Assembly (NCBI RefSeq): GCF_025628885.1
Contig: NZ_JAOTIF010000007.1
Coordinates: forward strand, 124,001-188,000
Origin: Paraflavisolibacter caeni
Lineage (GTDB): Bacteria > Bacteroidota > Bacteroidia > Chitinophagales > Chitinophagaceae
DNA length: 64,000 nt
Direction of reading: 5' to 3'
Positions 1 to 64,000 of this stretch are shown in pieces. The notes under the pieces are model-generated. The model saw nothing but the letters and a program-made list of their open reading frames with translations, was not told where the DNA came from and did not search any database. Position numbers and translations under genes: made by a program. The stretch's first letter is position 1; every line of letters begins with the position of its first letter.

Positions 1-912
1 ACTAAATATTCATTCAATCTTAATTATGCGCCTCATTTCGGCATGTTTGAAAACCTGGCCGGAAAAGATCTATTCGACCAATTAAGGTTTATGGCCGATA
101 CTGGATTCCGGTCTTTTGAGGATAGTGGCAGAGTTGGTGAAAACTTTCCCCGGGCATTTGGAATTGGCATGGTCGGGCAGCCGCCGGAACTGCTGGATAA
201 AATTGGAGAGACATTAGCTAATTTGGGTATGGAAATGGGAACATTCCTTCTGCCGCCCACATTTTGGCCACCCAAAGCAACACTGGCATCAGGCAATGTT
301 GAATGGCGTGCCCTTTTCCTGGAGCAATGCCATAAAGTAGTAGAAACAGCCAAACGGCTTAATGGACGTTATGTTACTGTGGTTGCAGACACTTTTGATT
401 ATTCGCTTCCTTTAGATATTCAAACAGCTAATGTTATTGAAGGACTGCGTTATGCATGCGATATTTTTGAACCTCATGGAATTACAATGGTGCTGGAACC
501 ATTAAGTGATCACCCGAGTTTATTTCTACGCACTTCCACCCAAGCATACCTGTTATGTAAAGCGGTGAACAGAAAGTGTTGTAAAATACTTTTCGACATG
601 TATCATTTGCAGAAAAATGAAGGGCGCCTGATCTATCACATGGATCAATGTTGGGATGAAATAGGTTATTTTCAAGTAGGAGATGAGCCGGGACGTAATG
701 AGCCCATGACTGGTGAAATCAATTATAAGAACATCTTTAAGCATATTGCTGAAAAGTCAAAAGCTACGAACAAGGAATTCATATTAGGGATGGAACATCA
801 TAATTCTCTGTCCGGAGAAGAAGGTGAAATGACAGTTATCAATACCTATAGATGGTGTGATGATTTTAATGAAAAAGAAATTGCTATAACCAGCGAAAAA
901 TTATTAAGCTGA
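1..912 (+). CDS. Hydroxypyruvate-isomerase-like TIM-barrel sugar isomerase (5' partial)
   Basis: The reading frame is open to base 1 and encodes LNYAPHFGMFE ahead of the first ATG at 43. This is the usual first strand of the hydroxypyruvate isomerase (Hyi)/xylose-isomerase-like TIM-barrel family, so the true start lies left of the window. Metal and active-site blocks visible are EPLSDHP, FDMYHLQ, GYFQVGDEPGRNEP and GMEHHN, in the family order. Members isomerise or epimerise small keto-sugars or keto-acids in the cytosol with a divalent metal. The stop TGA overlaps the ATG of the flavin oxidase by one base, so the two are translationally coupled; an inferred role is processing of a keto-sugar made by that oxidase. 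True hydroxypyruvate isomerase activity is equally possible. No signal peptide can be judged because the N-terminus is missing. Confidence 0.75.
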   Translation, partial: TKYSFNLNYAPHFGMFENLAGKDLFDQLRFMADTGFRSFEDSGRVGENFPRAFGIGMVGQPPELLDKIGETLANLGMEMGTFLLPPTFWPPKATLASGNVEWRALFLEQCHKVVETAKRLNGRYVTVVADTFDYSLPLDIQTANVIEGLRYACDIFEPHGITMVLEPLSDHPSLFLRTSTQAYLLCKAVNRKCCKILFDMYHLQKNEGRLIYHMDQCWDEIGYFQVGDEPGRNEPMTGEINYKNIFKHIAEKSKATNKEFILGMEHHNSLSGEEGEMTVINTYRWCDDFNEKEIAITSEKLLS

Positions 913-2516
913 TGAAACAAATTCAAACAGATGTTTTAATAGTTGGCAGTGGCCCTATTGGCGCAACGTATGCACGCTTGATCAAAGATGCTCTTCCGGA
1001 TACAAAAATCCTAATGATTGAGAAGGGGCCTAGGCTTACTGGTAAAGCGGGAATGCATGTGAAGAATATCGAAGACGATCAGGAACGGGAAAGGGCACAA
1101 ATACTTTCGCAGGGACCGCATCAAAAGCCGTATCCATTGATTACGGTTACAGAGCGAGCTAACGCAGTCAATATGGGTGAATTGAGCATTGACCTATTAG
1201 GAAGGCCGGGTACTCACCTTGTATCAGAAAATGCAGAAGACCTGAAGGCCAATGAAATGCCTGCAGCTTCCTGCTCAACCAATGTAGGTGGCATGGCAGC
1301 GCACTGGACATGTGCCTGTCCAAGGCCAGGGAATGCAGAGCGGATTCCGTTTATACCTGATGTTGAAATGGACCAGGCACTTACAAAGGCAGAAAAGCTG
1401 CTATGTGTTACCCAATCAGCTTTTCCGGAAAGTGCAGAAGGTTTGGCTATTCAAAAAGTTTTGGGCGATATTTTTAATGAGCAGCTTACCAGTGGCAGGA
1501 AGGTGCAACCAATGCCACTGGCTTGTATCACAAATGAAAAAGGAGAGCGGTATTGGGTTGGTCCTGACGTTATTCTGGGCGACCTAGCAGAGCCCGGATA
1601 TGCCGGTAATTTTGAATTGCGAGATCAAACTATCTGTCGACAACTTTATAAGGAAGACGGTCATGTTACTGGCGCACTGATCGAACATCTTCCTTCCGGA
1701 ACAAGAGAAGAAGTGAAAGCAAAGCTGGTAATTGTGGCCTGCGATGCCTTACGTACGCCGCAATTGCTGTGGGCATCGGGTATTCGACCAAAAGCTTTGG
1801 GACATTACCTGAATGAGCATCCTTTCATCTTCTGCTTTGTTGAATTAAAAGATGACCTGGTTGATACCACGCTTGGCAAACGGTACGATCAGTCTAGCCG
1901 AACAGAGCCAACCATAGGTGTCTTCTTGGTACCTTTTGATGATCCGGGCCATCCGTTTCATGCCCAAATTATGCACATGGATGTGTCGCCGTTGAAAATT
2001 GAAACGCATGGCAATCCAAAACATGTTGTTGGCCTGGGCATTGGCTGTTTGAAGGAAATGCGATATGAAGACTGCATTGAATTTTCGGAAACAGAACAGG
2101 ATTATTCTGGTATGCCGAAGATGAGTTTTCAATTTCAATTGACAGAAAAAGACAGAGCCCAAATTGCAAGTGCAAAAGTGGAGCAGGTAAAAGCTGCTGC
2201 GGCTTTTGGCAAAGTGATCCAGGAAGGCGAACAAACATTAATGCCAGCAGGAACGTCCTTGCATGCGCAAGCCACGGTGCGTATGGGTGTAGCAGATGAT
2301 GGGACCTCTGTTTGCGACACCTTTTCAAATGTTTGGGGTTATGACAATTTATTTGTTGGAGGCAATGGCGTTTTACCAGTGCCTACAACTTGCAACCCAA
2401 CCTTGACAAGCGTTGCATTGGCCGTCAGGAGCTCTGAGAAAGTGATTTCACTGCTGAAACATAATTCATCATATGAACAGCGAAACACTTTCAGAGGGAA
2501 ACCGGAAATTGCTTAA
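912..2516 (+). CDS. Pyranose-oxidase-type GMC flavoenzyme (candidate glycoside 3-oxidase)
   Basis: This 534-residue flavoprotein starts with the dinucleotide-binding motif VGSGPIGATYAR (about residues 11-22). The block GGMAAHWTCACPRPG matches the pyranose 2-oxidase GGMSTHWTCATP block; its His131 is the position that carries covalent FAD in that family. The C-terminal catalytic pair is present as His451 (SLHAQATVRMG) and Asn495 (CNPTLTSVALA). There is no signal peptide, so it is cytosolic. Pyranose-oxidase relatives include bacterial C-glycoside 3-oxidase (CarA), which makes 3-keto glycosides for a CarB/CarC-type deglycosidase, and a candidate for that deglycosidase is encoded at 25761-27211. 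Oxidation of a free sugar at C2 is the main alternative. It overlaps the upstream isomerase by one base, and a terminator follows 26 bases after the stop. Confidence 0.85.
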   Translation: MKQIQTDVLIVGSGPIGATYARLIKDALPDTKILMIEKGPRLTGKAGMHVKNIEDDQERERAQILSQGPHQKPYPLITVTERANAVNMGELSIDLLGRPGTHLVSENAEDLKANEMPAASCSTNVGGMAAHWTCACPRPGNAERIPFIPDVEMDQALTKAEKLLCVTQSAFPESAEGLAIQKVLGDIFNEQLTSGRKVQPMPLACITNEKGERYWVGPDVILGDLAEPGYAGNFELRDQTICRQLYKEDGHVTGALIEHLPSGTREEVKAKLVIVACDALRTPQLLWASGIRPKALGHYLNEHPFIFCFVELKDDLVDTTLGKRYDQSSRTEPTIGVFLVPFDDPGHPFHAQIMHMDVSPLKIETHGNPKHVVGLGIGCLKEMRYEDCIEFSETEQDYSGMPKMSFQFQLTEKDRAQIASAKVEQVKAAAAFGKVIQEGEQTLMPAGTSLHAQATVRMGVADDGTSVCDTFSNVWGYDNLFVGGNGVLPVPTTCNPTLTSVALAVRSSEKVISLLKHNSSYEQRNTFRGKPEIA

Positions 2517-2542
2517 GATTTAACCTATATCTTTTAGCGTAA

Positions 2543-2575
2543 AAGGAATGTCCGCAAGGCATTCCTTATTTTTTT
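2543..2575 (+). terminator. Rho-independent terminator after the oxidase
   Basis: AAGGAATG (2543-2550) pairs perfectly with CATTCCTT (2560-2567) across a 9-base loop and is followed by ATTTTTTT. It closes the isomerase-oxidase operon. Confidence 0.85.
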
Positions 2576-3065
2576 AAGAAGGGGGAGGGGAATGATGAAT
2601 GATTCGAATGACGGATGGGAGAAAGGTAAATTGAAGGGGGCAAAACTTGGAAAGTGGGGGTTGGTTTTGTACCTTTAGGCCCAGCTCCATTGCCTCCGTT
2701 CAGGGCTTTTTAGGGCGTTCTGCCTGTAGGTTGTTTTCCCCTTATTTATGAGCATTTGCTGCATTCAGATCAAAGCATAGTCGAAGGATGGTCGAAGGAT
2801 GATCGAAGGATGATCGAGGTTGCATAGACTTTGGTACGCTTAAAGTATAGCTAAAGTACGCCTATGGTACGGCTTAAGTATGGAGTAGGTATCGAGTCAG
2901 CATGGGGTAAGTAGAAAATTTCTGGTATTATTTGGATTGTGGTCATAAAGATGCAACTGTTAGCTTGGAGGAGTAGAGCCATCATAAGGTAAATAGTTCG
3001 GTATTCAGCGCGTAAATGGCTAAAGTCAATAACATTTTCCGTAAAATTGATGTTCAATAAAAAAC
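2576..3065. other. Non-coding gap with periodic DNA
   Basis: No convincing gene is visible on either strand. The left half (2576-2774) is G-rich and unremarkable; the right half carries the 11-bp periodic array listed separately and ends in an AT-rich stretch before the TTG start of the AraC gene. Confidence 0.6.
2775..2917. repeat. Degenerate 11-bp tandem array, about 13 units
   Basis: The sequence can be cut in constant phase into 11-base units: four of the GGATGGTCGAA type (2775-2818), a transitional unit, then units such as TTTGGTACGCT, TAAAGTATAGC, TAAAGTACGCC, TATGGTACGGC, TTAAGTATGGA and GTAGGTATCGA. Phase holds for 143 bases (13 x 11). The first four units are nearly identical, and the later ones share a central GTA/GCA. 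The period is not a multiple of three, so it is not a coding repeat. Confidence 0.75.
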
Positions 3066-3974
3066 TTGCCATTGAAAACTGTACAAATACCTGTTCTTAA
3101 ACTCACCGAAATGAATAAACATCATTTTGGTGACGCAGATTGGCAGCCGCTTCAAACGGGTATATCACAGTTTTTCCATATTAACCGGATTGAAGATTAT
3201 ATTGAGCACATAAAATTTCCTCTTCCTCCACATCGTAAAACCGTTTATGATTTTATTTTCCTGACACAAGGTCACAGCGTTCGTACTAAAGGGCTGGACA
3301 AGTATGAAATTGAGGCGCCTTCCTTCTTTTACTTACCACCTTATCAAATTACTACACATGAGATCATGAGCCGGGATGCTAAAGGATTCTATTGCCATTT
3401 TGATGCTGAAATCCTTACTAAATATTATAAGCCTAATGACCTTGTGAAAGAATTTCCCTTCCTTCAATTTATAGGCAATCCAATTATAAACGTTGAGCAG
3501 CAAGTTATACATCCTATTACCAATCTTTTAAGCCGACTGAAAGGCGAGTATGATCTACATGCCCAACAATTTGATGTTATTGGTATTTACCTGTTAGCAC
3601 TTTTTGTTGAAGTAAAGCGTTTTATGGGACCTGCCACCAAACTTTTGGAGAATGCTTCTTTCCGCGTAACACAACAATATAAAGAGGCGCTGATGCAGTT
3701 CGTTTATCAGAAGCAAAAAGTCTCCCTTTATGCTGATCTTTTGGCCGTGACTCCTAATCATTTAAACAAATGTGTAAAGGCTGTAACCGGTAAATCTGCT
3801 CATGACCTGTTGGATGAAATGATCTTATTGGAAGCAAAAGCTCTATTGAAACAAACCTCATTATCCATCAGTGAAATTGCTGATAAGGTGGGAAAGGAAT
3901 ACCTAAGCGACTTTGTTCGATTTTTTAAGACCAAAACCAGTTTGACACCGACTGAATATAGACAGCTCAATTGA
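3066..3974 (+). CDS. AraC-family transcriptional activator (paralogue 1)
   Basis: This 302-residue protein has an N-terminal ligand-sensing region (HINRIEDY...FIFLTQGHSVRTKGL) and a C-terminal double helix-turn-helix (VTPNHLNKCVKAVTGKSAH and LSISEIADKVGKEYLSDFV). The start is taken as TTG 3066 because residues between it and the next ATG (3111) align with the N-terminus of its paralogue at 20363 (shared IP...LK motif); an in-frame TGA lies at 3048. Recognition helices are almost identical to that paralogue, so both probably bind the same operators, most likely the repeats at 4160, 16595 and 21484. It sits just upstream of the meta-cleavage block. The inducer cannot be read from the sequence. 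Confidence 0.88.
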   Translation: MPLKTVQIPVLKLTEMNKHHFGDADWQPLQTGISQFFHINRIEDYIEHIKFPLPPHRKTVYDFIFLTQGHSVRTKGLDKYEIEAPSFFYLPPYQITTHEIMSRDAKGFYCHFDAEILTKYYKPNDLVKEFPFLQFIGNPIINVEQQVIHPITNLLSRLKGEYDLHAQQFDVIGIYLLALFVEVKRFMGPATKLLENASFRVTQQYKEALMQFVYQKQKVSLYADLLAVTPNHLNKCVKAVTGKSAHDLLDEMILLEAKALLKQTSLSISEIADKVGKEYLSDFVRFFKTKTSLTPTEYRQLN

Positions 3975-4159
3975 TCTTCCTTACATACCCAGGTTGAGTG
4001 TACAACTATGAACCGGGAAACCTTCAAGAAATCGATTTCCGTCAGCAAATAAGAGAGGGTGCCCGGGCTCCCATTTCGCTATAAAGTACTTTATCCAAAT
4101 CGTTGACCTTTAAATGCCAGGCTTCTTTCTTTTTTGCAGATTTGAAATAAGGTTTCTCA

Positions 4160-4231
4160 AAAATTGATTGAAATTGTTAATGAATAGCCGCAAGATGATA
4201 GTGTTATACCCTTTATTATTTCACAACTTTG
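4160..4231 (+). promoter_or_regulatory. Regulon promoter copy 1: 21-bp direct repeat plus AACTTT core
   Basis: AAAATTGATTGAAA (4160-4173) is followed by a weak first half-site and by TGATAG at 4196-4201, then 22 bases to CAACTTTG (4224-4231). The same elements with the same spacing occur at 16595-16666 and 21484-21555. The 21-bp period between TGATAG half-sites is typical of AraC-type activators, and AACTTTG resembles the Bacteroidota -7 box TAnnTTTG. In this copy the first half-site has decayed to TTGTTA. It probably drives the extradiol dioxygenase operon. Confidence 0.7.
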
Positions 4232-4299
4232 TTAGGAGGTGATTGATCGAAATTAACTAAAGAAGTGATTTAATCAATTTAAACACACTGGCTTGCAAT

Positions 4300-4563
4300 A
4301 TGAAAAAGTACAACCTGATTTTAAGCTTGGGTACCGCTATCACAGGTTCCTCTTCTACTCTGGCACTTTATGCACTTTGCAATCCTGTAAACAGCGTCAA
4401 CAATACCAATCGAAGTTTCGCAAAACACGCTGATTTACATTGGTATTTTAAAAAAACATCAACTTATTTCATATCATCAACTAATCAGTTCCAGAAAAAA
4501 ATTAATTACAATGGCAAGAAATCCTCATTACTTATCTCAATTAGCACATATAGAAATTTATAG
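4300..4563 (+). other. Doubtful 87-codon frame in the leader of the meta-cleavage operon
   Basis: The ATG at 4300 sits in the context TTGCAATATGAAAAAGT, identical to the start region of the TonB receptor at 21604, and the first residues (MKKYNLILSLG) look like the beginning of a signal peptide. The rest is low-complexity, matches no family I know and overlaps the dioxygenase gene out of frame by 53 bases. More likely this is a leader copied from a receptor-type promoter than a real gene. The remainder of the gap 3975-4510 holds only the promoter at 4160. Confidence 0.2.
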
Positions 4564-5503
4564 CTCTAAGCTGGAGGAGTCGGTAGACTTTTTTACCCAG
4601 GTTGTAGGACTGGATGAAACCGGTCGTGATGAGCAGTCTGTTTATTTTAGAGCATGGGGTGATTATTTTCATCATACGCTGAAAATTACAAAGAGTGATC
4701 AACCAGGCCTGGGACACCTGGGCTGGCGTGCAGATAGTCTTGAAGCGTTGGAAGACTGTGTGGCCTATCTTGAAAGTATAGGTGCCGGCCTGGGTTGGGT
4801 TGAAGGTGATCTTGGTCATGGCAAAGCCTACCGCTTTCAATCACCGGATGGGCATACCCATGAGGTATTCTGGGATGTGGTGTGGCTCAGAGAAACAGGA
4901 GAGAAGGGCAGCATCTATGCCGACCGTTATGCCTCCAACCGCCGCTTAGGTGTCAATCCTCGCCGGTTTGACCATGTGACCTATATGGTGGCTAAATACA
5001 AATATGCAGAGGAGAAAGCTTTCTGGAAAGCTATGGGACTGAAGAACCCGGATGAAGTAAGAATCTCTGATGAGCTGCCACCAGTAGGTGGGCTGTGGAC
5101 CATTGGTAATCTTTCTCATGACGTAGCTGTATTTACTGATCCTAATATAGAAGCAGGAGCAGGAGTGCTGAATCATATCTGCTACAATTTCGATAGCAGG
5201 GAAGAAGTGTTGCTGGCTCTAGATTATTTCACAGAAAAAGGATACAAGAGTGTAATGGGGGCCCCGACCAGACATAAGGCAGATGAGGGTTTCTTCATTT
5301 ATATAATTGATCCGGGGACAGGTGTTTTATTCGAGTTCTATGCAGGAGCCAGGTTGATTTTTGCTCCCGATCACGGACCCGATGTTCATTACCTGAAAGA
5401 TAATCCCAATGACGCCTGGGGGCTTGCTAACCCATTTGCAGAAATGGGTAAAGGGAAGAAACTGGGACTTACGGAAGGTGTGTTGAAACCGCAGGATATT
5501 TAA
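4511..5503 (+). CDS. Type I extradiol (catechol 2,3-type) dioxygenase, VOC family
   Basis: This 330-residue protein has two vicinal-oxygen-chelate domains (about 9-125 and 150-285), the standard size for type I extradiol ring-cleavage enzymes. The iron ligands of the catalytic C-terminal domain are visible as His155 (RRFDHVTYMV), His222 (VLNHICYNF) and Glu275 (GVLFEFYAGA). It should open a catechol-type ring next to the diol with Fe(II) and O2 in the cytosol. The downstream C-C hydrolase, FAH-family enzyme and FAD hydroxylase make a meta-cleavage operon. The combination recalls FdeC of naringenin breakdown in Herbaspirillum, which cleaves a hydroxylated flavonoid A ring; the true substrate here is inference. 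Translation starts at ATG 4511 after an AT-rich leader. Confidence 0.9.
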   Translation: MARNPHYLSQLAHIEIYSSKLEESVDFFTQVVGLDETGRDEQSVYFRAWGDYFHHTLKITKSDQPGLGHLGWRADSLEALEDCVAYLESIGAGLGWVEGDLGHGKAYRFQSPDGHTHEVFWDVVWLRETGEKGSIYADRYASNRRLGVNPRRFDHVTYMVAKYKYAEEKAFWKAMGLKNPDEVRISDELPPVGGLWTIGNLSHDVAVFTDPNIEAGAGVLNHICYNFDSREEVLLALDYFTEKGYKSVMGAPTRHKADEGFFIYIIDPGTGVLFEFYAGARLIFAPDHGPDVHYLKDNPNDAWGLANPFAEMGKGKKLGLTEGVLKPQDI

Positions 5504-5541
5504 TTGACAGCTTTTGAAATTATTTAAACGAGTAAGAACTC

Positions 5542-6645
5542 ATGTGGCATTTTTATCCGGATCATTATATGTTCTCCTACCAGCTAAACCGAATACTGAC
5601 GCAGAGTCATTATGGTGGTGGAGAGGTCTTTGAATGTATGGAAGCAGCTTCAAGCATTACACCAGGAGATTTTAAGAGTTTTCATGATAGTTGGGCGCAA
5701 ACCGGAAACGAAGCTTTGGCGGTAGCAGAAGAGGCCATGGCAAAGGGATATTCCATTACTGCAAGACAAGCTTACTTAAGAGCATCGAATTATTTGCGTA
5801 CTTCTGAGTTTTTCTTAAAACCTGATGATCCTCGTAAAGTGCCAGGTTATTTGAAAGCTACAGAAGCCTTTCAGAAAGGAGCTTTCATGCTGCCTAATCC
5901 ACCCAAGTTCGTTCGTGTTCCTTTTGAGGGATCAGAAATGACCGGTTACTTTTTAAAGCCAGCTGGTGCGAAAGAAAATGGTCCTTTGATGATCATGTTT
6001 GGAGGCCTTGACTCCACGGCTGAAGAGTTGTATTTCGGTCCCTGGCAGAAGTTAGAAGAACGTGGTATTTCCCTATTGATGCTGGATGGTCCAGGTCAGG
6101 GGGCATCACTGCGCCTACGGCATATGCTTACCCGTTATGATTATGAAGTGCCAGCTACTGCTGCCTTTGATTGGGCTGTTGCCAATTTGCCTGTAGATCC
6201 CAAACGCATTGGTATTATGGCTGTTTCTATGGGTGGTTATATGGCTGCAAGAGCAGCAGCTTTTGAAAAACGTTTTAAAGTGTGTTGTGTGTGGGGAGCA
6301 GTATGGAGTTATTATGATATCTGGAAGAACCGTCCTGATAATCATTCCTTGGCAAGCATCATGATGCATATCACCGGTTCCACCAATATGACAGAAGCCC
6401 GTGAAAAACTGAAGAATTTTACTTTAGAAGGAGTGGCAGAAAAAATCAGCATGCCAACGTTTATCTCGCATGGTGAAGATGACAAGCAAAACTTTGTAGA
6501 GAATGCTTATAAGTTGTACGATGCATTGACATGTGAAAAGCATATCAACATTGTGCCTAAAGAAGGCACTGGTTCATCACACTGCCATGTGGACAATTTT
6601 AATAAAGTAAATCCCATGTTTGATTGGCTGCAAACTGTTTTGTAG
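5542..6645 (+). CDS. Alpha/beta hydrolase with N-terminal helical cap, probable C-C bond hydrolase
   Basis: In this 367-residue protein, residues 1-115 are a helical N-terminal domain and residues 125-367 an alpha/beta hydrolase. The triad is Ser229 (AVSMGGYMA), Asp313 or Asp314 (HGEDDKQN) and His347 or His349 (SSHCHVDN). The layout resembles 2,6-dihydroxypseudooxynicotine hydrolase, a cofactor-free C-C hydrolase acting on a ketone side chain of an aromatic ring. Placed between an extradiol dioxygenase and an FAH-family protein, it probably splits a ring-fission product or a beta-diketone. There is no signal peptide, so it is cytosolic. A simple carboxylesterase role cannot be excluded. Confidence 0.8.
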   Translation: MWHFYPDHYMFSYQLNRILTQSHYGGGEVFECMEAASSITPGDFKSFHDSWAQTGNEALAVAEEAMAKGYSITARQAYLRASNYLRTSEFFLKPDDPRKVPGYLKATEAFQKGAFMLPNPPKFVRVPFEGSEMTGYFLKPAGAKENGPLMIMFGGLDSTAEELYFGPWQKLEERGISLLMLDGPGQGASLRLRHMLTRYDYEVPATAAFDWAVANLPVDPKRIGIMAVSMGGYMAARAAAFEKRFKVCCVWGAVWSYYDIWKNRPDNHSLASIMMHITGSTNMTEAREKLKNFTLEGVAEKISMPTFISHGEDDKQNFVENAYKLYDALTCEKHINIVPKEGTGSSHCHVDNFNKVNPMFDWLQTVL

Positions 6646-6667
6646 GTCTTATGCTAATTGGAAAAAA

Positions 6668-7582
6668 ATGAAACTTGTTACTTTCAAAAATAAAGACGGA
6701 GCCGAAAGAGCAGGCTGGTTAAAGGGGGATGGGGTCGTAGACATGCACTTGATTAGCAAGGGTGCACTGCCAGCCAACATGCTCCAATTTATTGATCACC
6801 ATGAGCAATATTTTGCCATTATCAAAGAACAAGGGTTAGAAGATATTGAATCCACTTATTCATTAGATGCAATAAAATTATTAGCACCGCTGCCCAATCC
6901 ACGCAGCTTTAGAGACTATGTTTCATTTGAACAACATTTGCAGAATGCGGCGGCACGCTTTGGACACAGTATAGCCAAGGAGTGGTATGAAATGCCCATC
7001 TTTTATTTCACCAATCACCAGGCTATTTATGGACCTGAAGAAGAGATCGCTCGTCCCTCAAAAGAAACAAAGCTGGATTATGAATTAGAAATGGCTTGCA
7101 TTATCGGTAAGAAAGGCAAGAACATTAAGGCAGAAGAAGCTGAAGATTACATCTTTGGCTATACTGTATTTAATGACTGGACAGCCAGGAGTATCCAGGG
7201 AGTTGAAATGAAAGTGCATTTAGGTCCAGCCAAGGGAAAGGATTTTGCTAATGCCATTGGTCCCTGCATTGTGACAAGGGATGAAATGAACCAATATCTG
7301 CAGGATAATGGAAGATTCAATGTGCGCATGATCGCAAAGATCAATGGACAAGTCATTTGTGAAGGAAATTTCAATACCATTCATTACACCTTTGGACAGA
7401 TGATCGAAAGAGCCTCAGAGAATGGTGTCACCCTTTACCCGGGCGATATCCTTGGTTCAGGTACGGTAGGATGGGGGAGTTTGATTGAGACAGGGGGAGA
7501 AGCACACCGCTTTTTAGAACGGGGTGATGTTGTGGAGTTTGAGATCGAAGGGATCGGAGTTTTGAGGAACTATGTTGTGTGA
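6668..7582 (+). CDS. Fumarylacetoacetate hydrolase (FAH)-family hydratase/hydrolase
   Basis: The start is set at ATG 6668 (MKLVTFKNKDGAERAGWL), the usual N-terminus of this family; upstream codons belong to the end of the preceding gene in another frame. The protein has 304 residues. FAH signatures are visible: FRDYVSFEQH, FYFTNHQAIYGPEEEI, LDYELEMACIIG (the metal-binding acidic pair), FGYTVFNDWTAR (third acidic ligand) and GPAKGKDFANAIGP. Members hydrate or hydrolyse 2-oxo-enoates and acylpyruvates from meta-cleavage pathways, or decarboxylate 5-oxopent-3-ene-1,2,5-tricarboxylate. Its position after the dioxygenase and C-C hydrolase suggests the next step of the same pathway. The exact reaction is not determined by sequence. 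Confidence 0.88.
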   Translation: MKLVTFKNKDGAERAGWLKGDGVVDMHLISKGALPANMLQFIDHHEQYFAIIKEQGLEDIESTYSLDAIKLLAPLPNPRSFRDYVSFEQHLQNAAARFGHSIAKEWYEMPIFYFTNHQAIYGPEEEIARPSKETKLDYELEMACIIGKKGKNIKAEEAEDYIFGYTVFNDWTARSIQGVEMKVHLGPAKGKDFANAIGPCIVTRDEMNQYLQDNGRFNVRMIAKINGQVICEGNFNTIHYTFGQMIERASENGVTLYPGDILGSGTVGWGSLIETGGEAHRFLERGDVVEFEIEGIGVLRNYVV

Positions 7583-7602
7583 ATAACCATTTCGGATGTG
7601 GG

Positions 7603-7671
7603 ATTTCGGATTTCGGAACCCTTGACAGTAAAGAGTGTTTTTAATTGAAGCGACCCGCCGAAATCTGAAAT
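7603..7671. repeat. Inverted repeat in the gap before the FAD monooxygenase
   Basis: ATTTCGGATTTCGG (7603-7616) faces CCGAAATCTGAAAT (7658-7671); 13 of 14 positions pair and the last is a G-T wobble, with a 41-base spacer. Each arm is itself a near-repeat of ATTTCGG. It could be an mRNA processing or stabilising hairpin within the operon, or a small mobile repeat. Confidence 0.6.
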
Positions 7672-7716
7672 GAAAAGGGGTAAACTAAACTGATTTGAAA
7701 CTTTACTAACGATAAA

Positions 7717-8862
7717 ATGATTGTTATGCCAACAGTGAATAAAGTATTGATTGTAGGTGGCGGCATTGGAGGGTTGTCTTCCGGTATTGCCCTGGCCAAA
7801 AATGGCTGTTCTGTTACTATTGCTGAACTCCACAAGGAGTTCAATGTCTATGGAGTGGGCATTATCCAGCCTGCTAATGCCCTGAGAGCTTTAGATGCGC
7901 TGGGACTGGCTGAAGAAGCCTTGCGACGGGGCTCTCCTTATGGCATGGTGAAAATGTGCACTGCTGCAGGGCATGTCTTTACAGAAGTAGGTGTACCATC
8001 AATAGGCCGTCTTCCCAGTCACAACGGCATTTCCAGAAGAATTCTTCATGAGATCCTTTATGAGGAGGCTGTAAAGCAGGGTGTGGTTTTCCGTATGGGT
8101 ACCAGTGTTGCAGCCATTGAAAACAAAGGAGAAGAAGTAAGCGTGCAATTTACTGATGACAGCACCGGCACTTACGATCTGCTCATTGGAGCCGATGGCA
8201 TCAATTCCAAGGTACGGAGCCTTGTATTCGGAAACTATAAGCCCCGTTATACCAATGAGTCGGTATGGCGTTATCCCTTCAAGCGTTTACCTGAATTAGA
8301 GACCGGTTATATGTTCATGGGCAGGCACTCTAAAGCAGGTTTGATTCCCATGACCGCTGATACAATGTATATGTTCCTTGTGACTTCGGAAGGGGAAGAC
8401 AATCCTTTTATTCCGGAACATGAATTAGTACCTCGTATGAGGGCCTGGCTTGGAGAATATTCTGCACCCATGATCAAAAAAGTAGTGGATGAAATTACCG
8501 ATCCTAAAAAAGTGGTGTACCGGCCATTGGAGGTCTTGTTTGTGCCGGCACCCTGGTATGAAAATAGAGTAGTGTTGATTGGTGATGCGGTGCATGCCAC
8601 CATTCCGCAGTTGGGGCAAGGTGCAGGCCTTGCTTTGGAGGATTCTATTGTATTGGCTGAATTGCTTCAAAAAGAAAGCGAAGTGGAAGAAGCGCTTCAT
8701 AAATTTATGGACCGACGCCTGGCACGTTGTAAAATGGTGGTGGATACTTCTGTACAACTCGGTGAATTGGAACAGTTGGACTGGAAGGGACGGTTACCTG
8801 AAGGAACTAATCTTGGTGCCATCATAGGAAAAGCCTCGGCGGCCATGATGCAACCCATTTAA
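7717..8862 (+). CDS. FAD-dependent aromatic hydroxylase (group A monooxygenase)
   Basis: This 381-residue protein has the three landmarks of single-component flavin hydroxylases: VGGGIGGLSSGIAL near the N-terminus for FAD ADP binding, the DG motif in LLIGADGINSKVR, and the GD motif in VVLIGDAVHATIPQLGQGAG. It is similar in size and layout to 3-hydroxybenzoate 6-hydroxylase, salicylate hydroxylase and the flavonoid hydroxylase FdeE. It probably uses NAD(P)H and O2 to hydroxylate the ring so that the extradiol enzyme at 4511 can act. ATG 7726 (MPTVNKV) is an alternative start nine bases downstream. It is cytosolic and the last gene of the meta-cleavage block. Confidence 0.88.
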   Translation: MIVMPTVNKVLIVGGGIGGLSSGIALAKNGCSVTIAELHKEFNVYGVGIIQPANALRALDALGLAEEALRRGSPYGMVKMCTAAGHVFTEVGVPSIGRLPSHNGISRRILHEILYEEAVKQGVVFRMGTSVAAIENKGEEVSVQFTDDSTGTYDLLIGADGINSKVRSLVFGNYKPRYTNESVWRYPFKRLPELETGYMFMGRHSKAGLIPMTADTMYMFLVTSEGEDNPFIPEHELVPRMRAWLGEYSAPMIKKVVDEITDPKKVVYRPLEVLFVPAPWYENRVVLIGDAVHATIPQLGQGAGLALEDSIVLAELLQKESEVEEALHKFMDRRLARCKMVVDTSVQLGELEQLDWKGRLPEGTNLGAIIGKASAAMMQPI

Positions 8863-8895
8863 TCATACACCTGTTTTAAAACCAACATAGAAACC

Positions 8896-11800
8896 TTGAA
8901 GACTTTTTGTATTACTGAAATTCTGCAGCCAGAAATAAGGAAAGAGCGCATTCGTTGCAAACTTATAGTGTTGCTATTTCTTCTTTGTCATATTGGAATT
9001 CATGCTCAAAAAGCAGCTGATTCCTTATTGTCCCATTTTCAAAATCCGCCGCAAGCAGCCAAGCCTCGCGTGTGGTGGCATTGGATGAATGGTAATGTAA
9101 CCAAAGAAGGTATTAGAAAAGATCTGGAATGGATGCATCGCTCCGGCATTGGAGGTTTTCAAAACTTTGACGCAGCTCTTCATACACCACAGATCGTGGA
9201 GAAGCGCCTTGTGTACATGACACCGGAATGGAAAGATGCGTTCCGGTTCACCACTAAACTAGCTGACTCCTTAAAATTAGAAATGGCCATAGCCGGCTCT
9301 CCCGGTTGGAGCGAAAGTGGTGGTCCCTGGGTGAAACCTGAAGAAGGGATGAAAAAACTGGTTTGGTCGGAAACACAAGTGCATGGTGGTAGTACAACTA
9401 TTCGCTTGCCGCAACCACCTTCGACAACCGGCCCGTTTCAGAACATTCCAAAGCAGCCGGAATTTGGTGCTACAGCAGCGGAAGAAAGTCATCCTACGTT
9501 TTACAAAGACATTAAAATTATTGCCTACAAAGTGCCGAAAGCAGATGTTTTATTAAGCGAATTAAAACCATCAATTTCATCGAGCGGTGGCAGCTTTAAC
9601 CTTCAACAATTAACTGATGGTGACCTTGCCAAGACAAGTCTCTTACCTTCTGATTCAACCAAAGGTTTTGCCTGGATACAGTTTGCCTTTGCTCAACCAC
9701 AAACCATCAAAGCCATTACCCTGGTTGGGGGTGGTGACAAAGGTCCTTTTGGCTTGTATGGTGAACTAAAGGATACCCGCAGTTTGGAAGTGAGCGATGA
9801 TGGACAAGTCTTTAAATGGATTTGTTATTTACCGGCGGGCGATGTGCTTGAGCAGACGATTGTTATACCTGTTACAACAGCTCAATATTTCCGGATTACG
9901 TTTCAAAACCCACCAACACCGCCTGATTTCGCTGCAATGATTGGAATACCGGGAATGCCGCCACCAAAGGCTCCGTTGGGAACCGAGATTGCGGAACTTG
10001 TCTTATCTCCTGTAACACGTGTACACATGTTTGAGGAGAAGGCTGCTTTTGCACCCTCCACGGGACTTTATGAAAAAGCGACGCCAGCAACAACAGATGC
10101 TATCAATATTGATGAAGTGGTAGATGTAACAGACAAGTTGAACGAAGATGGAACGCTCAACTGGACAGTTCCACCCGGCAACTGGAACATCGTACGTTTT
10201 GGGTACTCATTGCTGGGTATTACCAATCATCCTGCCTCTCCTGAAGCTACCGGATTAGAAGTGGATAAACTAGACCCAGCTTCTATAAAAAAATATTTCA
10301 CCCAGTATTTGGACCAGTATAAAAGTGTAACCGGTGGCTTGATGGGTCGCAATGGTGGTTTACAATACGTCATTACGGATAGCTGGGAAGCCGGTGCGCA
10401 GAATTGGACTCCGAATATGATGCAGGAGTTTCAAAAGCGCCGTGGTTATAGTATGCTGCCCTGGATGCCGGTGTTAACGGGGCATGTGGTAAAAAGCATG
10501 GAGGCAAGTGATGGCTTCCTTTGGGATTTTCGGAAGACGTTGAGTGAAATGCTTGCCGAATATCACTATGATGGTCTTACCAACATACTCCAACAATACG
10601 GGATGAAGCGGTACTCAGAGTCGCATGAAGACCGACGAGCCCTGATTGCTGATGGCATGGATGTCAAACGCACCGCTGCCGTGCCTATGTCGGCTATGTG
10701 GATGCCAAAGTTTGAAGGTGATGACCAAATGGTTTATCAGGCTGACATACGGGAATCAGCATCGGTTGCTCATATCTATGGACAAAACCTTGCAGCAGCT
10801 GAATCCCTGACGGCTGCTGGTACTGGCGGTAAAGCGTGGTCCTATGCGCCTGAAAATTTAAAACCAACAGCTGATTTAGAACTGGCGAGTGGTTTGAACC
10901 GGTTTGTGATTCATACCTCTGTTCACCAGCCATTGGATGATCAATTTCCCGGCCTAGGTTTGGGCTCGGTTGGACAATGGTTTACCCGTCATGAAACATG
11001 GGCAGAGCAGGCCAGGGCCTGGACAGCTTATTTATCGCGCAGCTGTTACCTACTGCAGCAGGGAAAGTTTGTGGCGGATGTGGTGTACTATTATGGCGAA
11101 GACAACAACATCACCGGCTTATTTGGAAAGAAATTGCCGGATGTTCCGGAAGGATACAATTTTGACTTTATCAATGCCGATGCACTCATTCATTTGTTGT
11201 CTGTAAGAGATGGGCGGCTGGTAACTCCATCAGGCATGAGTTATCGTGTGTTGGTGTTGGACAGCAATGCTAAAAAGATGTCTTTGCCCGTACTACGCAA
11301 GATCGCTCAATTGGCGAAAGCTGGTGCTACGATCAGTGGTATAAAGCCGGAAAACACACCCAGCCTGAAAGACGATCAGCAGGAGTTTCAGCGTTTGGTG
11401 AACGAGGTCTGGGGTACACAACCCAGCTCGAAAGCATCAGTAAGCGGAAAAGTTTATACAGGCAAAACCATCCAGGAAGTTCTCAATGACCTGAATATTC
11501 CACCTGACTTTACTTACGTCAAACAACAACCGAACACAAAGCTTCTTTATGTACACCGCAGGCTTATAAATGGTGATATTTATTGGGTCAACAACCGTAA
11601 CGACAGAAATGAAGATGTTGAAGCAACTTTTCGGATCACAGGTAAAGTACCACAGATATGGCATCCTGAAACCGGAAGAACAGAGCCTGCGTCTTTTACC
11701 ATTGCAAATGGAGTGACAAAAGTCAATCTTAACTTAACGCCCAATGATGCCGTATTTGTGGTGTTCCAAACGCTAGCAACAAAAACATCTCTTCGTTTGC

Positions 11801-12303
11801 CAGCAAAAACAGCAAAAGAAGTTATGAACATCGAAGGTCCTTGGATGGTTTCTTTTCAACCCGGCCGTGGAGCACCAGCCAATGCAACGTTTGACAAGCT
11901 GGCTTCATACACCGAGAGCAGCGATGCTGGCATCAAATATTTCTCTGGCACAGCAATGTATACAAAGAACATCGATGTACCTGCAAGTGCTATCAAGAGC
12001 GGTTCGCAACTATGGATTGATTTGGGAGATGTAAAGAACCTTGCCGAAGTCACAGTAAACAATAAACCGTTGGGTATTGTATGGAAAAAACCATTCCGGG
12101 TAGACGCAACGAATGCCTTGAAAGCAGGTACCAATAAGCTGGAGATAAAGGTCACTAACCTGTGGGTTAACCGCTTAATTGGTGACCAGCAACCGGGGGT
12201 AGCAAATAAGATAACCTATACTACTATGCCTTTTTACAAAGCTGATTCGCCGTTACAGCCTTCGGGTTTGTTGGGGCCTGTGAAATTGCAGATCATTCAA
12301 TAG
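8896..12303 (+). CDS. GH106-type alpha-L-rhamnosidase, secreted
   Basis: This 1135-residue protein has the N-terminal family block PRVWWHWMNGNVTKEGI followed by DLEWMHRSGIGGFQ and AGSPGWSESGGPWV, characteristic of GH106 rhamnosidases. A C-terminal beta-sandwich of galactose-binding type (about 970-1130, with LWIDLGDVKNLAEVTVN) closes the protein. The start appears to be TTG 8896, since no ATG precedes the hydrophobic signal LIVLLFLLCHIGIHAQ. The export signal is thus preceded by an unusually long, charged stretch of about 22 residues. Expected role: periplasmic or surface removal of alpha-L-rhamnose from plant glycosides (rutinosides, neohesperidosides) or pectin. It lies 33 bases after the FAD hydroxylase, inside the aromatic island. 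Confidence 0.88.
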   Translation: MKTFCITEILQPEIRKERIRCKLIVLLFLLCHIGIHAQKAADSLLSHFQNPPQAAKPRVWWHWMNGNVTKEGIRKDLEWMHRSGIGGFQNFDAALHTPQIVEKRLVYMTPEWKDAFRFTTKLADSLKLEMAIAGSPGWSESGGPWVKPEEGMKKLVWSETQVHGGSTTIRLPQPPSTTGPFQNIPKQPEFGATAAEESHPTFYKDIKIIAYKVPKADVLLSELKPSISSSGGSFNLQQLTDGDLAKTSLLPSDSTKGFAWIQFAFAQPQTIKAITLVGGGDKGPFGLYGELKDTRSLEVSDDGQVFKWICYLPAGDVLEQTIVIPVTTAQYFRITFQNPPTPPDFAAMIGIPGMPPPKAPLGTEIAELVLSPVTRVHMFEEKAAFAPSTGLYEKATPATTDAINIDEVVDVTDKLNEDGTLNWTVPPGNWNIVRFGYSLLGITNHPASPEATGLEVDKLDPASIKKYFTQYLDQYKSVTGGLMGRNGGLQYVITDSWEAGAQNWTPNMMQEFQKRRGYSMLPWMPVLTGHVVKSMEASDGFLWDFRKTLSEMLAEYHYDGLTNILQQYGMKRYSESHEDRRALIADGMDVKRTAAVPMSAMWMPKFEGDDQMVYQADIRESASVAHIYGQNLAAAESLTAAGTGGKAWSYAPENLKPTADLELASGLNRFVIHTSVHQPLDDQFPGLGLGSVGQWFTRHETWAEQARAWTAYLSRSCYLLQQGKFVADVVYYYGEDNNITGLFGKKLPDVPEGYNFDFINADALIHLLSVRDGRLVTPSGMSYRVLVLDSNAKKMSLPVLRKIAQLAKAGATISGIKPENTPSLKDDQQEFQRLVNEVWGTQPSSKASVSGKVYTGKTIQEVLNDLNIPPDFTYVKQQPNTKLLYVHRRLINGDIYWVNNRNDRNEDVEATFRITGKVPQIWHPETGRTEPASFTIANGVTKVNLNLTPNDAVFVVFQTLATKTSLRLPAKTAKEVMNIEGPWMVSFQPGRGAPANATFDKLASYTESSDAGIKYFSGTAMYTKNIDVPASAIKSGSQLWIDLGDVKNLAEVTVNNKPLGIVWKKPFRVDATNALKAGTNKLEIKVTNLWVNRLIGDQQPGVANKITYTTMPFYKADSPLQPSGLLGPVKLQIIQ

Positions 12304-12381
12304 TGATTCTGTAACAATGCCTCTTATTGATAAGTGTGAGACCAGACATTTTTGCTATCAATAGACTAAGTACTATTCATT

Positions 12382-13971
12382 ATGAAAAGAGTATTTCTTA
12401 TTGTCACAATCTTCTTGCATGTTGTAGTGTATTCACAGGTTACGTATCAAAATCCTGTCATTCCCGGATTTTATTCTGATCCTAGTGTGTGCAGGGTAGG
12501 TGATGATTATTATATGGTGCATAGCAGTTTCGGCTATTTTCCAGGTGTTCCCATTTTTCACAGCAAAAACCTGGTTGACTGGCAGCAAATAGGATATGCC
12601 CTGACAAGAAAAGAACAGCTGCCTCTTGAGAAAGCAGGCGTAACAATGGGAATATTCGCACCAACTATCAGGTACCATGATGGGTTGTTTTATATGATTA
12701 CCACCAACATAACTTCTAAAGGAACATTTTATGTTACCGCTAAAGATCCTGCAGGTGAATGGTCCAATCCCATTTGGACAGAAGTTCAAGGCATTGATCC
12801 CAGTTTGTTTTTTGACGAGGATGGAAAAGTATATGTCACATCTACTGTCAATTGGGGACCAAACCCAAACAAAGGCATTCACTTGTCAGAAATTGATAAT
12901 AAGACGGGCAAATTGCTCACAACTCCCAAAAATATCTGGACCGGCACCGGTGCCCGTTTTGCAGAAGGGCCACACCTTTACAAAAAAGATGGCTGGTATT
13001 ATTTGATGATTGCCGAAGGCGGAACTGAATACGGACACAAGGTTGCTATTGCAAGAAGCAAATACATTGATGGTCCTTATTTGAGTAATCCGGCCAACCC
13101 GATTTTAACGCACATCAATGCCAATGCAGAAACAAGTCCAATTCAAGGAGTGGGTCACGGCGACTTAGTGCAAACACAGGACAGTTCATGGTTTATGATT
13201 GCACACGCTTTTCGCCATTTGAATTCACATCAGATTCTTGGGCGAGAGACGTTTTTGGCACCTGTTCGGTGGGACAGAAATGCCTGGCCGGTTGTGAATG
13301 GTGACGGAACGGTTTCCTTCAAGATGGAAGCATCTTCACTGCCTGGACCAGTCTTACAAAAAACATCTTCTCAGAAAGAAGACTTTAATGAAAAAAAATT
13401 AGGCTTCGAATGGAACTATCTTAACAATCCTAATGAAGCAAACTACTCTCTTACTGCCCGAAAAGGCTATTTACGATTAATGGGGAGTGACTCTTCACTC
13501 CATCAATTGCCAGACGTCACCTTTGTTGGAAGAAGACAGCAACATTTTGATTTCGGGGCTACTACGCAGCTTGACTTCAATCCAAAAAAGCCAAATGAAG
13601 AAGCTGGAATAACGTTATTCAAAGACATTTCCTATCACTATGATTTGTCGGTGAAAAATATTGATGGCAAACGTGTGCTTGTGCTTACCTATAATCTTGG
13701 AAGAATTCACCATACAGAAAAAGAAGTTCTGCTGCAGGATGGCCCTATCCAACTTAAAATAACAGGTACGGAGGAATATTACGCTTTTGAATATGCGCAG
13801 GGGGATCACTCATTTCAAAAGATTGGCGGAGTGGACACACGTTTTTTGAGTTCTGAAACCGCCGGTGGATTTACCGGAGTTTACATTGGGCTTTATGCTA
13901 CAGGCAATGGACAGAAATCCCAATCACCGGCAGACTTTGATTGGTTTACATATGGACCTAAACAACTTTAA
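12382..13971 (+). CDS. GH43 beta-xylosidase/alpha-L-arabinofuranosidase, secreted
   Basis: This 529-residue protein has a signal peptide (MKRVFLIVTIFLHVVVYSQ). The five-bladed propeller runs from about 22 to 320, with the GH43 catalytic trio Asp33 (PGFYSDPSVC, base), Asp139 (QGIDPSLFFDEDG, pKa modulator) and Glu195 (RFAEGPHLYKKDGWYYLM, acid). Residues about 335-525 form the concanavalin-like beta-sandwich typical of GH43 beta-xylosidases. It should release xylose or arabinose from a plant side chain in the periplasm. It lies 78 bases after the rhamnosidase, so the two probably trim the sugar part of the same glycoside. The exact sugar cannot be told by eye. Confidence 0.9.
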   Translation: MKRVFLIVTIFLHVVVYSQVTYQNPVIPGFYSDPSVCRVGDDYYMVHSSFGYFPGVPIFHSKNLVDWQQIGYALTRKEQLPLEKAGVTMGIFAPTIRYHDGLFYMITTNITSKGTFYVTAKDPAGEWSNPIWTEVQGIDPSLFFDEDGKVYVTSTVNWGPNPNKGIHLSEIDNKTGKLLTTPKNIWTGTGARFAEGPHLYKKDGWYYLMIAEGGTEYGHKVAIARSKYIDGPYLSNPANPILTHINANAETSPIQGVGHGDLVQTQDSSWFMIAHAFRHLNSHQILGRETFLAPVRWDRNAWPVVNGDGTVSFKMEASSLPGPVLQKTSSQKEDFNEKKLGFEWNYLNNPNEANYSLTARKGYLRLMGSDSSLHQLPDVTFVGRRQQHFDFGATTQLDFNPKKPNEEAGITLFKDISYHYDLSVKNIDGKRVLVLTYNLGRIHHTEKEVLLQDGPIQLKITGTEEYYAFEYAQGDHSFQKIGGVDTRFLSSETAGGFTGVYIGLYATGNGQKSQSPADFDWFTYGPKQL

Positions 13972-13981
13972 AAATATTCTG

Positions 13982-15163
13982 ATGACAACAAGGGAAGTAT
14001 ATATATTATCAGCAGTACGCACACCAATTGGGAGCTTTGGTGGTGCATTAAAAGATGTGCCGGCACCCAGGCTGGGAGCTATTGCGATCAAGAGCACTTT
14101 AGAAAGAGCCGGTCTGCAAGCTGACCAGGTAGATGAAGTGCTGATGGGTTGTGTGCTGCAGGCTAACCTAGGACAGGCACCTGCAAGACAAGCAGCCAAA
14201 TATGCAGGACTGTCAGATAAGGTGGTTTGCACTACCGTGAATAAAGTCTGCGCCAGTGGTATGAAAGCCATTGCTCAAGGAGCTCAAAGCATATTGCTTG
14301 GAGATGCTGATATCGTCATTGCCGGAGGCATGGAAAACATGAGTGCGGCTCCCTTTTATGTGCCCAACATGCGCTGGGGCCACAAGTATGGAGAAACTGC
14401 CCTGATCGATGGACTGCAAAAAGATGGTTTGACAGATTGCTACAGCCATTTTGCTATGGGCTGTGCCGCTGATATCTGTGCTGCAGAAAACAAGATCAAT
14501 CGAGAGGAGCAGGATGCTTTTGCCATAGAAAGCTACAAGCGTAGCCAGGCCGCGTGGAATGAAGGTAAATTCAAAGACGAAGTAGTGCCAGTAGTGATTC
14601 CTTCAAAAAAGGGAGATGTGGTGGTGGATAAAGACGAAGAGCCCTGGAATGTGCAATTTGACAAAATCGCTTCACTTAGGCCCGCCTTTGGAAAAGAAGG
14701 TATGGTAACGGCTGCCAATGCAAGCACCATGAATGATGGGGCCGCTGCTGTTGTTTTGTGCAGTAAAGAAAAAGCAGAGGAACTCGGCCTGAAACCAATC
14801 GCCAAAATCCTCAGTTATGCAGATGCCGAACAGGAGCCCACCTGGTTTACTACCACGCCCAGTATTGCAGTACCCAAAGCCGTGAAAAAGGCAGGCCTGG
14901 AGCTAAAGGATATAGATTATGTTGAACTCAATGAGGCCTTTAGTGTAGTGGGTATTGTCAACACACAGCAAATGAACCTTGATCCATCTAAAGTTAATGT
15001 TCATGGAGGGGCTGTTTCCCTGGGACATCCATTAGGCTGCAGTGGTGCAAGGATCCTAGTTACGCTCATCAATGTTTTACAAAAGAGAGGCGGGAAAATA
15101 GGGGCAGCCGGCATTTGCAATGGCGGAGGCGGAGCCAGTGCGATGGTAATAGAAAGTATTTAA
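13982..15163 (+). CDS. Acetyl-CoA C-acyltransferase (thiolase)
   Basis: ATG 13982 gives a protein of 393 residues, the normal thiolase length, beginning [19 protein letters not shown]; in-frame ATGs further left lie inside the GH43 gene. The nucleophilic cysteine is Cys90 ([11 protein letters not shown]). The C-terminal His and Cys blocks are [19 protein letters not shown] and ICNGGGGAS. The enzyme cleaves a 3-oxoacyl-CoA to acetyl-CoA plus a shortened acyl-CoA. It is followed closely by both subunits of a CoA-transferase, so the three genes form an activation-thiolysis module, probably for the aliphatic product of the meta-cleavage operon. This set is separate from the pca thiolase at 39582. 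Confidence 0.93.
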
Positions 15164-15180
15164 AAGAACTCAAAATAAGT

Positions 15181-15879
15181 ATGATCAATAAAGTAGTAGC
15201 AAGTGCCGATGCAGCCATAGCCGGTATTGAAGATGGCGCTGTGCTTATGCTAGGCGGCTTTGGCTTGTGTGGCATACCAGAAAACTGCATTGCGGCATTA
15301 TTACGCAAAGGCGTAAAGAATCTCACTTGTATTTCCAACAATGCAGGAGTGGATGATTACGGTATTGGCCTAATGCTTCAAAAGGGGCAGGTGAAGAAAA
15401 TGATTGCTTCCTATGTTGGCGAGAACAAGGAGTTTGAACGGCAACTCTTGTCCGGAGAACTGGAGGTTGAGCTCCTTCCACAGGGTACACTAGCTGAACG
15501 AATCAGGGCAGGAGGGGCTGGCATTCCAGCTTTCTTTACTCCAGCAGGGGTGGGTACAGAAGTGGCGGAAGGAAAGGAAGTAAGAGCATTTCATGGAAAG
15601 GAGTACCTGATGGAAAGTTGGTTGAAAGCAGATTATGCCATCGTAAAGGCATGGAAGGGTGATACAGCTGGTAACCTGATCTTCAGGGGTACAGCCCGCA
15701 ACTTCAGTCCTATGATGGCTACGGCTGCAAAGATTACTATAGCAGAAGTAGAAGAACTGGTGCCTGCGGGCACATTGGATCCCAATGAGATCCATACGCC
15801 CGGCATTTACGTCAAAAGGATCTTTCAGGGTAGTGGCTATGAAAAAAGAATTGAACAAAGAACGATCAGTAAAAATTAA
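15181..15879 (+). CDS. 3-oxoacid CoA-transferase subunit A
   Basis: The start is ATG 15181 ([20 protein letters not shown]), giving 232 residues, the usual size. Family blocks are [55 protein letters not shown] and [19 protein letters not shown]. With subunit B it transfers CoA from succinyl-CoA to a 3-oxo acid. The split A/B form contrasts with the fused transferase of the pca cluster at 38222. A thiolase precedes it by 17 bases and subunit B starts three bases after its stop. The acid accepted (acetoacetate, oxoadipate or a meta-cleavage product) is not evident from the sequence. Confidence 0.93.
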
Positions 15880-15882
15880 TTC

Positions 15883-16539
15883 ATGTTAGACAAACACCAA
15901 ATAGCAAAGAGAATTGCACGGGAATTGAAGGATGGCATGTATGTCAACTTGGGTATTGGCATACCCACCCTTGTGGCCAACTATATACCAGAGGGTATTG
16001 AAGTGGTGCTTCAGTCTGAGAATGGGTTGCTGGGTATTGGTCCTTTTCCCACTGAAGGAGCAGTGGATGCCGATCTGATCAATGCAGGCAAACAAACCGT
16101 AACCATGCTGCCGGGAGCTTCGCTGTTTAGTTCTGCTGATAGTTTTGCGATGATCCGGGGCGGTCATATTGACTTGACTATACTGGGCGCCATGGAAGTT
16201 TCGGAGGAAGGGGATATCGCGAATTGGAAGATCCCAGACAAGATGGTTAAGGGCATGGGAGGTGCCATGGACCTGGTGGCATCGGCTGAAAATATCATTG
16301 TTGCGATGCAACATGTGAACAAGGAAGGCAAATCCAAATTGCTTAAACGGTGTACGTTGCCTGTGACGGGTGTTCGTTGCGTAAAAAAAATAGTAACCGA
16401 AATGGCGGTGCTTGAGATAATTCCGGAAGGCGGTTTTAAACTATTGGAAAAAGCTCCGGGTGTTACAGTAGAAGAGATCAGGAGGTCTACAGAGGGAAAA
16501 CTCATTTTTGAAGGTGAGGTGCCGGAAATGCAATTTTAA
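15883..16539 (+). CDS. 3-oxoacid CoA-transferase subunit B
   Basis: This 218-residue subunit carries the glutamate that forms the CoA thioester: Glu46 in VLQSENGLLGIGP. Other family blocks are [15 protein letters not shown] and [21 protein letters not shown]. It works with subunit A (three bases upstream). The last codons and following terminator have a diverged copy at 31312-31381, which shows that a second such gene once existed in this neighbourhood. Confidence 0.93.
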   Translation: MLDKHQIAKRIARELKDGMYVNLGIGIPTLVANYIPEGIEVVLQSENGLLGIGPFPTEGAVDADLINAGKQTVTMLPGASLFSSADSFAMIRGGHIDLTILGAMEVSEEGDIANWKIPDKMVKGMGGAMDLVASAENIIVAMQHVNKEGKSKLLKRCTLPVTGVRCVKKIVTEMAVLEIIPEGGFKLLEKAPGVTVEEIRRSTEGKLIFEGEVPEMQF

Positions 16540-16563
16540 AGAGTCTTGGCAAACAATCGTTAC

Positions 16564-16591
16564 GCCCGCTGTTTCTACAGGGGGCTTTTTT
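16564..16591 (+). terminator. Rho-independent terminator after CoA-transferase B
   Basis: GCCC-G-CTGT (16564-16572) pairs with ACAG-G-GGGC (16577-16585) with one internal mismatch and a TTCT loop, followed by six T. It ends the block that starts at the extradiol dioxygenase and insulates the next promoter. Confidence 0.8.
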
Positions 16592-16594
16592 ATT

Positions 16595-16666
16595 AAAATT
16601 GATTGAAACTGATAGTAAAAAGCTTTTTTCTGATAGCTAATTCAGTCGAAATTAGGCTGAACTTTA
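16595..16666 (+). promoter_or_regulatory. Regulon promoter copy 2, before the MFS operon
   Basis: AAAATTGATTGAAA (16595-16608) is followed by TGATAG (16610-16615) and a second TGATAG (16631-16636) exactly 21 bp later, then 22 bases to GAACTTTA (16659-16666). The start codon of the transporter lies 46 bases beyond. Layout and spacing match copies at 4160 and 21484. Confidence 0.75.
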
Positions 16667-16712
16667 GTTTGAAATCAGCAATTAAATTTTACATTTTACT
16701 GAAACGCTTGCC

Positions 16713-17915
16713 ATGATCGAAAGCCAAACGATTGCCCATCCAATTTCAACTGCCCGAAGGGCTGGTCTTCCTCAGGCCTTAGTTGTTATACTCATCAACA
16801 TGCTGCCGATGATGGCAATCATTGCTCTAGTTCCCGTAGTGCCTGCTATAATGGAGTATTTCAAGGATGTCCCAAACATTAATACGCTTGCCCCATTGGT
16901 TTTGGCAGCGCCAGGGTTGTGTGTGGCCCTGCTCTCGCCTTTTGCAGGATATTTGGCTGATAAGCTGGGCAGGAGAAACTTACTTTTATTTATTACTTTT
17001 CTTTATGGTATTGGCGGAGTAATGCCCTTTTTTATCCATAGTTTTTCCCTGCTGTTTGCCAGCCGGCTTTTGCTGGGTATTGGTGAAGCTTTTATTCTGA
17101 CGATTGGCAATACTTTGTGGGGCGATTATTTTGAACCAAAAGAACGGGCAAAATGGATCGTCATTCAAAGTGTAACAGGTACTTTTTTAGCTACTTTGCT
17201 TTTGTCGTTTAGTGGCTATTTGGCATCTTTTGGCTGGCAATACCCATTTCTGATCTATAGCATTTCTTTCATTACTTTAATAGCGACTTACCTATTTATT
17301 TTTGAACCCCACATTAAAAACAAAGATGTAAAGTTCGAAGTATTGTCACCTACACGGTGGCCAGTTAGCATCATCTTGACTTTGTGCATTACCACACTTA
17401 TAACAAGTATTATTTACTTTGCTTATACACTTCATTTCTCTTTGGTTCTCGACGCAATAGGTATCAAGAATCAGGTGAAAATCGGGAACTACAGTGCCAT
17501 TGCAAGTATTGGCGCACCAGTGGGTGCTTTGATGTATAAATTGGTTGCCAAAAGATCTATCCATTATCACCTGGCTCTAATGGGATTTTTCTATGCTGTC
17601 GGCTTAACAGGAATAGGCTTTGCTCAAAATGAAATTTTCGTTGTCATAGCTGCATTCATAACACAACTTGGAATCGGGCTGACCATCCCGGTTTTGGTTC
17701 CCTGGAGCTTGCAACTGCTTCCTGCTGAATTCAGGGGCAGAGGCATGGGATTCTGGACCACTGCCTTTTTTCTCGGCCAGTTTATTTCACCATTAGTTGT
17801 GTCCGGAGTCCGGAGTCTTTCAGGTAGCCTTTTAAATGCCTTTATGGTTCTTGGAATATTATGTTTGGTCATGGCTATTCTCAACTTGTTTTTTTCAACC
17901 AAAAGGAAACTTTGA
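16713..17915 (+). CDS. MFS transporter
   Basis: This 400-residue inner-membrane protein has about 12 hydrophobic helices. The loop between helices 2 and 3 carries the MFS motif GYLADKLGRRNLLL, and helix 4 has SRLLLGIGEAFILTIGNTLWGDYF. It is the first gene of the operon MFS, Tat-exported subunit, GMC dehydrogenase, AraC, directly behind regulon promoter copy 2. By context it should carry the periplasmic (oxidised) glycoside, or its aglycone, into the cytosol. Substrate and direction cannot be read from the sequence; a sugar-type carrier is the simplest guess. Confidence 0.88.
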   Translation: MIESQTIAHPISTARRAGLPQALVVILINMLPMMAIIALVPVVPAIMEYFKDVPNINTLAPLVLAAPGLCVALLSPFAGYLADKLGRRNLLLFITFLYGIGGVMPFFIHSFSLLFASRLLLGIGEAFILTIGNTLWGDYFEPKERAKWIVIQSVTGTFLATLLLSFSGYLASFGWQYPFLIYSISFITLIATYLFIFEPHIKNKDVKFEVLSPTRWPVSIILTLCITTLITSIIYFAYTLHFSLVLDAIGIKNQVKIGNYSAIASIGAPVGALMYKLVAKRSIHYHLALMGFFYAVGLTGIGFAQNEIFVVIAAFITQLGIGLTIPVLVPWSLQLLPAEFRGRGMGFWTTAFFLGQFISPLVVSGVRSLSGSLLNAFMVLGILCLVMAILNLFFSTKRKL

Positions 17916-17952
17916 ATTAGTATCCTTTCGAAATTTTTATAAAGAATAAAAA

Positions 17953-18594
17953 ATGGAAAGAAGAGAAGCCCTCAAAAACATTGCTACTCTAATAGGCGTA
18001 ACGGCAGCTACCGCATTAGCCATGGAGCGGTTTAATTTTCTAGCCAGATGTACTAATAAGAGTGACAAAAATTACTTTTCAGAAAGTGAGCAAAAGATCG
18101 TTTCTGAAATCTCTGGCATGATCATACCTACCACATCTACTCCCGGTGCAATAGAAGCAGGTGTTCCTGCTTTTATTGAAATGATGCTTCAGGATTGCTA
18201 TAGAAAACCAGAACAGGAAAGTTTTCAAAAAGGATTGGAAGACGTTGAGGCAAAAGCAAACGCCTTGGGTAATGATTTCATTTCATTGACTCCGGAACAG
18301 AAAAGAACTGTTCTCACACAAATTGAGAGTGAGGCCTTAGCCCAGTCGAGCAACCCTCCCAGCCAGGTGAAACCGCCTACAAACGATGAAACAAAAACGC
18401 TTACCAACAAACCACGACCTCCGGTACCTTCCTTCTGGCAACTCATGAAAGAGTTGACCTTATTGGGTTATTTCACATCGGAGATAGGTATGACGAAGGC
18501 GATGGTGTATGTGCCAGTACCAGGACGCATAGAAGCGATAAAAATCAAAAGTGACCAAAAGGCATATTCTGAATATACAGACAGACTCTGGTAA
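17953..18594 (+). CDS. Gluconate 2-dehydrogenase subunit 3-like protein with Tat signal
   Basis: This 213-residue protein starts MERREALKNIATLIGVTAAT, a twin-arginine export signal as found on Bacteroidota partners of GMC dehydrogenases. The mature part has the family pattern FSESEQKIVSEISGMIIPTT and TPGAIEAGVPAFIEMMLQDCY. A proline-rich insert (about residues 136-157) separates it from a C-terminal block FWQLMKELTLLGYFTSEIGM. Subunit-3 proteins escort or anchor the flavin subunit, encoded 89 bases downstream, across the membrane. The pair should act in the periplasm as a sugar or glycoside dehydrogenase passing electrons to the respiratory chain. Confidence 0.85.
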   Translation: MERREALKNIATLIGVTAATALAMERFNFLARCTNKSDKNYFSESEQKIVSEISGMIIPTTSTPGAIEAGVPAFIEMMLQDCYRKPEQESFQKGLEDVEAKANALGNDFISLTPEQKRTVLTQIESEALAQSSNPPSQVKPPTNDETKTLTNKPRPPVPSFWQLMKELTLLGYFTSEIGMTKAMVYVPVPGRIEAIKIKSDQKAYSEYTDRLW

Positions 18595-18683
18595 AACAGC
18601 GGATAAGTATAAAAAAATCTTCATTCGCATTATACATCTATTGTTTTAACGTCACAAGCTATTCAATAATAAATTTTTTAAGC

Positions 18684-20366
18684 ATGAATTCTTTTGATGC
18701 TATTGTTATCGGTTCCGGGATTACAGGTGGTTGGGCAGCGAAGGAGCTGACTGAGAAAGGTTTGAATGTAGTAATGCTCGAAAGGGGCAGGGATATCAAA
18801 CATGTATCCGGTTATGAAACGGCAAACACGCCTCCCTGGCAGTTCAAGCACCGGGCTAAAATGACGCTTGATGTCCAACAAGACTATGCGACTCTTGTGC
18901 GTATGGGTTATGGACAGGAATCCAACCGACACCTTTTTGAAAGTGACAAAGACCATCCCTATATTGAAAAGAAACCTTTTGATTGGTTGAAAGGATATCA
19001 TACGGGAGGAAAGTCTTTAATGTGGGGGAGGCATAGCTATCGCTGGAATAAAGATGATTTTGAAGCCAATGGGAGGGAAGGTATTGGTGTGGATTGGCCT
19101 ATCCGATACGAAGACCTTGCGCCCTGGTATTCTTATGTGGAAAGGTTTGTTGGTATCAGTGGCATGAAGGAGGGATTGGATGTGTTACCTGATGGAGAAT
19201 TCTTAAAACCTTTTCCCATGTTTGCTCCAGAGTTATATCTCAGGGCACAAGTAAAGTCAAAATTCAAGAGAACAGTTACTATTGGCAGATCAGCCAATTT
19301 AACCGATCCACAACCCTGGCATTCTGAAACAGGACGTGCATCCTGCCAAAATCGTAACCTGTGTTTACGGGGGTGTCCTTTTGGAGGTTATTTCAGCACC
19401 CAATCAGCAACATTGCCTGCTGCTATGAAAACAAAAAGGTTGACTTTGGTGAACAATGCAATTGTGTCAGAAATTATTTTCGATGAAAAGAAAAACAGGG
19501 CGACTGGTGTTCGGGTGATTGATGCAGAAACCAACAAGGTGACCGAGTATTATGCTAAAATCATCTTTGTGAATGCGGGTACCATTCCTACAGCTTCGGT
19601 ATTGTTACGTTCAAAGTCCAGTCGTTTCCCCAATGGCCTGGGAAATGACAGTGACCAGGTAGGCAGAAATCTGATGGACCATAATGGCGGTCCTTTAGTA
19701 ACAGCAAAAATTGATGGTTTTGAAGACGACTACTATTATGGCCGTCGTCCCACAACATTGTATGTTCCCCGCTATAGAAATTGGGGCAGTGATAAGCAAC
19801 CCTATTTGCGTGGATTTGGTTATCAGGGGGCAGCAAGCCGCACTACGTGGACCAGAGGCTTGCATGAAAAAGGGTTTGGAGCCGAATTCAAAGATGAATT
19901 AACCAAGCCAGGTCCATGGAGCATATTTTTTGTTGGTATTGGTGAAATGCTACCCAATCCAAATAACCGAATGTATCTTGACAGTGACAAGAAAGATAAA
20001 TGGGGATTGCCCTTGGTGGTTTTTGATGTAGAATTTGGAGAAAATGAAAAAATGATGCGCCAACCGATGGGGGATGACATGGTGGAAATGCTTACGGCTG
20101 CAGGTTTTAAAGACGTTAGAGCGATGAGCATTCCGATGAATCCCGGATTTGGTATCCATGAAATGGGTACTGCACGAATGGGTAAGGACCCAAAGACTTC
20201 TGTTTTGAATCAATACAATCAAATCCATGCCTGTAAAAATGTATTTGTTACTGATGGTGCAGCTATGGCTTCTTCATCTTGTGTCAATCCATCGTTGACC
20301 TATATGGCGCTAACAGCCAGGGCTGCTGATTTTGCAGTTGGTGAATTAAAAAAACAGAATTTATGA
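18684..20366 (+). CDS. GMC-family FAD dehydrogenase (candidate glucoside 3-dehydrogenase large subunit)
   Basis: This 560-residue protein has the FAD motif IGSGITGGWAAKEL at 8-21. The substrate region carries the cysteine-rich stretch SCQNRNLCLRGCPFGG, common in membrane-linked GMC dehydrogenases. The catalytic pair is His492 (GIHEMGTARMG) and Asn535 (CVNPSLTYMALTARAADF). It has no signal of its own and probably rides out with the Tat-signal subunit encoded just upstream, as in gluconate 2-dehydrogenase and glucoside 3-dehydrogenase systems. The inferred job is oxidation of the glucose moiety to a 3-keto glycoside, preparing it for elimination by the deglycosidase at 25761-27211. Its stop overlaps the AraC start by four bases. 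Confidence 0.88.
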   Translation: MNSFDAIVIGSGITGGWAAKELTEKGLNVVMLERGRDIKHVSGYETANTPPWQFKHRAKMTLDVQQDYATLVRMGYGQESNRHLFESDKDHPYIEKKPFDWLKGYHTGGKSLMWGRHSYRWNKDDFEANGREGIGVDWPIRYEDLAPWYSYVERFVGISGMKEGLDVLPDGEFLKPFPMFAPELYLRAQVKSKFKRTVTIGRSANLTDPQPWHSETGRASCQNRNLCLRGCPFGGYFSTQSATLPAAMKTKRLTLVNNAIVSEIIFDEKKNRATGVRVIDAETNKVTEYYAKIIFVNAGTIPTASVLLRSKSSRFPNGLGNDSDQVGRNLMDHNGGPLVTAKIDGFEDDYYYGRRPTTLYVPRYRNWGSDKQPYLRGFGYQGAASRTTWTRGLHEKGFGAEFKDELTKPGPWSIFFVGIGEMLPNPNNRMYLDSDKKDKWGLPLVVFDVEFGENEKMMRQPMGDDMVEMLTAAGFKDVRAMSIPMNPGFGIHEMGTARMGKDPKTSVLNQYNQIHACKNVFVTDGAAMASSSCVNPSLTYMALTARAADFAVGELKKQNL

Positions 20367-21304
20367 CATTTCAAAAAAACGCCATACCAACATTTGACCC
20401 TTTAAAGTTGAAAATAAAGTTATTGAGTACGGGGGGAGATCGTTTTCAGTCTTTCTTTACGCCTGCTTCTGATGTATTCCATATCAATCGTATAGAAGAT
20501 TATGTCCGTTTTATCAAGGTCCCTACAGAGACAGATGTACATCCCTTCCGACTTACTCTTTTCAATTTTATTTTTCAAACAAAAGGCCACAGCTTACGCA
20601 CTAAAGGTTTGAACACTTATGAATTTGGGGAAAACACTTTTTTCTTTGTACCGGCCTATGAAATCACCACTCATTTGTCTGGTAGTCAGGATGCAGAAGG
20701 ATATTACTGTCATTTTAATATAGACCTTTTGACGTCTGACTACAGAATCAAAGACCTGTTGGCGGACTTTCCCTTTTTAAACTTTAACTGTTTTCCTCTT
20801 ATAACCATAACCGATGAGGTAAAAGATCTGATCATGCCGCTGCTTCAACGGCTTGAAATGGAATACAAGGCAGGAGAAAAATGCAGGTTTGACATCTTAA
20901 GAACTTACCTGATTACTTTGTTTACTGAATTGAAACCGTTTGTTCAATCTGTTTCTTCCTTATCGAATAACTCCGCTTACCAAATTACCGAAAAATATAA
21001 AAAGGCTCTTGCGCAGTATATTTATGAGAAACAAAATATTTCTGGTTATGCCGAAATGCTTGGAGTGACTCCTAATCATCTAAACAAATGTGTAAAAAGC
21101 GTAACTGGAAAATCGGCACATGATCTATTGAACGAAATGCTTTTGTTGGAAACGAAGGTATTGTTAACGCAAACCAGCCTTAGTGTCTCTGAAATTGCTT
21201 ACCGGATGGGTGGCAATGAACTCAGCAATTTTGTACGATTCTTTAAATCAAAAACTGGAATGAAACCAGGAGAATATCGTAAAATGGTCAATCCAGAATT
21301 GTGA
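20363..21304 (+). CDS. AraC-family transcriptional activator (paralogue 2)
   Basis: This 313-residue protein is a clear paralogue of the regulator at 3066. Shared blocks are FHINRIEDY, FIFQTKGHSLRTKGL, a nearly identical first helix-turn-helix (VTPNHLNKCVKSVTGKSAH) and TSLSVSEIAYRMGGNELSNFV. It overlaps the GMC dehydrogenase by four bases (ATGA), so it is co-transcribed with the genes it probably controls. Regulon promoter copy 3 follows 180 bases later. Two regulators with the same reading head but diverged sensor domains could answer different inducers through common operators. Confidence 0.9.
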   Translation: MTFQKNAIPTFDPLKLKIKLLSTGGDRFQSFFTPASDVFHINRIEDYVRFIKVPTETDVHPFRLTLFNFIFQTKGHSLRTKGLNTYEFGENTFFFVPAYEITTHLSGSQDAEGYYCHFNIDLLTSDYRIKDLLADFPFLNFNCFPLITITDEVKDLIMPLLQRLEMEYKAGEKCRFDILRTYLITLFTELKPFVQSVSSLSNNSAYQITEKYKKALAQYIYEKQNISGYAEMLGVTPNHLNKCVKSVTGKSAHDLLNEMLLLETKVLLTQTSLSVSEIAYRMGGNELSNFVRFFKSKTGMKPGEYRKMVNPEL

Positions 21305-21483
21305 ATTCTTCAACTGATTCAAAGTGTTAAAGCCAGTGGGATAACTAATTCAAGGAGGAAAATTATCTATAATAAGCGCCATTCAATACGCAATATAAAA
21401 ACTCATTCTTCTTCTGAAAATAGTTTCTAATAATAGAAATCAACTCTCCTTATAATTAATTCATAGATCTATCGCTATTGTCT

Positions 21484-21555
21484 AAAATTGATTGAAAATG
21501 ATAGAAAACAGTTGCATTTCGATAGTGCTTATCCTGTTTTTATAAGGCAACTTTG
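21484..21555 (+). promoter_or_regulatory. Regulon promoter copy 3, before the TonB receptor
   Basis: AAAATTGATTGAAA (21484-21497) is followed by TGATAG (21499-21504) and CGATAG (21520-21525) at 21-bp period, then 22 bases to CAACTTTG (21548-21555). The receptor ATG is 48 bases downstream. Same layout as 4160 and 16595. The rest of the gap (21305-21483) is AT-rich with nothing else recognised. Confidence 0.75.
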
Positions 21556-21603
21556 ATAGACAACGATTCAAAAAAATCATTTTTCGAAACGAAAACTTGC
21601 AAT

Positions 21604-24447
21604 ATGAAAAAGTGCAAATTACTCCTGGTCATTGTAATGACTTTCTTCTTTTCAATGTCAACACTTGCCCAAATGAAAATAAGTGGTAAAGTAACCGAAG
21701 CTGCAACTGGGAAACCTTTGAGTGGAACTACAGTAACTATCAAGGGGACGACACGAGGTACATCCACAAATACAGATGGAGATTATGCCATTGAAGTTTC
21801 TTCCATGGAGGCCGTATTGGTGTTTTCCTATACCGGCTATGGAACACTGGAACGTAAAGTGGGTACGAATACTGTATTGAATATTGCGTTGATCGAAACT
21901 GCTGCTTCCTTACAAGATGTAGTTGTAACAGGTGTCTTTGATTCAAGGAGAAAACTGGAAGCATCGGTTTCTATTTCTACTTTGAACGCCCAACAAATAG
22001 AAAGGCAGGCACCCAACAGTGGTGCTGATCTGTTGAGAAAAGTTCCCGGCGTATTTGTGAATTCAGCAAAAGGTGAAGTAAGAACCGACGTGTATACCCG
22101 GGGTTTGGCCAATAGACCGAGCTATAATGATGATGTGTCCGGCTTGTACTATGTATCGTTGCAGGAAGATGGATTGCCGCTTTCAAATGTTTACATAAAC
22201 TCATACACTCATGATTTATTTTTGCGGGCAGATGCAACCCTAAACAGGCTCGAAGCTGTTCGAGGTGGTACTGCTTCCATTGCAGGGGCCAATGCCCCGG
22301 GAGGTATCTTCAACTATCTTTCAAAAACCGGTGGAAGTAAATTTTCAGGAGTGGTCAAAGAAAAGCTTGGACTGGAAGGCGATGGCCGGAACTTTTATCA
22401 CCGCACAGACCTTAATGTGGGTGGCCCCATCAGTAAAAATGGCTGGTACTACAATATTGGTGGTTTTTACCGCCATGCCAAAGGTGCTCGTGATGTGGGT
22501 TACCCTTTGAATTATGGCGGCCAGGTGAAAGCCAATATTCAAAAGAAATATGCAGGTGGTTCTGTTACTTTCTATGCAAAATATCTGAACGACCACAATG
22601 GTACGTTTCTAAATTTAATTGGGAGAAACTTTGATCATCCTGAATTGGCACCAGGAATAAAGAAAACAGATGCATTTATTCTTCCTGCTGAAGCCAGCGT
22701 ATCATCAAAATTAGGTGATGGTGTTCCGATTAGCTTTGATCCAAAGGATTTAAACCATTCAAGGGAGTTTGCTATTGGTGCGGATTGGAAACATACATTC
22801 GGCCATGGTTTTACACTTCAAAATAATGCGAAGTTCTCTGCCAAGCGCCTGACCTTAAACATCACCCAGGCTACCAGTCCTACACTTTTGACTGATCTGA
22901 TACCGAATGCAGTTGCCGGCACAATTGGTATGGGAACCATTACCTATAAAGACAATATTACCAAGCAGCCCCTGGCGGTTGTTCAAGCATCCGTATCGCA
23001 GACAGGGCCTCCGTCATGGACAGTTGTATCCAATAACATGCCCAGTCAGGATATACTTAAAAATGGTATGTTGTACCAGGCTGCTGTTCATGGAGAGCCA
23101 AAGATAAACGAGTTTTTAGACCAGTTAGTGCTTACTAAAAAGGCAAAAAATATTTCTTATAACCTCGGGGCGTTTATAGGTCTGTCCAATTTGCCAAGAT
23201 ACTCTGGTGGTATTGTAGGAACTGCATTTACAACCTTAGAAAACCGTCCCCGGATGATGGATATTACCTATCAGAATGCTTTCCTGGGAGGGGCTACACA
23301 GCAGATTACCAGTCCGGAAGGTTATTTTAAAACGGGCGGTGTATTTGGTTACAATGATTTCGAATACAAGAAAACGAACTTAGCTCCTTTCCTGGCCTTC
23401 AATTGGCAAATTACGCCTAAACTCAATTTCGACCTGGGTGTTCGATATGAGCATACCATTTCAGAAGGCACAAATTACATCCGTGTTCCCAATAATGGTA
23501 GCGATGGCGGCCTGGATGGTAATCCGCTGACCACTTACGATAATAACTATTATAAGAATCCATTGGCTATTCCTTATAAGTTCACCACCAATACCTGGTC
23601 TTATTCAGGTGCGTTTAATTATTTGCTGGCCGATAACCAATCTATTTATGTGCGTTATTCCGAGGGAAGAAAAGCACCGGAGGCCAACCTCTTCCAGTCA
23701 ATTGATGCACCGGAAAAAGTAGCATTAACAAATCCTGCTGTTCAAAATGTAACCCAGGTAGAGCTTGGCTATAAATACAAGTCTTCTAAAATTGACCTGG
23801 CAATTACTCCTTACTATAGTTTGTTGAGCAACATCTTTACAGGATTCACATCATTGGATTCTGCCGGGAAATTATACAGCCTAACTCCTTACTATAACAA
23901 ACTGAGATCTATTGGTGTGGAAGCAGAAGCTACCATTTATTTATCTAATCATTTTAATACAAGGGTTGCAGCGACTTTCCAAAACGCTACTTTCCCACAG
24001 TATAAAATTTCAACATCTGGCGCTACCTCTTCAAAATCAGATGACTCAACCCTTGATTATTCAGGCAATCAGGCTGATCTCTCCCCAGATGTCATTTTGA
24101 ATATAACACCAACTTACAGTACAGAAAAGTTCTATGCATTTCTTTCCTATCAATATACAGGGAAGCGCTGGGCAAACGTGCCAAACGCATTCCAACTGCC
24201 GTCTTTTTCTCTATTTGATTTAGGCATTGGCTATAATGTTACCAAAAGGTTGTCTTTAAATGCGAATATCAATAACCTCTTTAATTCATTTGGTGTGATG
24301 ACCTGGGGAGCACCTGGTGGTTTCCCGGCTGTTTACAATTTATCTGAGTTTACCAAGGAAAAAGTAGAAGCAAATAAAGATGCTTTATTTCCAATCGGTG
24401 GCACGCAACCAAGGGCTTATTTCCTGACAGCTACTTATAAGTTTTGA
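21604..24447 (+). CDS. TonB-dependent outer-membrane receptor without SusD partner
   Basis: ATG 21604 gives a typical signal peptide (MKKCKLLLVIVMTFFFSM...LAQ) and 947 residues. Order of domains: carboxypeptidase-like beta-sandwich (about 22-100, ISGKVTEAATGKPLSG), plug (about 115-225, with VRGGTASIAGANAPGGIFNY), and a long beta-barrel ending in aromatic YFLTATYKF. No SusD gene follows, and the plug resembles siderophore/small-ligand receptors more than SusC, which suits import of a small aromatic glycoside rather than a polysaccharide. It is preceded by regulon promoter copy 3 and followed by a flavin hydroxylase and the deglycosidase genes. Confidence 0.92.
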   Translation: MKKCKLLLVIVMTFFFSMSTLAQMKISGKVTEAATGKPLSGTTVTIKGTTRGTSTNTDGDYAIEVSSMEAVLVFSYTGYGTLERKVGTNTVLNIALIETAASLQDVVVTGVFDSRRKLEASVSISTLNAQQIERQAPNSGADLLRKVPGVFVNSAKGEVRTDVYTRGLANRPSYNDDVSGLYYVSLQEDGLPLSNVYINSYTHDLFLRADATLNRLEAVRGGTASIAGANAPGGIFNYLSKTGGSKFSGVVKEKLGLEGDGRNFYHRTDLNVGGPISKNGWYYNIGGFYRHAKGARDVGYPLNYGGQVKANIQKKYAGGSVTFYAKYLNDHNGTFLNLIGRNFDHPELAPGIKKTDAFILPAEASVSSKLGDGVPISFDPKDLNHSREFAIGADWKHTFGHGFTLQNNAKFSAKRLTLNITQATSPTLLTDLIPNAVAGTIGMGTITYKDNITKQPLAVVQASVSQTGPPSWTVVSNNMPSQDILKNGMLYQAAVHGEPKINEFLDQLVLTKKAKNISYNLGAFIGLSNLPRYSGGIVGTAFTTLENRPRMMDITYQNAFLGGATQQITSPEGYFKTGGVFGYNDFEYKKTNLAPFLAFNWQITPKLNFDLGVRYEHTISEGTNYIRVPNNGSDGGLDGNPLTTYDNNYYKNPLAIPYKFTTNTWSYSGAFNYLLADNQSIYVRYSEGRKAPEANLFQSIDAPEKVALTNPAVQNVTQVELGYKYKSSKIDLAITPYYSLLSNIFTGFTSLDSAGKLYSLTPYYNKLRSIGVEAEATIYLSNHFNTRVAATFQNATFPQYKISTSGATSSKSDDSTLDYSGNQADLSPDVILNITPTYSTEKFYAFLSYQYTGKRWANVPNAFQLPSFSLFDLGIGYNVTKRLSLNANINNLFNSFGVMTWGAPGGFPAVYNLSEFTKEKVEANKDALFPIGGTQPRAYFLTATYKF

Positions 24448-24453
24448 TTTCCT

Positions 24454-24497
24454 AAGAACTGCTTTTCGTAACTCTATTGTTGCGGGAAGTAGTTCTT
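24454..24497 (+). promoter_or_regulatory. Strong intercistronic hairpin between receptor and hydroxylase
   Basis: AAGAACTGCTTTTCG (24454-24468) pairs over its full 15 bases with CGGGAAGTAGTTCTT (24483-24497), using three G-U pairs, with a 14-base loop. It is not followed by a T-run, so it is not a standard terminator. Its 3' foot is six bases before ATG 24504, where it could protect or process the mRNA or hinder ribosome entry. Confidence 0.6.
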
Positions 24498-24503
24498 AAA
24501 ATA

Positions 24504-25730
24504 ATGCTTAAAAACACAACCACAATGCTTGCAAATCAAAAAAGAAAACGAGTAGCCATTATAGGAGCGGGTCCCGGAGGCTTGTCAGCAGGACTGGCCT
24601 TGCATCAAGCTGGATTTGATGTCACCATCTTTGAAAGACATCCTGAGATCAGGCCATTGGGAGGTGCTATCATTATGAATGCTATCGGCATCAATATTTT
24701 GCGGAGTTACGGTATAACCATTGACGATACTTTTTCTGGTGTCAATAAGGTTATTTTTCGCAGCCATAAAGGAAAACAACGTGTGTTTTTCAGAATGGAA
24801 GAGCAATACCTGGAGCAAGCCCATGTAAATGGATGGCAGTCAGGGATGATGCGTTCTGAATTATACGAAAAAATGTTGGCAGTTATTCCGGAAGGCATGA
24901 TCGTTACCGCACACAAATTGCTGCGTTACGAAGAAACAGAAGATAAAATCACTGCTTTTTTTGACAATGGTAAGCAATACGATTTTGATCTGATTATCGG
25001 GGCCGATGGGGTCAACTCCAATGTTCGCCAACAGTTGTGGGATTCTTCTGAATTAAAGCACCTGGGCATAGCCGTTTGGTTGGGCTGGGCTGAGGTTGGA
25101 GGTATAGCTCGTGATGAAATCGTTCTGCGGCACAGTGAACTGTATCAGTTTGGTTATGCTCCACTCATCTACAAGGGTAAAGAATGTTTTGAATGGTGGT
25201 TTGTAGAAGCTTGTACAGAACATCAACCGGAGCCGCCGAATCCTCATGTCTATCTCAAAGAAAAGCTGAAAGATTTTGAAGAACCGGTACAGACCATCCT
25301 GAATGCAAGTGAGGAAAGTCATACGTTCCGCTGGGTCATTAAATACCGGGAACCATTGGAAAAGTGGTCAAAAGGACGGGCAACCTTACTGGGTGATGCT
25401 GCACATCCTACCTCGCCTTATGCTGCCTATGGGGCCGGCATGGCTATAGAAGATGGCTTCTTTTTAGGCAAATATCTAAAAGGCAAGAATCTCTCCGATA
25501 TCGGTTCTATACAGGAAGGCCTGAACCAATATGATAAAGAGCGGGTAAAATATTGCAATGACACGACTTCTTTTGCCCGAAAGATCGGTAGAGTGTTCCA
25601 CAATGCACCAAAGCCCTTCAGAATGATCAGGGATTTTGCTTTGAACAATACCAAGTTTATGGAGCAACAGATTGCGAAGAGTTATTTAAGTGAAGCGCAG
25701 AATTTGTTGCAAAGGATTGTGCAAGAGTAA
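24504..25730 (+). CDS. FAD-dependent monooxygenase (group A), second copy
   Basis: ATG 24504 gives 408 residues; ATG 24525 is an alternative. Landmarks are AIIGAGPGGLSAGLAL (FAD), LIIGADGVNSNVRQQLW (DG motif) and ATLLGDAAHPTSPYAAYGAGM (GD motif). It is a different branch from the hydroxylase at 7717, and its active-site entry differs (PTSPYAAYGAG versus ATIPQLGQGAG). Encoded between the TonB receptor and the deglycosidase subunits, it probably hydroxylates the aromatic part of the imported compound. The substrate is unknown. Confidence 0.87.
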   Translation: MLKNTTTMLANQKRKRVAIIGAGPGGLSAGLALHQAGFDVTIFERHPEIRPLGGAIIMNAIGINILRSYGITIDDTFSGVNKVIFRSHKGKQRVFFRMEEQYLEQAHVNGWQSGMMRSELYEKMLAVIPEGMIVTAHKLLRYEETEDKITAFFDNGKQYDFDLIIGADGVNSNVRQQLWDSSELKHLGIAVWLGWAEVGGIARDEIVLRHSELYQFGYAPLIYKGKECFEWWFVEACTEHQPEPPNPHVYLKEKLKDFEEPVQTILNASEESHTFRWVIKYREPLEKWSKGRATLLGDAAHPTSPYAAYGAGMAIEDGFFLGKYLKGKNLSDIGSIQEGLNQYDKERVKYCNDTTSFARKIGRVFHNAPKPFRMIRDFALNNTKFMEQQIAKSYLSEAQNLLQRIVQE

Positions 25731-25760
25731 ACCAAAATAGAATAAAAAAGAAATCACATT

Positions 25761-26192
25761 ATGCCAACAAAATTTTTAAAACTCGGATTTGACGACAGAG
25801 TTCTGTGTGAAAGAAGTTTTCGTAATATTTATCTCAATGGAAACCGGGTTGGTTTTAACCTAGGAGTAAATTTAAATTATTACAGAGGATTGCATGTTTC
25901 TTGCATAGAAAGGCTTGAAGTAAAAGTGAATGGGGAAACCATCCCAGAGTACCTGATCTTATTCTGTATCAACGGTAAAAAGTTTTCAGTCTCTCAGTTA
26001 AAAGATCTCTTTGCTGAATTCTGGAGTATAAAGAATACCGCCCATCTCGAAATTTACAATTACGGCTTACCGGAAGGCAAACATGATATCGCATTAACCT
26101 TAGAGCTACGGATTCCATACATGAAGTTTGCTCCTAGAACGTATGGAGCCGTGGACAGTTCTGCACATAAAAAAATGACTATTCTAAATTAA
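25761..26192 (+). CDS. C-glycoside deglycosidase beta subunit-like protein (CGDB/DUF6379)
   Basis: This 143-residue protein has no signal peptide. The pattern VGFNLGVNLNYYRGLHVS, NGKKFSVSQLKDLF and HDIALTLELRIPYM fits the small beta-sandwich subunit of C-glycoside deglycosidases (CarC/DgpB type, Pfam CGDB, formerly DUF6379). In characterised systems it binds a TIM-barrel alpha subunit, and together they cleave the C-C bond of a 3-keto C-glucoside by elimination. The alpha-type gene follows 15 bases downstream, as expected. The assignment rests on recalled family features; the neighbouring gene order supports it strongly. Confidence 0.8.
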   Translation: MPTKFLKLGFDDRVLCERSFRNIYLNGNRVGFNLGVNLNYYRGLHVSCIERLEVKVNGETIPEYLILFCINGKKFSVSQLKDLFAEFWSIKNTAHLEIYNYGLPEGKHDIALTLELRIPYMKFAPRTYGAVDSSAHKKMTILN

Positions 26193-26206
26193 CCTGAAAG
26201 ATAATT

Positions 26207-27211
26207 ATGCAACACGATATAGATTTCGGTGTATCACTATATGGATTCACACAACAATGGTGCGAAAATAAGGACTATGGTTTCGATGATATGTTCAAAG
26301 AATTGAACAGATTGGGCATCAAAAAATTTGAAATTGTAGGCAGTCAAATGTTCAACAATTATCCCAATCCAACTGAAGAAGAGATCAACCATTTACTTGC
26401 ACTATGCAAAAAGTATGATGTAGAACCATTTAGTTATGGAGGAGGTATAGACGCAGGAAAATATTCAGACCACGACATGACGGATCAGGAAATCATCGCG
26501 GAAGTAACATTTGAGCTCATGACCGCCTACAAATTGGGCTGCAAATATATACGTGGCTTTGGTATTCCAACGCATTTGGTGAAGGAGGTTGCCCGTTTTG
26601 CTGAATTCTACAACATAAAAATAGCTATTGAGGTGCATGCACCCTCTCGTCCCAGTGACCCAAAAGTTCAGGAATTGATTCAACAAATAAAAGAATCTGG
26701 GTCTTCGTTTATTGGATTGGTTCCTGATTTCGGATGTTTTGTTGAACGACCAAATCCTTTCGTGCTGCAACGATACATCGGGTTGGGAGCAAATGAAGCA
26801 ATCCTGAATTTCATTGTGGAAAACAGACACAATGGATATACTGAAGAAAGTATATGGCAAAAAGTACAGGAAATGGGTGGTGGTCAAACTGAAAAATTAG
26901 CTATCAGCGAGCTATTTGGTTATTTGAGTTTTGCTCCAGCTGACCTGGAAGGGTTTAAGTCATTGTTACCATGGTGCTTATACTTCCATGGAAAGTTTTA
27001 TCACATAGATGAAAATGGTGTAGAGACAACGATTCCATATCAGCAGTTACTCAAACTGATTGTGGAGTCTGGTTTTAAGGGTGTGATTATGACGGAATAT
27101 GAAGGGCATTGCTTTTATTTAAACGACGCACCAGAGCAAATTAAACGGCATTTACAAATGGAAAGAAATATTTTAAGTCAACTAGAGGTGAAAAGAATTT
27201 CAACGGTTTAA
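26207..27211 (+). CDS. C-glycoside deglycosidase alpha subunit-like TIM barrel (sugar isomerase fold)
   Basis: This 334-residue xylose-isomerase-like TIM barrel is cytosolic. The likely metal site is Glu142 and His144 (IAIEVHAPSRPSD), Asp174 (LVPDFGCF), His261 or His266 (FHGKFYHID) and Glu297 or Glu299 (TEYEGHC). In CarB/DgpC-type enzymes the His of the E-x-H motif is the proposed base that deprotonates the 3-keto sugar. Immediate pairing with the CGDB gene is the diagnostic feature. The natural bond (C-glycosidic or O-glycosidic) is not fixed by sequence, since 3-keto elimination can break either. Confidence 0.8.
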   Translation: MQHDIDFGVSLYGFTQQWCENKDYGFDDMFKELNRLGIKKFEIVGSQMFNNYPNPTEEEINHLLALCKKYDVEPFSYGGGIDAGKYSDHDMTDQEIIAEVTFELMTAYKLGCKYIRGFGIPTHLVKEVARFAEFYNIKIAIEVHAPSRPSDPKVQELIQQIKESGSSFIGLVPDFGCFVERPNPFVLQRYIGLGANEAILNFIVENRHNGYTEESIWQKVQEMGGGQTEKLAISELFGYLSFAPADLEGFKSLLPWCLYFHGKFYHIDENGVETTIPYQQLLKLIVESGFKGVIMTEYEGHCFYLNDAPEQIKRHLQMERNILSQLEVKRISTV

Positions 27212-27326
27212 ACAAATGTGAAATAAAGCTACAGATGGATAAAGAAATATTTTCTTTTCTTGGTCTATAGCATTGTGACCTAGCCACTTTTTAATAATAG
27301 AATGTTTAGTTTATAAGCAAATAAAT

Positions 27327-27767
27327 ATGTTTCGTAGAATTTTAATAGGCATATTACTTTTTATATCTATTCAGGGCTTTGCACAAAAAGAAGACAGGAT
27401 GAATCATTTTATAAATGGCTTAATGAGTAAAATGACTCTGGATGAAAAAGTTGGCCAGTTGAATTTGATAGCACCGGGTGGAGAGATTCAAACAGGTGAA
27501 GCAGGAAGTAGTAATGTAGAAGCAAAAATCAAAGAAGGCAAAGTAGGAGCATTGTTTGCAGTGACTGGCGTTGAGAGAATCAGGCATTTTCAGGAGATGG
27601 CAGTGAAAGAAAGCCGTTCCATTCATTTTACGATCACGGAAGAAGAATTAAAATTCTTTAATAGCAATTTACAATGGATTGCCGAGCACGGAGATTTTAA
27701 GGTTTTTATCGGTACAGATTCTGAAAATGTGAAGGAAGCCAAATTTTCCTTTTCAATAGCTGCTTAG
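27327..27767 (+). pseudogene. GH3 beta-glucosidase with large in-frame internal deletion
   Basis: The first 97 residues are a normal GH3 start: signal peptide (MFRRILIGILLFISIQGFAQ), MTLDEKVGQLNL and VERIRHFQEMAVKESR. Residue 98 onward (FTITEEELKFFNSNLQWIAE, DFKVFIGTDS) is the fibronectin-III-like C-terminal tail of the same family. The roughly 550-600 residues between, with both catalytic acids, are missing; the junction is near 27617 and keeps frame. The 146-residue product cannot be a glucosidase. Loss of the beta-glucosidase next to an oxidative deglycosylation system is notable. Confidence 0.88.
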
Positions 27768-27796
27768 AAACGTTTGCTAAAAAATAATGAATAGAT

Positions 27797-29404
27797 ATGC
27801 CTAAACTATTTTTCTATTGTGTCTATTTTGCTTTTGCCATCAGTGCTACAAACGCACAACAAAAAGTTATTCACTTATACAATGACAACGCTCCCGGTTC
27901 GGAAACCTGGACCTGGCAGGAGCAGGAAAACACTAAGAACCCATTCAACGCAAGAGTGATTTACAATGTGACACAACCCACACTCACTGCTTATCTACCG
28001 CCTGCTGCAATGGCCAATGGAACGGCTGTTATCGTTGCCCCGGGCGGTGGTTGGCATACACTGTCCATCGAACCCGAAGGCATTGATGTAGCAAAGTGGC
28101 TGAACACAAAAGGCGTAGCTGCTTTTGTGCTTAAATACCGCTTGGTGCACATGGATACCGATGATCCTATTGGCACTGTAATGGAAAAGATGAAGGACCG
28201 AAAGAAATTTGATGAATCGAAAGACAGTATGGTGAAAATGTCCATTGCCGATGGGTTAAAAGCAATTGAATATGTACGCACCCATGCTGCTGAATACAAC
28301 ATCAATCCAAAGCGTGTCGGTATTATGGGTTTTTCTGCCGGTGGCACCCTCACCATAGGCACTGTCTTTACTGCTACTGTTGCCGCTACCCGGCCTGATT
28401 TTGCTGCACCGATTTATCCCAACATGAGTTACCTAAAGAACCATACTATCCCAACTGATGCGCCACCGCTATTTATTTGTGCTGCATCAGACGATCAGGT
28501 GGGCCTTGCATCTCACAGCAGCAATTTGTATAATGAATGGATCAGTGCAAATAAAGTGGCAGAATTGCACATGTATGAGAAAGGTGGTCATGGTTTTGGC
28601 ATACGTAAATTGGATATTCCCACCGATACATGGATTGAACGCTTTGGCGACTGGCTGGATTTACATGGATGGTTATGGCCGGAAAATCCAACAGGATTTA
28701 TGGCGCAGCTTTCCCAAAAGCAAGTAAAGCAAATGCGAAAAGATGAGGAAGAGCGATTGCGCACTGATTGGGCTTACCTGAAGCGCTATGAAGAAGAAAA
28801 CAAAATGTTGTCACCTTCTAAGCCCGGTGAAAATCGAGTGGTATTTATTGGCAGTTCAAGGGTGGAGAACTGGCGCAAGTATGACAGCGCCTTTTTCATT
28901 GCCAATCACTATATCAATCGTGGTGTCAGCGGACAGACCTCTTCCCAAATGCTGCTTCGTTTCCGGCAGGATGTAATTGATCTAAAGCCATCTGCCGTAG
29001 TATTCCTTGGTGGTTCCAATGATATTGCACAAAACACAGGTCCGACAACACTGGATAAGATTGCTGGCAATATTGCATCCATGGCAGAACTGGCAAAAGC
29101 AAACGGTATTAAAGTGGTACTATGTTCCGAGCTTCCGGTTTATGATTATCCCTGGCGCCCAGGCCTCGAACCTGCTGAAAAAATCATAGCCTTGAATAAG
29201 CTGATAAAAGCCTATGCAGTGAAAGACAATATTACTTACATTGATTTGTATTCTTTGTTGGTAGATAAGCGAAAGGGAATGAAAAAGGAATTGACAACTG
29301 ATGGCGTGCATCCCAACCTGGCAGGATATAAAATCATGGAGCCATTTGTTCAAAAAGCAATCGAAAAAGCAATACATCAAAACTTCAATAAGATAATATT
29401 TTAA
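27797..29404 (+). CDS. Secreted two-domain esterase: alpha/beta hydrolase fused to SGNH hydrolase
   Basis: This 535-residue protein has a signal peptide (residues 1-20). Residues about 60-290 form an alpha/beta hydrolase (VIVAPGGGWHTLS oxyanion block, Ser180 in MGFSAGGTL, His265 in KGGHGFGIR), like acetyl-xylan esterases of the dienelactone-hydrolase group. Residues about 345-525 form an SGNH/GDSL hydrolase (FIGSSRVENW, Gly379, Asn408 in GGSNDI, Asp502 and His505 in TDGVHPN). Both domains keep their catalytic residues. It may remove acetyl or hydroxycinnamoyl esters from plant glycosides in the periplasm. Confidence 0.85.
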   Translation: MPKLFFYCVYFAFAISATNAQQKVIHLYNDNAPGSETWTWQEQENTKNPFNARVIYNVTQPTLTAYLPPAAMANGTAVIVAPGGGWHTLSIEPEGIDVAKWLNTKGVAAFVLKYRLVHMDTDDPIGTVMEKMKDRKKFDESKDSMVKMSIADGLKAIEYVRTHAAEYNINPKRVGIMGFSAGGTLTIGTVFTATVAATRPDFAAPIYPNMSYLKNHTIPTDAPPLFICAASDDQVGLASHSSNLYNEWISANKVAELHMYEKGGHGFGIRKLDIPTDTWIERFGDWLDLHGWLWPENPTGFMAQLSQKQVKQMRKDEEERLRTDWAYLKRYEEENKMLSPSKPGENRVVFIGSSRVENWRKYDSAFFIANHYINRGVSGQTSSQMLLRFRQDVIDLKPSAVVFLGGSNDIAQNTGPTTLDKIAGNIASMAELAKANGIKVVLCSELPVYDYPWRPGLEPAEKIIALNKLIKAYAVKDNITYIDLYSLLVDKRKGMKKELTTDGVHPNLAGYKIMEPFVQKAIEKAIHQNFNKIIF

Positions 29405-29461
29405 ATAACTTTTGTAGCAGAAAATTCGAAGTAAACAGTTACTTGTAAACAATTTACTCAA

Positions 29462-31171
29462 ATGAATAAGTTTATTATCCCCTTACTTTTTATATGCAAT
29501 ATTTTATTTGGACAGAATAATTCTATTCCGTACCTGCAAAAAAACGGAAATACAACTCAGCTTATCGTAAATGACAAACCTTTTTTGATATTAGGAGGAG
29601 AGGTACATAACTCTTCTACTTCAAGTGCAGATTATATGCGCCCTATCTGGGAGCAATTAAAAAAGAAAAATCTGAATACAGTTCTTGCTCCTGTTTACTG
29701 GGAGCTGATAGAGCCTGTGGAAGGAGATTTTGATTTCAGTTTGGTGGACAGTATGATCACCGGTGTACGGCGGCAGCATATGAAACTGGTCATATTATGG
29801 TTTGGCACCTGGAAAAACGGTTATTCAACCTATGTGCCAGGCTGGGTAAAACATAATGTTGATAAATACCCGCTAGCTAAAGATAAAAACGGCAAAACAT
29901 TACAACATTTGTCTGCCTTTGGTGAAGAAACCATGAAAGCTGATGCCCGTGCTTTTAAAGCATTGATGAAACATATCAGGGAGTATGATGAAAAAGAACA
30001 AACGGTTATCATGGCGCAAATTGAAAATGAAGTTGGATTGTTTTACACAGCCCGTGATTATACCGGTGACAAGTTGTATAGATCGCAGGTTCCATCCGAT
30101 TTGATCAGCTATCTGAAGAAAAATAAAATTCAACCAGAAATTGAAAAGGTCTGGAAAGCCAATGGCAGTAAAACAAGCGGCAGTTGGGAAGAGGTGTTTG
30201 GGAAAAGTGATACCAGTATTGCAGACTGGATGACCCTGGCCTATCTCACCGACGAATTGTTTACGGTATATCATTATGCCCGGTATATAGAAACGGTTAC
30301 AGCAGCAGGAAAATCAGCATATCCGATACCGATGTATGTGAATGCATGGATAAAACAACCACGTTTAAGTTATCCCGGAAAGTATCCGAGTGGCGGCCCC
30401 ATTCCGCACACGTTGGATGTATGGCGGGTTGCAGCGCCTTCCATTGATATGATCGCGCCGGATATTTATATTCCTGATGCAATACCGGTTATTGAAACTT
30501 ATAGGCGACCCGGTAATCCTGTTTTTGTTCCCGAAATCCGACACGATCGACGTACAGCTTTTGAAGCCATGTATGCTTTTGGCCATCAGGATATTTTAGG
30601 GATTTCTCCTTTTGGTATTGAAGATATGACACCGGACGAAGCTCCCATAAGGCCTGCTTATGTTGCTTTATCAAAAGTGAAAGATGCGATATTGAAATAC
30701 CGCGGTACTGGAAAAATGATTGGATTATTATTAGATAGCCTTAGTCCGTCCTGGCAGTTTGACCTGGGAGGTTATAAAATAAAAGCCGATGTCGGCAGAT
30801 CAGTAGTAGATTTTTCTTTGATTTTTGCAGGAGTAGCCTCTAAAGAGCCAAAACCTGATTTAGCAGGAGGAATGATCATCAATATTGGGCCAGATGAATT
30901 TATTCTTGTTGGTAAAGAATTTCATATTTCTCTTAAACAATCCGTGACAAACCCTGCATTGCCATTGCTGGATGTAGAATTGATCGAAGAAGGTTCTTTC
31001 ATCAATGGCGAATGGAAGGCAACACGGAGGCTGAATGGCGACGAATCCTTTAGCAGTATGGGTGGTGACGCAGGTTTTGGTTTTAAAAATGATCCAACCA
31101 TAGCAACAGTTGTTTTCCCGCCTTCTGAAGAATTCAGTGTTTTGCGGTTTAAAATTTTAAAGTACAAATAG
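29462..31171 (+). CDS. GH35-type beta-galactosidase with DUF5597-like C-terminus, secreted
   Basis: This 569-residue protein has signal peptide MNKFIIPLLFICNILFGQ. The TIM barrel begins FLILGGEVHNSS; the acid/base is Glu190 (MAQIENEVG) and the nucleophile Glu358 (VFVPEIRHD), with spacing normal for clan GH-A. The C-terminal portion (about 390-565) matches the DUF5597 extension of Bacteroidota GH35 relatives. Predicted to release beta-galactose or a related sugar. It is the last gene of the island before the CoA-transferase relic. Confidence 0.85.
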   Translation: MNKFIIPLLFICNILFGQNNSIPYLQKNGNTTQLIVNDKPFLILGGEVHNSSTSSADYMRPIWEQLKKKNLNTVLAPVYWELIEPVEGDFDFSLVDSMITGVRRQHMKLVILWFGTWKNGYSTYVPGWVKHNVDKYPLAKDKNGKTLQHLSAFGEETMKADARAFKALMKHIREYDEKEQTVIMAQIENEVGLFYTARDYTGDKLYRSQVPSDLISYLKKNKIQPEIEKVWKANGSKTSGSWEEVFGKSDTSIADWMTLAYLTDELFTVYHYARYIETVTAAGKSAYPIPMYVNAWIKQPRLSYPGKYPSGGPIPHTLDVWRVAAPSIDMIAPDIYIPDAIPVIETYRRPGNPVFVPEIRHDRRTAFEAMYAFGHQDILGISPFGIEDMTPDEAPIRPAYVALSKVKDAILKYRGTGKMIGLLLDSLSPSWQFDLGGYKIKADVGRSVVDFSLIFAGVASKEPKPDLAGGMIINIGPDEFILVGKEFHISLKQSVTNPALPLLDVELIEEGSFINGEWKATRRLNGDESFSSMGGDAGFGFKNDPTIATVVFPPSEEFSVLRFKILKYK

Positions 31172-31311
31172 ATTTCATAACAAGGAAGACAATGGATTTG
31201 GATTTTACGTATCAATAAATGATTGATCAATAATTGAAAATCTTTCCTGGAAATAACAACATCCAATTAGTTTATAATCATTGGAAAAGACTGAGCGTTG
31301 AAAGCGAAATA

Positions 31312-31381
31312 CGGGAAATGCAGTTCTAAAGAATCTTGGCTAACAATTGTTACGCCCGCTGTTTCTACAAGGGGCTTTCAT
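31312..31381 (+). pseudogene. Relic of a CoA-transferase subunit B 3' end with its terminator
   Basis: About 70 bases align without gaps to 16522-16591, the last codons, stop and terminator of the CoA-transferase B gene, with roughly 88% identity. In the final codons differences are silent (CAA/CAG, TTT/TTC for Gln-Phe-stop), as expected from a once functional paralogue. Upstream similarity fades within about 20 bases. The terminator hairpin survives but its T-run is broken. Confidence 0.8.
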
Positions 31382-31410
31382 ATGCTGGTGGAGTTTTCTT
31401 TCAAACAAAC

Positions 31411-31443
31411 GTCCTGATTTTGCATAGTATTGTCCTGATTTTG
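31411..31443 (+). promoter_or_regulatory. Direct repeat with 21-bp period upstream of PEP carboxykinase
   Basis: GTCCTGATTTTG occurs perfectly twice, at 31411-31422 and 31432-31443, start-to-start distance 21 bp. This is the geometry of AraC-type or hybrid two-component operators. It may control pckG (start 175 bases downstream) or be left over from a deleted gene. Confidence 0.6.
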
Positions 31444-31618
31444 TCTAACAAAACACTTTTGTTTCAAGTTATTTTTACAGTAGTGTGTACAAGGTATTCA
31501 TTTCTGAAACATATTTTACTCCCGTATTCTGTATGAAGTGCATTAGGTGTACACGGGTACATTGTAATGTAAGCACTTAAACAATTCAGATTTTCCATTA
31601 ACCATTAAAAGCATCCAT

Positions 31619-33487
31619 ATGATCAAGGAAAAATCATTGACATCATCCCTTTTGTCACCAACTCCTACCGCTCACAAAGAGCTTTTACAATGGATCAATG
31701 AAGTAGCTGCATGGTGTTTACCCGATGCTGTTCATTGGTGTAATGGGAGTAAGCAGGAATACGAAGAGCTCTGTGCACAATTGGTAGAAAAAGGAACTTT
31801 TATTCCCCTGAATAAAGAAAAATGGCCCAACAGTTTTGCCTGTTTTTCCGATCCCAGCGATGTGGCCCGGGTTGAAGACAGAACCTTTATTTGCAGTCGA
31901 AGAAAGGAAGATGCTGGTCCAACAAATAACTGGATGGAACCTTTAGAAATGAAGCAAATACTCAGTGGTTTGCTCAAAGGAAGTATGAAGGGGAGAACTA
32001 TGTATGTGATTCCATTTTGTATGGGTCCTTTGGGATCACCTTTATCTAAAATTGGTGTGGAGATCACAGACAGTGAATACGTTGTGGTCAATATGCACAT
32101 CATGACAAGGGTAGGAGATAAAGTGTTGCAACAGTTGGGTTCTCATGGGGAATTCATTAAATGTCTACACTCTTCTGGTGCGCCGTTAGAAGATGGCCAG
32201 AAGAATACCAGCTGGCCCTGTAATCCAACCACTAAATATATTGTTCATTACCCTGAAGAAAGGAGTATTGTTTCCTATGGCAGTGGTTATGGCGGCAATG
32301 CATTGTTGGGCAAGAAATGCTTTGCCCTTCGTATTGCTTCGGTTATGGCCAAAGAACAGCATTGGCTGGCAGAACATATGCTGATCCTGGGCGCCGAGAA
32401 TCCTGAAGGTGAGAAAACCTATGTGGCTGCTGCCTTTCCTTCGGCCTGTGGTAAAACAAACTTTGCTATGCTGATTCCACCCAAGGAGATGGAAGGCTGG
32501 AAAGTGACGACAGTAGGTGATGATATTGCCTGGATCAAACCAGGTAAAGATGGGCATCTATATGCTATTAATCCCGAATATGGGTATTTTGGGGTTGCTC
32601 CAGGTACTAATGAAAAAACGAATCCCAATGCCATGGCGGCCATGCGAGGCAATAGCATCTTCACCAATGTGGGGGTTACGCCTGATGGTGATATTTGGTG
32701 GGAAGGGCTCAATGATGCGCCACCGACAGATATTCTCAACTGGCAAGGGAATAAACATGATTATAACAGTGGTCAACCTGTGGCCCATCCTAATTCAAGG
32801 TTTACGGCTCCGGCATCCCAATGTCCCTCTATTGACCCTGAATGGGAAAACCCAGAAGGAGTACGTATTGGTGCCTTTATCTTCGGTGGAAGAAGAGGCA
32901 GTACCATCCCCTTAGTGTACCAGGCCTTTAGCTGGAATTTCGGTGTTTACCTGGCATCTACCATGGGATCTGAAACTACAGCAGCAGCCTTTGGGGAGCA
33001 GGGAAAAGTAAGAAGAGATCCATTTGCCATGCTGCCGTTTTGTGGTTACCATATGGCAGATTATTTCAATCACTGGCTGCAGATGGGCCGCGGTCTGCCC
33101 AATCCACCCCGCATTTTTGGTGTCAACTGGTTCAGAAAAGATAAAGATGGGAATTTTCTCTGGCCAGGCTTTAAAGAGAATATGCGCGTGTTAAGGTGGA
33201 TTGTTGAAAGAGTGCATGGAACCGCTTCGGCTTTGGAAAGTCCCATTGGTTGGATGCCGCGCTACCGCGATTTAGATTGGAGGGGTTCTGATTATACCAA
33301 GGCACAATTCAGGGAAATCATGGCGGTTGACAGGGAAGCCTGGAAGGCAGAGTTAATGAGTCATGAAGAACTTTTTGCCCGCATGTATGATCTATTGCCC
33401 AAGGAGTATATTTTCATGAGGGAGTTGTTGCTATCCTCCTTATGGCGTTCACCGGAGCATTGGGGCTTACAACCAGAGCGGGTGTAA
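31619..33487 (+). CDS. pckG: Phosphoenolpyruvate carboxykinase (GTP)
   Basis: This 622-residue cytosolic enzyme has the kinase P-loop with the GTP-class cysteine, [13 protein letters not shown] (275-285), and metal/nucleotide blocks [26 protein letters not shown] and [20 protein letters not shown]. It converts oxaloacetate to phosphoenolpyruvate and so starts gluconeogenesis, needed when succinyl-CoA and acetyl-CoA from aromatic rings are the carbon source. It sits convergent to the AraC gene with an 10-base gap, right beside the beta-ketoadipate operon. Length and motifs are complete. Confidence 0.96.
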
Positions 33488-33497
33488 AACAGATAGG

Positions 33498-34373
33498 TTA
33501 TTGTTTCCGGAATTCTTTGGGTGCACACCCGGCCAGTTTGCTGAAAAAGCGTGAAAAATATGCAGGGTCCTCAAAGTTGAGGCGGTAAGCGATCTCTGAA
33601 ATACTGTAATCTGTATACAGCAGGTATTTTTTGGCTTCTAAAAACAGAAAGTCGTGCACTACCTGCAATGTCGACTTTCCAACAGTAGCCTGGCATATCC
33701 TGTTGAGGTGCACTGGGGTGATGTGCAATTCACGTGCGTATTGTATGATTGTTTTCCGGGGTGTGTAAGATTGCTTCATACTGCGCTGGAAACTCCTGAA
33801 ATACTGCGCGTTACGATTATCAGTTGTAATTGTTCTTTCTGAATTTTCAATAGAAAGCCGGTAAATGTTACTCAGCATCAGGCTCAAATAACCTTGCAGT
33901 ACAAGACCTTTCTCGGGCATATCGTCCTTTAATTCTTCGTACAGACCATAGATCAATTGGCGAACCAAATGAAACAGTTTATGGTCTTTCAAGTCGGTCA
34001 GCACTTTAGTTGTTCCCAGTTCGATTAAAACATTATGCGAGCTTTTAAATAGCGTTTCAAGAAAAGAAGAAGAGAGTGTGAGGACCATGCCTATTACATC
34101 TTTACTAACTTCCAGTCCATGTAATATGTTTTCAGGAATGGTGATGATGGAACCTGAACTAACATGATATCTGCCTTCTTCAAAAGTATAGGAAACCTTA
34201 CCTGATTCAATGAGAAACATTTGGAACAAATGGGTGTGCAAGTGCGGTTGGATGGTCCAATTGTGTTTTTCGCTCCGGTATTGCATGGTCTCGCAGTGCA
34301 AAAAATCAGGCAAAAGAAAATCCTTTTCGCCATAAAGGCCATAACTGAGCGGTTTGTTTTTTGAATATGGCAT
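33498..34373 (-). CDS. AraC-family regulator, likely controller of the pob-pca operon
   Basis: This 291-residue protein has an N-terminal cupin-like sensor (WTIQPHLHTHLFQMFLIESG, GSIITIPENILHGLE) and a C-terminal double helix-turn-helix (HITPVHLNRICQATVGKS and SISEIAYRLNFEDPAYFSRF). It is transcribed away from pobA, with a shared 187-base intergenic region containing a palindrome at 34501. Divergent AraC-type PobR/PobC proteins activate pobA in other bacteria, so control of the adjacent operon by 4-hydroxybenzoate or a pathway intermediate is likely. It is only distantly related to the two AraC proteins of region 1. Confidence 0.9.
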   Translation of the reverse strand: MPYSKNKPLSYGLYGEKDFLLPDFLHCETMQYRSEKHNWTIQPHLHTHLFQMFLIESGKVSYTFEEGRYHVSSGSIITIPENILHGLEVSKDVIGMVLTLSSSFLETLFKSSHNVLIELGTTKVLTDLKDHKLFHLVRQLIYGLYEELKDDMPEKGLVLQGYLSLMLSNIYRLSIENSERTITTDNRNAQYFRSFQRSMKQSYTPRKTIIQYARELHITPVHLNRICQATVGKSTLQVVHDFLFLEAKKYLLYTDYSISEIAYRLNFEDPAYFSRFFSKLAGCAPKEFRKQ

Positions 34374-34500
34374 TGGTCATTGTATTGGTTGTTAAAGTCG
34401 GGATATTTCTATGAAATGTTTGTTTTGTCCAAGTAATTGGCCCATATGTACAAAGGTAAAGGAAGATGGCAATGCTATTTTTACAATGAATATTGAAACA

Positions 34501-34529
34501 GCTCATTCTAATCATGCATTGGAATGAGC
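34501..34529. promoter_or_regulatory. 29-base palindrome in the pobA upstream region
   Basis: GCTCATTCTAAT (34501-34512) faces ATTGGAATGAGC (34518-34529) around a CATGC centre; 12 pairs, one of them G-T. It lies 31 bases before the pobA ATG in the divergent region with the AraC gene, so it may be an operator or a 5' leader hairpin. Confidence 0.6.
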
Positions 34530-34560
34530 AAGTAAAAACCTAACGATAATTTGCCATTTT

Positions 34561-35742
34561 ATGACCACGAAAACCCAGGTTGCTATCATTGGTGCAGGGC
34601 CGGCCGGACTGACACTTTCTCTTCTTTTAAACAGATCCGGCATTGATTGTATTGTGCTGGAAAACCGCAGCAGGGCATATGTAGAAGCCAGAGTACGCGC
34701 AGGATTGCTCGAACAAAACACTGTTGATCTATACAATGAATTAGGTGTTGCAGACCGCTTAAACAAAGAAGGTTTGCTGCACCATGGTGTTTATTTAAGT
34801 TTTAACGGACAGCGAAAACGAATTCCATTCAATGAGCTTACCGGTGGACGTACCATCACCATTTACGGACAACAGGAAGTGGTGAAGGATCTTATAAAGG
34901 CAAATATTGAGCGAGGTACTCCTATACAATTTGAAGCAGCTGCAACCTGCATTGAAGGTAGTGATACAAAGCATCCTAAAGTCCATTACCAGCAAGATGG
35001 TGAACAGCATATACTGGAATGTGATTTTGTAGCAGGCTGTGACGGTTATCATGGCATTGGGCGAAAAAGCCTTCCTACAAATTCTTACAATGAATTTGTA
35101 AAAGAATATCCCTTCAGCTGGCTGGGCATTCTGGCTCATGCAGCACCATCAACCGATGAATTGATCTATGCTTATCATGAGCGTGGATTTGCGCTACATA
35201 GTTTGCGCTCTCCGAAAGTGAGTCGCTTGTATTTACAAGTTGATAATGCTGATAAAGTAGAGAACTGGACAGACGACCAGATCTGGGATGAATTGCAAGT
35301 GCGGTTATCCAATGGAAATGGTTTCCAGTTAAACCGAGGCGAAATCTTCGAAAAAGCGATTACCCCCATGCGCAGCTTTATGATTGACAATATGCAGTTT
35401 GGCAGGTTATTCCTTGCAGGTGATGCTGCACATATTGTACCACCTACAGGAGGCAAAGGATTAAACCTGGCTGTAGCCGATGTGAAGTGGATGGCGGCAG
35501 CATTGGAAGACTGGTATCGTACTGGTAAGGAGCAATTGCTTCAATCTTATTCTTCCAATTGTCTCAGAAGAATTTGGAGAGCTCAAGACTTTTCCAATTT
35601 CATGACCTACCTCTTTCATAAACAGGCAGCGCAAGGCTCATTTGAATATCATTTACAGAAATCCCGCTTTGATTACATTGGTCAGTCTAATGCGCAGGCC
35701 ACAACCATTGCGGAAAATTATGTTGGGCTTAAAGAAATATAG
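34561..35742 (+). CDS. pobA: 4-hydroxybenzoate 3-monooxygenase
   Basis: This 393-residue flavoprotein is close to the length of the Pseudomonas enzyme and aligns along its whole length: QVAIIGAGPAGLTLSLLL (FAD), RIRAG-type block ARVRAGLLEQNTVDL, GGRTITIYGQQEV, FVAGCDGYHGIGRKSLP (DG motif), FLAGDAAHIVPPTGGKGLNL (GD motif) and the C-terminal TIAENYVGL with its substrate-site tyrosine. It converts 4-hydroxybenzoate to protocatechuate with NAD(P)H and O2. First gene of the operon; the stop is two bases before the next start. Confidence 0.97.
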   Translation: MTTKTQVAIIGAGPAGLTLSLLLNRSGIDCIVLENRSRAYVEARVRAGLLEQNTVDLYNELGVADRLNKEGLLHHGVYLSFNGQRKRIPFNELTGGRTITIYGQQEVVKDLIKANIERGTPIQFEAAATCIEGSDTKHPKVHYQQDGEQHILECDFVAGCDGYHGIGRKSLPTNSYNEFVKEYPFSWLGILAHAAPSTDELIYAYHERGFALHSLRSPKVSRLYLQVDNADKVENWTDDQIWDELQVRLSNGNGFQLNRGEIFEKAITPMRSFMIDNMQFGRLFLAGDAAHIVPPTGGKGLNLAVADVKWMAAALEDWYRTGKEQLLQSYSSNCLRRIWRAQDFSNFMTYLFHKQAAQGSFEYHLQKSRFDYIGQSNAQATTIAENYVGLKEI

Positions 35743-35744
35743 AC

Positions 35745-36914
35745 ATGCAGTTTATCAACATTAATGGCAAGGCCATTCACTATAAATATCTAAAAGGAAA
35801 TGGTGAACGGACTTTTCTGTTTGTCAATTCGCTTGGTACTGATTTTCGTATATGGGATAGGGTTGTTGAATTGATCAGGAGTGAAGGCTCTGTTCTTTGT
35901 TTTGATAAACCAGGACATGGGCTTTCTGAAGAAGTGGATGGGCCTATTCGCATCAGCGATTATGTACAGTTGATCATTTCCCTATTAGACATGCTACAGA
36001 TAGAAAAGTGCGTTTATGTTGGCTTATCTATAGGCGGTTTGATCGGACAACATATGGCATTAAAACATTCTGAAAGAATTGAACATTTGATCCTGAGTAA
36101 CAGTGCTCCTAAAGCAGATGCTGCGGAATACTGGAAAACAAGGATCAATGCCATCAGGCAGGGAGGTATGGCCTCCCTATCTGATAAAATCCTGGAACGT
36201 TGGTTGTCTGAAGATTTCAGGAACAATCAGAAAATAGAAACAGCAGGCCTCAAACGTATGTTAGAAAGCTGTTCTACATTGGGATATATCCATGCATGCG
36301 AAGCAATAAGGGATGAAGACCTGAGCAATGAGATTCATGCTATAGCTATACCTACGCTTTGTATTGCGGGAAGTGAGGACAACGCAACACCGCAGGAAAG
36401 AGTTGAAGCTACTGCAGCAAAGATCCCAAACGCCAAAATGGTGGTCATAAATGGGGTAGGGCATCTGCCCTGTGTGGAAACACCGCAAGAGTTTGTACAA
36501 ATACTTTTGGATTTTTTGGCTTCTTCCAACGGTTCTCTAAATGAAAGAGGAATGAAAACCCGTCGAGCAGTGCTGGGCAATGCTCATGTGGACAGGGCTG
36601 AGGCCCATAAAACCAGCTTTGACCAGGATTTCCAGGAATATATCACTAACAATGCCTGGGGGGCAGTTTGGGCCAGGCCGGGACTCACCAAAAGGGAGAG
36701 GAGTTTACTCACGATTGCTTTACTGACTGCCATGCGTTATGAAGATGAACTGGCAATGCACATCAGGGCTACACAAAATACTGGCGCATCAGAAGAGGAT
36801 GTGAAAGAGGTATTGCTGCATACAGCGGTTTATGCTGGTGTGCCGGCTACAAATGGTGCCATTAAAATCGCCAAAGAAATTTTTAATCAAAAAAATGCTT
36901 CTCATGGAAAATAG
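35745..36914 (+). CDS. pcaL: Fused 3-oxoadipate enol-lactonase / 4-carboxymuconolactone decarboxylase
   Basis: This 389-residue fusion has residues 1-260 as the PcaD alpha/beta hydrolase with Ser95 (VGLSIGGLIG), Asp212 (GSEDNATP) and His240 (GVGHLPC). Residues about 270-389 are the PcaC decarboxylase (MKTRRAVLGNAHVDRA, RSLLTIALLTAMRYEDEL, LLHTAVYAGVPATNGA). The two domains catalyse consecutive steps: decarboxylation of gamma-carboxymuconolactone, then lactone opening to 3-oxoadipate. Similar fusions (PcaL) occur in actinobacteria and other phyla. Its 3' end overlaps pcaH. Confidence 0.95.
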   Translation: MQFININGKAIHYKYLKGNGERTFLFVNSLGTDFRIWDRVVELIRSEGSVLCFDKPGHGLSEEVDGPIRISDYVQLIISLLDMLQIEKCVYVGLSIGGLIGQHMALKHSERIEHLILSNSAPKADAAEYWKTRINAIRQGGMASLSDKILERWLSEDFRNNQKIETAGLKRMLESCSTLGYIHACEAIRDEDLSNEIHAIAIPTLCIAGSEDNATPQERVEATAAKIPNAKMVVINGVGHLPCVETPQEFVQILLDFLASSNGSLNERGMKTRRAVLGNAHVDRAEAHKTSFDQDFQEYITNNAWGAVWARPGLTKRERSLLTIALLTAMRYEDELAMHIRATQNTGASEEDVKEVLLHTAVYAGVPATNGAIKIAKEIFNQKNASHGK

Positions 36915-37614
36915 TCAACTCATTGAAGTGGAACCAATTAATTTCAATGTGCAACCTCCTCACTTGTATTCCGAGTACAAATCAACCATTTTGCGCAGTC
37001 CCACAAAACCCCTGATACCTGTTAAAGAGCAGTTGAAAGATTTGAGTCTGCCTGCTTTTGGCGACTCTGCTATAGGAAAATGGGATCACGATTTAACTAA
37101 AAATGCCCGTAAAAATGGCGAGCCCATTGGTGAACGCATCAAAGTATCAGGAAAGGTGATGGATGAATACGGCCGACCGCTTCGTAATGTACTGGTTGAA
37201 ATCTGGCAAGCCAATGCAGCTGGTCGATATATCCACAAAGCTGAAATTCACGATGCTCCTCTGGATCCCAACTTTTTGGGTGCCGGGCGTATGCTTACGG
37301 ATAGAGAAGGAAGATATAGCTTCTATACAATTAAGCCAGGTGCTTATCCGTGGGGTAATCATTTTAATGCCTGGCGACCTAATCATATTCATTTCTCTGT
37401 GATCGGGCATCAAATCGGGCACCGGTTGGTCACACAAATGTATTTCCCGGGAGATCCATTATTTGAATTTGATCCCATTTTCCAATCAGTTCCCAAGCAT
37501 GCAAGGGAATTATTAATAGCCAAATTCAGGATGGACTGGACTGAGCCTGAATTTGCGCTGGCTTATGAATTCAATATTGTTTTAAACGGTAAATGTCAAA
37601 CTCCTTTTGAATAA
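36904..37614 (+). CDS. pcaH: Protocatechuate 3,4-dioxygenase beta subunit
   Basis: ATG 36904 gives 236 residues (ATG 36895 is an alternative); either overlaps the previous gene by 11-20 bases. The non-heme Fe(III) ligands of the beta subunit are visible: Tyr109 (GRYIHKAE), Tyr148 (PGAYPWGN), His161 and His163 (RPNHIHFSV). It performs intradiol cleavage of protocatechuate to 3-carboxy-cis,cis-muconate together with PcaG. Usual length and order for the family. Confidence 0.96.
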   Translation: MENSQLIEVEPINFNVQPPHLYSEYKSTILRSPTKPLIPVKEQLKDLSLPAFGDSAIGKWDHDLTKNARKNGEPIGERIKVSGKVMDEYGRPLRNVLVEIWQANAAGRYIHKAEIHDAPLDPNFLGAGRMLTDREGRYSFYTIKPGAYPWGNHFNAWRPNHIHFSVIGHQIGHRLVTQMYFPGDPLFEFDPIFQSVPKHARELLIAKFRMDWTEPEFALAYEFNIVLNGKCQTPFE

Positions 37615-38225
37615 TGGAAAAACTAAGACAAACACCTTCGCAAACAGTCGGACCTTTCTTTGCCTACAGTTTAACTGCAGAACAATACGGTTATGATTAC
37701 AACAGCCTTATCAATGGTTTATTGATCAACCATGATACAGAAGGAGAACGCATTTATATTACTGGTCGTATTTATGATGGTAAGGGCCAAACGATCCCTG
37801 ACGCTTTGATCGAATTGTGGCAAGCTGATGCAAACGGACAGTATCGCTCTTTGCCTATTCACCAAAAGAATGATGGTTTTACCGGCCTTGGCCGCCTGGG
37901 CACAGGAACTGATGTACAGGATCGTTTTTTGTTTACCACGATCAAGCCTGGTTCCATCGGAGATGGTCAGGCTCCTCATATCAATATCATATTGTTTATG
38001 AGAGGCTCCCTGCATCGATTGTACACCAGGCTTTATTTTTCGGATGAATCAGCAACTAATAGCCAGGATGAATTGTTCAATACCATTCCAGAAGAAAGAA
38101 GAAATACCCTAATAGCACAGCGTAAACAAAATGCCGGAAGAATAGAATATCATTTCGATATCTATATGCAGGGGGAAAAAGAAACAGTTTTTTTGATGTA
38201 TATAACAAATGATGTCATTTCATGA
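37614..38225 (+). CDS. pcaG: Protocatechuate 3,4-dioxygenase alpha subunit
   Basis: This 203-residue subunit has the N-terminal [14 protein letters not shown] and [15 protein letters not shown] blocks of intradiol dioxygenase alpha chains. The iron ligands of the beta chain are absent, as normal for PcaG (for example [10 protein letters not shown] in place of HIHF). It shapes the active site of the heteromer. Start and stop overlap its neighbours by one and four bases. Confidence 0.95.
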
Positions 38226-39604
38226 AACGAGTTCCACAAATTACGGCTGCAGAAGCTGCAGCACTGGTAAAGGTTGGTGATACGGTATTAGGTGGTGGTT
38301 TTGGTATGACCGGCAACCCTGTTCATTTGCTTCATGCCCTTGCGGAAACGGGTACAAAGAATTTAACCTTTATTGGAAATAATGTAGGAGAGCCTGGTTT
38401 GGGTGGAGGAAGGCTACTGAAAAACGGACAGATCAAGAAAATGATTGGTTCCTTTTTTACGTCTAATCCTGATGCTGTAAAAGCGGCACAAGCTGGAGAA
38501 GTAGCATATGAGCTATTACCACAGGGAACATTAGCCGAAGCGATAAGGGCAGGTGGCGCCGGTATAGGTGGATTTTATACGCCCACATCAGCAGGAACAC
38601 TGATTGCGCAAGGGAGGGAAACCAAAATTATAGATGGAGTAGAGCAGGTTTTTATCAAAGGCATCAGAGCTAATGTAGCCTTCATCAGGGCCTGGCGCGC
38701 CGATACGGCAGGCAACCTGACCTACCGGATGACAGAGCAAAACTTTAACCGGGCCATGGCCACAGCGGCAGACCTAGTAGTTGCTGAAGTAGAGGAAATT
38801 GTGCCTGTTGGTGAACTGGATCCAAACCACATTCATACGCCAGGTTGTTACGTGGACTACCTGGTGCAGGCCCATGTTTCCCTGGAAAACCTGGGAAGTT
38901 CTGCTTCTGTTGGTTCTTCTAAGAAAGTAAGTGAATCCAGGATGAATATGGCCAGGCGTGCCTTTGCAGAACTGAATAAAGGTGATGTCGTCAATCTCGG
39001 TATTGGTATTCCTACATTGGTTGCAGATCTCATCAAACCCGAACATGGCATCATTTTGCACACTGAAAACGGCATGCTGGGTGTAGGGCCTTCTCCAATA
39101 GATGGGGGTGCAATGGACTATCCCGTTAATGCCGGGAAAATACCTGTTACAGCCCTTCCCGGCAGCTCTTATTTTGATAGTACAGACAGCTTTGCCATGA
39201 TCCGCGGCGGGCATGTGGATGTAGCCATAATGGGCGGATTGGAAGTAGATGAACAAGGGAATTTAGCCAACTGGGCGGTGCCTGGTAAACCTCTATTGGG
39301 CGTGGGGGGTGCCATGGACCTGGCATCAGGAGCCAAGAAGCTGATTGTTACCCTTACTCATGCCGATCCTGATGGAACTTCCAAGATTGTACCCCAATGT
39401 ACTCTGCCACTAACGGCACATGGAGTCGTTGATCTGGTGATCACCGACCTGGCAGTTTTTGCATACCCGGATGGGCAATTGACTTTAATAGAGCTCATGC
39501 CTGGAGCTACCCTGGAAGAAGTAAGGGCTAAAACTGCAGCAAAATTTATTGAACAATTGGAAAAGGATAAAGTTGAAAAAAATGAAACAAGCATATATCG
39601 TTGA
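38222..39604 (+). CDS. pcaIJ: Fused 3-oxoadipate CoA-transferase (subunits A and B in one chain)
   Basis: In this 460-residue fusion, residues 1-225 are the A half ([45 protein letters not shown]) and residues 237-455 the B half. The catalytic glutamate is Glu282 ([12 protein letters not shown]). A short Gly/Ser/Lys linker (about 225-236) joins them. It transfers CoA from succinyl-CoA to 3-oxoadipate. The fusion differs from the split A/B pair at 15181-16539, so the two sets have separate histories. Four-base overlap with pcaG and 23-base overlap with pcaF. Confidence 0.94.
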
Positions 39605-40790
39605 TAGTATCCGTACGCCTATTGGAAATCTGGGAGGAAGTCTTTCTTCAGTACGTACAGACGATTTGGCCACTTTGGTCATCAAAGAATTGGTAGGCCG
39701 TATTCCCAATATCCCCACAGAAGTAATTGATGATGTGATTTTAGGATGTCACAACCAGGCAGGAGAGGATAACCGCAATGTGGCCCGTATGGCATTGTTG
39801 CTGGCCGGTTTGCCCACCTCTGTACCCGGTGAGACAGTGAACCGTCTTTGTGCATCAGGTATGTCGGCAGTCATGCATGCTGCACATGCTATCAAAGCAG
39901 GAGAAGGGGATGTGTTTATAGCGGGGGGGGTAGAAAATATGACCAGGGGGCCATGGGTGATTTCCAAATCATCTAAGCCTTTCGGTACCGATGCTCAAAT
40001 GTTTGACTCCAGTTTTGGCTGGCGTTTTGTTAATCCCAAAATGCACCAGATGCATGGTACCGATGCTATGGGTGCCACGGCAGAAAACCTGGTGGACATC
40101 TATAAGATCAGCCGGGAGGACCAGGATCATTTTGCTTATCATTCCCACGAGCGTGCAGCCAAGGCCAGGGATTCAGGCAGGTTTGCAGAAGAGATCGTGC
40201 CTGTTGAAATACAGGTGAAGAAGGGTGAAACCTCTTTATTTAAAGATGATGAATTCATCAAGGATCATACAACCCTAGAGAAACTCGCACAATTGAAACC
40301 AGTATTCCGTAAGGAAGGTGGATCGGTAACCGCAGGAAATTCATCGGGGATCAATGATGGAGCTGTTGCTATGTATATTGTATCTGAAGATGCGTTGAAA
40401 AAGTACAATCTTACACCCAAGGCAAGGATTGTATCTTCAGCCGTTGTAGGAGTTGAACCCAGGATCATGGGTATTGGTCCTGTAGGTGCTACCCAGAAAG
40501 CTTTGAAGAAAGCAGGTCTTACAATTGAAGATATGGACCTGATCGAATTCAATGAAGCCTTTGCGGCACAAACATTAGCTTGTATACGGGAACTTGGTTT
40601 GACTGAAGATGATCCGCGCATCAATCCGAATGGGGGAGCCATTGCATTGGGACATCCTCTTGGTATGTCGGGTGCCAGGATTATCCAGACTGCAGCACAT
40701 GAATTGCATAAACAAAACAAAAGATATGCATTGGCTACCTTGTGTATAGGAGTTGGGCAGGGTTATGCTACGATCATTGAAAGAGTTTAA
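39582..40790 (+). CDS. pcaF: 3-oxoadipyl-CoA thiolase
   Basis: ATG 39582 gives the standard start [19 protein letters not shown] and 402 residues, characteristic of the PcaF subgroup. It has the nucleophile block [12 protein letters not shown], then [32 protein letters not shown] and [11 protein letters not shown]. It splits 3-oxoadipyl-CoA to succinyl-CoA and acetyl-CoA. The gene begins inside the end of pcaIJ. Confidence 0.96.
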
Positions 40791-40871
40791 AATAATACTA
40801 TAAATATTGTCCAATATCCTAATATCCCATTATCTTAATGTTTATAAATTCTAACATACAATTGTTTATTC

Positions 40872-42203
40872 ATGCAGCACCTGTATGAGGCCATCTTTTA
40901 TGATCCAAAAGTGAACTTGCTTTTTCGTGATGAAGCCATCATTCAATACATGCTTCAGTTTGAAAGTGCATTGGCCCAGGCTCAAGCTATATGTGGTGTT
41001 ATACCCGGTGAGGCAGCTCAGGTTATAAGTGAATGTTGCCAAGTTGCAAACATCAACAAAGAACAATTAATAGCTGATGCAGCCCTGGGTGGCAACGTTA
41101 ATATACCCCTGGTTAAACAATTGACCTCTGTAGTCAATCAGAAAGATGCAGCAGCTGCAAAATATGTTCATTATGGCGCCACCAGCCAGGATGTCATTGA
41201 TTCGGCGGTGATGCTGCAGTTAAAAGATGCTATTGATCTGATTGCCAAAGGCCTGGACGTTTTGATTGAACAATTGACATTACTGGTAGAAACTCACAGG
41301 AATACAGTAATGATAGGCCGTTCTTTTATGCAACAAGCACGTCCAATCACATTTGGTTTCAAAGTGGCTCATTGGTTGGACGGAATTTTGCGATCAAAGG
41401 AAAAAGTGGATGATTTATTAAAAGAAAACTTTGTTCTTCAATTGGGAGGAGCAGTTGGTACTTTTCATGGTATGATGGGAAGGGGTTTAATGGTGGCAGA
41501 AAAGATGTCTGGACTACTCGGACTCAAGATGCTTTCCATCCCCTGGCATACACAAAGAGACTGTTTGGCAGCAATTGCTACAACGTTAGGTATCCTAAAT
41601 GGTAGCCTTGGTAAAATAGCCAAAGACATTTCGCTGTTGATGCAAACGGAGATAGCAGAAGTTTTCGAGCCCTCGGGTAAGGGTAAGGGCGGTTCCTCTA
41701 CTATGCCGCATAAGAGAAATCCGGTAGGTTGTATTGCTATCCTTGCCAATGTTCAACGGGTGCCATCATTAGTAGCCACAATGCTTGGTACGATGGTGCA
41801 GGATCATGAAAGAGGTACAGGGACCTGGCATGCTGAATGGGAAACCATCAGTGCCATCGTGCAACTGACGGCAGGTTCATTGCGCAAGGCTACAGAAGTA
41901 ACGAATGGTTTGGAAGTGGATAAAGAACAGATGCTGCGCAATATTGAAATTACCAAAGGGTTGATCTTTGCTGAAAATATATCACTTGCTTTAGCAGAAA
42001 AAATCGGGAAACAGGAAGCGCATGAATTGATAGAAAAATGCTGTCAGGAGGTGCAAAGGAGTGGCATGCATTTGAAAAATATCGTTTTGGAAAATACAGT
42101 TATGAGGCAATATTTAACCAGTAGTGAGATTGAGGGGCTTTTTGATCCGGTTAGGTCAATTGGATTATGTGAGGAGTGGATTAAACGGGTTTTAAACATA
42201 TAG
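40872..42203 (+). CDS. pcaB: 3-carboxy-cis,cis-muconate cycloisomerase
   Basis: This 443-residue protein is of the fumarase/aspartase superfamily with signature GKGGSSTMPHKRNPVG and blocks VHYGATSQDVIDSAVMLQ and GRSFMQQARPITFGFKVAHW. It lactonises 3-carboxy-cis,cis-muconate to gamma-carboxymuconolactone, the step between PcaHG and the PcaC domain. An AT-rich gap of 81 bases separates it from pcaF, and it ends the operon. With it the protocatechuate branch is complete. Confidence 0.94.
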   Translation: MQHLYEAIFYDPKVNLLFRDEAIIQYMLQFESALAQAQAICGVIPGEAAQVISECCQVANINKEQLIADAALGGNVNIPLVKQLTSVVNQKDAAAAKYVHYGATSQDVIDSAVMLQLKDAIDLIAKGLDVLIEQLTLLVETHRNTVMIGRSFMQQARPITFGFKVAHWLDGILRSKEKVDDLLKENFVLQLGGAVGTFHGMMGRGLMVAEKMSGLLGLKMLSIPWHTQRDCLAAIATTLGILNGSLGKIAKDISLLMQTEIAEVFEPSGKGKGGSSTMPHKRNPVGCIAILANVQRVPSLVATMLGTMVQDHERGTGTWHAEWETISAIVQLTAGSLRKATEVTNGLEVDKEQMLRNIEITKGLIFAENISLALAEKIGKQEAHELIEKCCQEVQRSGMHLKNIVLENTVMRQYLTSSEIEGLFDPVRSIGLCEEWIKRVLNI

Positions 42204-42388
42204 GAATCCCGTCAGGATTCAAACTTGAGCGAGGAAATGCTTATCCAGCAAGGATTTTCAATGATCAATAATTTTCAGTTCACCGGGTAGTTCACCCGAT
42301 CACCAGCAACATAAAAATTACTGATGGTTGGTAAAGTTACCGCGCACCTGGTTTGGGACCAGCCCCCGCCTTTTGGTCATATGACCAA
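42204..42388. repeat. Cluster of short palindromes after pcaB
   Basis: Within 185 bases are GAATCC-CGTCA-GGATTC (42204-42220), CGGGT-AGTTC-ACCCG, CTGGT-TTGGG-ACCAG (42348-42362) and the perfect 16-base TTGGTCATATGACCAA (42373-42388). None has a T-run, so none is a convincing terminator. The gap 42204-42900 holds no intact gene. Confidence 0.6.
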
Positions 42389-42402
42389 TAAAGATTAATC
42401 TC

Positions 42403-42531
42403 TCACCCACAAAAAGATACGCAATGGTAGTTATATAGCGATAGCAGTTGCCTTTGGAAGCCGCTACTAGTAAGCATCCGGTTACATTTAGGGCAGGTTA
42501 GAAACCCTCTTTGTAGTAAAAAAAATGTTAA
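42403..42531 (-). pseudogene. Serine-recombinase zinc-ribbon remnant
   Basis: On the minus strand the frame encodes LQRGFLTCPKCNRMLTSSG followed by YNYHCVSFCG and a stop. This is the recombinase zinc beta-ribbon (CxxC ... HC ... CG) found near the C-terminus of large serine recombinases; the conserved VR that normally follows CG is present one base out of frame. Nothing recognisable of the catalytic or DNA-binding domains is encoded upstream (to the right), so it is a decayed fragment. Confidence 0.7.
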
Positions 42532-42671
42532 TGGTTTAGTGTTAAGTGTATGATTCATGTCAATTATTTGCTTCAGTTTTGAGGTTCCTGTGCAAAGAAA
42601 ATGATATATCAGAACTAATGCATCATCAAAAAAATCTTCATGCCTGATGCTGCGCCGATGTGCTACTCTGC

Positions 42672-42730
42672 CGTATTTTGACATTAATTGTCAATACGAC
42701 ACATATAAAAATATTTTAAATGCAGTGTCG
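42672..42730. repeat. Nested inverted repeats next to the recombinase remnant
   Basis: CGTAT-TT-TGACA-TTAAT-TGTCA-ATACG (42672-42698) is followed by CGACAC (42697-42702) and GTGTCG (42725-42730). They could be remains of a recombination site or a regulator site for the SusC operon. Confidence 0.45.
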
Positions 42731-42802
42731 ATAATTCGGGCAATTGCATGCCTGGCCTGATTATCATTGAGTACTTAAAGTTTTCTTAAAGTGAGGCATT
42801 GC

Positions 42803-42831
42803 TTCGCAAATTGACAGTTATATTTCGCAAA
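42803..42831 (+). promoter_or_regulatory. Direct repeat with 21-bp period upstream of SusC
   Basis: TTCGCAAA occurs at 42803-42810 and 42824-42831, start-to-start distance 21 bp, followed by similar TTGACAG/CAGACTG. It lies 70 bases before the SusC start, a good position for an activator of the SusC/SusD operon. Confidence 0.6.
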
Positions 42832-42900
42832 CAGACTGGGCTGTAAGTGGCAGTGTATCTACCTTTAGTTCCGTTTTCTGCAAAAAAAATATAATACCCT

Positions 42901-45900
42901 ATGGTAGTACTTCTAAAACGATGCTCGCTAGCATTCTTCTTCATGTTCTTTCTTGCCTTCGTGGCAATGGCGCAAAAGCGCACAATTAAAGGAAAAGTGA
43001 TAGACCAAAACAGTGCCTTCTTAAAGGGGGTAAGTGTAATGGTCAAAGGTTCCAAACAAGGAACGGTTACCGACGATGCCGGTCAATTTTCCATCGGGGT
43101 TGAAAATGCCAATACCGTTTTGGTTTTCTCCTTCTCTGGATTTGCTACCAGCGAAGTTCAGGTTGGATCGGGCAAGACTACAATAAATGTAACATTGACC
43201 CAGGAAGATAAAACTTTGCAAGATGTAGTGGTAGTGGGTTACGGTAAACAAAAGAAAATCAATATGACAGGCGCTATCGAAACGATTAGCAGCAAAGCAT
43301 TGGAAAATCGTCCTGTGACCAGTGCCAGTGCCCTATTGCAAGGTACGTCTCCAAGTTTGGTTTTCAGTACACCGGGTGGTGGTAACACGCCTGGCTCAAG
43401 ACCTACTATTCAAATCAGGGGACAAGCAATGTTAAGTGGTGCTACTGAACCATTGGTTGTAATTGATGGTATTCCTGGATCTATGACGGACTTCAACGCA
43501 TTGAACCCCAATGATATCGAAAGCGTATCGGTATTGAAAGATGCCGCAGCATCTGCTGTATATGGAGCCCGCGCACCTTACGGTGTTCTTGTGGTTTCTA
43601 CAAAAATGGCTAAGAAAAACGAAAAGCCCCAATTTACGTATAATGCCAACTTTGCAAATGTTACTCCTGTAAGAGTGCCTCACACTGTTGATGCATACAC
43701 TTACGCGCTTTGCATGAATCAGGGGCAAATGAATGTTGCTGGAGGGAATGCAAATGCGGTAAGTTATACACCGGGTATTTTGGATACAATTCAGGACAAC
43801 ATAAATAATCCCGGAAAATATACCTACGCTCAACTGAATCCTTTCACCTATACCAACGGTGTTCCTACCGGCTATGGTGTTGCTATGAACAACAACGATA
43901 TGATGGATATATGGTTGCGGTCTTCTTTGCGCCAGCAGCATGATTTCTCGGTAAGAGGTGGAAGTGATAAAACTACTTACTTCCTTTCCGCAGCGTTTGT
44001 GAATCAACCGGGTGTTTTGAATTATATAGAAGATATAGACAATTATAAACGATATAATCTCAACGCAGGATTGGTGTCACAGGTAAATGACTGGCTTAAA
44101 TTGACATACCGTACCCGTTATTCGCTTGCTCAGGCAACAGCCCCGATGGGAGACTTGGGTGGGGGTAGAGACCGGATGTATACATTTATTTTCGGTGCAG
44201 CGCCTACTACTCCTCTGATTACCGCGGTGGGAGAGCTGAATCCCTTTATGCTTCAATCAATGAATAATGGTAGCGCTGTGAGTAAATCTCATCGTCTGGA
44301 TAATATATTAGGAGCTGATATTGATATCATGAAGGGCTGGACAGCGCATATTGACGGTACCTGGCGTTTGGCAGTGGATGACTACCAAGCGCTTCAGAAA
44401 CCGACAGTTACGAAGCAGCCTAACGGATCGTATGCAGCGAATAGTGGCGCTAATGTATCCGCATTAACGAAACAGGTTGCATTGGATAGATACTGGACGC
44501 TTCAGGGATATATGGCGTATGAGTATGCGCTTAAGAAACATACATTCAGAATTCAAGCCGGTGCTTCGGCGGAAGAGGATAATTATAAAAGAATGACTGG
44601 TAATAATATTAACCTTTATGTACCAGATTTACCTGCATTCGCTGTTGCATCAGGAGCATCACCTTCACTTAGTGATGGGGTAAGCACCTGGGCTACTGCC
44701 GGATTCTTTGGAAGGTTTAATTACAATTATGACAACAGATACTTATTGGAAGTGAATGGACGTTACGATGGTTCCGGTCGCTACTCAGCCGATAAACGTT
44801 GGGGCTTTTTCCCTTCAGCATCTGCCGGTTGGAATATGAGTAATGAAAAATTCTGGGAAAGCATAGCACCGATCGTTAATCGTGCGAAACTAAGAGCTTC
44901 TTATGGTACCGTGGGTAATCAGGGTAACGCAGCAGGTTATGTACATATACCTACCATGACAACAGGCAATAAGTCTTCATGGCTGTTCAATGGAGCAGCT
45001 CTTCCTTATGTGAATATGCCGGGCATATTGAACATGGATCTTACCTGGGAAAAATTAACCACGGCTGACCTTGGCCTGGAATTGGGCTTCCTGAACAACC
45101 GCCTGACTACAGAGTTTGATTATTTTAATAGAACAACATGGGATATGATCGGACCGGCTACTCCTGTACCAACGGTGTTAGGTGCATCTGCTCCGGCTGT
45201 AAACAATGCTGAAATGGTGACCAAAGGTTGGGAAGGGCAAGTAAAATGGGCTGACAACATCAACAAAAGATGGAACTATAGTGTAGGATTAGGTATGTCA
45301 GATGCGATGTCACATGTAACCAAATACAACAATCCTACTCCTTTGTACACTGACTGGTATGTAGGGAGAGAATTTGGAGAAATTTGGGGATATACTTCTA
45401 ATCGCTTGCTGGTTCAAAGTGATTTTCCTACTACTGCTATCACCGGACAACAACCAACCATAAATCAAAGTAGGATATCTAACGGTTCAAAATGGTATGC
45501 CGGTGATGTGAAGTATGAAGACCTTAATAAAGACGGTCTAATATCTCCGGGTGCTTCAACTGTTGCAGATCACGGCGATCTTAGCAAAATAGGAAACAGT
45601 ACGCCTCGCTATCGCTTTAGTTTCAATCTGGCTAGCGGTTATAGTTTTCCAAAAGCAGGTCGTGTAGATCTTGCTGTATTCCTGGAAGGTGTTGGCAAAC
45701 GTGACCTATTTATGGGAAGTACTTATTCTTTTTGGGGCGGGCCTTTAAGTGGCATTACTTCGATCGCACAAGGTATATATAAAGGGGACAAGTCATTGGA
45801 CTTTTATAGAGATGCCAATAGTGCCCCAAGAGTTCTTTCAGTACTGGGCGAAAATGTAAATTCTTATTTCCCAAGACCTTATACTGGAGCTGAAGGGGTT

Positions 45901-46158
45901 AAAAACTTCGCGACCAGTACCAGGTATATGGTGAGTGCTGCCTATATGCGTTTGAAAAACGTGATGGCAACCTATACTTTACCAAACGAATGGTTGAACG
46001 TAGCAAAAATAAAGACCTGTCGCTTTTATTTCTCGGCAGAAAACATCGCTGTGTTGTCGGCAGAAAACATGCCTAACTACATAGATCCGGAAAATGGTGT
46101 GGGTCTTTCGTATCCACAACAGGCAACGTACTCATTCGGTGTGAATCTTGGATTTTAA
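42901..46158 (+). CDS. SusC-type TonB-dependent outer-membrane transporter
   Basis: This 1085-residue protein has a signal peptide (about 1-24, ending AMAQ). A carboxypeptidase-like domain follows (about 25-105, IKGKVIDQNSAFLKGVSVMV), then the SusC plug signature VVVGYGKQKKINMTGAI and SVSVLKDAAASAVYGARAP. The long beta-barrel ends in YSFGVNLGF. There is no STN domain, so it is not sigma/anti-sigma controlled. Forms an outer-membrane uptake pair with the SusD lipoprotein 19 bases downstream. The ligand is probably an oligosaccharide; identity unknown. Confidence 0.95.
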   Translation: MVVLLKRCSLAFFFMFFLAFVAMAQKRTIKGKVIDQNSAFLKGVSVMVKGSKQGTVTDDAGQFSIGVENANTVLVFSFSGFATSEVQVGSGKTTINVTLTQEDKTLQDVVVVGYGKQKKINMTGAIETISSKALENRPVTSASALLQGTSPSLVFSTPGGGNTPGSRPTIQIRGQAMLSGATEPLVVIDGIPGSMTDFNALNPNDIESVSVLKDAAASAVYGARAPYGVLVVSTKMAKKNEKPQFTYNANFANVTPVRVPHTVDAYTYALCMNQGQMNVAGGNANAVSYTPGILDTIQDNINNPGKYTYAQLNPFTYTNGVPTGYGVAMNNNDMMDIWLRSSLRQQHDFSVRGGSDKTTYFLSAAFVNQPGVLNYIEDIDNYKRYNLNAGLVSQVNDWLKLTYRTRYSLAQATAPMGDLGGGRDRMYTFIFGAAPTTPLITAVGELNPFMLQSMNNGSAVSKSHRLDNILGADIDIMKGWTAHIDGTWRLAVDDYQALQKPTVTKQPNGSYAANSGANVSALTKQVALDRYWTLQGYMAYEYALKKHTFRIQAGASAEEDNYKRMTGNNINLYVPDLPAFAVASGASPSLSDGVSTWATAGFFGRFNYNYDNRYLLEVNGRYDGSGRYSADKRWGFFPSASAGWNMSNEKFWESIAPIVNRAKLRASYGTVGNQGNAAGYVHIPTMTTGNKSSWLFNGAALPYVNMPGILNMDLTWEKLTTADLGLELGFLNNRLTTEFDYFNRTTWDMIGPATPVPTVLGASAPAVNNAEMVTKGWEGQVKWADNINKRWNYSVGLGMSDAMSHVTKYNNPTPLYTDWYVGREFGEIWGYTSNRLLVQSDFPTTAITGQQPTINQSRISNGSKWYAGDVKYEDLNKDGLISPGASTVADHGDLSKIGNSTPRYRFSFNLASGYSFPKAGRVDLAVFLEGVGKRDLFMGSTYSFWGGPLSGITSIAQGIYKGDKSLDFYRDANSAPRVLSVLGENVNSYFPRPYTGAEGVKNFATSTRYMVSAAYMRLKNVMATYTLPNEWLNVAKIKTCRFYFSAENIAVLSAENMPNYIDPENGVGLSYPQQATYSFGVNLGF

Positions 46159-46177
46159 TTGATAAAATAAAATAATT

Positions 46178-48013
46178 ATGAATAATAAATTAATTAAGAA
46201 AATAATGAGAGGAGTCGTTGTCGGTGGCGCTTCTTTCAGTATCATCTGTTCTCTTTTTTCCTGCCAGAAATTCCTGGATAGGGAACCTCTGGACCAGGTA
46301 TCTACACCGGCCTTTTGGGTAACACCACAGGAATTGGATGCCTATATAATAAATTTATATACTTGGCTTCCCGGACAGATAGGTACAGATGCAGGGAGTA
46401 TGGGCTCCTATTCAGATGACCAGGTATCGGACAATATGGTGCAGGCATCGGGTTATAACAGATATATGAATGGTGAAAATTCCACCACCCCCGCTTCCGG
46501 TGGTTCATGGAACTGGACTGCTATCCGACAAATCAACACGTTTTTTGATAACTATAAAAAATGTACGGCACCTTTCGCGGCTTATCAGCAGACTTATGGG
46601 GAAGCTTGCTTTTTGAAAGCATTAGCATATCATAACATGGTGAAGGCGTTTGGTGATGTACCTTGGTATTCTCACGTGCTATCACAAACGGATTCAGTAG
46701 AATTGTTTAGACCGAGAGATTCCAGAGCGTTGGTGGTAGATTCCATCTTGGCACTCATGGATTCTTCCATCAAGTACCTTAAGCCAAGAGCTGCTGTTAC
46801 TGTTAACAGGATCAATAAAGAAACAGCATTGATTTTTAAATCACGCGTAGCCTTGTTTGAAGGAACCTGGGCTAAATACCACGCCGGAACACCTTCGGCT
46901 TCAAGTGTAGATGCCAATAAGATGTTCCAAAAAGCAATAGATGCATACACGCAGTTTAAAACAGATTGTGGTGGATTTATAGGCAAATTATATAAAGCCG
47001 ATGGTACAAAAGAGAGCTATCACAACTTGTTTGGCAAATTTGACTATGCAAATGTTCCGGAAGTTACCCTGAGCAGGACCTTTTCTAATGCGTTATTTCC
47101 AAATTCATGCCAAACAGGTTATGTACTATGGGAATATGGCTATGGTGGCTGCACCTGGTCTTTAGATATGGCAAGGAGTTATCTGAAAAAAGATGGAACA
47201 TCAGTAGACATCATGGACACTATCAATGTAGCAACACAAACGGGTGCAGCTTGGTTAACTCAAATGGCAGATCTGCTTGATCCTAGGTTCCGCCAAAGTA
47301 TCTTTGTACCGGGTGACTATATGTATGATAATACTCCTCCTTATAAGGATTGGGTATATAAAGAACCACGAATGAATTTGGATGCTACTCGACAAGCCAG
47401 AAGTTCAATAACCGGTATGGCTCCCAAGAAAGGACATAACCCAAGTTCGATAATGAAGAACTATTCTGATCCTGCGGTGGCAAGTGTTAATTTCAGAATA
47501 CCGGAACTGATGCTCAACTATGTGGAAGCTTATGTTGAATTGAAAGGTGCCTTACCGGATCTTTCTGATAATATAGACTTACTCCGCGACCGCGTGGGTA
47601 TGCCTGCATTGACAGGTAATCTACCGGACGTAACTAAAGGCTTCTGGCCTAACTATGGTTATCCTGTATCAAATATTCTGGCGATTGTGCGACAAGAAAG
47701 ACGAGTTGAATTAGCCGGAGAAGGTTTTAGAACGAATGACTGGAAAAGATGGCGTGCACATGCGTTATTTAACGGCAGTCGTCCAAAGGGCTTTAGGTAT
47801 AGTTCAACAGATGCCCTTCGTTCAACACTCCTAAAACGCGATGCCGGAGGTTATATGGATCCATACAACCCGAGTGGTCCTATTCCGTTTACTGCTAATG
47901 GAGGTGTGTACAAGTTCAATGATCAAAGAGACTACTTGTCTCCACTTCCAATGGATCAACTTATAAAGAACAAAAAATTGACGCAAAACCCAGGCTGGGA
48001 TTCTCCCAAGTAA
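46178..48013 (+). CDS. SusD-family surface glycan-binding lipoprotein
   Basis: This 611-residue protein has the signal peptide ending in the lipobox SLFSCQKFLD. The SusD helical (TPR-like) core has the typical EACFLKALAYHNMVKAFGDVP, and the C-terminal region carries RQERRVELAGEGFRTNDWKRW. It sits on the outer membrane as lid of the SusC pore. A perfect terminator follows 30 bases after the stop, so the SusC/SusD pair forms one transcription unit. Confidence 0.94.
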   Translation: MNNKLIKKIMRGVVVGGASFSIICSLFSCQKFLDREPLDQVSTPAFWVTPQELDAYIINLYTWLPGQIGTDAGSMGSYSDDQVSDNMVQASGYNRYMNGENSTTPASGGSWNWTAIRQINTFFDNYKKCTAPFAAYQQTYGEACFLKALAYHNMVKAFGDVPWYSHVLSQTDSVELFRPRDSRALVVDSILALMDSSIKYLKPRAAVTVNRINKETALIFKSRVALFEGTWAKYHAGTPSASSVDANKMFQKAIDAYTQFKTDCGGFIGKLYKADGTKESYHNLFGKFDYANVPEVTLSRTFSNALFPNSCQTGYVLWEYGYGGCTWSLDMARSYLKKDGTSVDIMDTINVATQTGAAWLTQMADLLDPRFRQSIFVPGDYMYDNTPPYKDWVYKEPRMNLDATRQARSSITGMAPKKGHNPSSIMKNYSDPAVASVNFRIPELMLNYVEAYVELKGALPDLSDNIDLLRDRVGMPALTGNLPDVTKGFWPNYGYPVSNILAIVRQERRVELAGEGFRTNDWKRWRAHALFNGSRPKGFRYSSTDALRSTLLKRDAGGYMDPYNPSGPIPFTANGGVYKFNDQRDYLSPLPMDQLIKNKKLTQNPGWDSPK

Positions 48014-48043
48014 TCGATTTTTATCTAAAACCTGTTGAATAGA

Positions 48044-48083
48044 GGATATGCTGCTTTTTTATTAAAGCAGCATATCCTTTTTT
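48044..48083 (+). terminator. Rho-independent terminator after SusD
   Basis: GGATATGCTGC (48044-48054) pairs perfectly with GCAGCATATCC (48067-48077) across a 12-base T/A-rich loop and is followed by six T. Confidence 0.92.
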
Positions 48084-48259
48084 AGGTTCGGAACCAGGTC
48101 AAAACCCTTCACAGAGATATTTATACAATCAGCCCTTTTCCTCAGCATTTGTGCATTACCTGTTTAAATCAGACCAATGTTTTTTATAAAGCGCAGCTTT
48201 TTTCATAACCCAATTTCGAATTTTTGTAACTGATCCCAATGCCCATACAATTACTCCAA

Positions 48260-50329
48260 ATGAAAAGGTTACTTTTTTTATTGTGTTTTACGCCACTTAT
48301 GGCGGCAGCCACGGATTTCACGATCGTCACTCAAAGCAGCCACCCGGCCGTTGCTTTCAGTATTTCTGAACTTAAGAATTTTCTGGACAAAAAGGATGAT
48401 TTGCACTTTACAAGTAATGGCAAATCAGCTGATTGGATCATAACATTAAAAAAGAATGCGTCCTTACAGGAAAGTGCTTTTGCTGTAAACTGCTTTGTCA
48501 GAAACAGGAAACAATACATTGAACTGAGTGGTGCTGCTGATAAAGATATTCCTTGTGCTGTTTACACGCTGTTGGAGAAGCTTGGCTATACTTTTGAGTT
48601 CAATGGTTATTTTCTTGATAGAAAGATCGATAAAGCAGCTCTTAAAAACTACTCCGAAATCATTGTGCCTGCAGTGAAATACCGTGGTATCCGGCAGCAC
48701 ATTAATTTCCCCATGGACATTTCTTCTTATTCACTACCTGATGCAAAGGAGTATATACGCAACCTGGCAAGGATGCGTTTCAACTTTATTGCGTTTCACA
48801 GTTATCCGGGTCAGTGGTACGAGTTAAAAAAGAAAGATACAACGGCATATGCCGGCAATTTTTTCTACGGCGACCGACATGATATTCCGGATAATCCACT
48901 GATTAAACAGTATGTCCATAACAACAAAACATACTGTATACCAGAGATAGAACCTTATTTTGACAACCTGCCCAAACGAAGCCAAATGACGGTGTATTGG
49001 CTGCAAGAGGTTATGAAAGAAGCCAAACGGGCAGGCATGACCGTACAGTTTTCATTTGAGCCAAGAAACAAATCGACTGATATACAGCCAACGCTTGAAG
49101 CATTGCAACAAATATACAGGCAATACCCGCAGATAGATGCCATCGAAATGATTACCGAAGAAAGTGGCGGCTGGGGCGCTCGAAATACTGCTGAAGAAAC
49201 CAAATCAATTCTCAGCTCATTCTTCGGAACAGAAATTTTAAAAGACAGTATACTTACTTCGCCGATTGAGCCGGTGCAGTCAGATCTTTGTTATGTCTAT
49301 GGACAAATAGGACATGTGCTTAAAGTAATTGATGCCGCCAATCAACACCATATTTCATTGCCACCGCTAAAGCTGGGCATTTATTGCACCAACAAATACA
49401 ATGTACCCGCCTATCATCTTGCAAGAAAATATTTACCGGCAGGTAAAATTTGTATCATGCCTGCACATGGGAGCGAGTATGTAGCCCGCAACGTTCCAAA
49501 AGTTCTGTCTGATAAAAACGACCGGAAAAATACTGTCATATATTCCTGGCTGGAGTTTGACGGTATGATGTACCTGCAGCAAAATGGAATTAAAGGTATT
49601 TATGAATTACTTAGTGAGCAGCCGGGTATATCGTCTGGCGGCATGAATACCATAGCATTTAACCACTGGCGTACGGCTGAGAATAATATCACTGCCCGGT
49701 ATGCTGCTCTTGCAACCATTTATGGCGCTGAAGACCCGGATGCTTTTTATAGAAACTATGCGCAACGGCTGGGTATATCGGATCCGGAAACATTTAGCAG
49801 GGCCCTGGGTTTGCTGCAAAAGGCCTTTAGTTCCCATACTTCAAACCTGGGCTTTGCCTGGAAGGGATACTGGAGAAATGGATTCATGTTTCATTCCGAT
49901 AAAGAGCTGAAAGAAATGCTGCAACAATACGAAGCTGCAAGGCAGGTATTAAGTAATTGTGCGGCAGGTAATAAAAACAAGTATGCTCAAACAACCATTT
50001 CTTTCCTGGATAATCGGTTAAGGGCTACTAACATCTATCTTCAGGCATTTATAAAAGCCAATGAGTTGAATGCCCCGAACATCAGCAATGAAAAATACAA
50101 TACCATCTGTAACGAAGTATTGAACATATTTAATGAATGTTTAAAGGTATATGCAGAGATGATGCCCGACAGAGGCTGTGAAGGAACATTGATCAACTTA
50201 TATCTATCCCCGGTAAAGGCTATTAAGATATCACGACAAAAGAAAACCGGTGTTCCGTTAGACGAACCAATAAAGCCAACAGAGCATTTTGATGCACCTG
50301 CTGCGCCAATATTTAAAGATGGTAATTAG
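48260..50329 (+). CDS. Secreted DUF4838-like putative glycoside hydrolase
   Basis: ATG 48260 gives a clean signal peptide (MKRLLFLLCFTPLMAAA); ATG 48239 is seven codons upstream. The protein has 689 residues. An N-terminal alpha/beta domain (about 25-130) resembles the accessory domain before GH20 and GH67 barrels (AVYTLLEKLGYTFEFNGYF). It is followed by a TIM-barrel-like part with YWLQEVMKEAKRAGMTVQF and IEMITEESGGWG. The two adjacent glutamates in TEESGG are possible catalytic residues, but I do not know a characterised member. It follows the SusC/SusD unit after a terminator and shares its likely substrate. Confidence 0.65.
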   Translation: MKRLLFLLCFTPLMAAATDFTIVTQSSHPAVAFSISELKNFLDKKDDLHFTSNGKSADWIITLKKNASLQESAFAVNCFVRNRKQYIELSGAADKDIPCAVYTLLEKLGYTFEFNGYFLDRKIDKAALKNYSEIIVPAVKYRGIRQHINFPMDISSYSLPDAKEYIRNLARMRFNFIAFHSYPGQWYELKKKDTTAYAGNFFYGDRHDIPDNPLIKQYVHNNKTYCIPEIEPYFDNLPKRSQMTVYWLQEVMKEAKRAGMTVQFSFEPRNKSTDIQPTLEALQQIYRQYPQIDAIEMITEESGGWGARNTAEETKSILSSFFGTEILKDSILTSPIEPVQSDLCYVYGQIGHVLKVIDAANQHHISLPPLKLGIYCTNKYNVPAYHLARKYLPAGKICIMPAHGSEYVARNVPKVLSDKNDRKNTVIYSWLEFDGMMYLQQNGIKGIYELLSEQPGISSGGMNTIAFNHWRTAENNITARYAALATIYGAEDPDAFYRNYAQRLGISDPETFSRALGLLQKAFSSHTSNLGFAWKGYWRNGFMFHSDKELKEMLQQYEAARQVLSNCAAGNKNKYAQTTISFLDNRLRATNIYLQAFIKANELNAPNISNEKYNTICNEVLNIFNECLKVYAEMMPDRGCEGTLINLYLSPVKAIKISRQKKTGVPLDEPIKPTEHFDAPAAPIFKDGN

Positions 50330-50389
50330 TCCCATGCAACGTTTGTTCGTTTTAGCAGGTAAGTGGTTTTTATTACAACTATTAATCAA

Positions 50390-52570
50390 ATGACAAGAAG
50401 AAGCTGGAGCGTTATATTTTATTTCCTGGTGATTTTTTTTGGTCTTTCGGTAAATGCTTTTGGTATCAATATTTATATATCACCTAGTGGAAAAGATAGC
50501 AACAAGGGGAGTAAACAAAGTCCTTTACTTACTCTGAATGGTGCAAGAGACAGAATAAGGGAGCTCCGCAAAAGCGGCCCCATCAAAGAGACCATCTATG
50601 TTATCATTGAAAATGGTGTTTACTATATGTCGCGACCGCTTGAACTAAGTAGTGAAGATGGCGGCAGCGCAGCAGCGCCTGTAGTATATAAAGCGGCCGA
50701 TGGCGCTTCGCCTGTTTTTTATGGCGGAATAGAAATAAGGGGCTTTACAAAAGTTAACGACCAGTTATGGAAAGCTTTTGTTCCACAAACAGCCAATTTC
50801 GGCTGGTATTTTGAACAGCTTTTTGTGAACGATAAAAGAGCTCAAAGAGCAGTAAGTCCAGATACAGGATTTTACTATCTTAAAAGTGCAGATGAAACCA
50901 TTCTGGATAAGCGGGGAGCGAATGCCGGCTTTGCCGTTCAACAGGTTTGGCTTGACAGCGTTGATGCAGCAAAGGAACTGAGCCTGGTTGAGACGAAGGA
51001 ATGGAATGACGTAATATTTCATTTTTATCATAAATGGGATTATACAAGAAAGCGATTGCAATTTTATAATCCTGAAAATAGCAGCTTCTATGTTGAAGGT
51101 AAAAGCATGAAGCCATGGAACAGGCTTGATTCGCATACGCTGGTTGCAATTGAAAACTATCGACAGGCTTTGGATCATCCGGGTGAATGGTTTTTATCGC
51201 GTAGCGGAGAACTGTTCTACATTCCGCTGCCCGGGGAAACCATTGAGCATACCCGGTTTATGGCGCCCGTGCTGGATCGGTTTATTGTGATGCAGGGGAA
51301 TGAGCAGACCGGCAAACAGGTTGAATATATCCGTTTTGAAAATCTCAGGTTTAAAGTTTCCCGTTATCAAACCGGAGCAGGTGGAATTGAACCAATGCAA
51401 GCCGGTGCACAGGTAGATGCAGTTATACTGGCTGATTTTGCCAGCAATATTTCTTTTATGAATTGTGAAGTTGGACAAATTGGTACTTATGCATTCTGGT
51501 TCAGAAAATCCTGCAGCAACTGTACTGTTCAGCATTGCCTTATGCAGGATCTGGGTGCCGGTGGTATTAAGATTGGAAATGTTATTAGTCCGCAGAAGGG
51601 TGTTCCTGTTTATAGTGATACCTTAAAAACCGACCCAATTGATTCAATTGCTTTTCAAAAGTATTTAACCCGAAAAATAAAAATTGATAATAATATTATT
51701 CGCGGGGGCGGGAAAATATTTCCCTGTGCTGTAGGCGTTGGTATTTTAAATGGATCAGATAACACGGTAAGTCATAACGAGATTTCCGACCTGTTTTATT
51801 CAGGTATTTCTGTCGGTTGGGTCTGGGGTTACTCCTATAGCGCGGCTAAGCGCAATACCATTTCGTTCAATCACATTCATCATCTTGGTTGGGGGGTATT
51901 AAGTGATATGGGTGGAATTTATACATTGGGTCCATCGGAAGGCACTGTAGTCAGCAACAATACCGTCCATGATATTTATGCATACAGTTATGGTGGCTGG
52001 GGCTTGTATACAGATGAGGGATCAAGTGGTATATTGATGGAGAACAACCTTGTATACAACTGCAAAAGCCAGGGGTTTCACCAACATTATGGAAGGAACA
52101 ACATCATTCGCAATAATATTTTTGCTTTTAACGGGAAATCGCAACTGGCTGCTACCCGAATTGAAAAGCATTTGTCATTTAGCTTTACCAATAATATTAT
52201 CTATTTCACGAAAGGAGAGCTGACTGCAGGTAACTGGCATAAGGTGAATATATTATCTGACAGTAATTGCTATTGGGATACCCGGACTCCGCATATAAAA
52301 TTCGATACAATCAGCTTTGACAAATGGCAAAACCTTGGAAGGGATCAACATTCCGTAATAACCGATCCGATGTTTGTTGCACCTGAATCCTACAATTTCG
52401 GTATCAAGAATTCAGCACTGTGCAGGACAATAGGATTCAAACCATTCGACTATGGACAGGCCGGCGTGTATGGCTCAGCTGAATGGAAGCAGAAAGCAGC
52501 TTTACAACCAGGTAGAATGAAGCAATTTTCAATTGAGCACTTCCCTGAAAACCGAACGGGTAGAGATTAG
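50390..52570 (+). CDS. Secreted right-handed parallel beta-helix protein (GH141-like)
   Basis: The start is ATG 50390 (MTRRSWSVIFYFLVIFFGLSVNAFG signal region); GTG 50363 is possible. The protein has 726 residues. The N-terminus YISPSGKDSNKGSKQSPLLT is the usual opening of secreted beta-helix carbohydrate enzymes. The middle has stacked short repeats with buried Asn/Ser (NNIIRGGG, NTVSHNEIS, NTVHDIYAYSYGG, NNLVYNCKSQGF). Arrangement and size resemble GH141 (fucosidase/xylanase) more than pectate lyases, but this is a visual judgement. Probably periplasmic or surface, in the same cluster as the DUF4838-like protein. Confidence 0.7.
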   Translation: MTRRSWSVIFYFLVIFFGLSVNAFGINIYISPSGKDSNKGSKQSPLLTLNGARDRIRELRKSGPIKETIYVIIENGVYYMSRPLELSSEDGGSAAAPVVYKAADGASPVFYGGIEIRGFTKVNDQLWKAFVPQTANFGWYFEQLFVNDKRAQRAVSPDTGFYYLKSADETILDKRGANAGFAVQQVWLDSVDAAKELSLVETKEWNDVIFHFYHKWDYTRKRLQFYNPENSSFYVEGKSMKPWNRLDSHTLVAIENYRQALDHPGEWFLSRSGELFYIPLPGETIEHTRFMAPVLDRFIVMQGNEQTGKQVEYIRFENLRFKVSRYQTGAGGIEPMQAGAQVDAVILADFASNISFMNCEVGQIGTYAFWFRKSCSNCTVQHCLMQDLGAGGIKIGNVISPQKGVPVYSDTLKTDPIDSIAFQKYLTRKIKIDNNIIRGGGKIFPCAVGVGILNGSDNTVSHNEISDLFYSGISVGWVWGYSYSAAKRNTISFNHIHHLGWGVLSDMGGIYTLGPSEGTVVSNNTVHDIYAYSYGGWGLYTDEGSSGILMENNLVYNCKSQGFHQHYGRNNIIRNNIFAFNGKSQLAATRIEKHLSFSFTNNIIYFTKGELTAGNWHKVNILSDSNCYWDTRTPHIKFDTISFDKWQNLGRDQHSVITDPMFVAPESYNFGIKNSALCRTIGFKPFDYGQAGVYGSAEWKQKAALQPGRMKQFSIEHFPENRTGRD

Positions 52571-52656
52571 GGGAGTTGATTGCTGCTGCAAGTGATGATG
52601 TTTATTGTAAGCAGCGTAGCTTGGCTACCATTGATTTTTTGTGCTGATGTAATTTT

Positions 52657-52711
52657 TTTTTTAATGTGGATGCGCTTGCGTTATTTTGCCTAAAATCGAT
52701 TACCCTAACGA
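52657..52711 (+). promoter_or_regulatory. Duplicated promoter-like element, copy 1
   Basis: The 36 bases from 52657 to 52692 (including AATGTGGATGCGCTTGC and TTATTTTGCCTA) match 33 of 36 bases at 62476-62511. A second shared block, CGATTACCCTAACGA (52697-52711), matches 62532-62546 in 13 of 15. The rest of the gap 52571-52984 shows nothing else except the small frame at 52714. Confidence 0.65.
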
Positions 52712-52713
52712 AA

Positions 52714-52887
52714 ATGCTTTGCCGCTACTTATTTATCTTGCTTGCCTTGATAAGCTGTATTAGCTTACTTAAGCTTCATGCCCAGGAGAGTTCTTCCCTA
52801 AAGGATCACTTGATTAATATTCCATTCAAAGTCTTTGAGGCTATTAATATCACCACATCAAAGCATATAAATGTCAATAATTGTTGA
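52714..52887 (+). pseudogene. Short secreted-protein start, probably a truncated gene
   Basis: It encodes 57 residues: MLCRYLFILLALISCISLLKL...AQE is a convincing signal peptide, but only about 30 residues follow before a stop. It lies directly behind a promoter-like element that elsewhere (62476) precedes a full secreted enzyme. Most likely the 5' stump of a deleted hydrolase gene; a genuine small secreted peptide is possible. Confidence 0.4.
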
Positions 52888-52984
52888 CCGCATTGCCAAA
52901 AAAACGATAAAATAAGTTGTTTCAACTTTTTTATTGAAACAGATATAATATTAGAATTGATTCATATGAAACAAAAAACAAGTG

Positions 52985-53593
52985 ATGACTGCAGAGAAAA
53001 TTAAAGCCCTCACAGACTCAATCGCAGAACGAAACGACCATGCTGCTTTCGACCAGCTATTTCGGTATTATCTGCCGGGCCTGGTATCGTTTGCCGATTC
53101 TGTAATTAGCGACCGGCATCAGTCTGAAGAAGTAGTGAGCGACGTTTTTGTTAAGATATGGGATAACAGGAAGACCCTGACTGCAATAAGGAACTTTTCA
53201 CATTATATCTATATTGCTACACGACATCAGGCATTGAATCATATTAAAAGCCGGAAGGGATCTGCTTTTGTGGACCTGGACGATGCTGCCTTTGAGGACC
53301 TGGGTGAAGCGGCTTCTTTGTCGTTTAAAACACCGGAAAGAAGTATGATCGCAAAGGAAAACCTTGAAAAGATAGCCCAGGCGATCAATGAACTCCCTCC
53401 CCGCTGCCGCCTGATATTCCGCTTGATCAAAGAAGAGGGGCTGAAGTATCACGATGTTGCTGCCTTATTGGATCTTTCGGTAAAGACAGTCGAAAACCAG
53501 ATGACCATTGCAATGAAACGGATGGTGGAGGTGCTGGAAGAATCATTGCCCGAGTATAATATGTACTATGCGCAAAAAAAAATACAAAAATAA
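52985..53593 (+). CDS. ECF-type RNA polymerase sigma factor (FecI-like)
   Basis: This 202-residue protein has region 2 at about 20-90 (FDQLFRYYLPGLVSFA, SEEVVSDVFVKIWDNR) and region 4 at about 130-190 (LPPRCRLIFRLIKEEGLKYHDVAALLDLSVKTVENQM). ATG 52985 is preferred over GTG 52982. Bacteroidota pairs of this kind transduce a signal from an STN-domain SusC through a FecR anti-sigma factor; both partners follow here in order. It should switch on the cluster at 54857-62221 when the ligand is bound. Confidence 0.94.
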   Translation: MTAEKIKALTDSIAERNDHAAFDQLFRYYLPGLVSFADSVISDRHQSEEVVSDVFVKIWDNRKTLTAIRNFSHYIYIATRHQALNHIKSRKGSAFVDLDDAAFEDLGEAASLSFKTPERSMIAKENLEKIAQAINELPPRCRLIFRLIKEEGLKYHDVAALLDLSVKTVENQMTIAMKRMVEVLEESLPEYNMYYAQKKIQK

Positions 53594-53664
53594 TTACTAC
53601 AGGTTTGGGGGGAAGAGGAGCAAAAAACTGTCTTTATAAATAATCAGAATAACATCAATATAAA

Positions 53665-54720
53665 ATGGCAGGGAGCAGATTAATAGAATTATTAACAAAG
53701 AAGAAGTCAGGAGCACTGTCATTACCCGAGCTGAAGGAACTGAAGGATCTGTTGGCACGGAACCCGGAGGATGAATTCCTGGCATCACTGGTGGATGATG
53801 TATTCCGGCAGCGGCTTGAATATGAAAATATGTATTCTGCCTCGAAGATTGAAGAATCCCTGCAGCGCCTGCACAAAAAGCTGGAGCAGCAGGAGGGAGC
53901 CGGGGAAAAGCGGTCAAGGGTGTTCCGCCTGAATAAGATGGCTGCCATAGCAGCCTGCTTGCTGCTCTTGGCCGGGTTGGGGTTGTATATGTTGTATGCT
54001 ACCGGAAGCCAGTCTCTGAAACAAAATGTTGTGGCTACCAAGAAGGGATCGAAATCATATATCCTTCTTCCGGATGGTACACAGGTATGGCTGAATGCAG
54101 ATAGCCGGGTGGCATATAAAGATGATTTTGGAAAAGTAAACCGGGAGATTACACTCACCGGCGAAGCTTATTTCAATGTGGTGAAGGACAAAAGCCGGCC
54201 GTTTATCATTCACACGGAAACGATTGATGTTAAAGTACTGGGCACTGTCTTTAATGTGAGGGCATATAAAAATGACAGGAGTACAGAAACGACTCTGATC
54301 CGTGGATCGGTTGAGGTCAGCATGCGGAAAGATCCCGATCGTAAGTTTCTGCTAAAACCCTTTGAAAAGTTTTCCGTAAGCAATTCAGAAGAAGTGCGGG
54401 ATAAGGAGGAGGCCGGAAGTGAAAGCACTGCCCTGTATACGGTAAACAAAATAAAACCAGTTGCAGACAGTTCCGGATCGATGGAAACAGAGTGGGTAAA
54501 GAATCGGCTGGTTTTCGAAAAAGAACGGCTCGATGCGATTGCTATGGAAATATCCCGCTGGTTTGATGTGGAGATACTGATAACAGATGAACACTTAAAA
54601 AGCATGGAATATAGCGGGGCAGTGGGCAATGCCAGCCTGGAGCAAGTTTTAGAATCGCTGAAATTAACTGGAGCCTTAAATTATAAAATCAATAATAAAA
54701 CAGTTACAATAACCCCCTAA
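53665..54720 (+). CDS. FecR-type anti-sigma factor
   Basis: This 351-residue protein has a cytoplasmic N-terminus of about 90 residues binding sigma, one membrane helix (MAAIAACLLLLAGLGLYMLY, about 93-112), and a periplasmic FecR domain (about 130-220, GSKSYILLPDGTQVWLNADS and GEAYFNVVKDKSRPF). A DUF4974-type C-terminal domain (about 275-350, LVFEKERLDAIAMEISRWF) contacts the STN domain of the receptor. It is 71 bases after the sigma gene and 136 before the matching SusC. Confidence 0.94.
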   Translation: MAGSRLIELLTKKKSGALSLPELKELKDLLARNPEDEFLASLVDDVFRQRLEYENMYSASKIEESLQRLHKKLEQQEGAGEKRSRVFRLNKMAAIAACLLLLAGLGLYMLYATGSQSLKQNVVATKKGSKSYILLPDGTQVWLNADSRVAYKDDFGKVNREITLTGEAYFNVVKDKSRPFIIHTETIDVKVLGTVFNVRAYKNDRSTETTLIRGSVEVSMRKDPDRKFLLKPFEKFSVSNSEEVRDKEEAGSESTALYTVNKIKPVADSSGSMETEWVKNRLVFEKERLDAIAMEISRWFDVEILITDEHLKSMEYSGAVGNASLEQVLESLKLTGALNYKINNKTVTITP

Positions 54721-54770
54721 TTTTTAATCCAAACAACTAACGATTTATGAAATAATTCCCCCGAAAAAAA

Positions 54771-54795
54771 AGGGAAATGTTGCGAGCATTTCCCT
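54771..54795 (-). terminator. Hairpin reading as a terminator for minus-strand transcripts
   Basis: AGGGAAATG (54771-54779) pairs perfectly with CATTTCCCT (54787-54795). On the plus strand it is preceded by eight A and not followed by T, so a T-run follows it only on the minus strand. No minus-strand gene is nearby; it may stop antisense transcripts or act as an mRNA hairpin. Confidence 0.5.
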
Positions 54796-54856
54796 GTGAT
54801 CAACGAAAAAAAAAGCTTTGCCAAGCGTTATTTATTCATTTAATCAATTCGAAGAT

Positions 54857-57800
54857 ATGAAATTATTTTTTCGTGTTTTAGAGAAGCTAAAACATCGAAC
54901 GTATGTTAAGTTATTCCTACTAATGAAGCTTTCCGTATTCTTAATCCTGTTAACAGGATTTCAGTGCATTGCCGCAAATAGTAACGGGCAGGAAAAAATC
55001 AGTTTAAACCTCCGAAATGTGCCGCTTGACCAGGCGCTTAAAAATGTACGCGAACAATCGGGGTATAATTTCTTTTACAAAAGTGAGCTGGTTGCTGGTG
55101 TAAAAGTAAATGCCCAGGTAAAAGAACAAAGTTTAGAACAGACTATAGATGTCCTGTTAAAGAGCACCGGTCTGGGCTATCAACGTACAGGAGACCATTT
55201 GATATCGATCTTCCAGTTGGAAACGAATCGGGTAGCATTCTCATGGGTGTTAAATGGTAAAGTACTCACCAAAACAAACCAACCCGTTGTTGGAGCCTCT
55301 ATTTTAGTTATGGGTACAAAAAGAGGGGCCTCTACAGGGAATGACGGTGAATTTATGATAGAAGTGGATTCCGAAAGGGACTCAATTCTGGTGACTGCGG
55401 TGGGGTTCAAATCAAAAACACTGCTTGCCGGATCCAGCCGTAACATCATCATTACACTTGAGGAAGACCTGGAAAAACAAAAAATGAACGAGGTGGTGGT
55501 TACCGCCTTTGGGCAAAAACAAATAAAAGAGGCTGTAACAGGCTCTGTTACTACAATTAAACCTGGAGAATTAAAAATCCCTTCCAGCAATTTAACCAAC
55601 GCACTTGCCGGACAGCTGGCTGGTATTATTGGTTATCAGCCAGGAGGTCAGCCGGGTTATGACAATGCCCAATTTTTCATTCGTGGTGTAACCACTTTTG
55701 GTTATAATAATAGCCCCCTGATTCTAATTGATAATATTGAATCTTCTACAACAGATTTGGCACGTTTGCAGGTAGATGATATTGAGTCGTTTTCGCTGCT
55801 GAAAGACGCTGGCGCTACTTCATTATATGGATCAAGGGGTGCAAATGGAGTACTCCTGGTTACTACGAAAAAAGGTAAAGAAGGCAGACCTAATCTTACT
55901 TTTCGTATAGAGAACTCGGTATCTTCTCCTACCAGCCGGATTGAACTGGCGGATCCCATTACTTACATGAAACTTTATAATGAGGCCATTGTAACCAGGG
56001 ATCCTTTCGCTAATCCCAAATACGACCAGAATAAGTTGGTTTTCACGCAACAAACTGTAAATAATGAACCCGGCGCCAATCCTTATATGTACCCTGCCAA
56101 TGATTGGTTAAACCAGTTGTTCAAAAAACATACAAACAATCAACGGGCCAACCTGAATATCAGTGGTGGCGGGGGCGTAGCACGCTATTATGTTTCGGGA
56201 TCATACAATGTTGATAATGGATTGCTTAAAGTAAGCCCTGTTAATAATTTCAACAATAACGTTAAGCTGCAGAATTACCAGCTTCGTTCCAATATTGATA
56301 TCAGCCTTACAAAAACAACATCTTTGTCGCTGTTGTTAGGGGGCATCTTTGATGAATATAATGGACCTATTACAACAGATCCCAGTGGTGCTACCGATAT
56401 GTACAACCTGGCCATGCATACAGATCCGGTACTGTTTCCTGCTTATTATGCGCCGGATTCTGCAAATATGTACACCAAGCATGTACTTTTTGGTAACATA
56501 ATCGACTTGCCTAAAAACCCTTATGCGGAGCTTTTAAAAGGCTATTCCGAATTTACGAGGTCTACAGTAAATGTTCAGCTGAATGGTTCACAAAAACTGG
56601 ACTTTATCACTAAGGGGCTGAAATTTTCCGGCCTGTTTTCAACCCAACGCTATTCCTATTACAGTTTATCGCGTCAATACCTGCCGTTCTATTATAATAT
56701 ACTTCCCACTAATTATGATCCGAAAACAGGCGGCTATAATTTAACGTGGATTAATTCGGAAGTGGGTAAGGCTACAGAATATCTGAATTTTACAAGGGGA
56801 AATACAGTGGTTTCATCGCAAGTATATTTCCAGGGTATTTTAAACTGGGACAGGACTTTTGGGTTACATACACTGGGTTCTTCTTTGGTCGCGGCTCGTC
56901 AGCAGCAATTGAAAAGTGACCAGGCTGCTGCGGGAGATGCATTGACTAATTCACTTGCTTATCGTAATCTAAATTATTCAGGCAGGGCGAGCTATACATA
57001 TGATAGACGTTATACCATGGAGTTTAGTTTCGGTTACAATGGCTCCGAGCGTTTTTCTGAAAATAATCGATTTGGATTTTTCCCAACAGTGGGTGGAGCC
57101 TGGACTGTATCAAATGAAAAGTTCTGGGAATCCAGCGGCTTTTCTAAGGTCATAAACCGCCTTAAATTCCGTGGCTCTTATGGTTTAGTAGGTAATGATA
57201 ATATAGCCGCTACACGTTTCTTCTACCTGGCTTCAGTGAACCTTAATGGTAACTCAGGATCAAGCTTTGGCGTCAATAACGGTTATGCACGTCCGGGGGT
57301 AACCATTGCAAATTATCCTAACCCGGAAGTTACATGGGAGACCTCTACGCAAACCAATCTTGCTACAGAATTTACTTTATTGAATGATTTGAAAGTAGTT
57401 GCCGAATTATATACACAAAAGCGTGAGAAAATTTATCAGAACCGGTTGAATATAGCCAACATGGGGCTGGAAGCTGGTGTAGGAGCAAATATTGGAGAGG
57501 CTTTTTCTAAAGGACTTGATCTGCAAATGGATTATAGTAAGAACATAACTCCTGAAATCATGATTGCGGGTCGTGGAAACCTTACGGTTACCCAAAGCAA
57601 ATATGGTTTTTATGAAGAACCTGAATATCCTGGACAGCCCTGGAGAAAAATAACGGGAAGTTACATTAACCAAAGGATGGGCTATATCGCAGAGCGTCTT
57701 TTTGTGGATGATGAGGAGGTGAAAAATTCTCCTTACCAGTTTCCAAACACAATGGGAGGCGATATTAAGTATCGTGACATTAATAATGATGGAGTTATTA

Positions 57801-58339
57801 ATACCATTGACATGGTACCTATTGGTAATCCCACCACTCCTCAAATTACGTATGGGTTTGGCCTTAGTTCCAGGATTAAACAATTTGATATTGCCTGTTT
57901 TTTCCAGGGTAATGCTAAAACCAGTTTGTTTATAGATCCGAATGCCGTAAGTCCGTTTATTGCTGCAACTGCTAATCAGCCCACACAATTACTTAAAGAG
58001 TTTGCAGATAACCATTGGTCAGAAGATAATAGAAATATTTATGCACTGTACCCGAGGATGGGTATTACTCCAACTGCTATTTTGAATAATACGGTATCAA
58101 GCACCTGGTGGATGCGTGAGGGCTCTTTTATGCGCCTGAAAAGTGTGGAGCTGGGGTATTCGTTAAAACAAGGTACTTTAAGCAGATTACGGATTAACAA
58201 TTGTCGCTTTTACTTAAGCGGGTTAAATCTTTTGTTGTTCAGCAAATTTAAGTCATGGGATGTTGAACAGGGTGGTAATGCTTTTGCCTATCCGATTCAA
58301 AAAGTATTTAATGGAGGCATTCAAATCAGTATTAAATAA
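54857..58339 (+). CDS. SusC-type TonB-dependent transporter with STN signalling domain
   Basis: ATG 54857 (MKLFFRVLEKLKHRTYVKLF) gives 1160 residues. After a long signal region comes the STN domain (about 48-115, ISLNLRNVPLDQALKNVREQ and YNFFYKSEL), then a carboxypeptidase-like domain (LNGKVLTKTNQPVVGASILV) and the plug (EVVVTAFGQKQIKEAVTGS, SFSLLKDAGATSLYGSRGA). A SusC barrel completes it. The STN domain shows that this transporter signals to the anti-sigma factor encoded just upstream. It forms a pair with the SusD protein 13 bases downstream. Confidence 0.95.
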   Translation: MKLFFRVLEKLKHRTYVKLFLLMKLSVFLILLTGFQCIAANSNGQEKISLNLRNVPLDQALKNVREQSGYNFFYKSELVAGVKVNAQVKEQSLEQTIDVLLKSTGLGYQRTGDHLISIFQLETNRVAFSWVLNGKVLTKTNQPVVGASILVMGTKRGASTGNDGEFMIEVDSERDSILVTAVGFKSKTLLAGSSRNIIITLEEDLEKQKMNEVVVTAFGQKQIKEAVTGSVTTIKPGELKIPSSNLTNALAGQLAGIIGYQPGGQPGYDNAQFFIRGVTTFGYNNSPLILIDNIESSTTDLARLQVDDIESFSLLKDAGATSLYGSRGANGVLLVTTKKGKEGRPNLTFRIENSVSSPTSRIELADPITYMKLYNEAIVTRDPFANPKYDQNKLVFTQQTVNNEPGANPYMYPANDWLNQLFKKHTNNQRANLNISGGGGVARYYVSGSYNVDNGLLKVSPVNNFNNNVKLQNYQLRSNIDISLTKTTSLSLLLGGIFDEYNGPITTDPSGATDMYNLAMHTDPVLFPAYYAPDSANMYTKHVLFGNIIDLPKNPYAELLKGYSEFTRSTVNVQLNGSQKLDFITKGLKFSGLFSTQRYSYYSLSRQYLPFYYNILPTNYDPKTGGYNLTWINSEVGKATEYLNFTRGNTVVSSQVYFQGILNWDRTFGLHTLGSSLVAARQQQLKSDQAAAGDALTNSLAYRNLNYSGRASYTYDRRYTMEFSFGYNGSERFSENNRFGFFPTVGGAWTVSNEKFWESSGFSKVINRLKFRGSYGLVGNDNIAATRFFYLASVNLNGNSGSSFGVNNGYARPGVTIANYPNPEVTWETSTQTNLATEFTLLNDLKVVAELYTQKREKIYQNRLNIANMGLEAGVGANIGEAFSKGLDLQMDYSKNITPEIMIAGRGNLTVTQSKYGFYEEPEYPGQPWRKITGSYINQRMGYIAERLFVDDEEVKNSPYQFPNTMGGDIKYRDINNDGVINTIDMVPIGNPTTPQITYGFGLSSRIKQFDIACFFQGNAKTSLFIDPNAVSPFIAATANQPTQLLKEFADNHWSEDNRNIYALYPRMGITPTAILNNTVSSTWWMREGSFMRLKSVELGYSLKQGTLSRLRINNCRFYLSGLNLLLFSKFKSWDVEQGGNAFAYPIQKVFNGGIQISIK

Positions 58340-58352
58340 TTAAAGGAAAAAA

Positions 58353-60260
58353 ATGAAAAAATATATTATAGCATTGATTTGCATTGCTTCTTTTTTGGGT
58401 TCTTGTAAAAAGTACCTTGATATTATTCCGGATAATGTGGCTACATTGGAATATGCATTTCGCAATCGCAATGAAACAGAGAATTATCTTTTTTCCTGTT
58501 ATAATCAAATGCAATCCATTCAAAGATTAGAGAATAATCCAGGTTGGACAGCATCGGGCGAATTAACAACGGTAGATAATTTTCCAGGGCAAGGTCTCGC
58601 TGGATCGTATAGTTCTGCGGGTTTCTTTGTGATCAGAGGATTTTTATCTCCTTATGGAACCGCTGCTTCTACAAATATTTACAACGATTTTAGCCAGGTT
58701 TATGTGGCTATCAGGCGCTGTAATACCCTTTTGGAGAATTTAAATATGCCGAAAGATCTGAGTTTGGGCGAGCGTGTGCAGTGGACTGCGGAGGCAAAGG
58801 CGCTGAAAGCGTTTTATTACTTCTACCTGGTACGCAAATACGGCCCTGTTCCTTTGGTAAAAGAAAATCTGCCCGTTAGTGCGGAAACCGAGGAAGTTAA
58901 ACTGCCCCGGGCGCCCAGTGATAGCATATTTTCATATATCAATACATTAATAAATGAAGCGGCTCCCGATTTACCTGATCAGACTTACGATCTATCCAAG
59001 GAATTGGGCAGGTTTAATAAAATAATGGTGTCGGCATTAAAAGCAAAGGCTGCAGTATTGCAGGCAAGTCCTCTTTTTAATGGTGACCCCGATTTTAAAA
59101 AACTGGCTAATAGAGACGGAACTCCGCTTTTACCTGCTCAATTTGATCCCAAAAAATGGACAGCTGCAGCCGCTGCATGTAAAGAAGCGATCGATCTGTG
59201 TAACAGCTATAATATTTCACTGTATCGTTATTCGCATCCTGCAAACCTGGGTTACCTGCCCGACTCGTTGAAATTATTATTATCTATTCAAGGACCGATT
59301 AATTTTGAACGATCCTCGGCATTTATGATTCCGGAGATTATATGGCCAAGCAATGCACCGGCCCTGCAGCAACGTTATTTGGCGCCACTTGTATCAACTG
59401 CAGCCCTTAATGCACGAACCGTCTCTCCCATGGGGGCACTGGCAGTTCCTATTGCACAGGCGGAGTTATATTATACTAATAACGGCGTCCCTATTAATGA
59501 GGATATTAATTATAATTATGCCGGCAGGTATGCCTATTCCAATGGCACACCGGAGCAAAAGTTCTATGTTCAGTCAGGATATCCGATGGCTAATTTGCAT
59601 CAGTTCCGTGAGCCCAGGTTTTATGCAGACCTTGCTTTTGACGGAGGTGTATGGTATGGAATGGGAACCACTACAATTAACAATCTACTTTATCTCTCTA
59701 CCATAGGAACTTCGTTGTCGAACTGGACGGGCTACTGGGCAAAAAAACTCGTTAACTACCAATCAAAGCTGGCTCCTTCCAGTACTGCTGATCAGGTTAA
59801 TTTCTATATTCCTGGAATGCGGTTGGCAGATTTATATCTCTTGTACGCGGAAGCTCAAAACGAAGCATCGGGTCCCGGTACAGAGGCTTATCGATATATT
59901 GATTCAGTTAGGGCACGCGCAGGTTTGAAAGGAGTGGTTGAGTCCTGGGCAAAATATTCTTCAAAACCCGATAAACCGCTTACTAAAGAGGGATTGCGAT
60001 CTATCATACATCAGGAGCGTCGCATAGAATTATGTTTTGAAGGAGAAGTGGGCTGGGATCTGAAGCGCTGGAAGGAATACCTCCAGGTATTGTCAGAGCC
60101 CTTACAAGGATGGAATGCTTCTGGGATGGCTTTGCGTTCAGACTATTACAAACGTATGAATTTATTTACACCGGTTTTAGGGTTGAAGAATTACTTCTGG
60201 CCATTCCATGAATCAGTAATCCTCAATAATTCAAATATTGTTCAAAACTTATATTGGTAA
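58353..60260 (+). CDS. SusD-family lipoprotein
   Basis: This 635-residue protein has a lipobox in IASFLGSCKKYLDIIPD and the SusD core KALKAFYYFYLVRKYGPVPLV. The C-terminal signature IIHQERRIELCFEGEVGWDLKRW is present. Surface glycan-binding partner of the preceding transporter. Genes for two further small lipoproteins follow directly, as in clusters with extra surface binding proteins. Confidence 0.94.
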   Translation: MKKYIIALICIASFLGSCKKYLDIIPDNVATLEYAFRNRNETENYLFSCYNQMQSIQRLENNPGWTASGELTTVDNFPGQGLAGSYSSAGFFVIRGFLSPYGTAASTNIYNDFSQVYVAIRRCNTLLENLNMPKDLSLGERVQWTAEAKALKAFYYFYLVRKYGPVPLVKENLPVSAETEEVKLPRAPSDSIFSYINTLINEAAPDLPDQTYDLSKELGRFNKIMVSALKAKAAVLQASPLFNGDPDFKKLANRDGTPLLPAQFDPKKWTAAAAACKEAIDLCNSYNISLYRYSHPANLGYLPDSLKLLLSIQGPINFERSSAFMIPEIIWPSNAPALQQRYLAPLVSTAALNARTVSPMGALAVPIAQAELYYTNNGVPINEDINYNYAGRYAYSNGTPEQKFYVQSGYPMANLHQFREPRFYADLAFDGGVWYGMGTTTINNLLYLSTIGTSLSNWTGYWAKKLVNYQSKLAPSSTADQVNFYIPGMRLADLYLLYAEAQNEASGPGTEAYRYIDSVRARAGLKGVVESWAKYSSKPDKPLTKEGLRSIIHQERRIELCFEGEVGWDLKRWKEYLQVLSEPLQGWNASGMALRSDYYKRMNLFTPVLGLKNYFWPFHESVILNNSNIVQNLYW

Positions 60261-60270
60261 AATATAAAAC

Positions 60271-61491
60271 ATGAAAAAATTATTAGTTATTTCATATTCC
60301 CTGCTATTTGCAGCGTTGTTTACAGCCTGTACAAAGGGTAGTAATTATAATGAGGTGGTATCAAAAGATAAAACTGTGCCCCCAGCAGTTTCTAATGTCC
60401 GGGTTGAGAACCTGGCTGGCGCTGCTCAATTAACTTATGATTTACCTAAATCGGATAACATTCTTTACGTAAAGGCTGATTATTTTATACGTGACGGCGT
60501 AAAAAGGCAAACAACTGCCAGTTATTATGGAAATAAAATGCTATTGGATGGGTTCGCCGACGCGAAAGAATATGAAGTTACCCTTACGGTTGTTAGCAGG
60601 GCTTCTGTTAGTTCCCAGCCCGTTACCATAAAAGTAAACCCGGGAACCCCTCCTTATAAACTGGCCTATCAGAAATTGTTGGCCAACCAAGACTTTGGAG
60701 GTGTGTATGCCACAATGACAAACGGAACCGGTTCAAATGTTGGATTGACCATTTTAAAATACGATTCCTTATATAACGTCATGAAGCCGGTGATGCAAAA
60801 GTTTAGTAAAGATTCTGTCATGACGCTAACGGTAAGGGGATATAATCCGGTTAACTACTATTGGGGCTTCGTTGTCAGTGATCAATTCGGTAACCACACG
60901 GATACTTTATTTAAGTGGATTACGCCAATCCTGGAGACCCAGATGGATAAAAGCTTGTTTAAAACTTTTCCGTTACCAACCGATCCTGCGGAAAACTGGC
61001 CGATGAGATATCTGTGGGATGGGAATTTAACTGGAGATAATCCTGGTTCATGGAGGGCCCTTGGAGGATCATTGTCTCCCGTTGTTTGTACGTTTGATAT
61101 GGGCGTGTCTGCCAGGCTGAGCCGATTCAGACTATGGGGAAGAGGGGGCGCGTTTGCCTTTACAAATGAAAATGTAAAGGAATTTGCTATGTGGGGATCT
61201 AATCAACCTATACCGAAGGATGCGCTTCTTCCGGTAGGGGCAACCAAAGGTCTTGTGGTGGGCGATTGGATTTGTTTGGGTCGATTTCAGCATCCTCCTA
61301 AGCCATCCGGTCTTCCTGTAGGGCAAAATAGTGCAGAGGATAATGCATTATATGCTGCAGGTTTTGAATTCGAATTTGACAAAGATATCCCTCCTGTCAG
61401 GTATATGCGTTTAGCTGCGGAAACAATAATGCAAGGAGGAGGCAACGTTATCGTTAGAGAACTCACTTTTCATGGACAAGTAATTAAATAA
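60271..61491 (+). CDS. Surface lipoprotein, DUF4959/DUF5000-type
   Basis: This 406-residue protein has a lipobox in LFTACTKGSN. Layout: N-terminal fibronectin-like domain (about 38-125, VSNVRVENLAGAAQLTYDLP), a middle domain, and a C-terminal discoidin-like part (about 265-405, FDMGVSARLSRFRLWGRGG, ending RELTFHGQV). These domain families are common in Bacteroidota polysaccharide clusters directly after SusD and probably bind glycan at the cell surface. No catalytic motif is seen. Confidence 0.75.
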   Translation: MKKLLVISYSLLFAALFTACTKGSNYNEVVSKDKTVPPAVSNVRVENLAGAAQLTYDLPKSDNILYVKADYFIRDGVKRQTTASYYGNKMLLDGFADAKEYEVTLTVVSRASVSSQPVTIKVNPGTPPYKLAYQKLLANQDFGGVYATMTNGTGSNVGLTILKYDSLYNVMKPVMQKFSKDSVMTLTVRGYNPVNYYWGFVVSDQFGNHTDTLFKWITPILETQMDKSLFKTFPLPTDPAENWPMRYLWDGNLTGDNPGSWRALGGSLSPVVCTFDMGVSARLSRFRLWGRGGAFAFTNENVKEFAMWGSNQPIPKDALLPVGATKGLVVGDWICLGRFQHPPKPSGLPVGQNSAEDNALYAAGFEFEFDKDIPPVRYMRLAAETIMQGGGNVIVRELTFHGQVIK

Positions 61492-61492
61492 T

Positions 61493-62221
61493 ATGAAAGT
61501 ATTTAAAATAAATAGAACAGTTATCATTGGGGCATTTCTTGCGGTTATTGCCTGTAATAAACCAACAGAATATCGTTCCTACCTGGCTGGTAAAGAAATT
61601 CAATATCCTGGAGTTGTCAGCAATTTAAGGGCACTTCCCCAGGTCAACCAGGTTACATTACGGTTTAATCCCAGCTCCGACCAGAGTATTACAAAGTATA
61701 AGGTTTATTGGAGAAACGGAACTGATTCAATGAGTTTTACACCTTCGACCTTGAATCCGGCAGAAACGGAAAATTTGGTAATTCCCAACCTGCCGGAATC
61801 TGAAGTGGTAAATATATCCTTATACTCAATTAATGCTTTGGGGGTCTCAGTTCCAAAGGTTTTAAATGGTGTGCGTAGCATTGGGCCTGTATATCTTAAT
61901 AATTTGAAAAACAGGTTCTTGACTAACGCTACCTCTGCGACTTTTAATCCTAAAAAAAGTCCGATGGATTCAGTTTATCTGAATTTCAGAGCGGATCCAG
62001 ACAGTTTTAATGTTGCTACAAAAATCTATTGGGTAGATAAACAAGGGCAGCAAAAAGAATCAGAAATTAATGCTACTTCAACAAAAATTAGACTTCCGGA
62101 TTTTAAAATTAACACCATGGTTTATTTCGAGTCATATTATAAACCAAATAGGTTTACTGATGAGTCGTATACGCCTAAAAGTGGGCGGGATTCGTTCCTG
62201 GTGTCGCAAAGTCTTTTTTAA
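61493..62221 (+). CDS. Surface lipoprotein, DUF4998-type
   Basis: This 242-residue protein has lipobox VIACNKPTEY and the following GKEIQYPGVVSNLRA and YKVYWRNGTDSM of the DUF4998 group. It consists of fibronectin-like beta-domains. It begins one base after the stop of the preceding lipoprotein and ends the operon, followed by a terminator. Likely a surface glycan-binding accessory; function not known. Confidence 0.75.
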   Translation: MKVFKINRTVIIGAFLAVIACNKPTEYRSYLAGKEIQYPGVVSNLRALPQVNQVTLRFNPSSDQSITKYKVYWRNGTDSMSFTPSTLNPAETENLVIPNLPESEVVNISLYSINALGVSVPKVLNGVRSIGPVYLNNLKNRFLTNATSATFNPKKSPMDSVYLNFRADPDSFNVATKIYWVDKQGQQKESEINATSTKIRLPDFKINTMVYFESYYKPNRFTDESYTPKSGRDSFLVSQSLF

Positions 62222-62277
62222 ATGCTATCAGAGTGCTGGACGGAGCGTGTTAAAGCATTCTAAGTTGAACTAAAATA

Positions 62278-62330
62278 ACACAGTGCTTTATGTTGACCGT
62301 TTATGGATTGCATAAAGCACTGTGTTTTTT
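62278..62330 (+). terminator. Rho-independent terminator after the lipoprotein operon
   Basis: ACACAGTGCTTTATG (62278-62292) pairs perfectly with CATAAAGCACTGTGT (62311-62325), 15 bp, followed by a run of T. Confidence 0.95.
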
Positions 62331-62370
62331 ATTTCTATATAGAAGCTAATTGCCTGCAACCTGGCAATTC

Positions 62371-62433
62371 GTGTAAAAAGGCTACTTGTTCATGTAAAAA
62401 GGCTACTTGTTCGTGTAATAGAGGTACTTGTTT
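62371..62433 (+). promoter_or_regulatory. Three tandem 21-bp direct repeats
   Basis: GTGTAAAAAGGCTACTTGTT begins 62371 and recurs in near-identical form from 62392 (20 of 21 bases) and in diverged form from 62413, each unit exactly 21 bp. It is too short and lacks spacers, so it is not a CRISPR. It is likely a multi-site operator for the gene at 62605. The rest of the gap 62222-62604 holds the terminator and the element at 62476. Confidence 0.7.
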
Positions 62434-62475
62434 GTCTATTAATAATAAAGTTTAGTGTAATGATAGGCATTCTCC

Positions 62476-62546
62476 TTTTTTAATGTGAATGCGCTTGCCT
62501 TATTTTGTCTATTAACCTACTACCCATTAAACGACTACCCAAACGA
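62476..62546 (+). promoter_or_regulatory. Duplicated promoter-like element, copy 2
   Basis: It matches the element at 52657 in 33 of 36 bases (62476-62511) and again at CGACTACCCAAACGA (62532-62546), with 16 extra bases between the two blocks here. It lies 58 bases before the ATG of the secreted protein at 62605. Confidence 0.65.
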
Positions 62547-62604
62547 TGATGTGATTCCTCATGGTTTTATTATTACAATAAATTTTTTACAATTTACTAC
62601 AGAT

Positions 62605-64000
62605 ATGATGTTTCGGTTTAAACTATTATTTTGGATGCTCTTAATGGTTGGCCCCAGTTGGGCACAGCAAACCAAGCTTTCAAAACAGGAAAGGAATTGG
62701 TTGTTAAGTTCAATAAATGAGCTTGACGGGAAATATGATCCCAAAGAAAAAATGCTGACCCAAAAGCTCAAAGGGTGGAATTACCATACCGATGCTATAA
62801 GCGGTACTTTTCATGATACCAGGGCTTCGCTTTTCTATGCCAAAAAGCTGATGGACTATGGTGGAAAGAATAATGTCAATAAGGCAATTGATATTATTGA
62901 AAGTACCATAGCCCTTCAGGATACTGTTAGCCGCTCAGGTACTCGTGGCGTATGGCCATACTTCAAGGAAGAACCGCTGGCTACCAAGAAATCACCGGTT
63001 GACTACAACTGGGCAGATTTCAATGCGGTAACCCTAATCGATATATGGATGGAACATAAGGATGAACTTCCCGATAGTTTGAAACCAAAGATGCAAAAGG
63101 CGATCCTCTTGGCTGCGCAGGCCATTCAAAGGCGAAATGTTGGTCCTTCCTATACCAATATAGCTATCATGGGGACCTATGTTACTTATGTAACAGCCCA
63201 GCTTTTTGATCAAAAGGAAATGTTTCAATACGCACAAAACCGCTTAAAAACCTTTTATGATTATACTGTAATAAGAGGTGGCTTTGAAGAGTACAATAGT
63301 CCAACCTATACCATAGTGGCTATAGACGAATTAAACAGAATGCAGCGTCATATCAAAGAGCCTGCTGCGGTAGCAATGGTCGATTCTTTGTATGCGTTGT
63401 CCTGGAAAATGATTGCACGTCATTATCACAAACCTACAGGACAATGGGTGGGGCCACATAGCAGGGCTTATAGTCCTGTTGTGGATGCTCTCTTTTCAGG
63501 AATTCTTTATGAGGCATCCGGTGGAAAGGTAGGTGCTCCGTCGTTTATTGGGGATGTTAAAATGACACATAAAATACCTCCTTATTTACTTCATTATTTT
63601 TTAAATCCCCAATATCCACGTACAGAATCTGATGTATTCGTTGTCAGCAATCCTAAAGTTACAGGGACTGCATACATGACATCAAAATATGCTATAGCAA
63701 CAGCTAATAGAGCCAGTATGTGGAATCAGCGTCATCCACTGTTACTATATTGGGGCACTGATAAAAAGCCTCAATACTGCCAGGTGAGGCTTCTACATGA
63801 TTCTTTTGACTTTAGCTCGGCAAGTTTTTATAGTGTACAGGATAAAAACAAGGTGCTTGCCGGTATCAACTTTATTACAAATGGTGGCGATAAACACCTT
63901 AGCATTGATCGCATTAAAAACGGTCAATTTAAGGCAAGCGATTTAAGACTCCGTTTTGAGTTTAATGCTGCTACTCCAATTACCAAACTTCAACTGCCAA
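62605..64000 (+). CDS. Secreted protein of unrecognised family, alpha-helical toroid-like (3' partial)
   Basis: ATG 62605 (or 62608) opens a frame that stays open to the right edge, 465 codons so far. It has a clean signal peptide (MMFRFKLLFWMLLMVGPSWAQ). The first 270 residues are rich in amphipathic helices with aromatic motifs (RGVWPYFKEEPLA, DYNWADFNAVTLIDIWM, GGFEEYNSPTYTIVAIDEL, GPHSRAYSPVVDALFSG), suggesting an (alpha/alpha)6-toroid like that of polysaccharide lyases or GH families. From about 350 onward it turns beta-rich. I cannot name the family. Its own operator and promoter suggest it serves the neighbouring glycan cluster. Confidence 0.75.
   Translation, partial: MMFRFKLLFWMLLMVGPSWAQQTKLSKQERNWLLSSINELDGKYDPKEKMLTQKLKGWNYHTDAISGTFHDTRASLFYAKKLMDYGGKNNVNKAIDIIESTIALQDTVSRSGTRGVWPYFKEEPLATKKSPVDYNWADFNAVTLIDIWMEHKDELPDSLKPKMQKAILLAAQAIQRRNVGPSYTNIAIMGTYVTYVTAQLFDQKEMFQYAQNRLKTFYDYTVIRGGFEEYNSPTYTIVAIDELNRMQRHIKEPAAVAMVDSLYALSWKMIARHYHKPTGQWVGPHSRAYSPVVDALFSGILYEASGGKVGAPSFIGDVKMTHKIPPYLLHYFLNPQYPRTESDVFVVSNPKVTGTAYMTSKYAIATANRASMWNQRHPLLLYWGTDKKPQYCQVRLLHDSFDFSSASFYSVQDKNKVLAGINFITNGGDKHLSIDRIKNGQFKASDLRLRFEFNAATPITKLQLP

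Follow-up and report, generated by a model that had tools for sequence, protein, structure and literature searches.

A single long region of the Paraflavisolibacter caeni genome appears to combine candidate functions for the removal of flavonoid sugars, C-linked ones included, with the breakdown of both aromatic rings. Plants commonly contain flavonoid C-glycosides, which resist degradation. In our reading, the locus likely serves the catabolism of plant flavonoid glycosides, C-glucosides among them, and would carry flavonoid carbon through to central metabolism. The component enzymes are of known kinds, and our literature search found no description of their union. Profile searches, alignments and genome comparison established the gene content, the intact catalytic residues and the recurrence of the arrangement elsewhere; from sequence and genome comparison we infer the substrate, cellular location, order of steps, assignment of enzymes to steps and products. 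At the same level of evidence, the pathway interpretation given in an earlier note on this DNA is supported.

The window, i.e. the whole 64,000-nucleotide stretch of contig NZ_JAOTIF010000007.1 that was analysed, had 40 of its ORFs searched against Pfam and 30 against NCBIfam profiles (Table 1). The earlier note had placed the pathway at positions 1-42203; the content is real, while the start is wrong, the ORF of the first gene beginning 9 bases before the window (contig 123992-124912). The locus runs 33 kb further upstream, with related genes to contig position about 91 kb, and this upstream part holds a second ring-cleavage module, two more deglycosidase pairs, and cyclase-family and SGL-family genes, both outside the window. 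The window also encodes GH35, a fused esterase-GDSL protein, a TonB receptor that lacks a SusD partner, and the second PEPCK of the genome; positions 27327-27767 resemble a GH3 remnant. The AraC-type regulator at 3066..3974 has paralogues at 20363 and upstream of the window.

Table 1. Features of the locus within the window.
Feature	Position	Strand	Basis
Sugar isomerase/epimerase-like TIM-barrel protein	43..912	+	Pfam PF01261
GMC oxidase, pyranose oxidase / C-glycoside 3-oxidase kind	912..2516	+	NCBIfam TIGR02462
AraC-type regulator	3066..3974	+	Pfam HTH_18
Extradiol ring-cleavage dioxygenase (DIOX)	4511..5503	+	NCBIfam TIGR03211
FrsA-like C-C bond hydrolase (ABH), proposed	5542..6645	+	PDB 2jbw
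Fumarylacetoacetate hydrolase-family enzyme (FAH)	6620..7582	+	Pfam PF01557, 186 bits; PDB matches
Group A FAD monooxygenase, proposed ring-A hydroxylase (FMO)	7717..8862	+	Pfam PF01494
GH106 alpha-L-rhamnosidase	8896..12303	+	Pfam PF17132, 1133 bits
GH43 with C2 domain (xylosidase/arabinofuranosidase type)	12382..13971	+	Pfam
Thiolase, acetyl-CoA acetyltransferase type	13865..15163	+	NCBIfam
3-oxoacid CoA-transferase subunit A	15115..15879	+	TIGR02429 above cut-off
3-oxoacid CoA-transferase subunit B	15883..16539	+	TIGR02428 above cut-off
MFS transporter	16713..17915	+	Pfam
Gluconate_2-dh3 subunit (LacA-like)	17953..18594	+	Pfam PF13618
GMC oxidoreductase (proposed LacB-like glucoside 3-dehydrogenase)	18684..20366	+	Pfam
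AraC-type regulator	20363..21304	+	Pfam
TonB-dependent receptor, no SusD partner	21553..24447	+	Pfam
Second group A FAD monooxygenase (FMO2)	24477..25730	+	Pfam
C-glycoside deglycosidase (CGD) beta subunit	25761..26192	+	PF19906; PDB 7bvr_B
CGD alpha subunit	26207..27211	+	PDB 9m3a_A, 7bvr_A
Acetylxylan-esterase-like + GDSL esterase fusion	27797..29404	+	Pfam, NCBIfam
GH35 family protein with DUF5597	29462..31171	+	NF051902 above cut-off
GTP-type PEP carboxykinase (PEPCK)	31619..33487	+	NF003253 above cut-off
AraC-type regulator, proposed for pob-pca run	33498..34373	-	Pfam
PobA, 4-hydroxybenzoate 3-monooxygenase	34561..35742	+	NF006091; PDB match
PcaDC fusion	35745..36914	+	NF051488 above cut-off
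PcaH	36832..37614	+	TIGR02422 above cut-off
PcaG	37614..38225	+	TIGR02423 above cut-off
PcaIJ fusion	38222..39604	+	TIGR02428 and TIGR02429 above cut-off
PcaF	39549..40790	+	TIGR02430 above cut-off
PcaB	40872..42203	+	TIGR02426 above cut-off

Profile search recovered the glycosidases claimed earlier for rhamnose and pentose removal (GH106 and GH43), and both systems proposed to make 3-keto sugars are present. The first is the GMC oxidase at 912..2516, scoring 231 bits with TIGR02462, below the 545-bit cut-off; no signal peptide was seen in it when the sequence was read by eye. It shows 52% identity to the GMC protein adjoining CGD in Deinococcus, and a pyranose-oxidase-like GMC also adjoins CGD genes in G195 (another genus of the same family) and in G477 (a Cytophagales MAG). 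The second is a LacA-like and LacB-like pair at 17953-20366; both subunits are present, the N-terminus of the LacA-like one looks Tat-like by eye, and no LacC-like cytochrome was found in the four ORFs of at least 100 amino acids scanned from 16.7 to 21.3 kb. The deglycosidase of the earlier note is an alpha-beta pair, the TIM-barrel alpha gene adjoining the PF19906 beta gene as in two more pairs upstream. The beta subunit scores 108 bits (cut-off 27.6), and the best PDB matches of alpha are 9m3a (E 1e-63) and 7bvr (E 1e-62). In the published description of the reference enzyme, Glu, Asp, His, Lys and Glu bind Mn and a His/Glu couple is catalytic (PMC8563793). The motifs E-x-H, D, H-x-K and E-x-E are retained in all three alpha proteins of the contig, leaving metal and catalytic residues intact, and cleavage of 3-keto-C-glycosides is the predicted activity.

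The ring-A module contains the dioxygenase, C-C hydrolase (here FrsA-like) and FAH enzyme named in the earlier note. Its two aromatic hydroxylases are both FAD monooxygenases, and the CGD cluster of Deinococcus encodes a protein 40% identical to FMO2. DIOX scores 210 bits with TIGR03211, below cut-off, and its H155/H222/E275 and H203/H255/Y264 align with 1mpy, where these residues form the 2-His-1-Glu iron site and the catalytic His/His/Tyr. The iron site and catalytic residues of a type I extradiol enzyme are thus both present. FAH probably starts at the ATG at 6668. The top PDB match of ABH, by sequence and by Foldseek E-value of its predicted fold, is the DHPON hydrolase 2jbw, and it also matches Wdyg1p, Ayg1p and AntI. 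A role as diketo-acid hydrolase is weakened because the model also matches FrsA and SMU_737 (annotated as acylaminoacyl peptidase), the latter with a TM-score above that of DHPON hydrolase. It is weakened further because in Variovorax disruption of a DHPON-hydrolase-like gene did not stop daidzein loss (PMC11069340).

Candidate sinks for the products lie in the same locus. The thiolase and CoA-transferase genes at 13865-16539 are as described earlier: the thiolase, whose start is probably the ATG at 13982, passes the general model TIGR01930 and scores 447-448 bits with acetyl-CoA acetyltransferase models (below their cut-offs) versus 328 with PcaF. CoA-transferase subunit B has three genome copies above cut-off, PcaIJ counted, and the PEPCK is a second genome copy (the other at C1:804205-805254). 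Such additional copies within the locus are in line with the products proposed here. The full pobA-pca set claimed earlier is confirmed at 34561-42203: PcaG, H, B, C, D, I, J and F are complete, each scoring above cut-off with one or more models that name that protein. PobA is above the cut-off of NF006091 (572 versus 351 bits) and below that of TIGR02360 (499 versus 538.7), and PcaB is below that of NF006554 (570 against 595).

In the pathway we propose, a trimming step that probably takes place outside the cytoplasm would use GH106, GH43, GH35 and the esterases to remove rhamnose, pentose, galactose and acyl groups, and TonB receptors and MFS carriers would import the remainder. Either the pyranose-oxidase-like GMC or the LacAB-like pair would oxidize the C-linked glucose to a 3-keto sugar, after which CGD would split the C-C bond of the 3-keto C-glucoside. 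FMO may hydroxylate ring A of the aglycone, with 8-hydroxylation as the predicted activity by analogy to fde and ifc, and DIOX would open the ring; FAH would release a C4 unit, which would be oxaloacetate for 5-hydroxyflavonoids, and an aryl-pyrone would remain. A cyclase-family or SGL-family hydrolase from the upstream half could convert this to a 3,5-diketo acid, for ABH to cleave into 4-hydroxybenzoate and acetoacetate. The three products expected from flavones would each have a sink in the locus: PEPCK/malic enzyme for oxaloacetate, CoA-transferase plus thiolase for acetoacetate, and PobA-Pca for 4-hydroxybenzoate. The overall formula is balanced, C15 giving C4 + C4 + C7, and both ion masses reported for isoflavone intermediates (PMC11069340) follow from the same calculation. 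This reading would explain the extra PEPCK and the acetoacetate-type genes among aromatic genes, and would make FAH a candidate for the X2 to X3 step left open by the ifc study (PMC11069340).

Co-occurrence of both halves in relatives, the test set in advance by the earlier note, was found in G195, G477 and a Hymenobacter monticola plasmid. In G195, also of the Chitinophagaceae, one 38-kb cluster unites the deglycosidases, the oxidase and the dioxygenase module with every pobA-pca gene except PcaF, and a neighbouring gene in it encodes a protein 60% identical to the TIM-barrel protein at 43..912; in the family, the CGD marker exceeds its cut-off in 2 of 394 genomes, the same two that carry DIOX. 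G477 holds the same parts, PcaF included, within 42 kb, and the Hymenobacter plasmid joins glycosidases and dioxygenase module to the whole pob-pca set. A Deinococcus plasmid joins a deglycosidase to ring cleavage, Paenibacillus is also among the recurrences, and the Bacillus version includes BKACE, which fits a beta-keto acid. We take the recurrence of the arrangement in G195, Hymenobacter, Deinococcus and G477 as evidence against a chance packing of these genes.

A chance neighbourhood of a glycoside-harvesting cluster and a separate 4-hydroxybenzoate operon for lignin monomers is very improbable in our estimate. It would account for the PEPCK and divergent AraC genes between 31 kb and 34.5 kb, for a pob-pca run with its own regulator (a 43% homologue is divergent to pobA in G477) and for PcaH lying away from the dioxygenase in most relatives, only 3 of 43 Bacteroidota loci having a pob/pca gene within 10 kb of DIOX. 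Single genomes also part the elements: one has CGD and PcaH with no DIOX match (G497), and another has CGD 20 kb from PcaH yet 1 Mb from DIOX (G552). However, G195 and the Hymenobacter plasmid have the two halves side by side, G477 has them close together, and the genome-level association is strong in two families, although the genomes are not independent. PcaH is above cut-off in 43 of the 47 DIOX-bearing genomes; in one other family it occurs in 31/33 genomes with DIOX versus 19/117 without, these 33 overlapping the 47.

Among 43 Bacteroidota DIOX loci of at least 18 kb, ABH occurs around DIOX in 43, FMO (within 10 kb) in 42 and FAH in 41. C-glycoside use looks like an optional part of the system because the CGD marker was not found in 38 of the 47 DIOX-bearing genomes. 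The ring system might instead be another phenolic glycoside, such as a xanthone (mangiferin), chromone (aloesin), dihydrochalcone or isoflavone, or an algal phloroglucinol-type compound in marine relatives, with flavones at most side substrates. We regard this as unlikely. Glycosides of xanthones, anthraquinones, chromones and isoflavones are indeed substrates of known C-glycoside oxidases or deglycosidases (PMC8563793, PMC12724307), and in most marine Flavobacteriia the core has neither GH106 nor CGD within 10 kb. But pobA-pca linkage in several genomes fits a 4-hydroxyphenyl B ring yielding 4-hydroxybenzoate, the breakdown of isoflavones would presumably lead elsewhere, and GH106 recurs within 10 kb of DIOX in 6 of the 43 loci. 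On the flavonoid reading, we tentatively propose, at somewhat less than even chances, a mobile module of Bacteroidota, Bacillota and Deinococcota that converts flavones to exactly oxaloacetate, acetoacetate and 4-hydroxybenzoate, with FAH acting once ring A is open, with a hydrolase of the polyketide-shortening type making the last cut, and with some lineages fusing C-deglycosylation and pob-pca into a self-sufficient locus. DIOX-bearing named relatives, including Spirosoma, Runella, Emticicia, Flavobacterium and Maribacter species, make the hypothesis directly testable.

Among known systems, PurABC, CarABC and DgpABC (Paenarthrobacter, Microbacterium, gut Bacillota) likewise oxidize the sugar at C3 before a metal-dependent alpha-beta C-C lyase acts; the PDB entries nearest to the window CGD are 9m3a and 7bvr, with a beta chain that bears the name DgpB, and a GMC oxidase is common to the locus and the Car and Pur systems. 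The excerpts of the reports on such clusters describe deglycosylation only (PMC12724307, PMC8563793, PMC10646112), whereas the present locus links ring cleavage with three pairs of CGD genes and two systems for sugar oxidation. Likeness to fde (naringenin, Herbaspirillum seropedicae) and ifc (isoflavone, Variovorax) is one of enzyme kind: the fde-like pairing, an FAD monooxygenase and then a glyoxalase-fold ring-A dioxygenase, stands in one cluster, but its Rieske partner, FdeD in fde (PMC8552027), has no counterpart among the 60 ORFs of window and upstream part searched with Pfam. The ifc cluster shares a DHPON-hydrolase-like gene; the locus adds FAH, HisD-family, ABM and SGL genes, glycosidases, CGD and pob-pca. 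In sequence and predicted fold ABH is similar to DHPON hydrolase and to the polyketide-shortening hydrolases Ayg1p, Wdyg1p and AntI, and differs in that it would cut an aryl-diketo acid in catabolism. The beta-ketoadipate genes are an ordinary complete set, with PcaDC and PcaIJ fusions, here lying in one locus with the genes proposed for flavonoid ring A. In the literature we found, C-deglycosylation enzymes stop at the aglycone and ring-A pathways begin there; this locus would join the two.

Profile searches of the window (C67:124001-188000, in a genome of 7.0 Mb in 89 contigs), run with Pfam on 40 ORFs and NCBIfam on 30, recovered every enzyme class named in the earlier note, which had read this stretch as a possible complete pathway from flavonoid (C-)glycosides to central metabolism.

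Gene content of the window of Paraflavisolibacter caeni, from profile searches
Feature	Position	Strand
Sugar isomerase and pyranose-oxidase-like GMC	43-2516	+
AraC	between GMC and ring-cleavage set	+
Extradiol dioxygenase, FrsA-like hydrolase, FAH enzyme, FAD monooxygenase	4511-8862	+
GH106, GH43	after ring-cleavage set	+
Thiolase and CoA-transferase A/B, then MFS	thiolase/CoA-transferase 13.9-16.5 kb	+
LacAB-like pair, AraC, TonB receptor, second FAD monooxygenase	in that order after MFS	+
C-glycoside deglycosidase (CGD) beta, alpha	25761-27211	+
Apparent GH3 remnant, esterase, GH35, PEPCK	in that order after CGD pair	+
AraC	between PEPCK and PobA	-
PobA, PcaDC, PcaH, PcaG, PcaIJ, PcaF, PcaB	34561-42203	+

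The 146-aa ORF at 27327-27767 joins a signal-peptide-like start and a short N-terminal stretch to the Fn3-like C-terminus of a BglX-type GH3, and it looks like the remnant of a beta-glucosidase with an internal deletion. Downstream of the pca genes, positions 42901-62221 encode two SusCD pairs, an ECF sigma/FecR pair and a GH141-like beta-helix protein, and look like ordinary polysaccharide loci outside the pathway. Promoter and terminator scans of window positions 1-20 kb had a yield no higher than that of shuffled sequences, and a Bacteroidota promoter pattern had no match across the first 42.5 kb.

The locus exceeds the window, with related genes at C67:91-124 kb. This upstream half carries second copies of the dioxygenase (76% identical to that of the window), hydrolase (66%), FAH enzyme (75%), FAD monooxygenase (86%) and GH106 (74%), two additional CGD alpha-beta pairs, and HisD-family, two SDR, SGL, ABM, cyclase and malic-enzyme genes; transport and regulation are represented by two further AraC-TonB pairs, a third TonB receptor and an MFS carrier.

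Catalytic residues were inspected in alignments. The window dioxygenase aligns with catechol 2,3-dioxygenase 1mpy at its three iron ligands and three acid-base residues, and the upstream cyclase-family protein retains the stretch HAGTHVDAPWH, a match to the metal motif of PF04199. A reading of the CGD-like genes as ordinary sugar isomerases was rejected because the beta subunit and the catalytic residues are present: the window alpha subunit retains the E-x-H, D, H-x-K and E-x-E motifs, described as metal-binding or catalytic in passages of PMC8563793, and the catalytic motifs are retained in all three alpha proteins on the contig.

The earlier reading was to fail if the parts never co-occurred in related genomes. 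Among 394 genomes of the host's family, an even draw from a larger group, the dioxygenase was matched at E 1e-30 in five; those of G029, G057 and G262, 33-34% identical, were rejected as orthologues and taken as another type, and the window type occurs in the host itself and in G195, a genome of another genus (82%). The CGD beta family reached E 0.001 in three of the 394 genomes and passed the cut-off in two, again the host and G195, while PcaH exceeded the cut-off in four (the host, G195, G041 and G098). A single 38-kb run of G195 contains two AraC-TonB pairs, MFS, four CGD subunits, isomerase, GMC oxidase, dioxygenase, hydrolase, HisD, SDR, FAD monooxygenase, FAH, ABM and cyclase, and ends with PobA, PcaD, PcaC, PcaH, PcaG, PcaIJ and PcaB; no PcaF homologue was found in this run. 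Deglycosidase, ring-cleavage module and pob-pca genes do co-occur in G195, sharing one run.

Beyond the family, a non-exhaustive scan of 84,980 species genomes with two seven-residue patterns returned 69 loci: 59 from Bacteroidota (L017-L075), one more short Bacteroidia fragment, one each from Paenibacillus and Bacillus, and seven more distant ones from Actinomycetota. Neighbourhoods were counted, with 30% or 45% identity required for a match, in those 43 Bacteroidota loci that span at least 18 kb; they had been picked by their dioxygenase, so that its own count is uninformative. Within 10 kb on either side of it lay the hydrolase in 43 loci, the FAD monooxygenase in 42, FAH in 41, the cyclase in 26, HisD in 19, the esterase in 14, GH106 in 6 and CGD alpha in 4. 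A pob/pca gene lay this close in only 3, which counts against the earlier reading. Marine members with no rhamnosidase nearby may use other phenolics.

Whole-genome searches covered 48 of the 69 loci, giving 47 genomes; the 21 others comprised the seven Actinomycetota loci, the full-length Runella MAG locus L040 and otherwise short contigs or fragments. PcaH exceeded the cut-off in 43 of these dioxygenase-bearing genomes, the other four being two Bacillota and two Bacteroidota. CGD beta did so in nine, and the absence of a match to this marker in the remaining 38 counts against the reading of the locus as a whole. For the family of G442 (150 genomes, an even draw from a larger group, whose 33 dioxygenase genomes overlap the 47), PcaH was present in 31/33 genomes with the dioxygenase versus 19/117 without, and CGD in 8/33 versus 1/117; Fisher values for these counts assume independent genomes, which these are not. 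The Cytophagales MAG G477 has four CGD subunits, an oxidase, the ring module and pob-pca genes including PcaF at 30.6-72.3 kb of one contig, directly preceded by HisD and SDR genes. Two genomes count against the reading: G497 has CGD and PcaH and gave no dioxygenase match, and in G552 the CGD is 20 kb away from PcaH, with 1 Mb between it and the dioxygenase. Between ring module and pobA, both G195 (L014:10982-12091) and G477 (L095:11924-13030) encode a methionine-synthase-like protein, perhaps a demethylase, which is Meth_synt_2 in G195.

Similar assemblies occur on plasmids. One stretch of a Hymenobacter monticola plasmid carries GH3, GH106, esterase, GH43, TonB, AraC, GH1, dioxygenase, hydrolase, HisD, SDR, FAH, ABM, cyclase and FAD monooxygenase together with pcaHG, pcaB, pcaD, pcaC, 4-hydroxybenzoate monooxygenase, CoA-transferase and pcaF; no CGD was found in the 31 kb examined. 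On the Deinococcus aetherius plasmid pDAETH-1, one run combines CGD alpha (54% identity with the second C67 alpha) and beta with a GMC oxidase (52% identical to that of the window), dioxygenase (38%), hydrolase (32%), both FAD monooxygenase types (40 and 42%), SGL (63%), cyclase, FAH and SDR, and no pca gene was found in the 31 kb examined. The start of this CGD alpha (L089:9037-10041) matches PDB chain 8qvc_A almost letter for letter, so a close relative seems to have been solved already, presumably in work on Deinococcus aerius. Rhizobial plasmid matches to the dioxygenase reach 36-38%, and the one neighbourhood examined is gallate-type. On a Variovorax sp. RA8 plasmid, a hydrolase gene is clustered with an FAH gene and a small VOC gene, with neither CGD nor pca found in 25 kb; Novosphingobium pNL2 has CGD pairs and GMC, with no ring module found in 25 kb; and the gene set was not found around plasmid matches (to hydrolase or CGD) in Variovorax paradoxus and Rhodococcus. 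Among Bacillota, GH43, CGD and the ring module are present in the Paenibacillus version, as is a weak GH106 relative (22%). The position taken elsewhere by the FAD monooxygenase is occupied there by an acyl-CoA-dehydrogenase-fold protein (L076:10975-12174), with a PNPOx-like protein nearby, and a displacement of the ring-A hydroxylase is possible. Bacillus sp. OK048 has a beta-keto acid cleavage enzyme (BKACE; L077:14164-15024) directly behind the dioxygenase module.

A simple tandem duplication of the two ring-cleavage modules of the host was rejected, as their dioxygenases fall in different lineages: that of the window groups with G195 (support 91/82), the upstream one with Saprospiraceae and Chitinophagales MAGs (99/94). 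The FAD monooxygenases beside them (7717-8862 and L008:8052-9185) are nevertheless sisters (100/99; 86% identical), which suggests gene conversion or a mosaic origin. Both trees, taken with the plasmid copies, indicate that the genes spread horizontally and that the locus was assembled as a mosaic. Recent transfer is indicated by dioxygenase rows that are identical between marine genera (L052, L053, L059, L060; Maribacter stanieri/Arenibacter and Zobellia/Maribacter sedimenticola).

Judged from its genes, the locus most likely works by a route modelled on isoflavone degradation, in which, according to passages of PMC11069340, 8-hydroxylation and ring-A dioxygenation lead to 2-hydroxy-5-aryl-4H-pyran-4-one (X3), the gene for the step from the preceding intermediate X2 being left there without assignment. 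By analogy, the ring of a 5-hydroxyflavone would be cleaved between C8 and C8a, and C5-C8 would be released as oxaloacetate, leaving a 4-hydroxy-6-aryl-2-pyrone; its opening would give a 3,5-diketo acid, which a retro-Claisen cut would split into 4-hydroxybenzoate and acetoacetate. Flavanones would need an extra oxidation, speculatively by HisD or SDR. The formulas balance arithmetically, and the same arithmetic gives 301.0354 for the 8-hydroxydaidzein ring-fission product and 203.0350 for X3, the ions published in that part of PMC11069340 being 301.0352 and 203.0349. Oxaloacetate is mentioned as a ring-A product in a passage of PMC8515041.

The closest sequence relative of the FrsA-like hydrolase is DHPON hydrolase, followed by Wdyg1p. 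DHPON hydrolase also has the best Foldseek E-value against its AlphaFold2 model (mean pLDDT 86.9), further matches being SMU_737 (annotated acylaminoacyl peptidase, with a higher TM-score than DHPON hydrolase), Wdyg1p, AntI, Ayg1p and FrsA. Counting against the route, disruption of the DHPON-hydrolase-like gene of Variovorax left daidzein degradation unaffected, as stated in a section of PMC11069340. That the thiolase and CoA-transferase at 13.9-16.5 kb duplicate PcaIJF was rejected, PcaIJ and PcaF being separate genes and acetyl-CoA acetyltransferase models outscoring the PcaF model on the thiolase at 13.9 kb; these scores and the CoA-transferase, one of three copies over the cut-off in the genome, fit acetoacetate as a product. 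The window PEPCK, a second copy in the genome, and the upstream malic enzyme fit a C4 acid. BKACE of the Bacillus version fits a beta-keto acid, and PobA with Pca fits 4-hydroxybenzoate.

The individual parts of the locus are of known kinds. PurABC homologues were already mentioned in Bacteroidota and Deinococcota in passages of PMC12724307, where no link to ring cleavage was found. The fde system has the Rieske partner FdeD, as described in part of PMC8552027. No such partner was found among 60 ORFs scanned in the P. caeni locus, which counts against the proposed route. Among the matches listed, mainly open-access literature, no paper appeared whose title or abstract start unites C-deglycosylation with ring-A fission and pca genes at a single locus, nor did a recurring locus that combines these parts and also provides a sink for each of the three proposed products.
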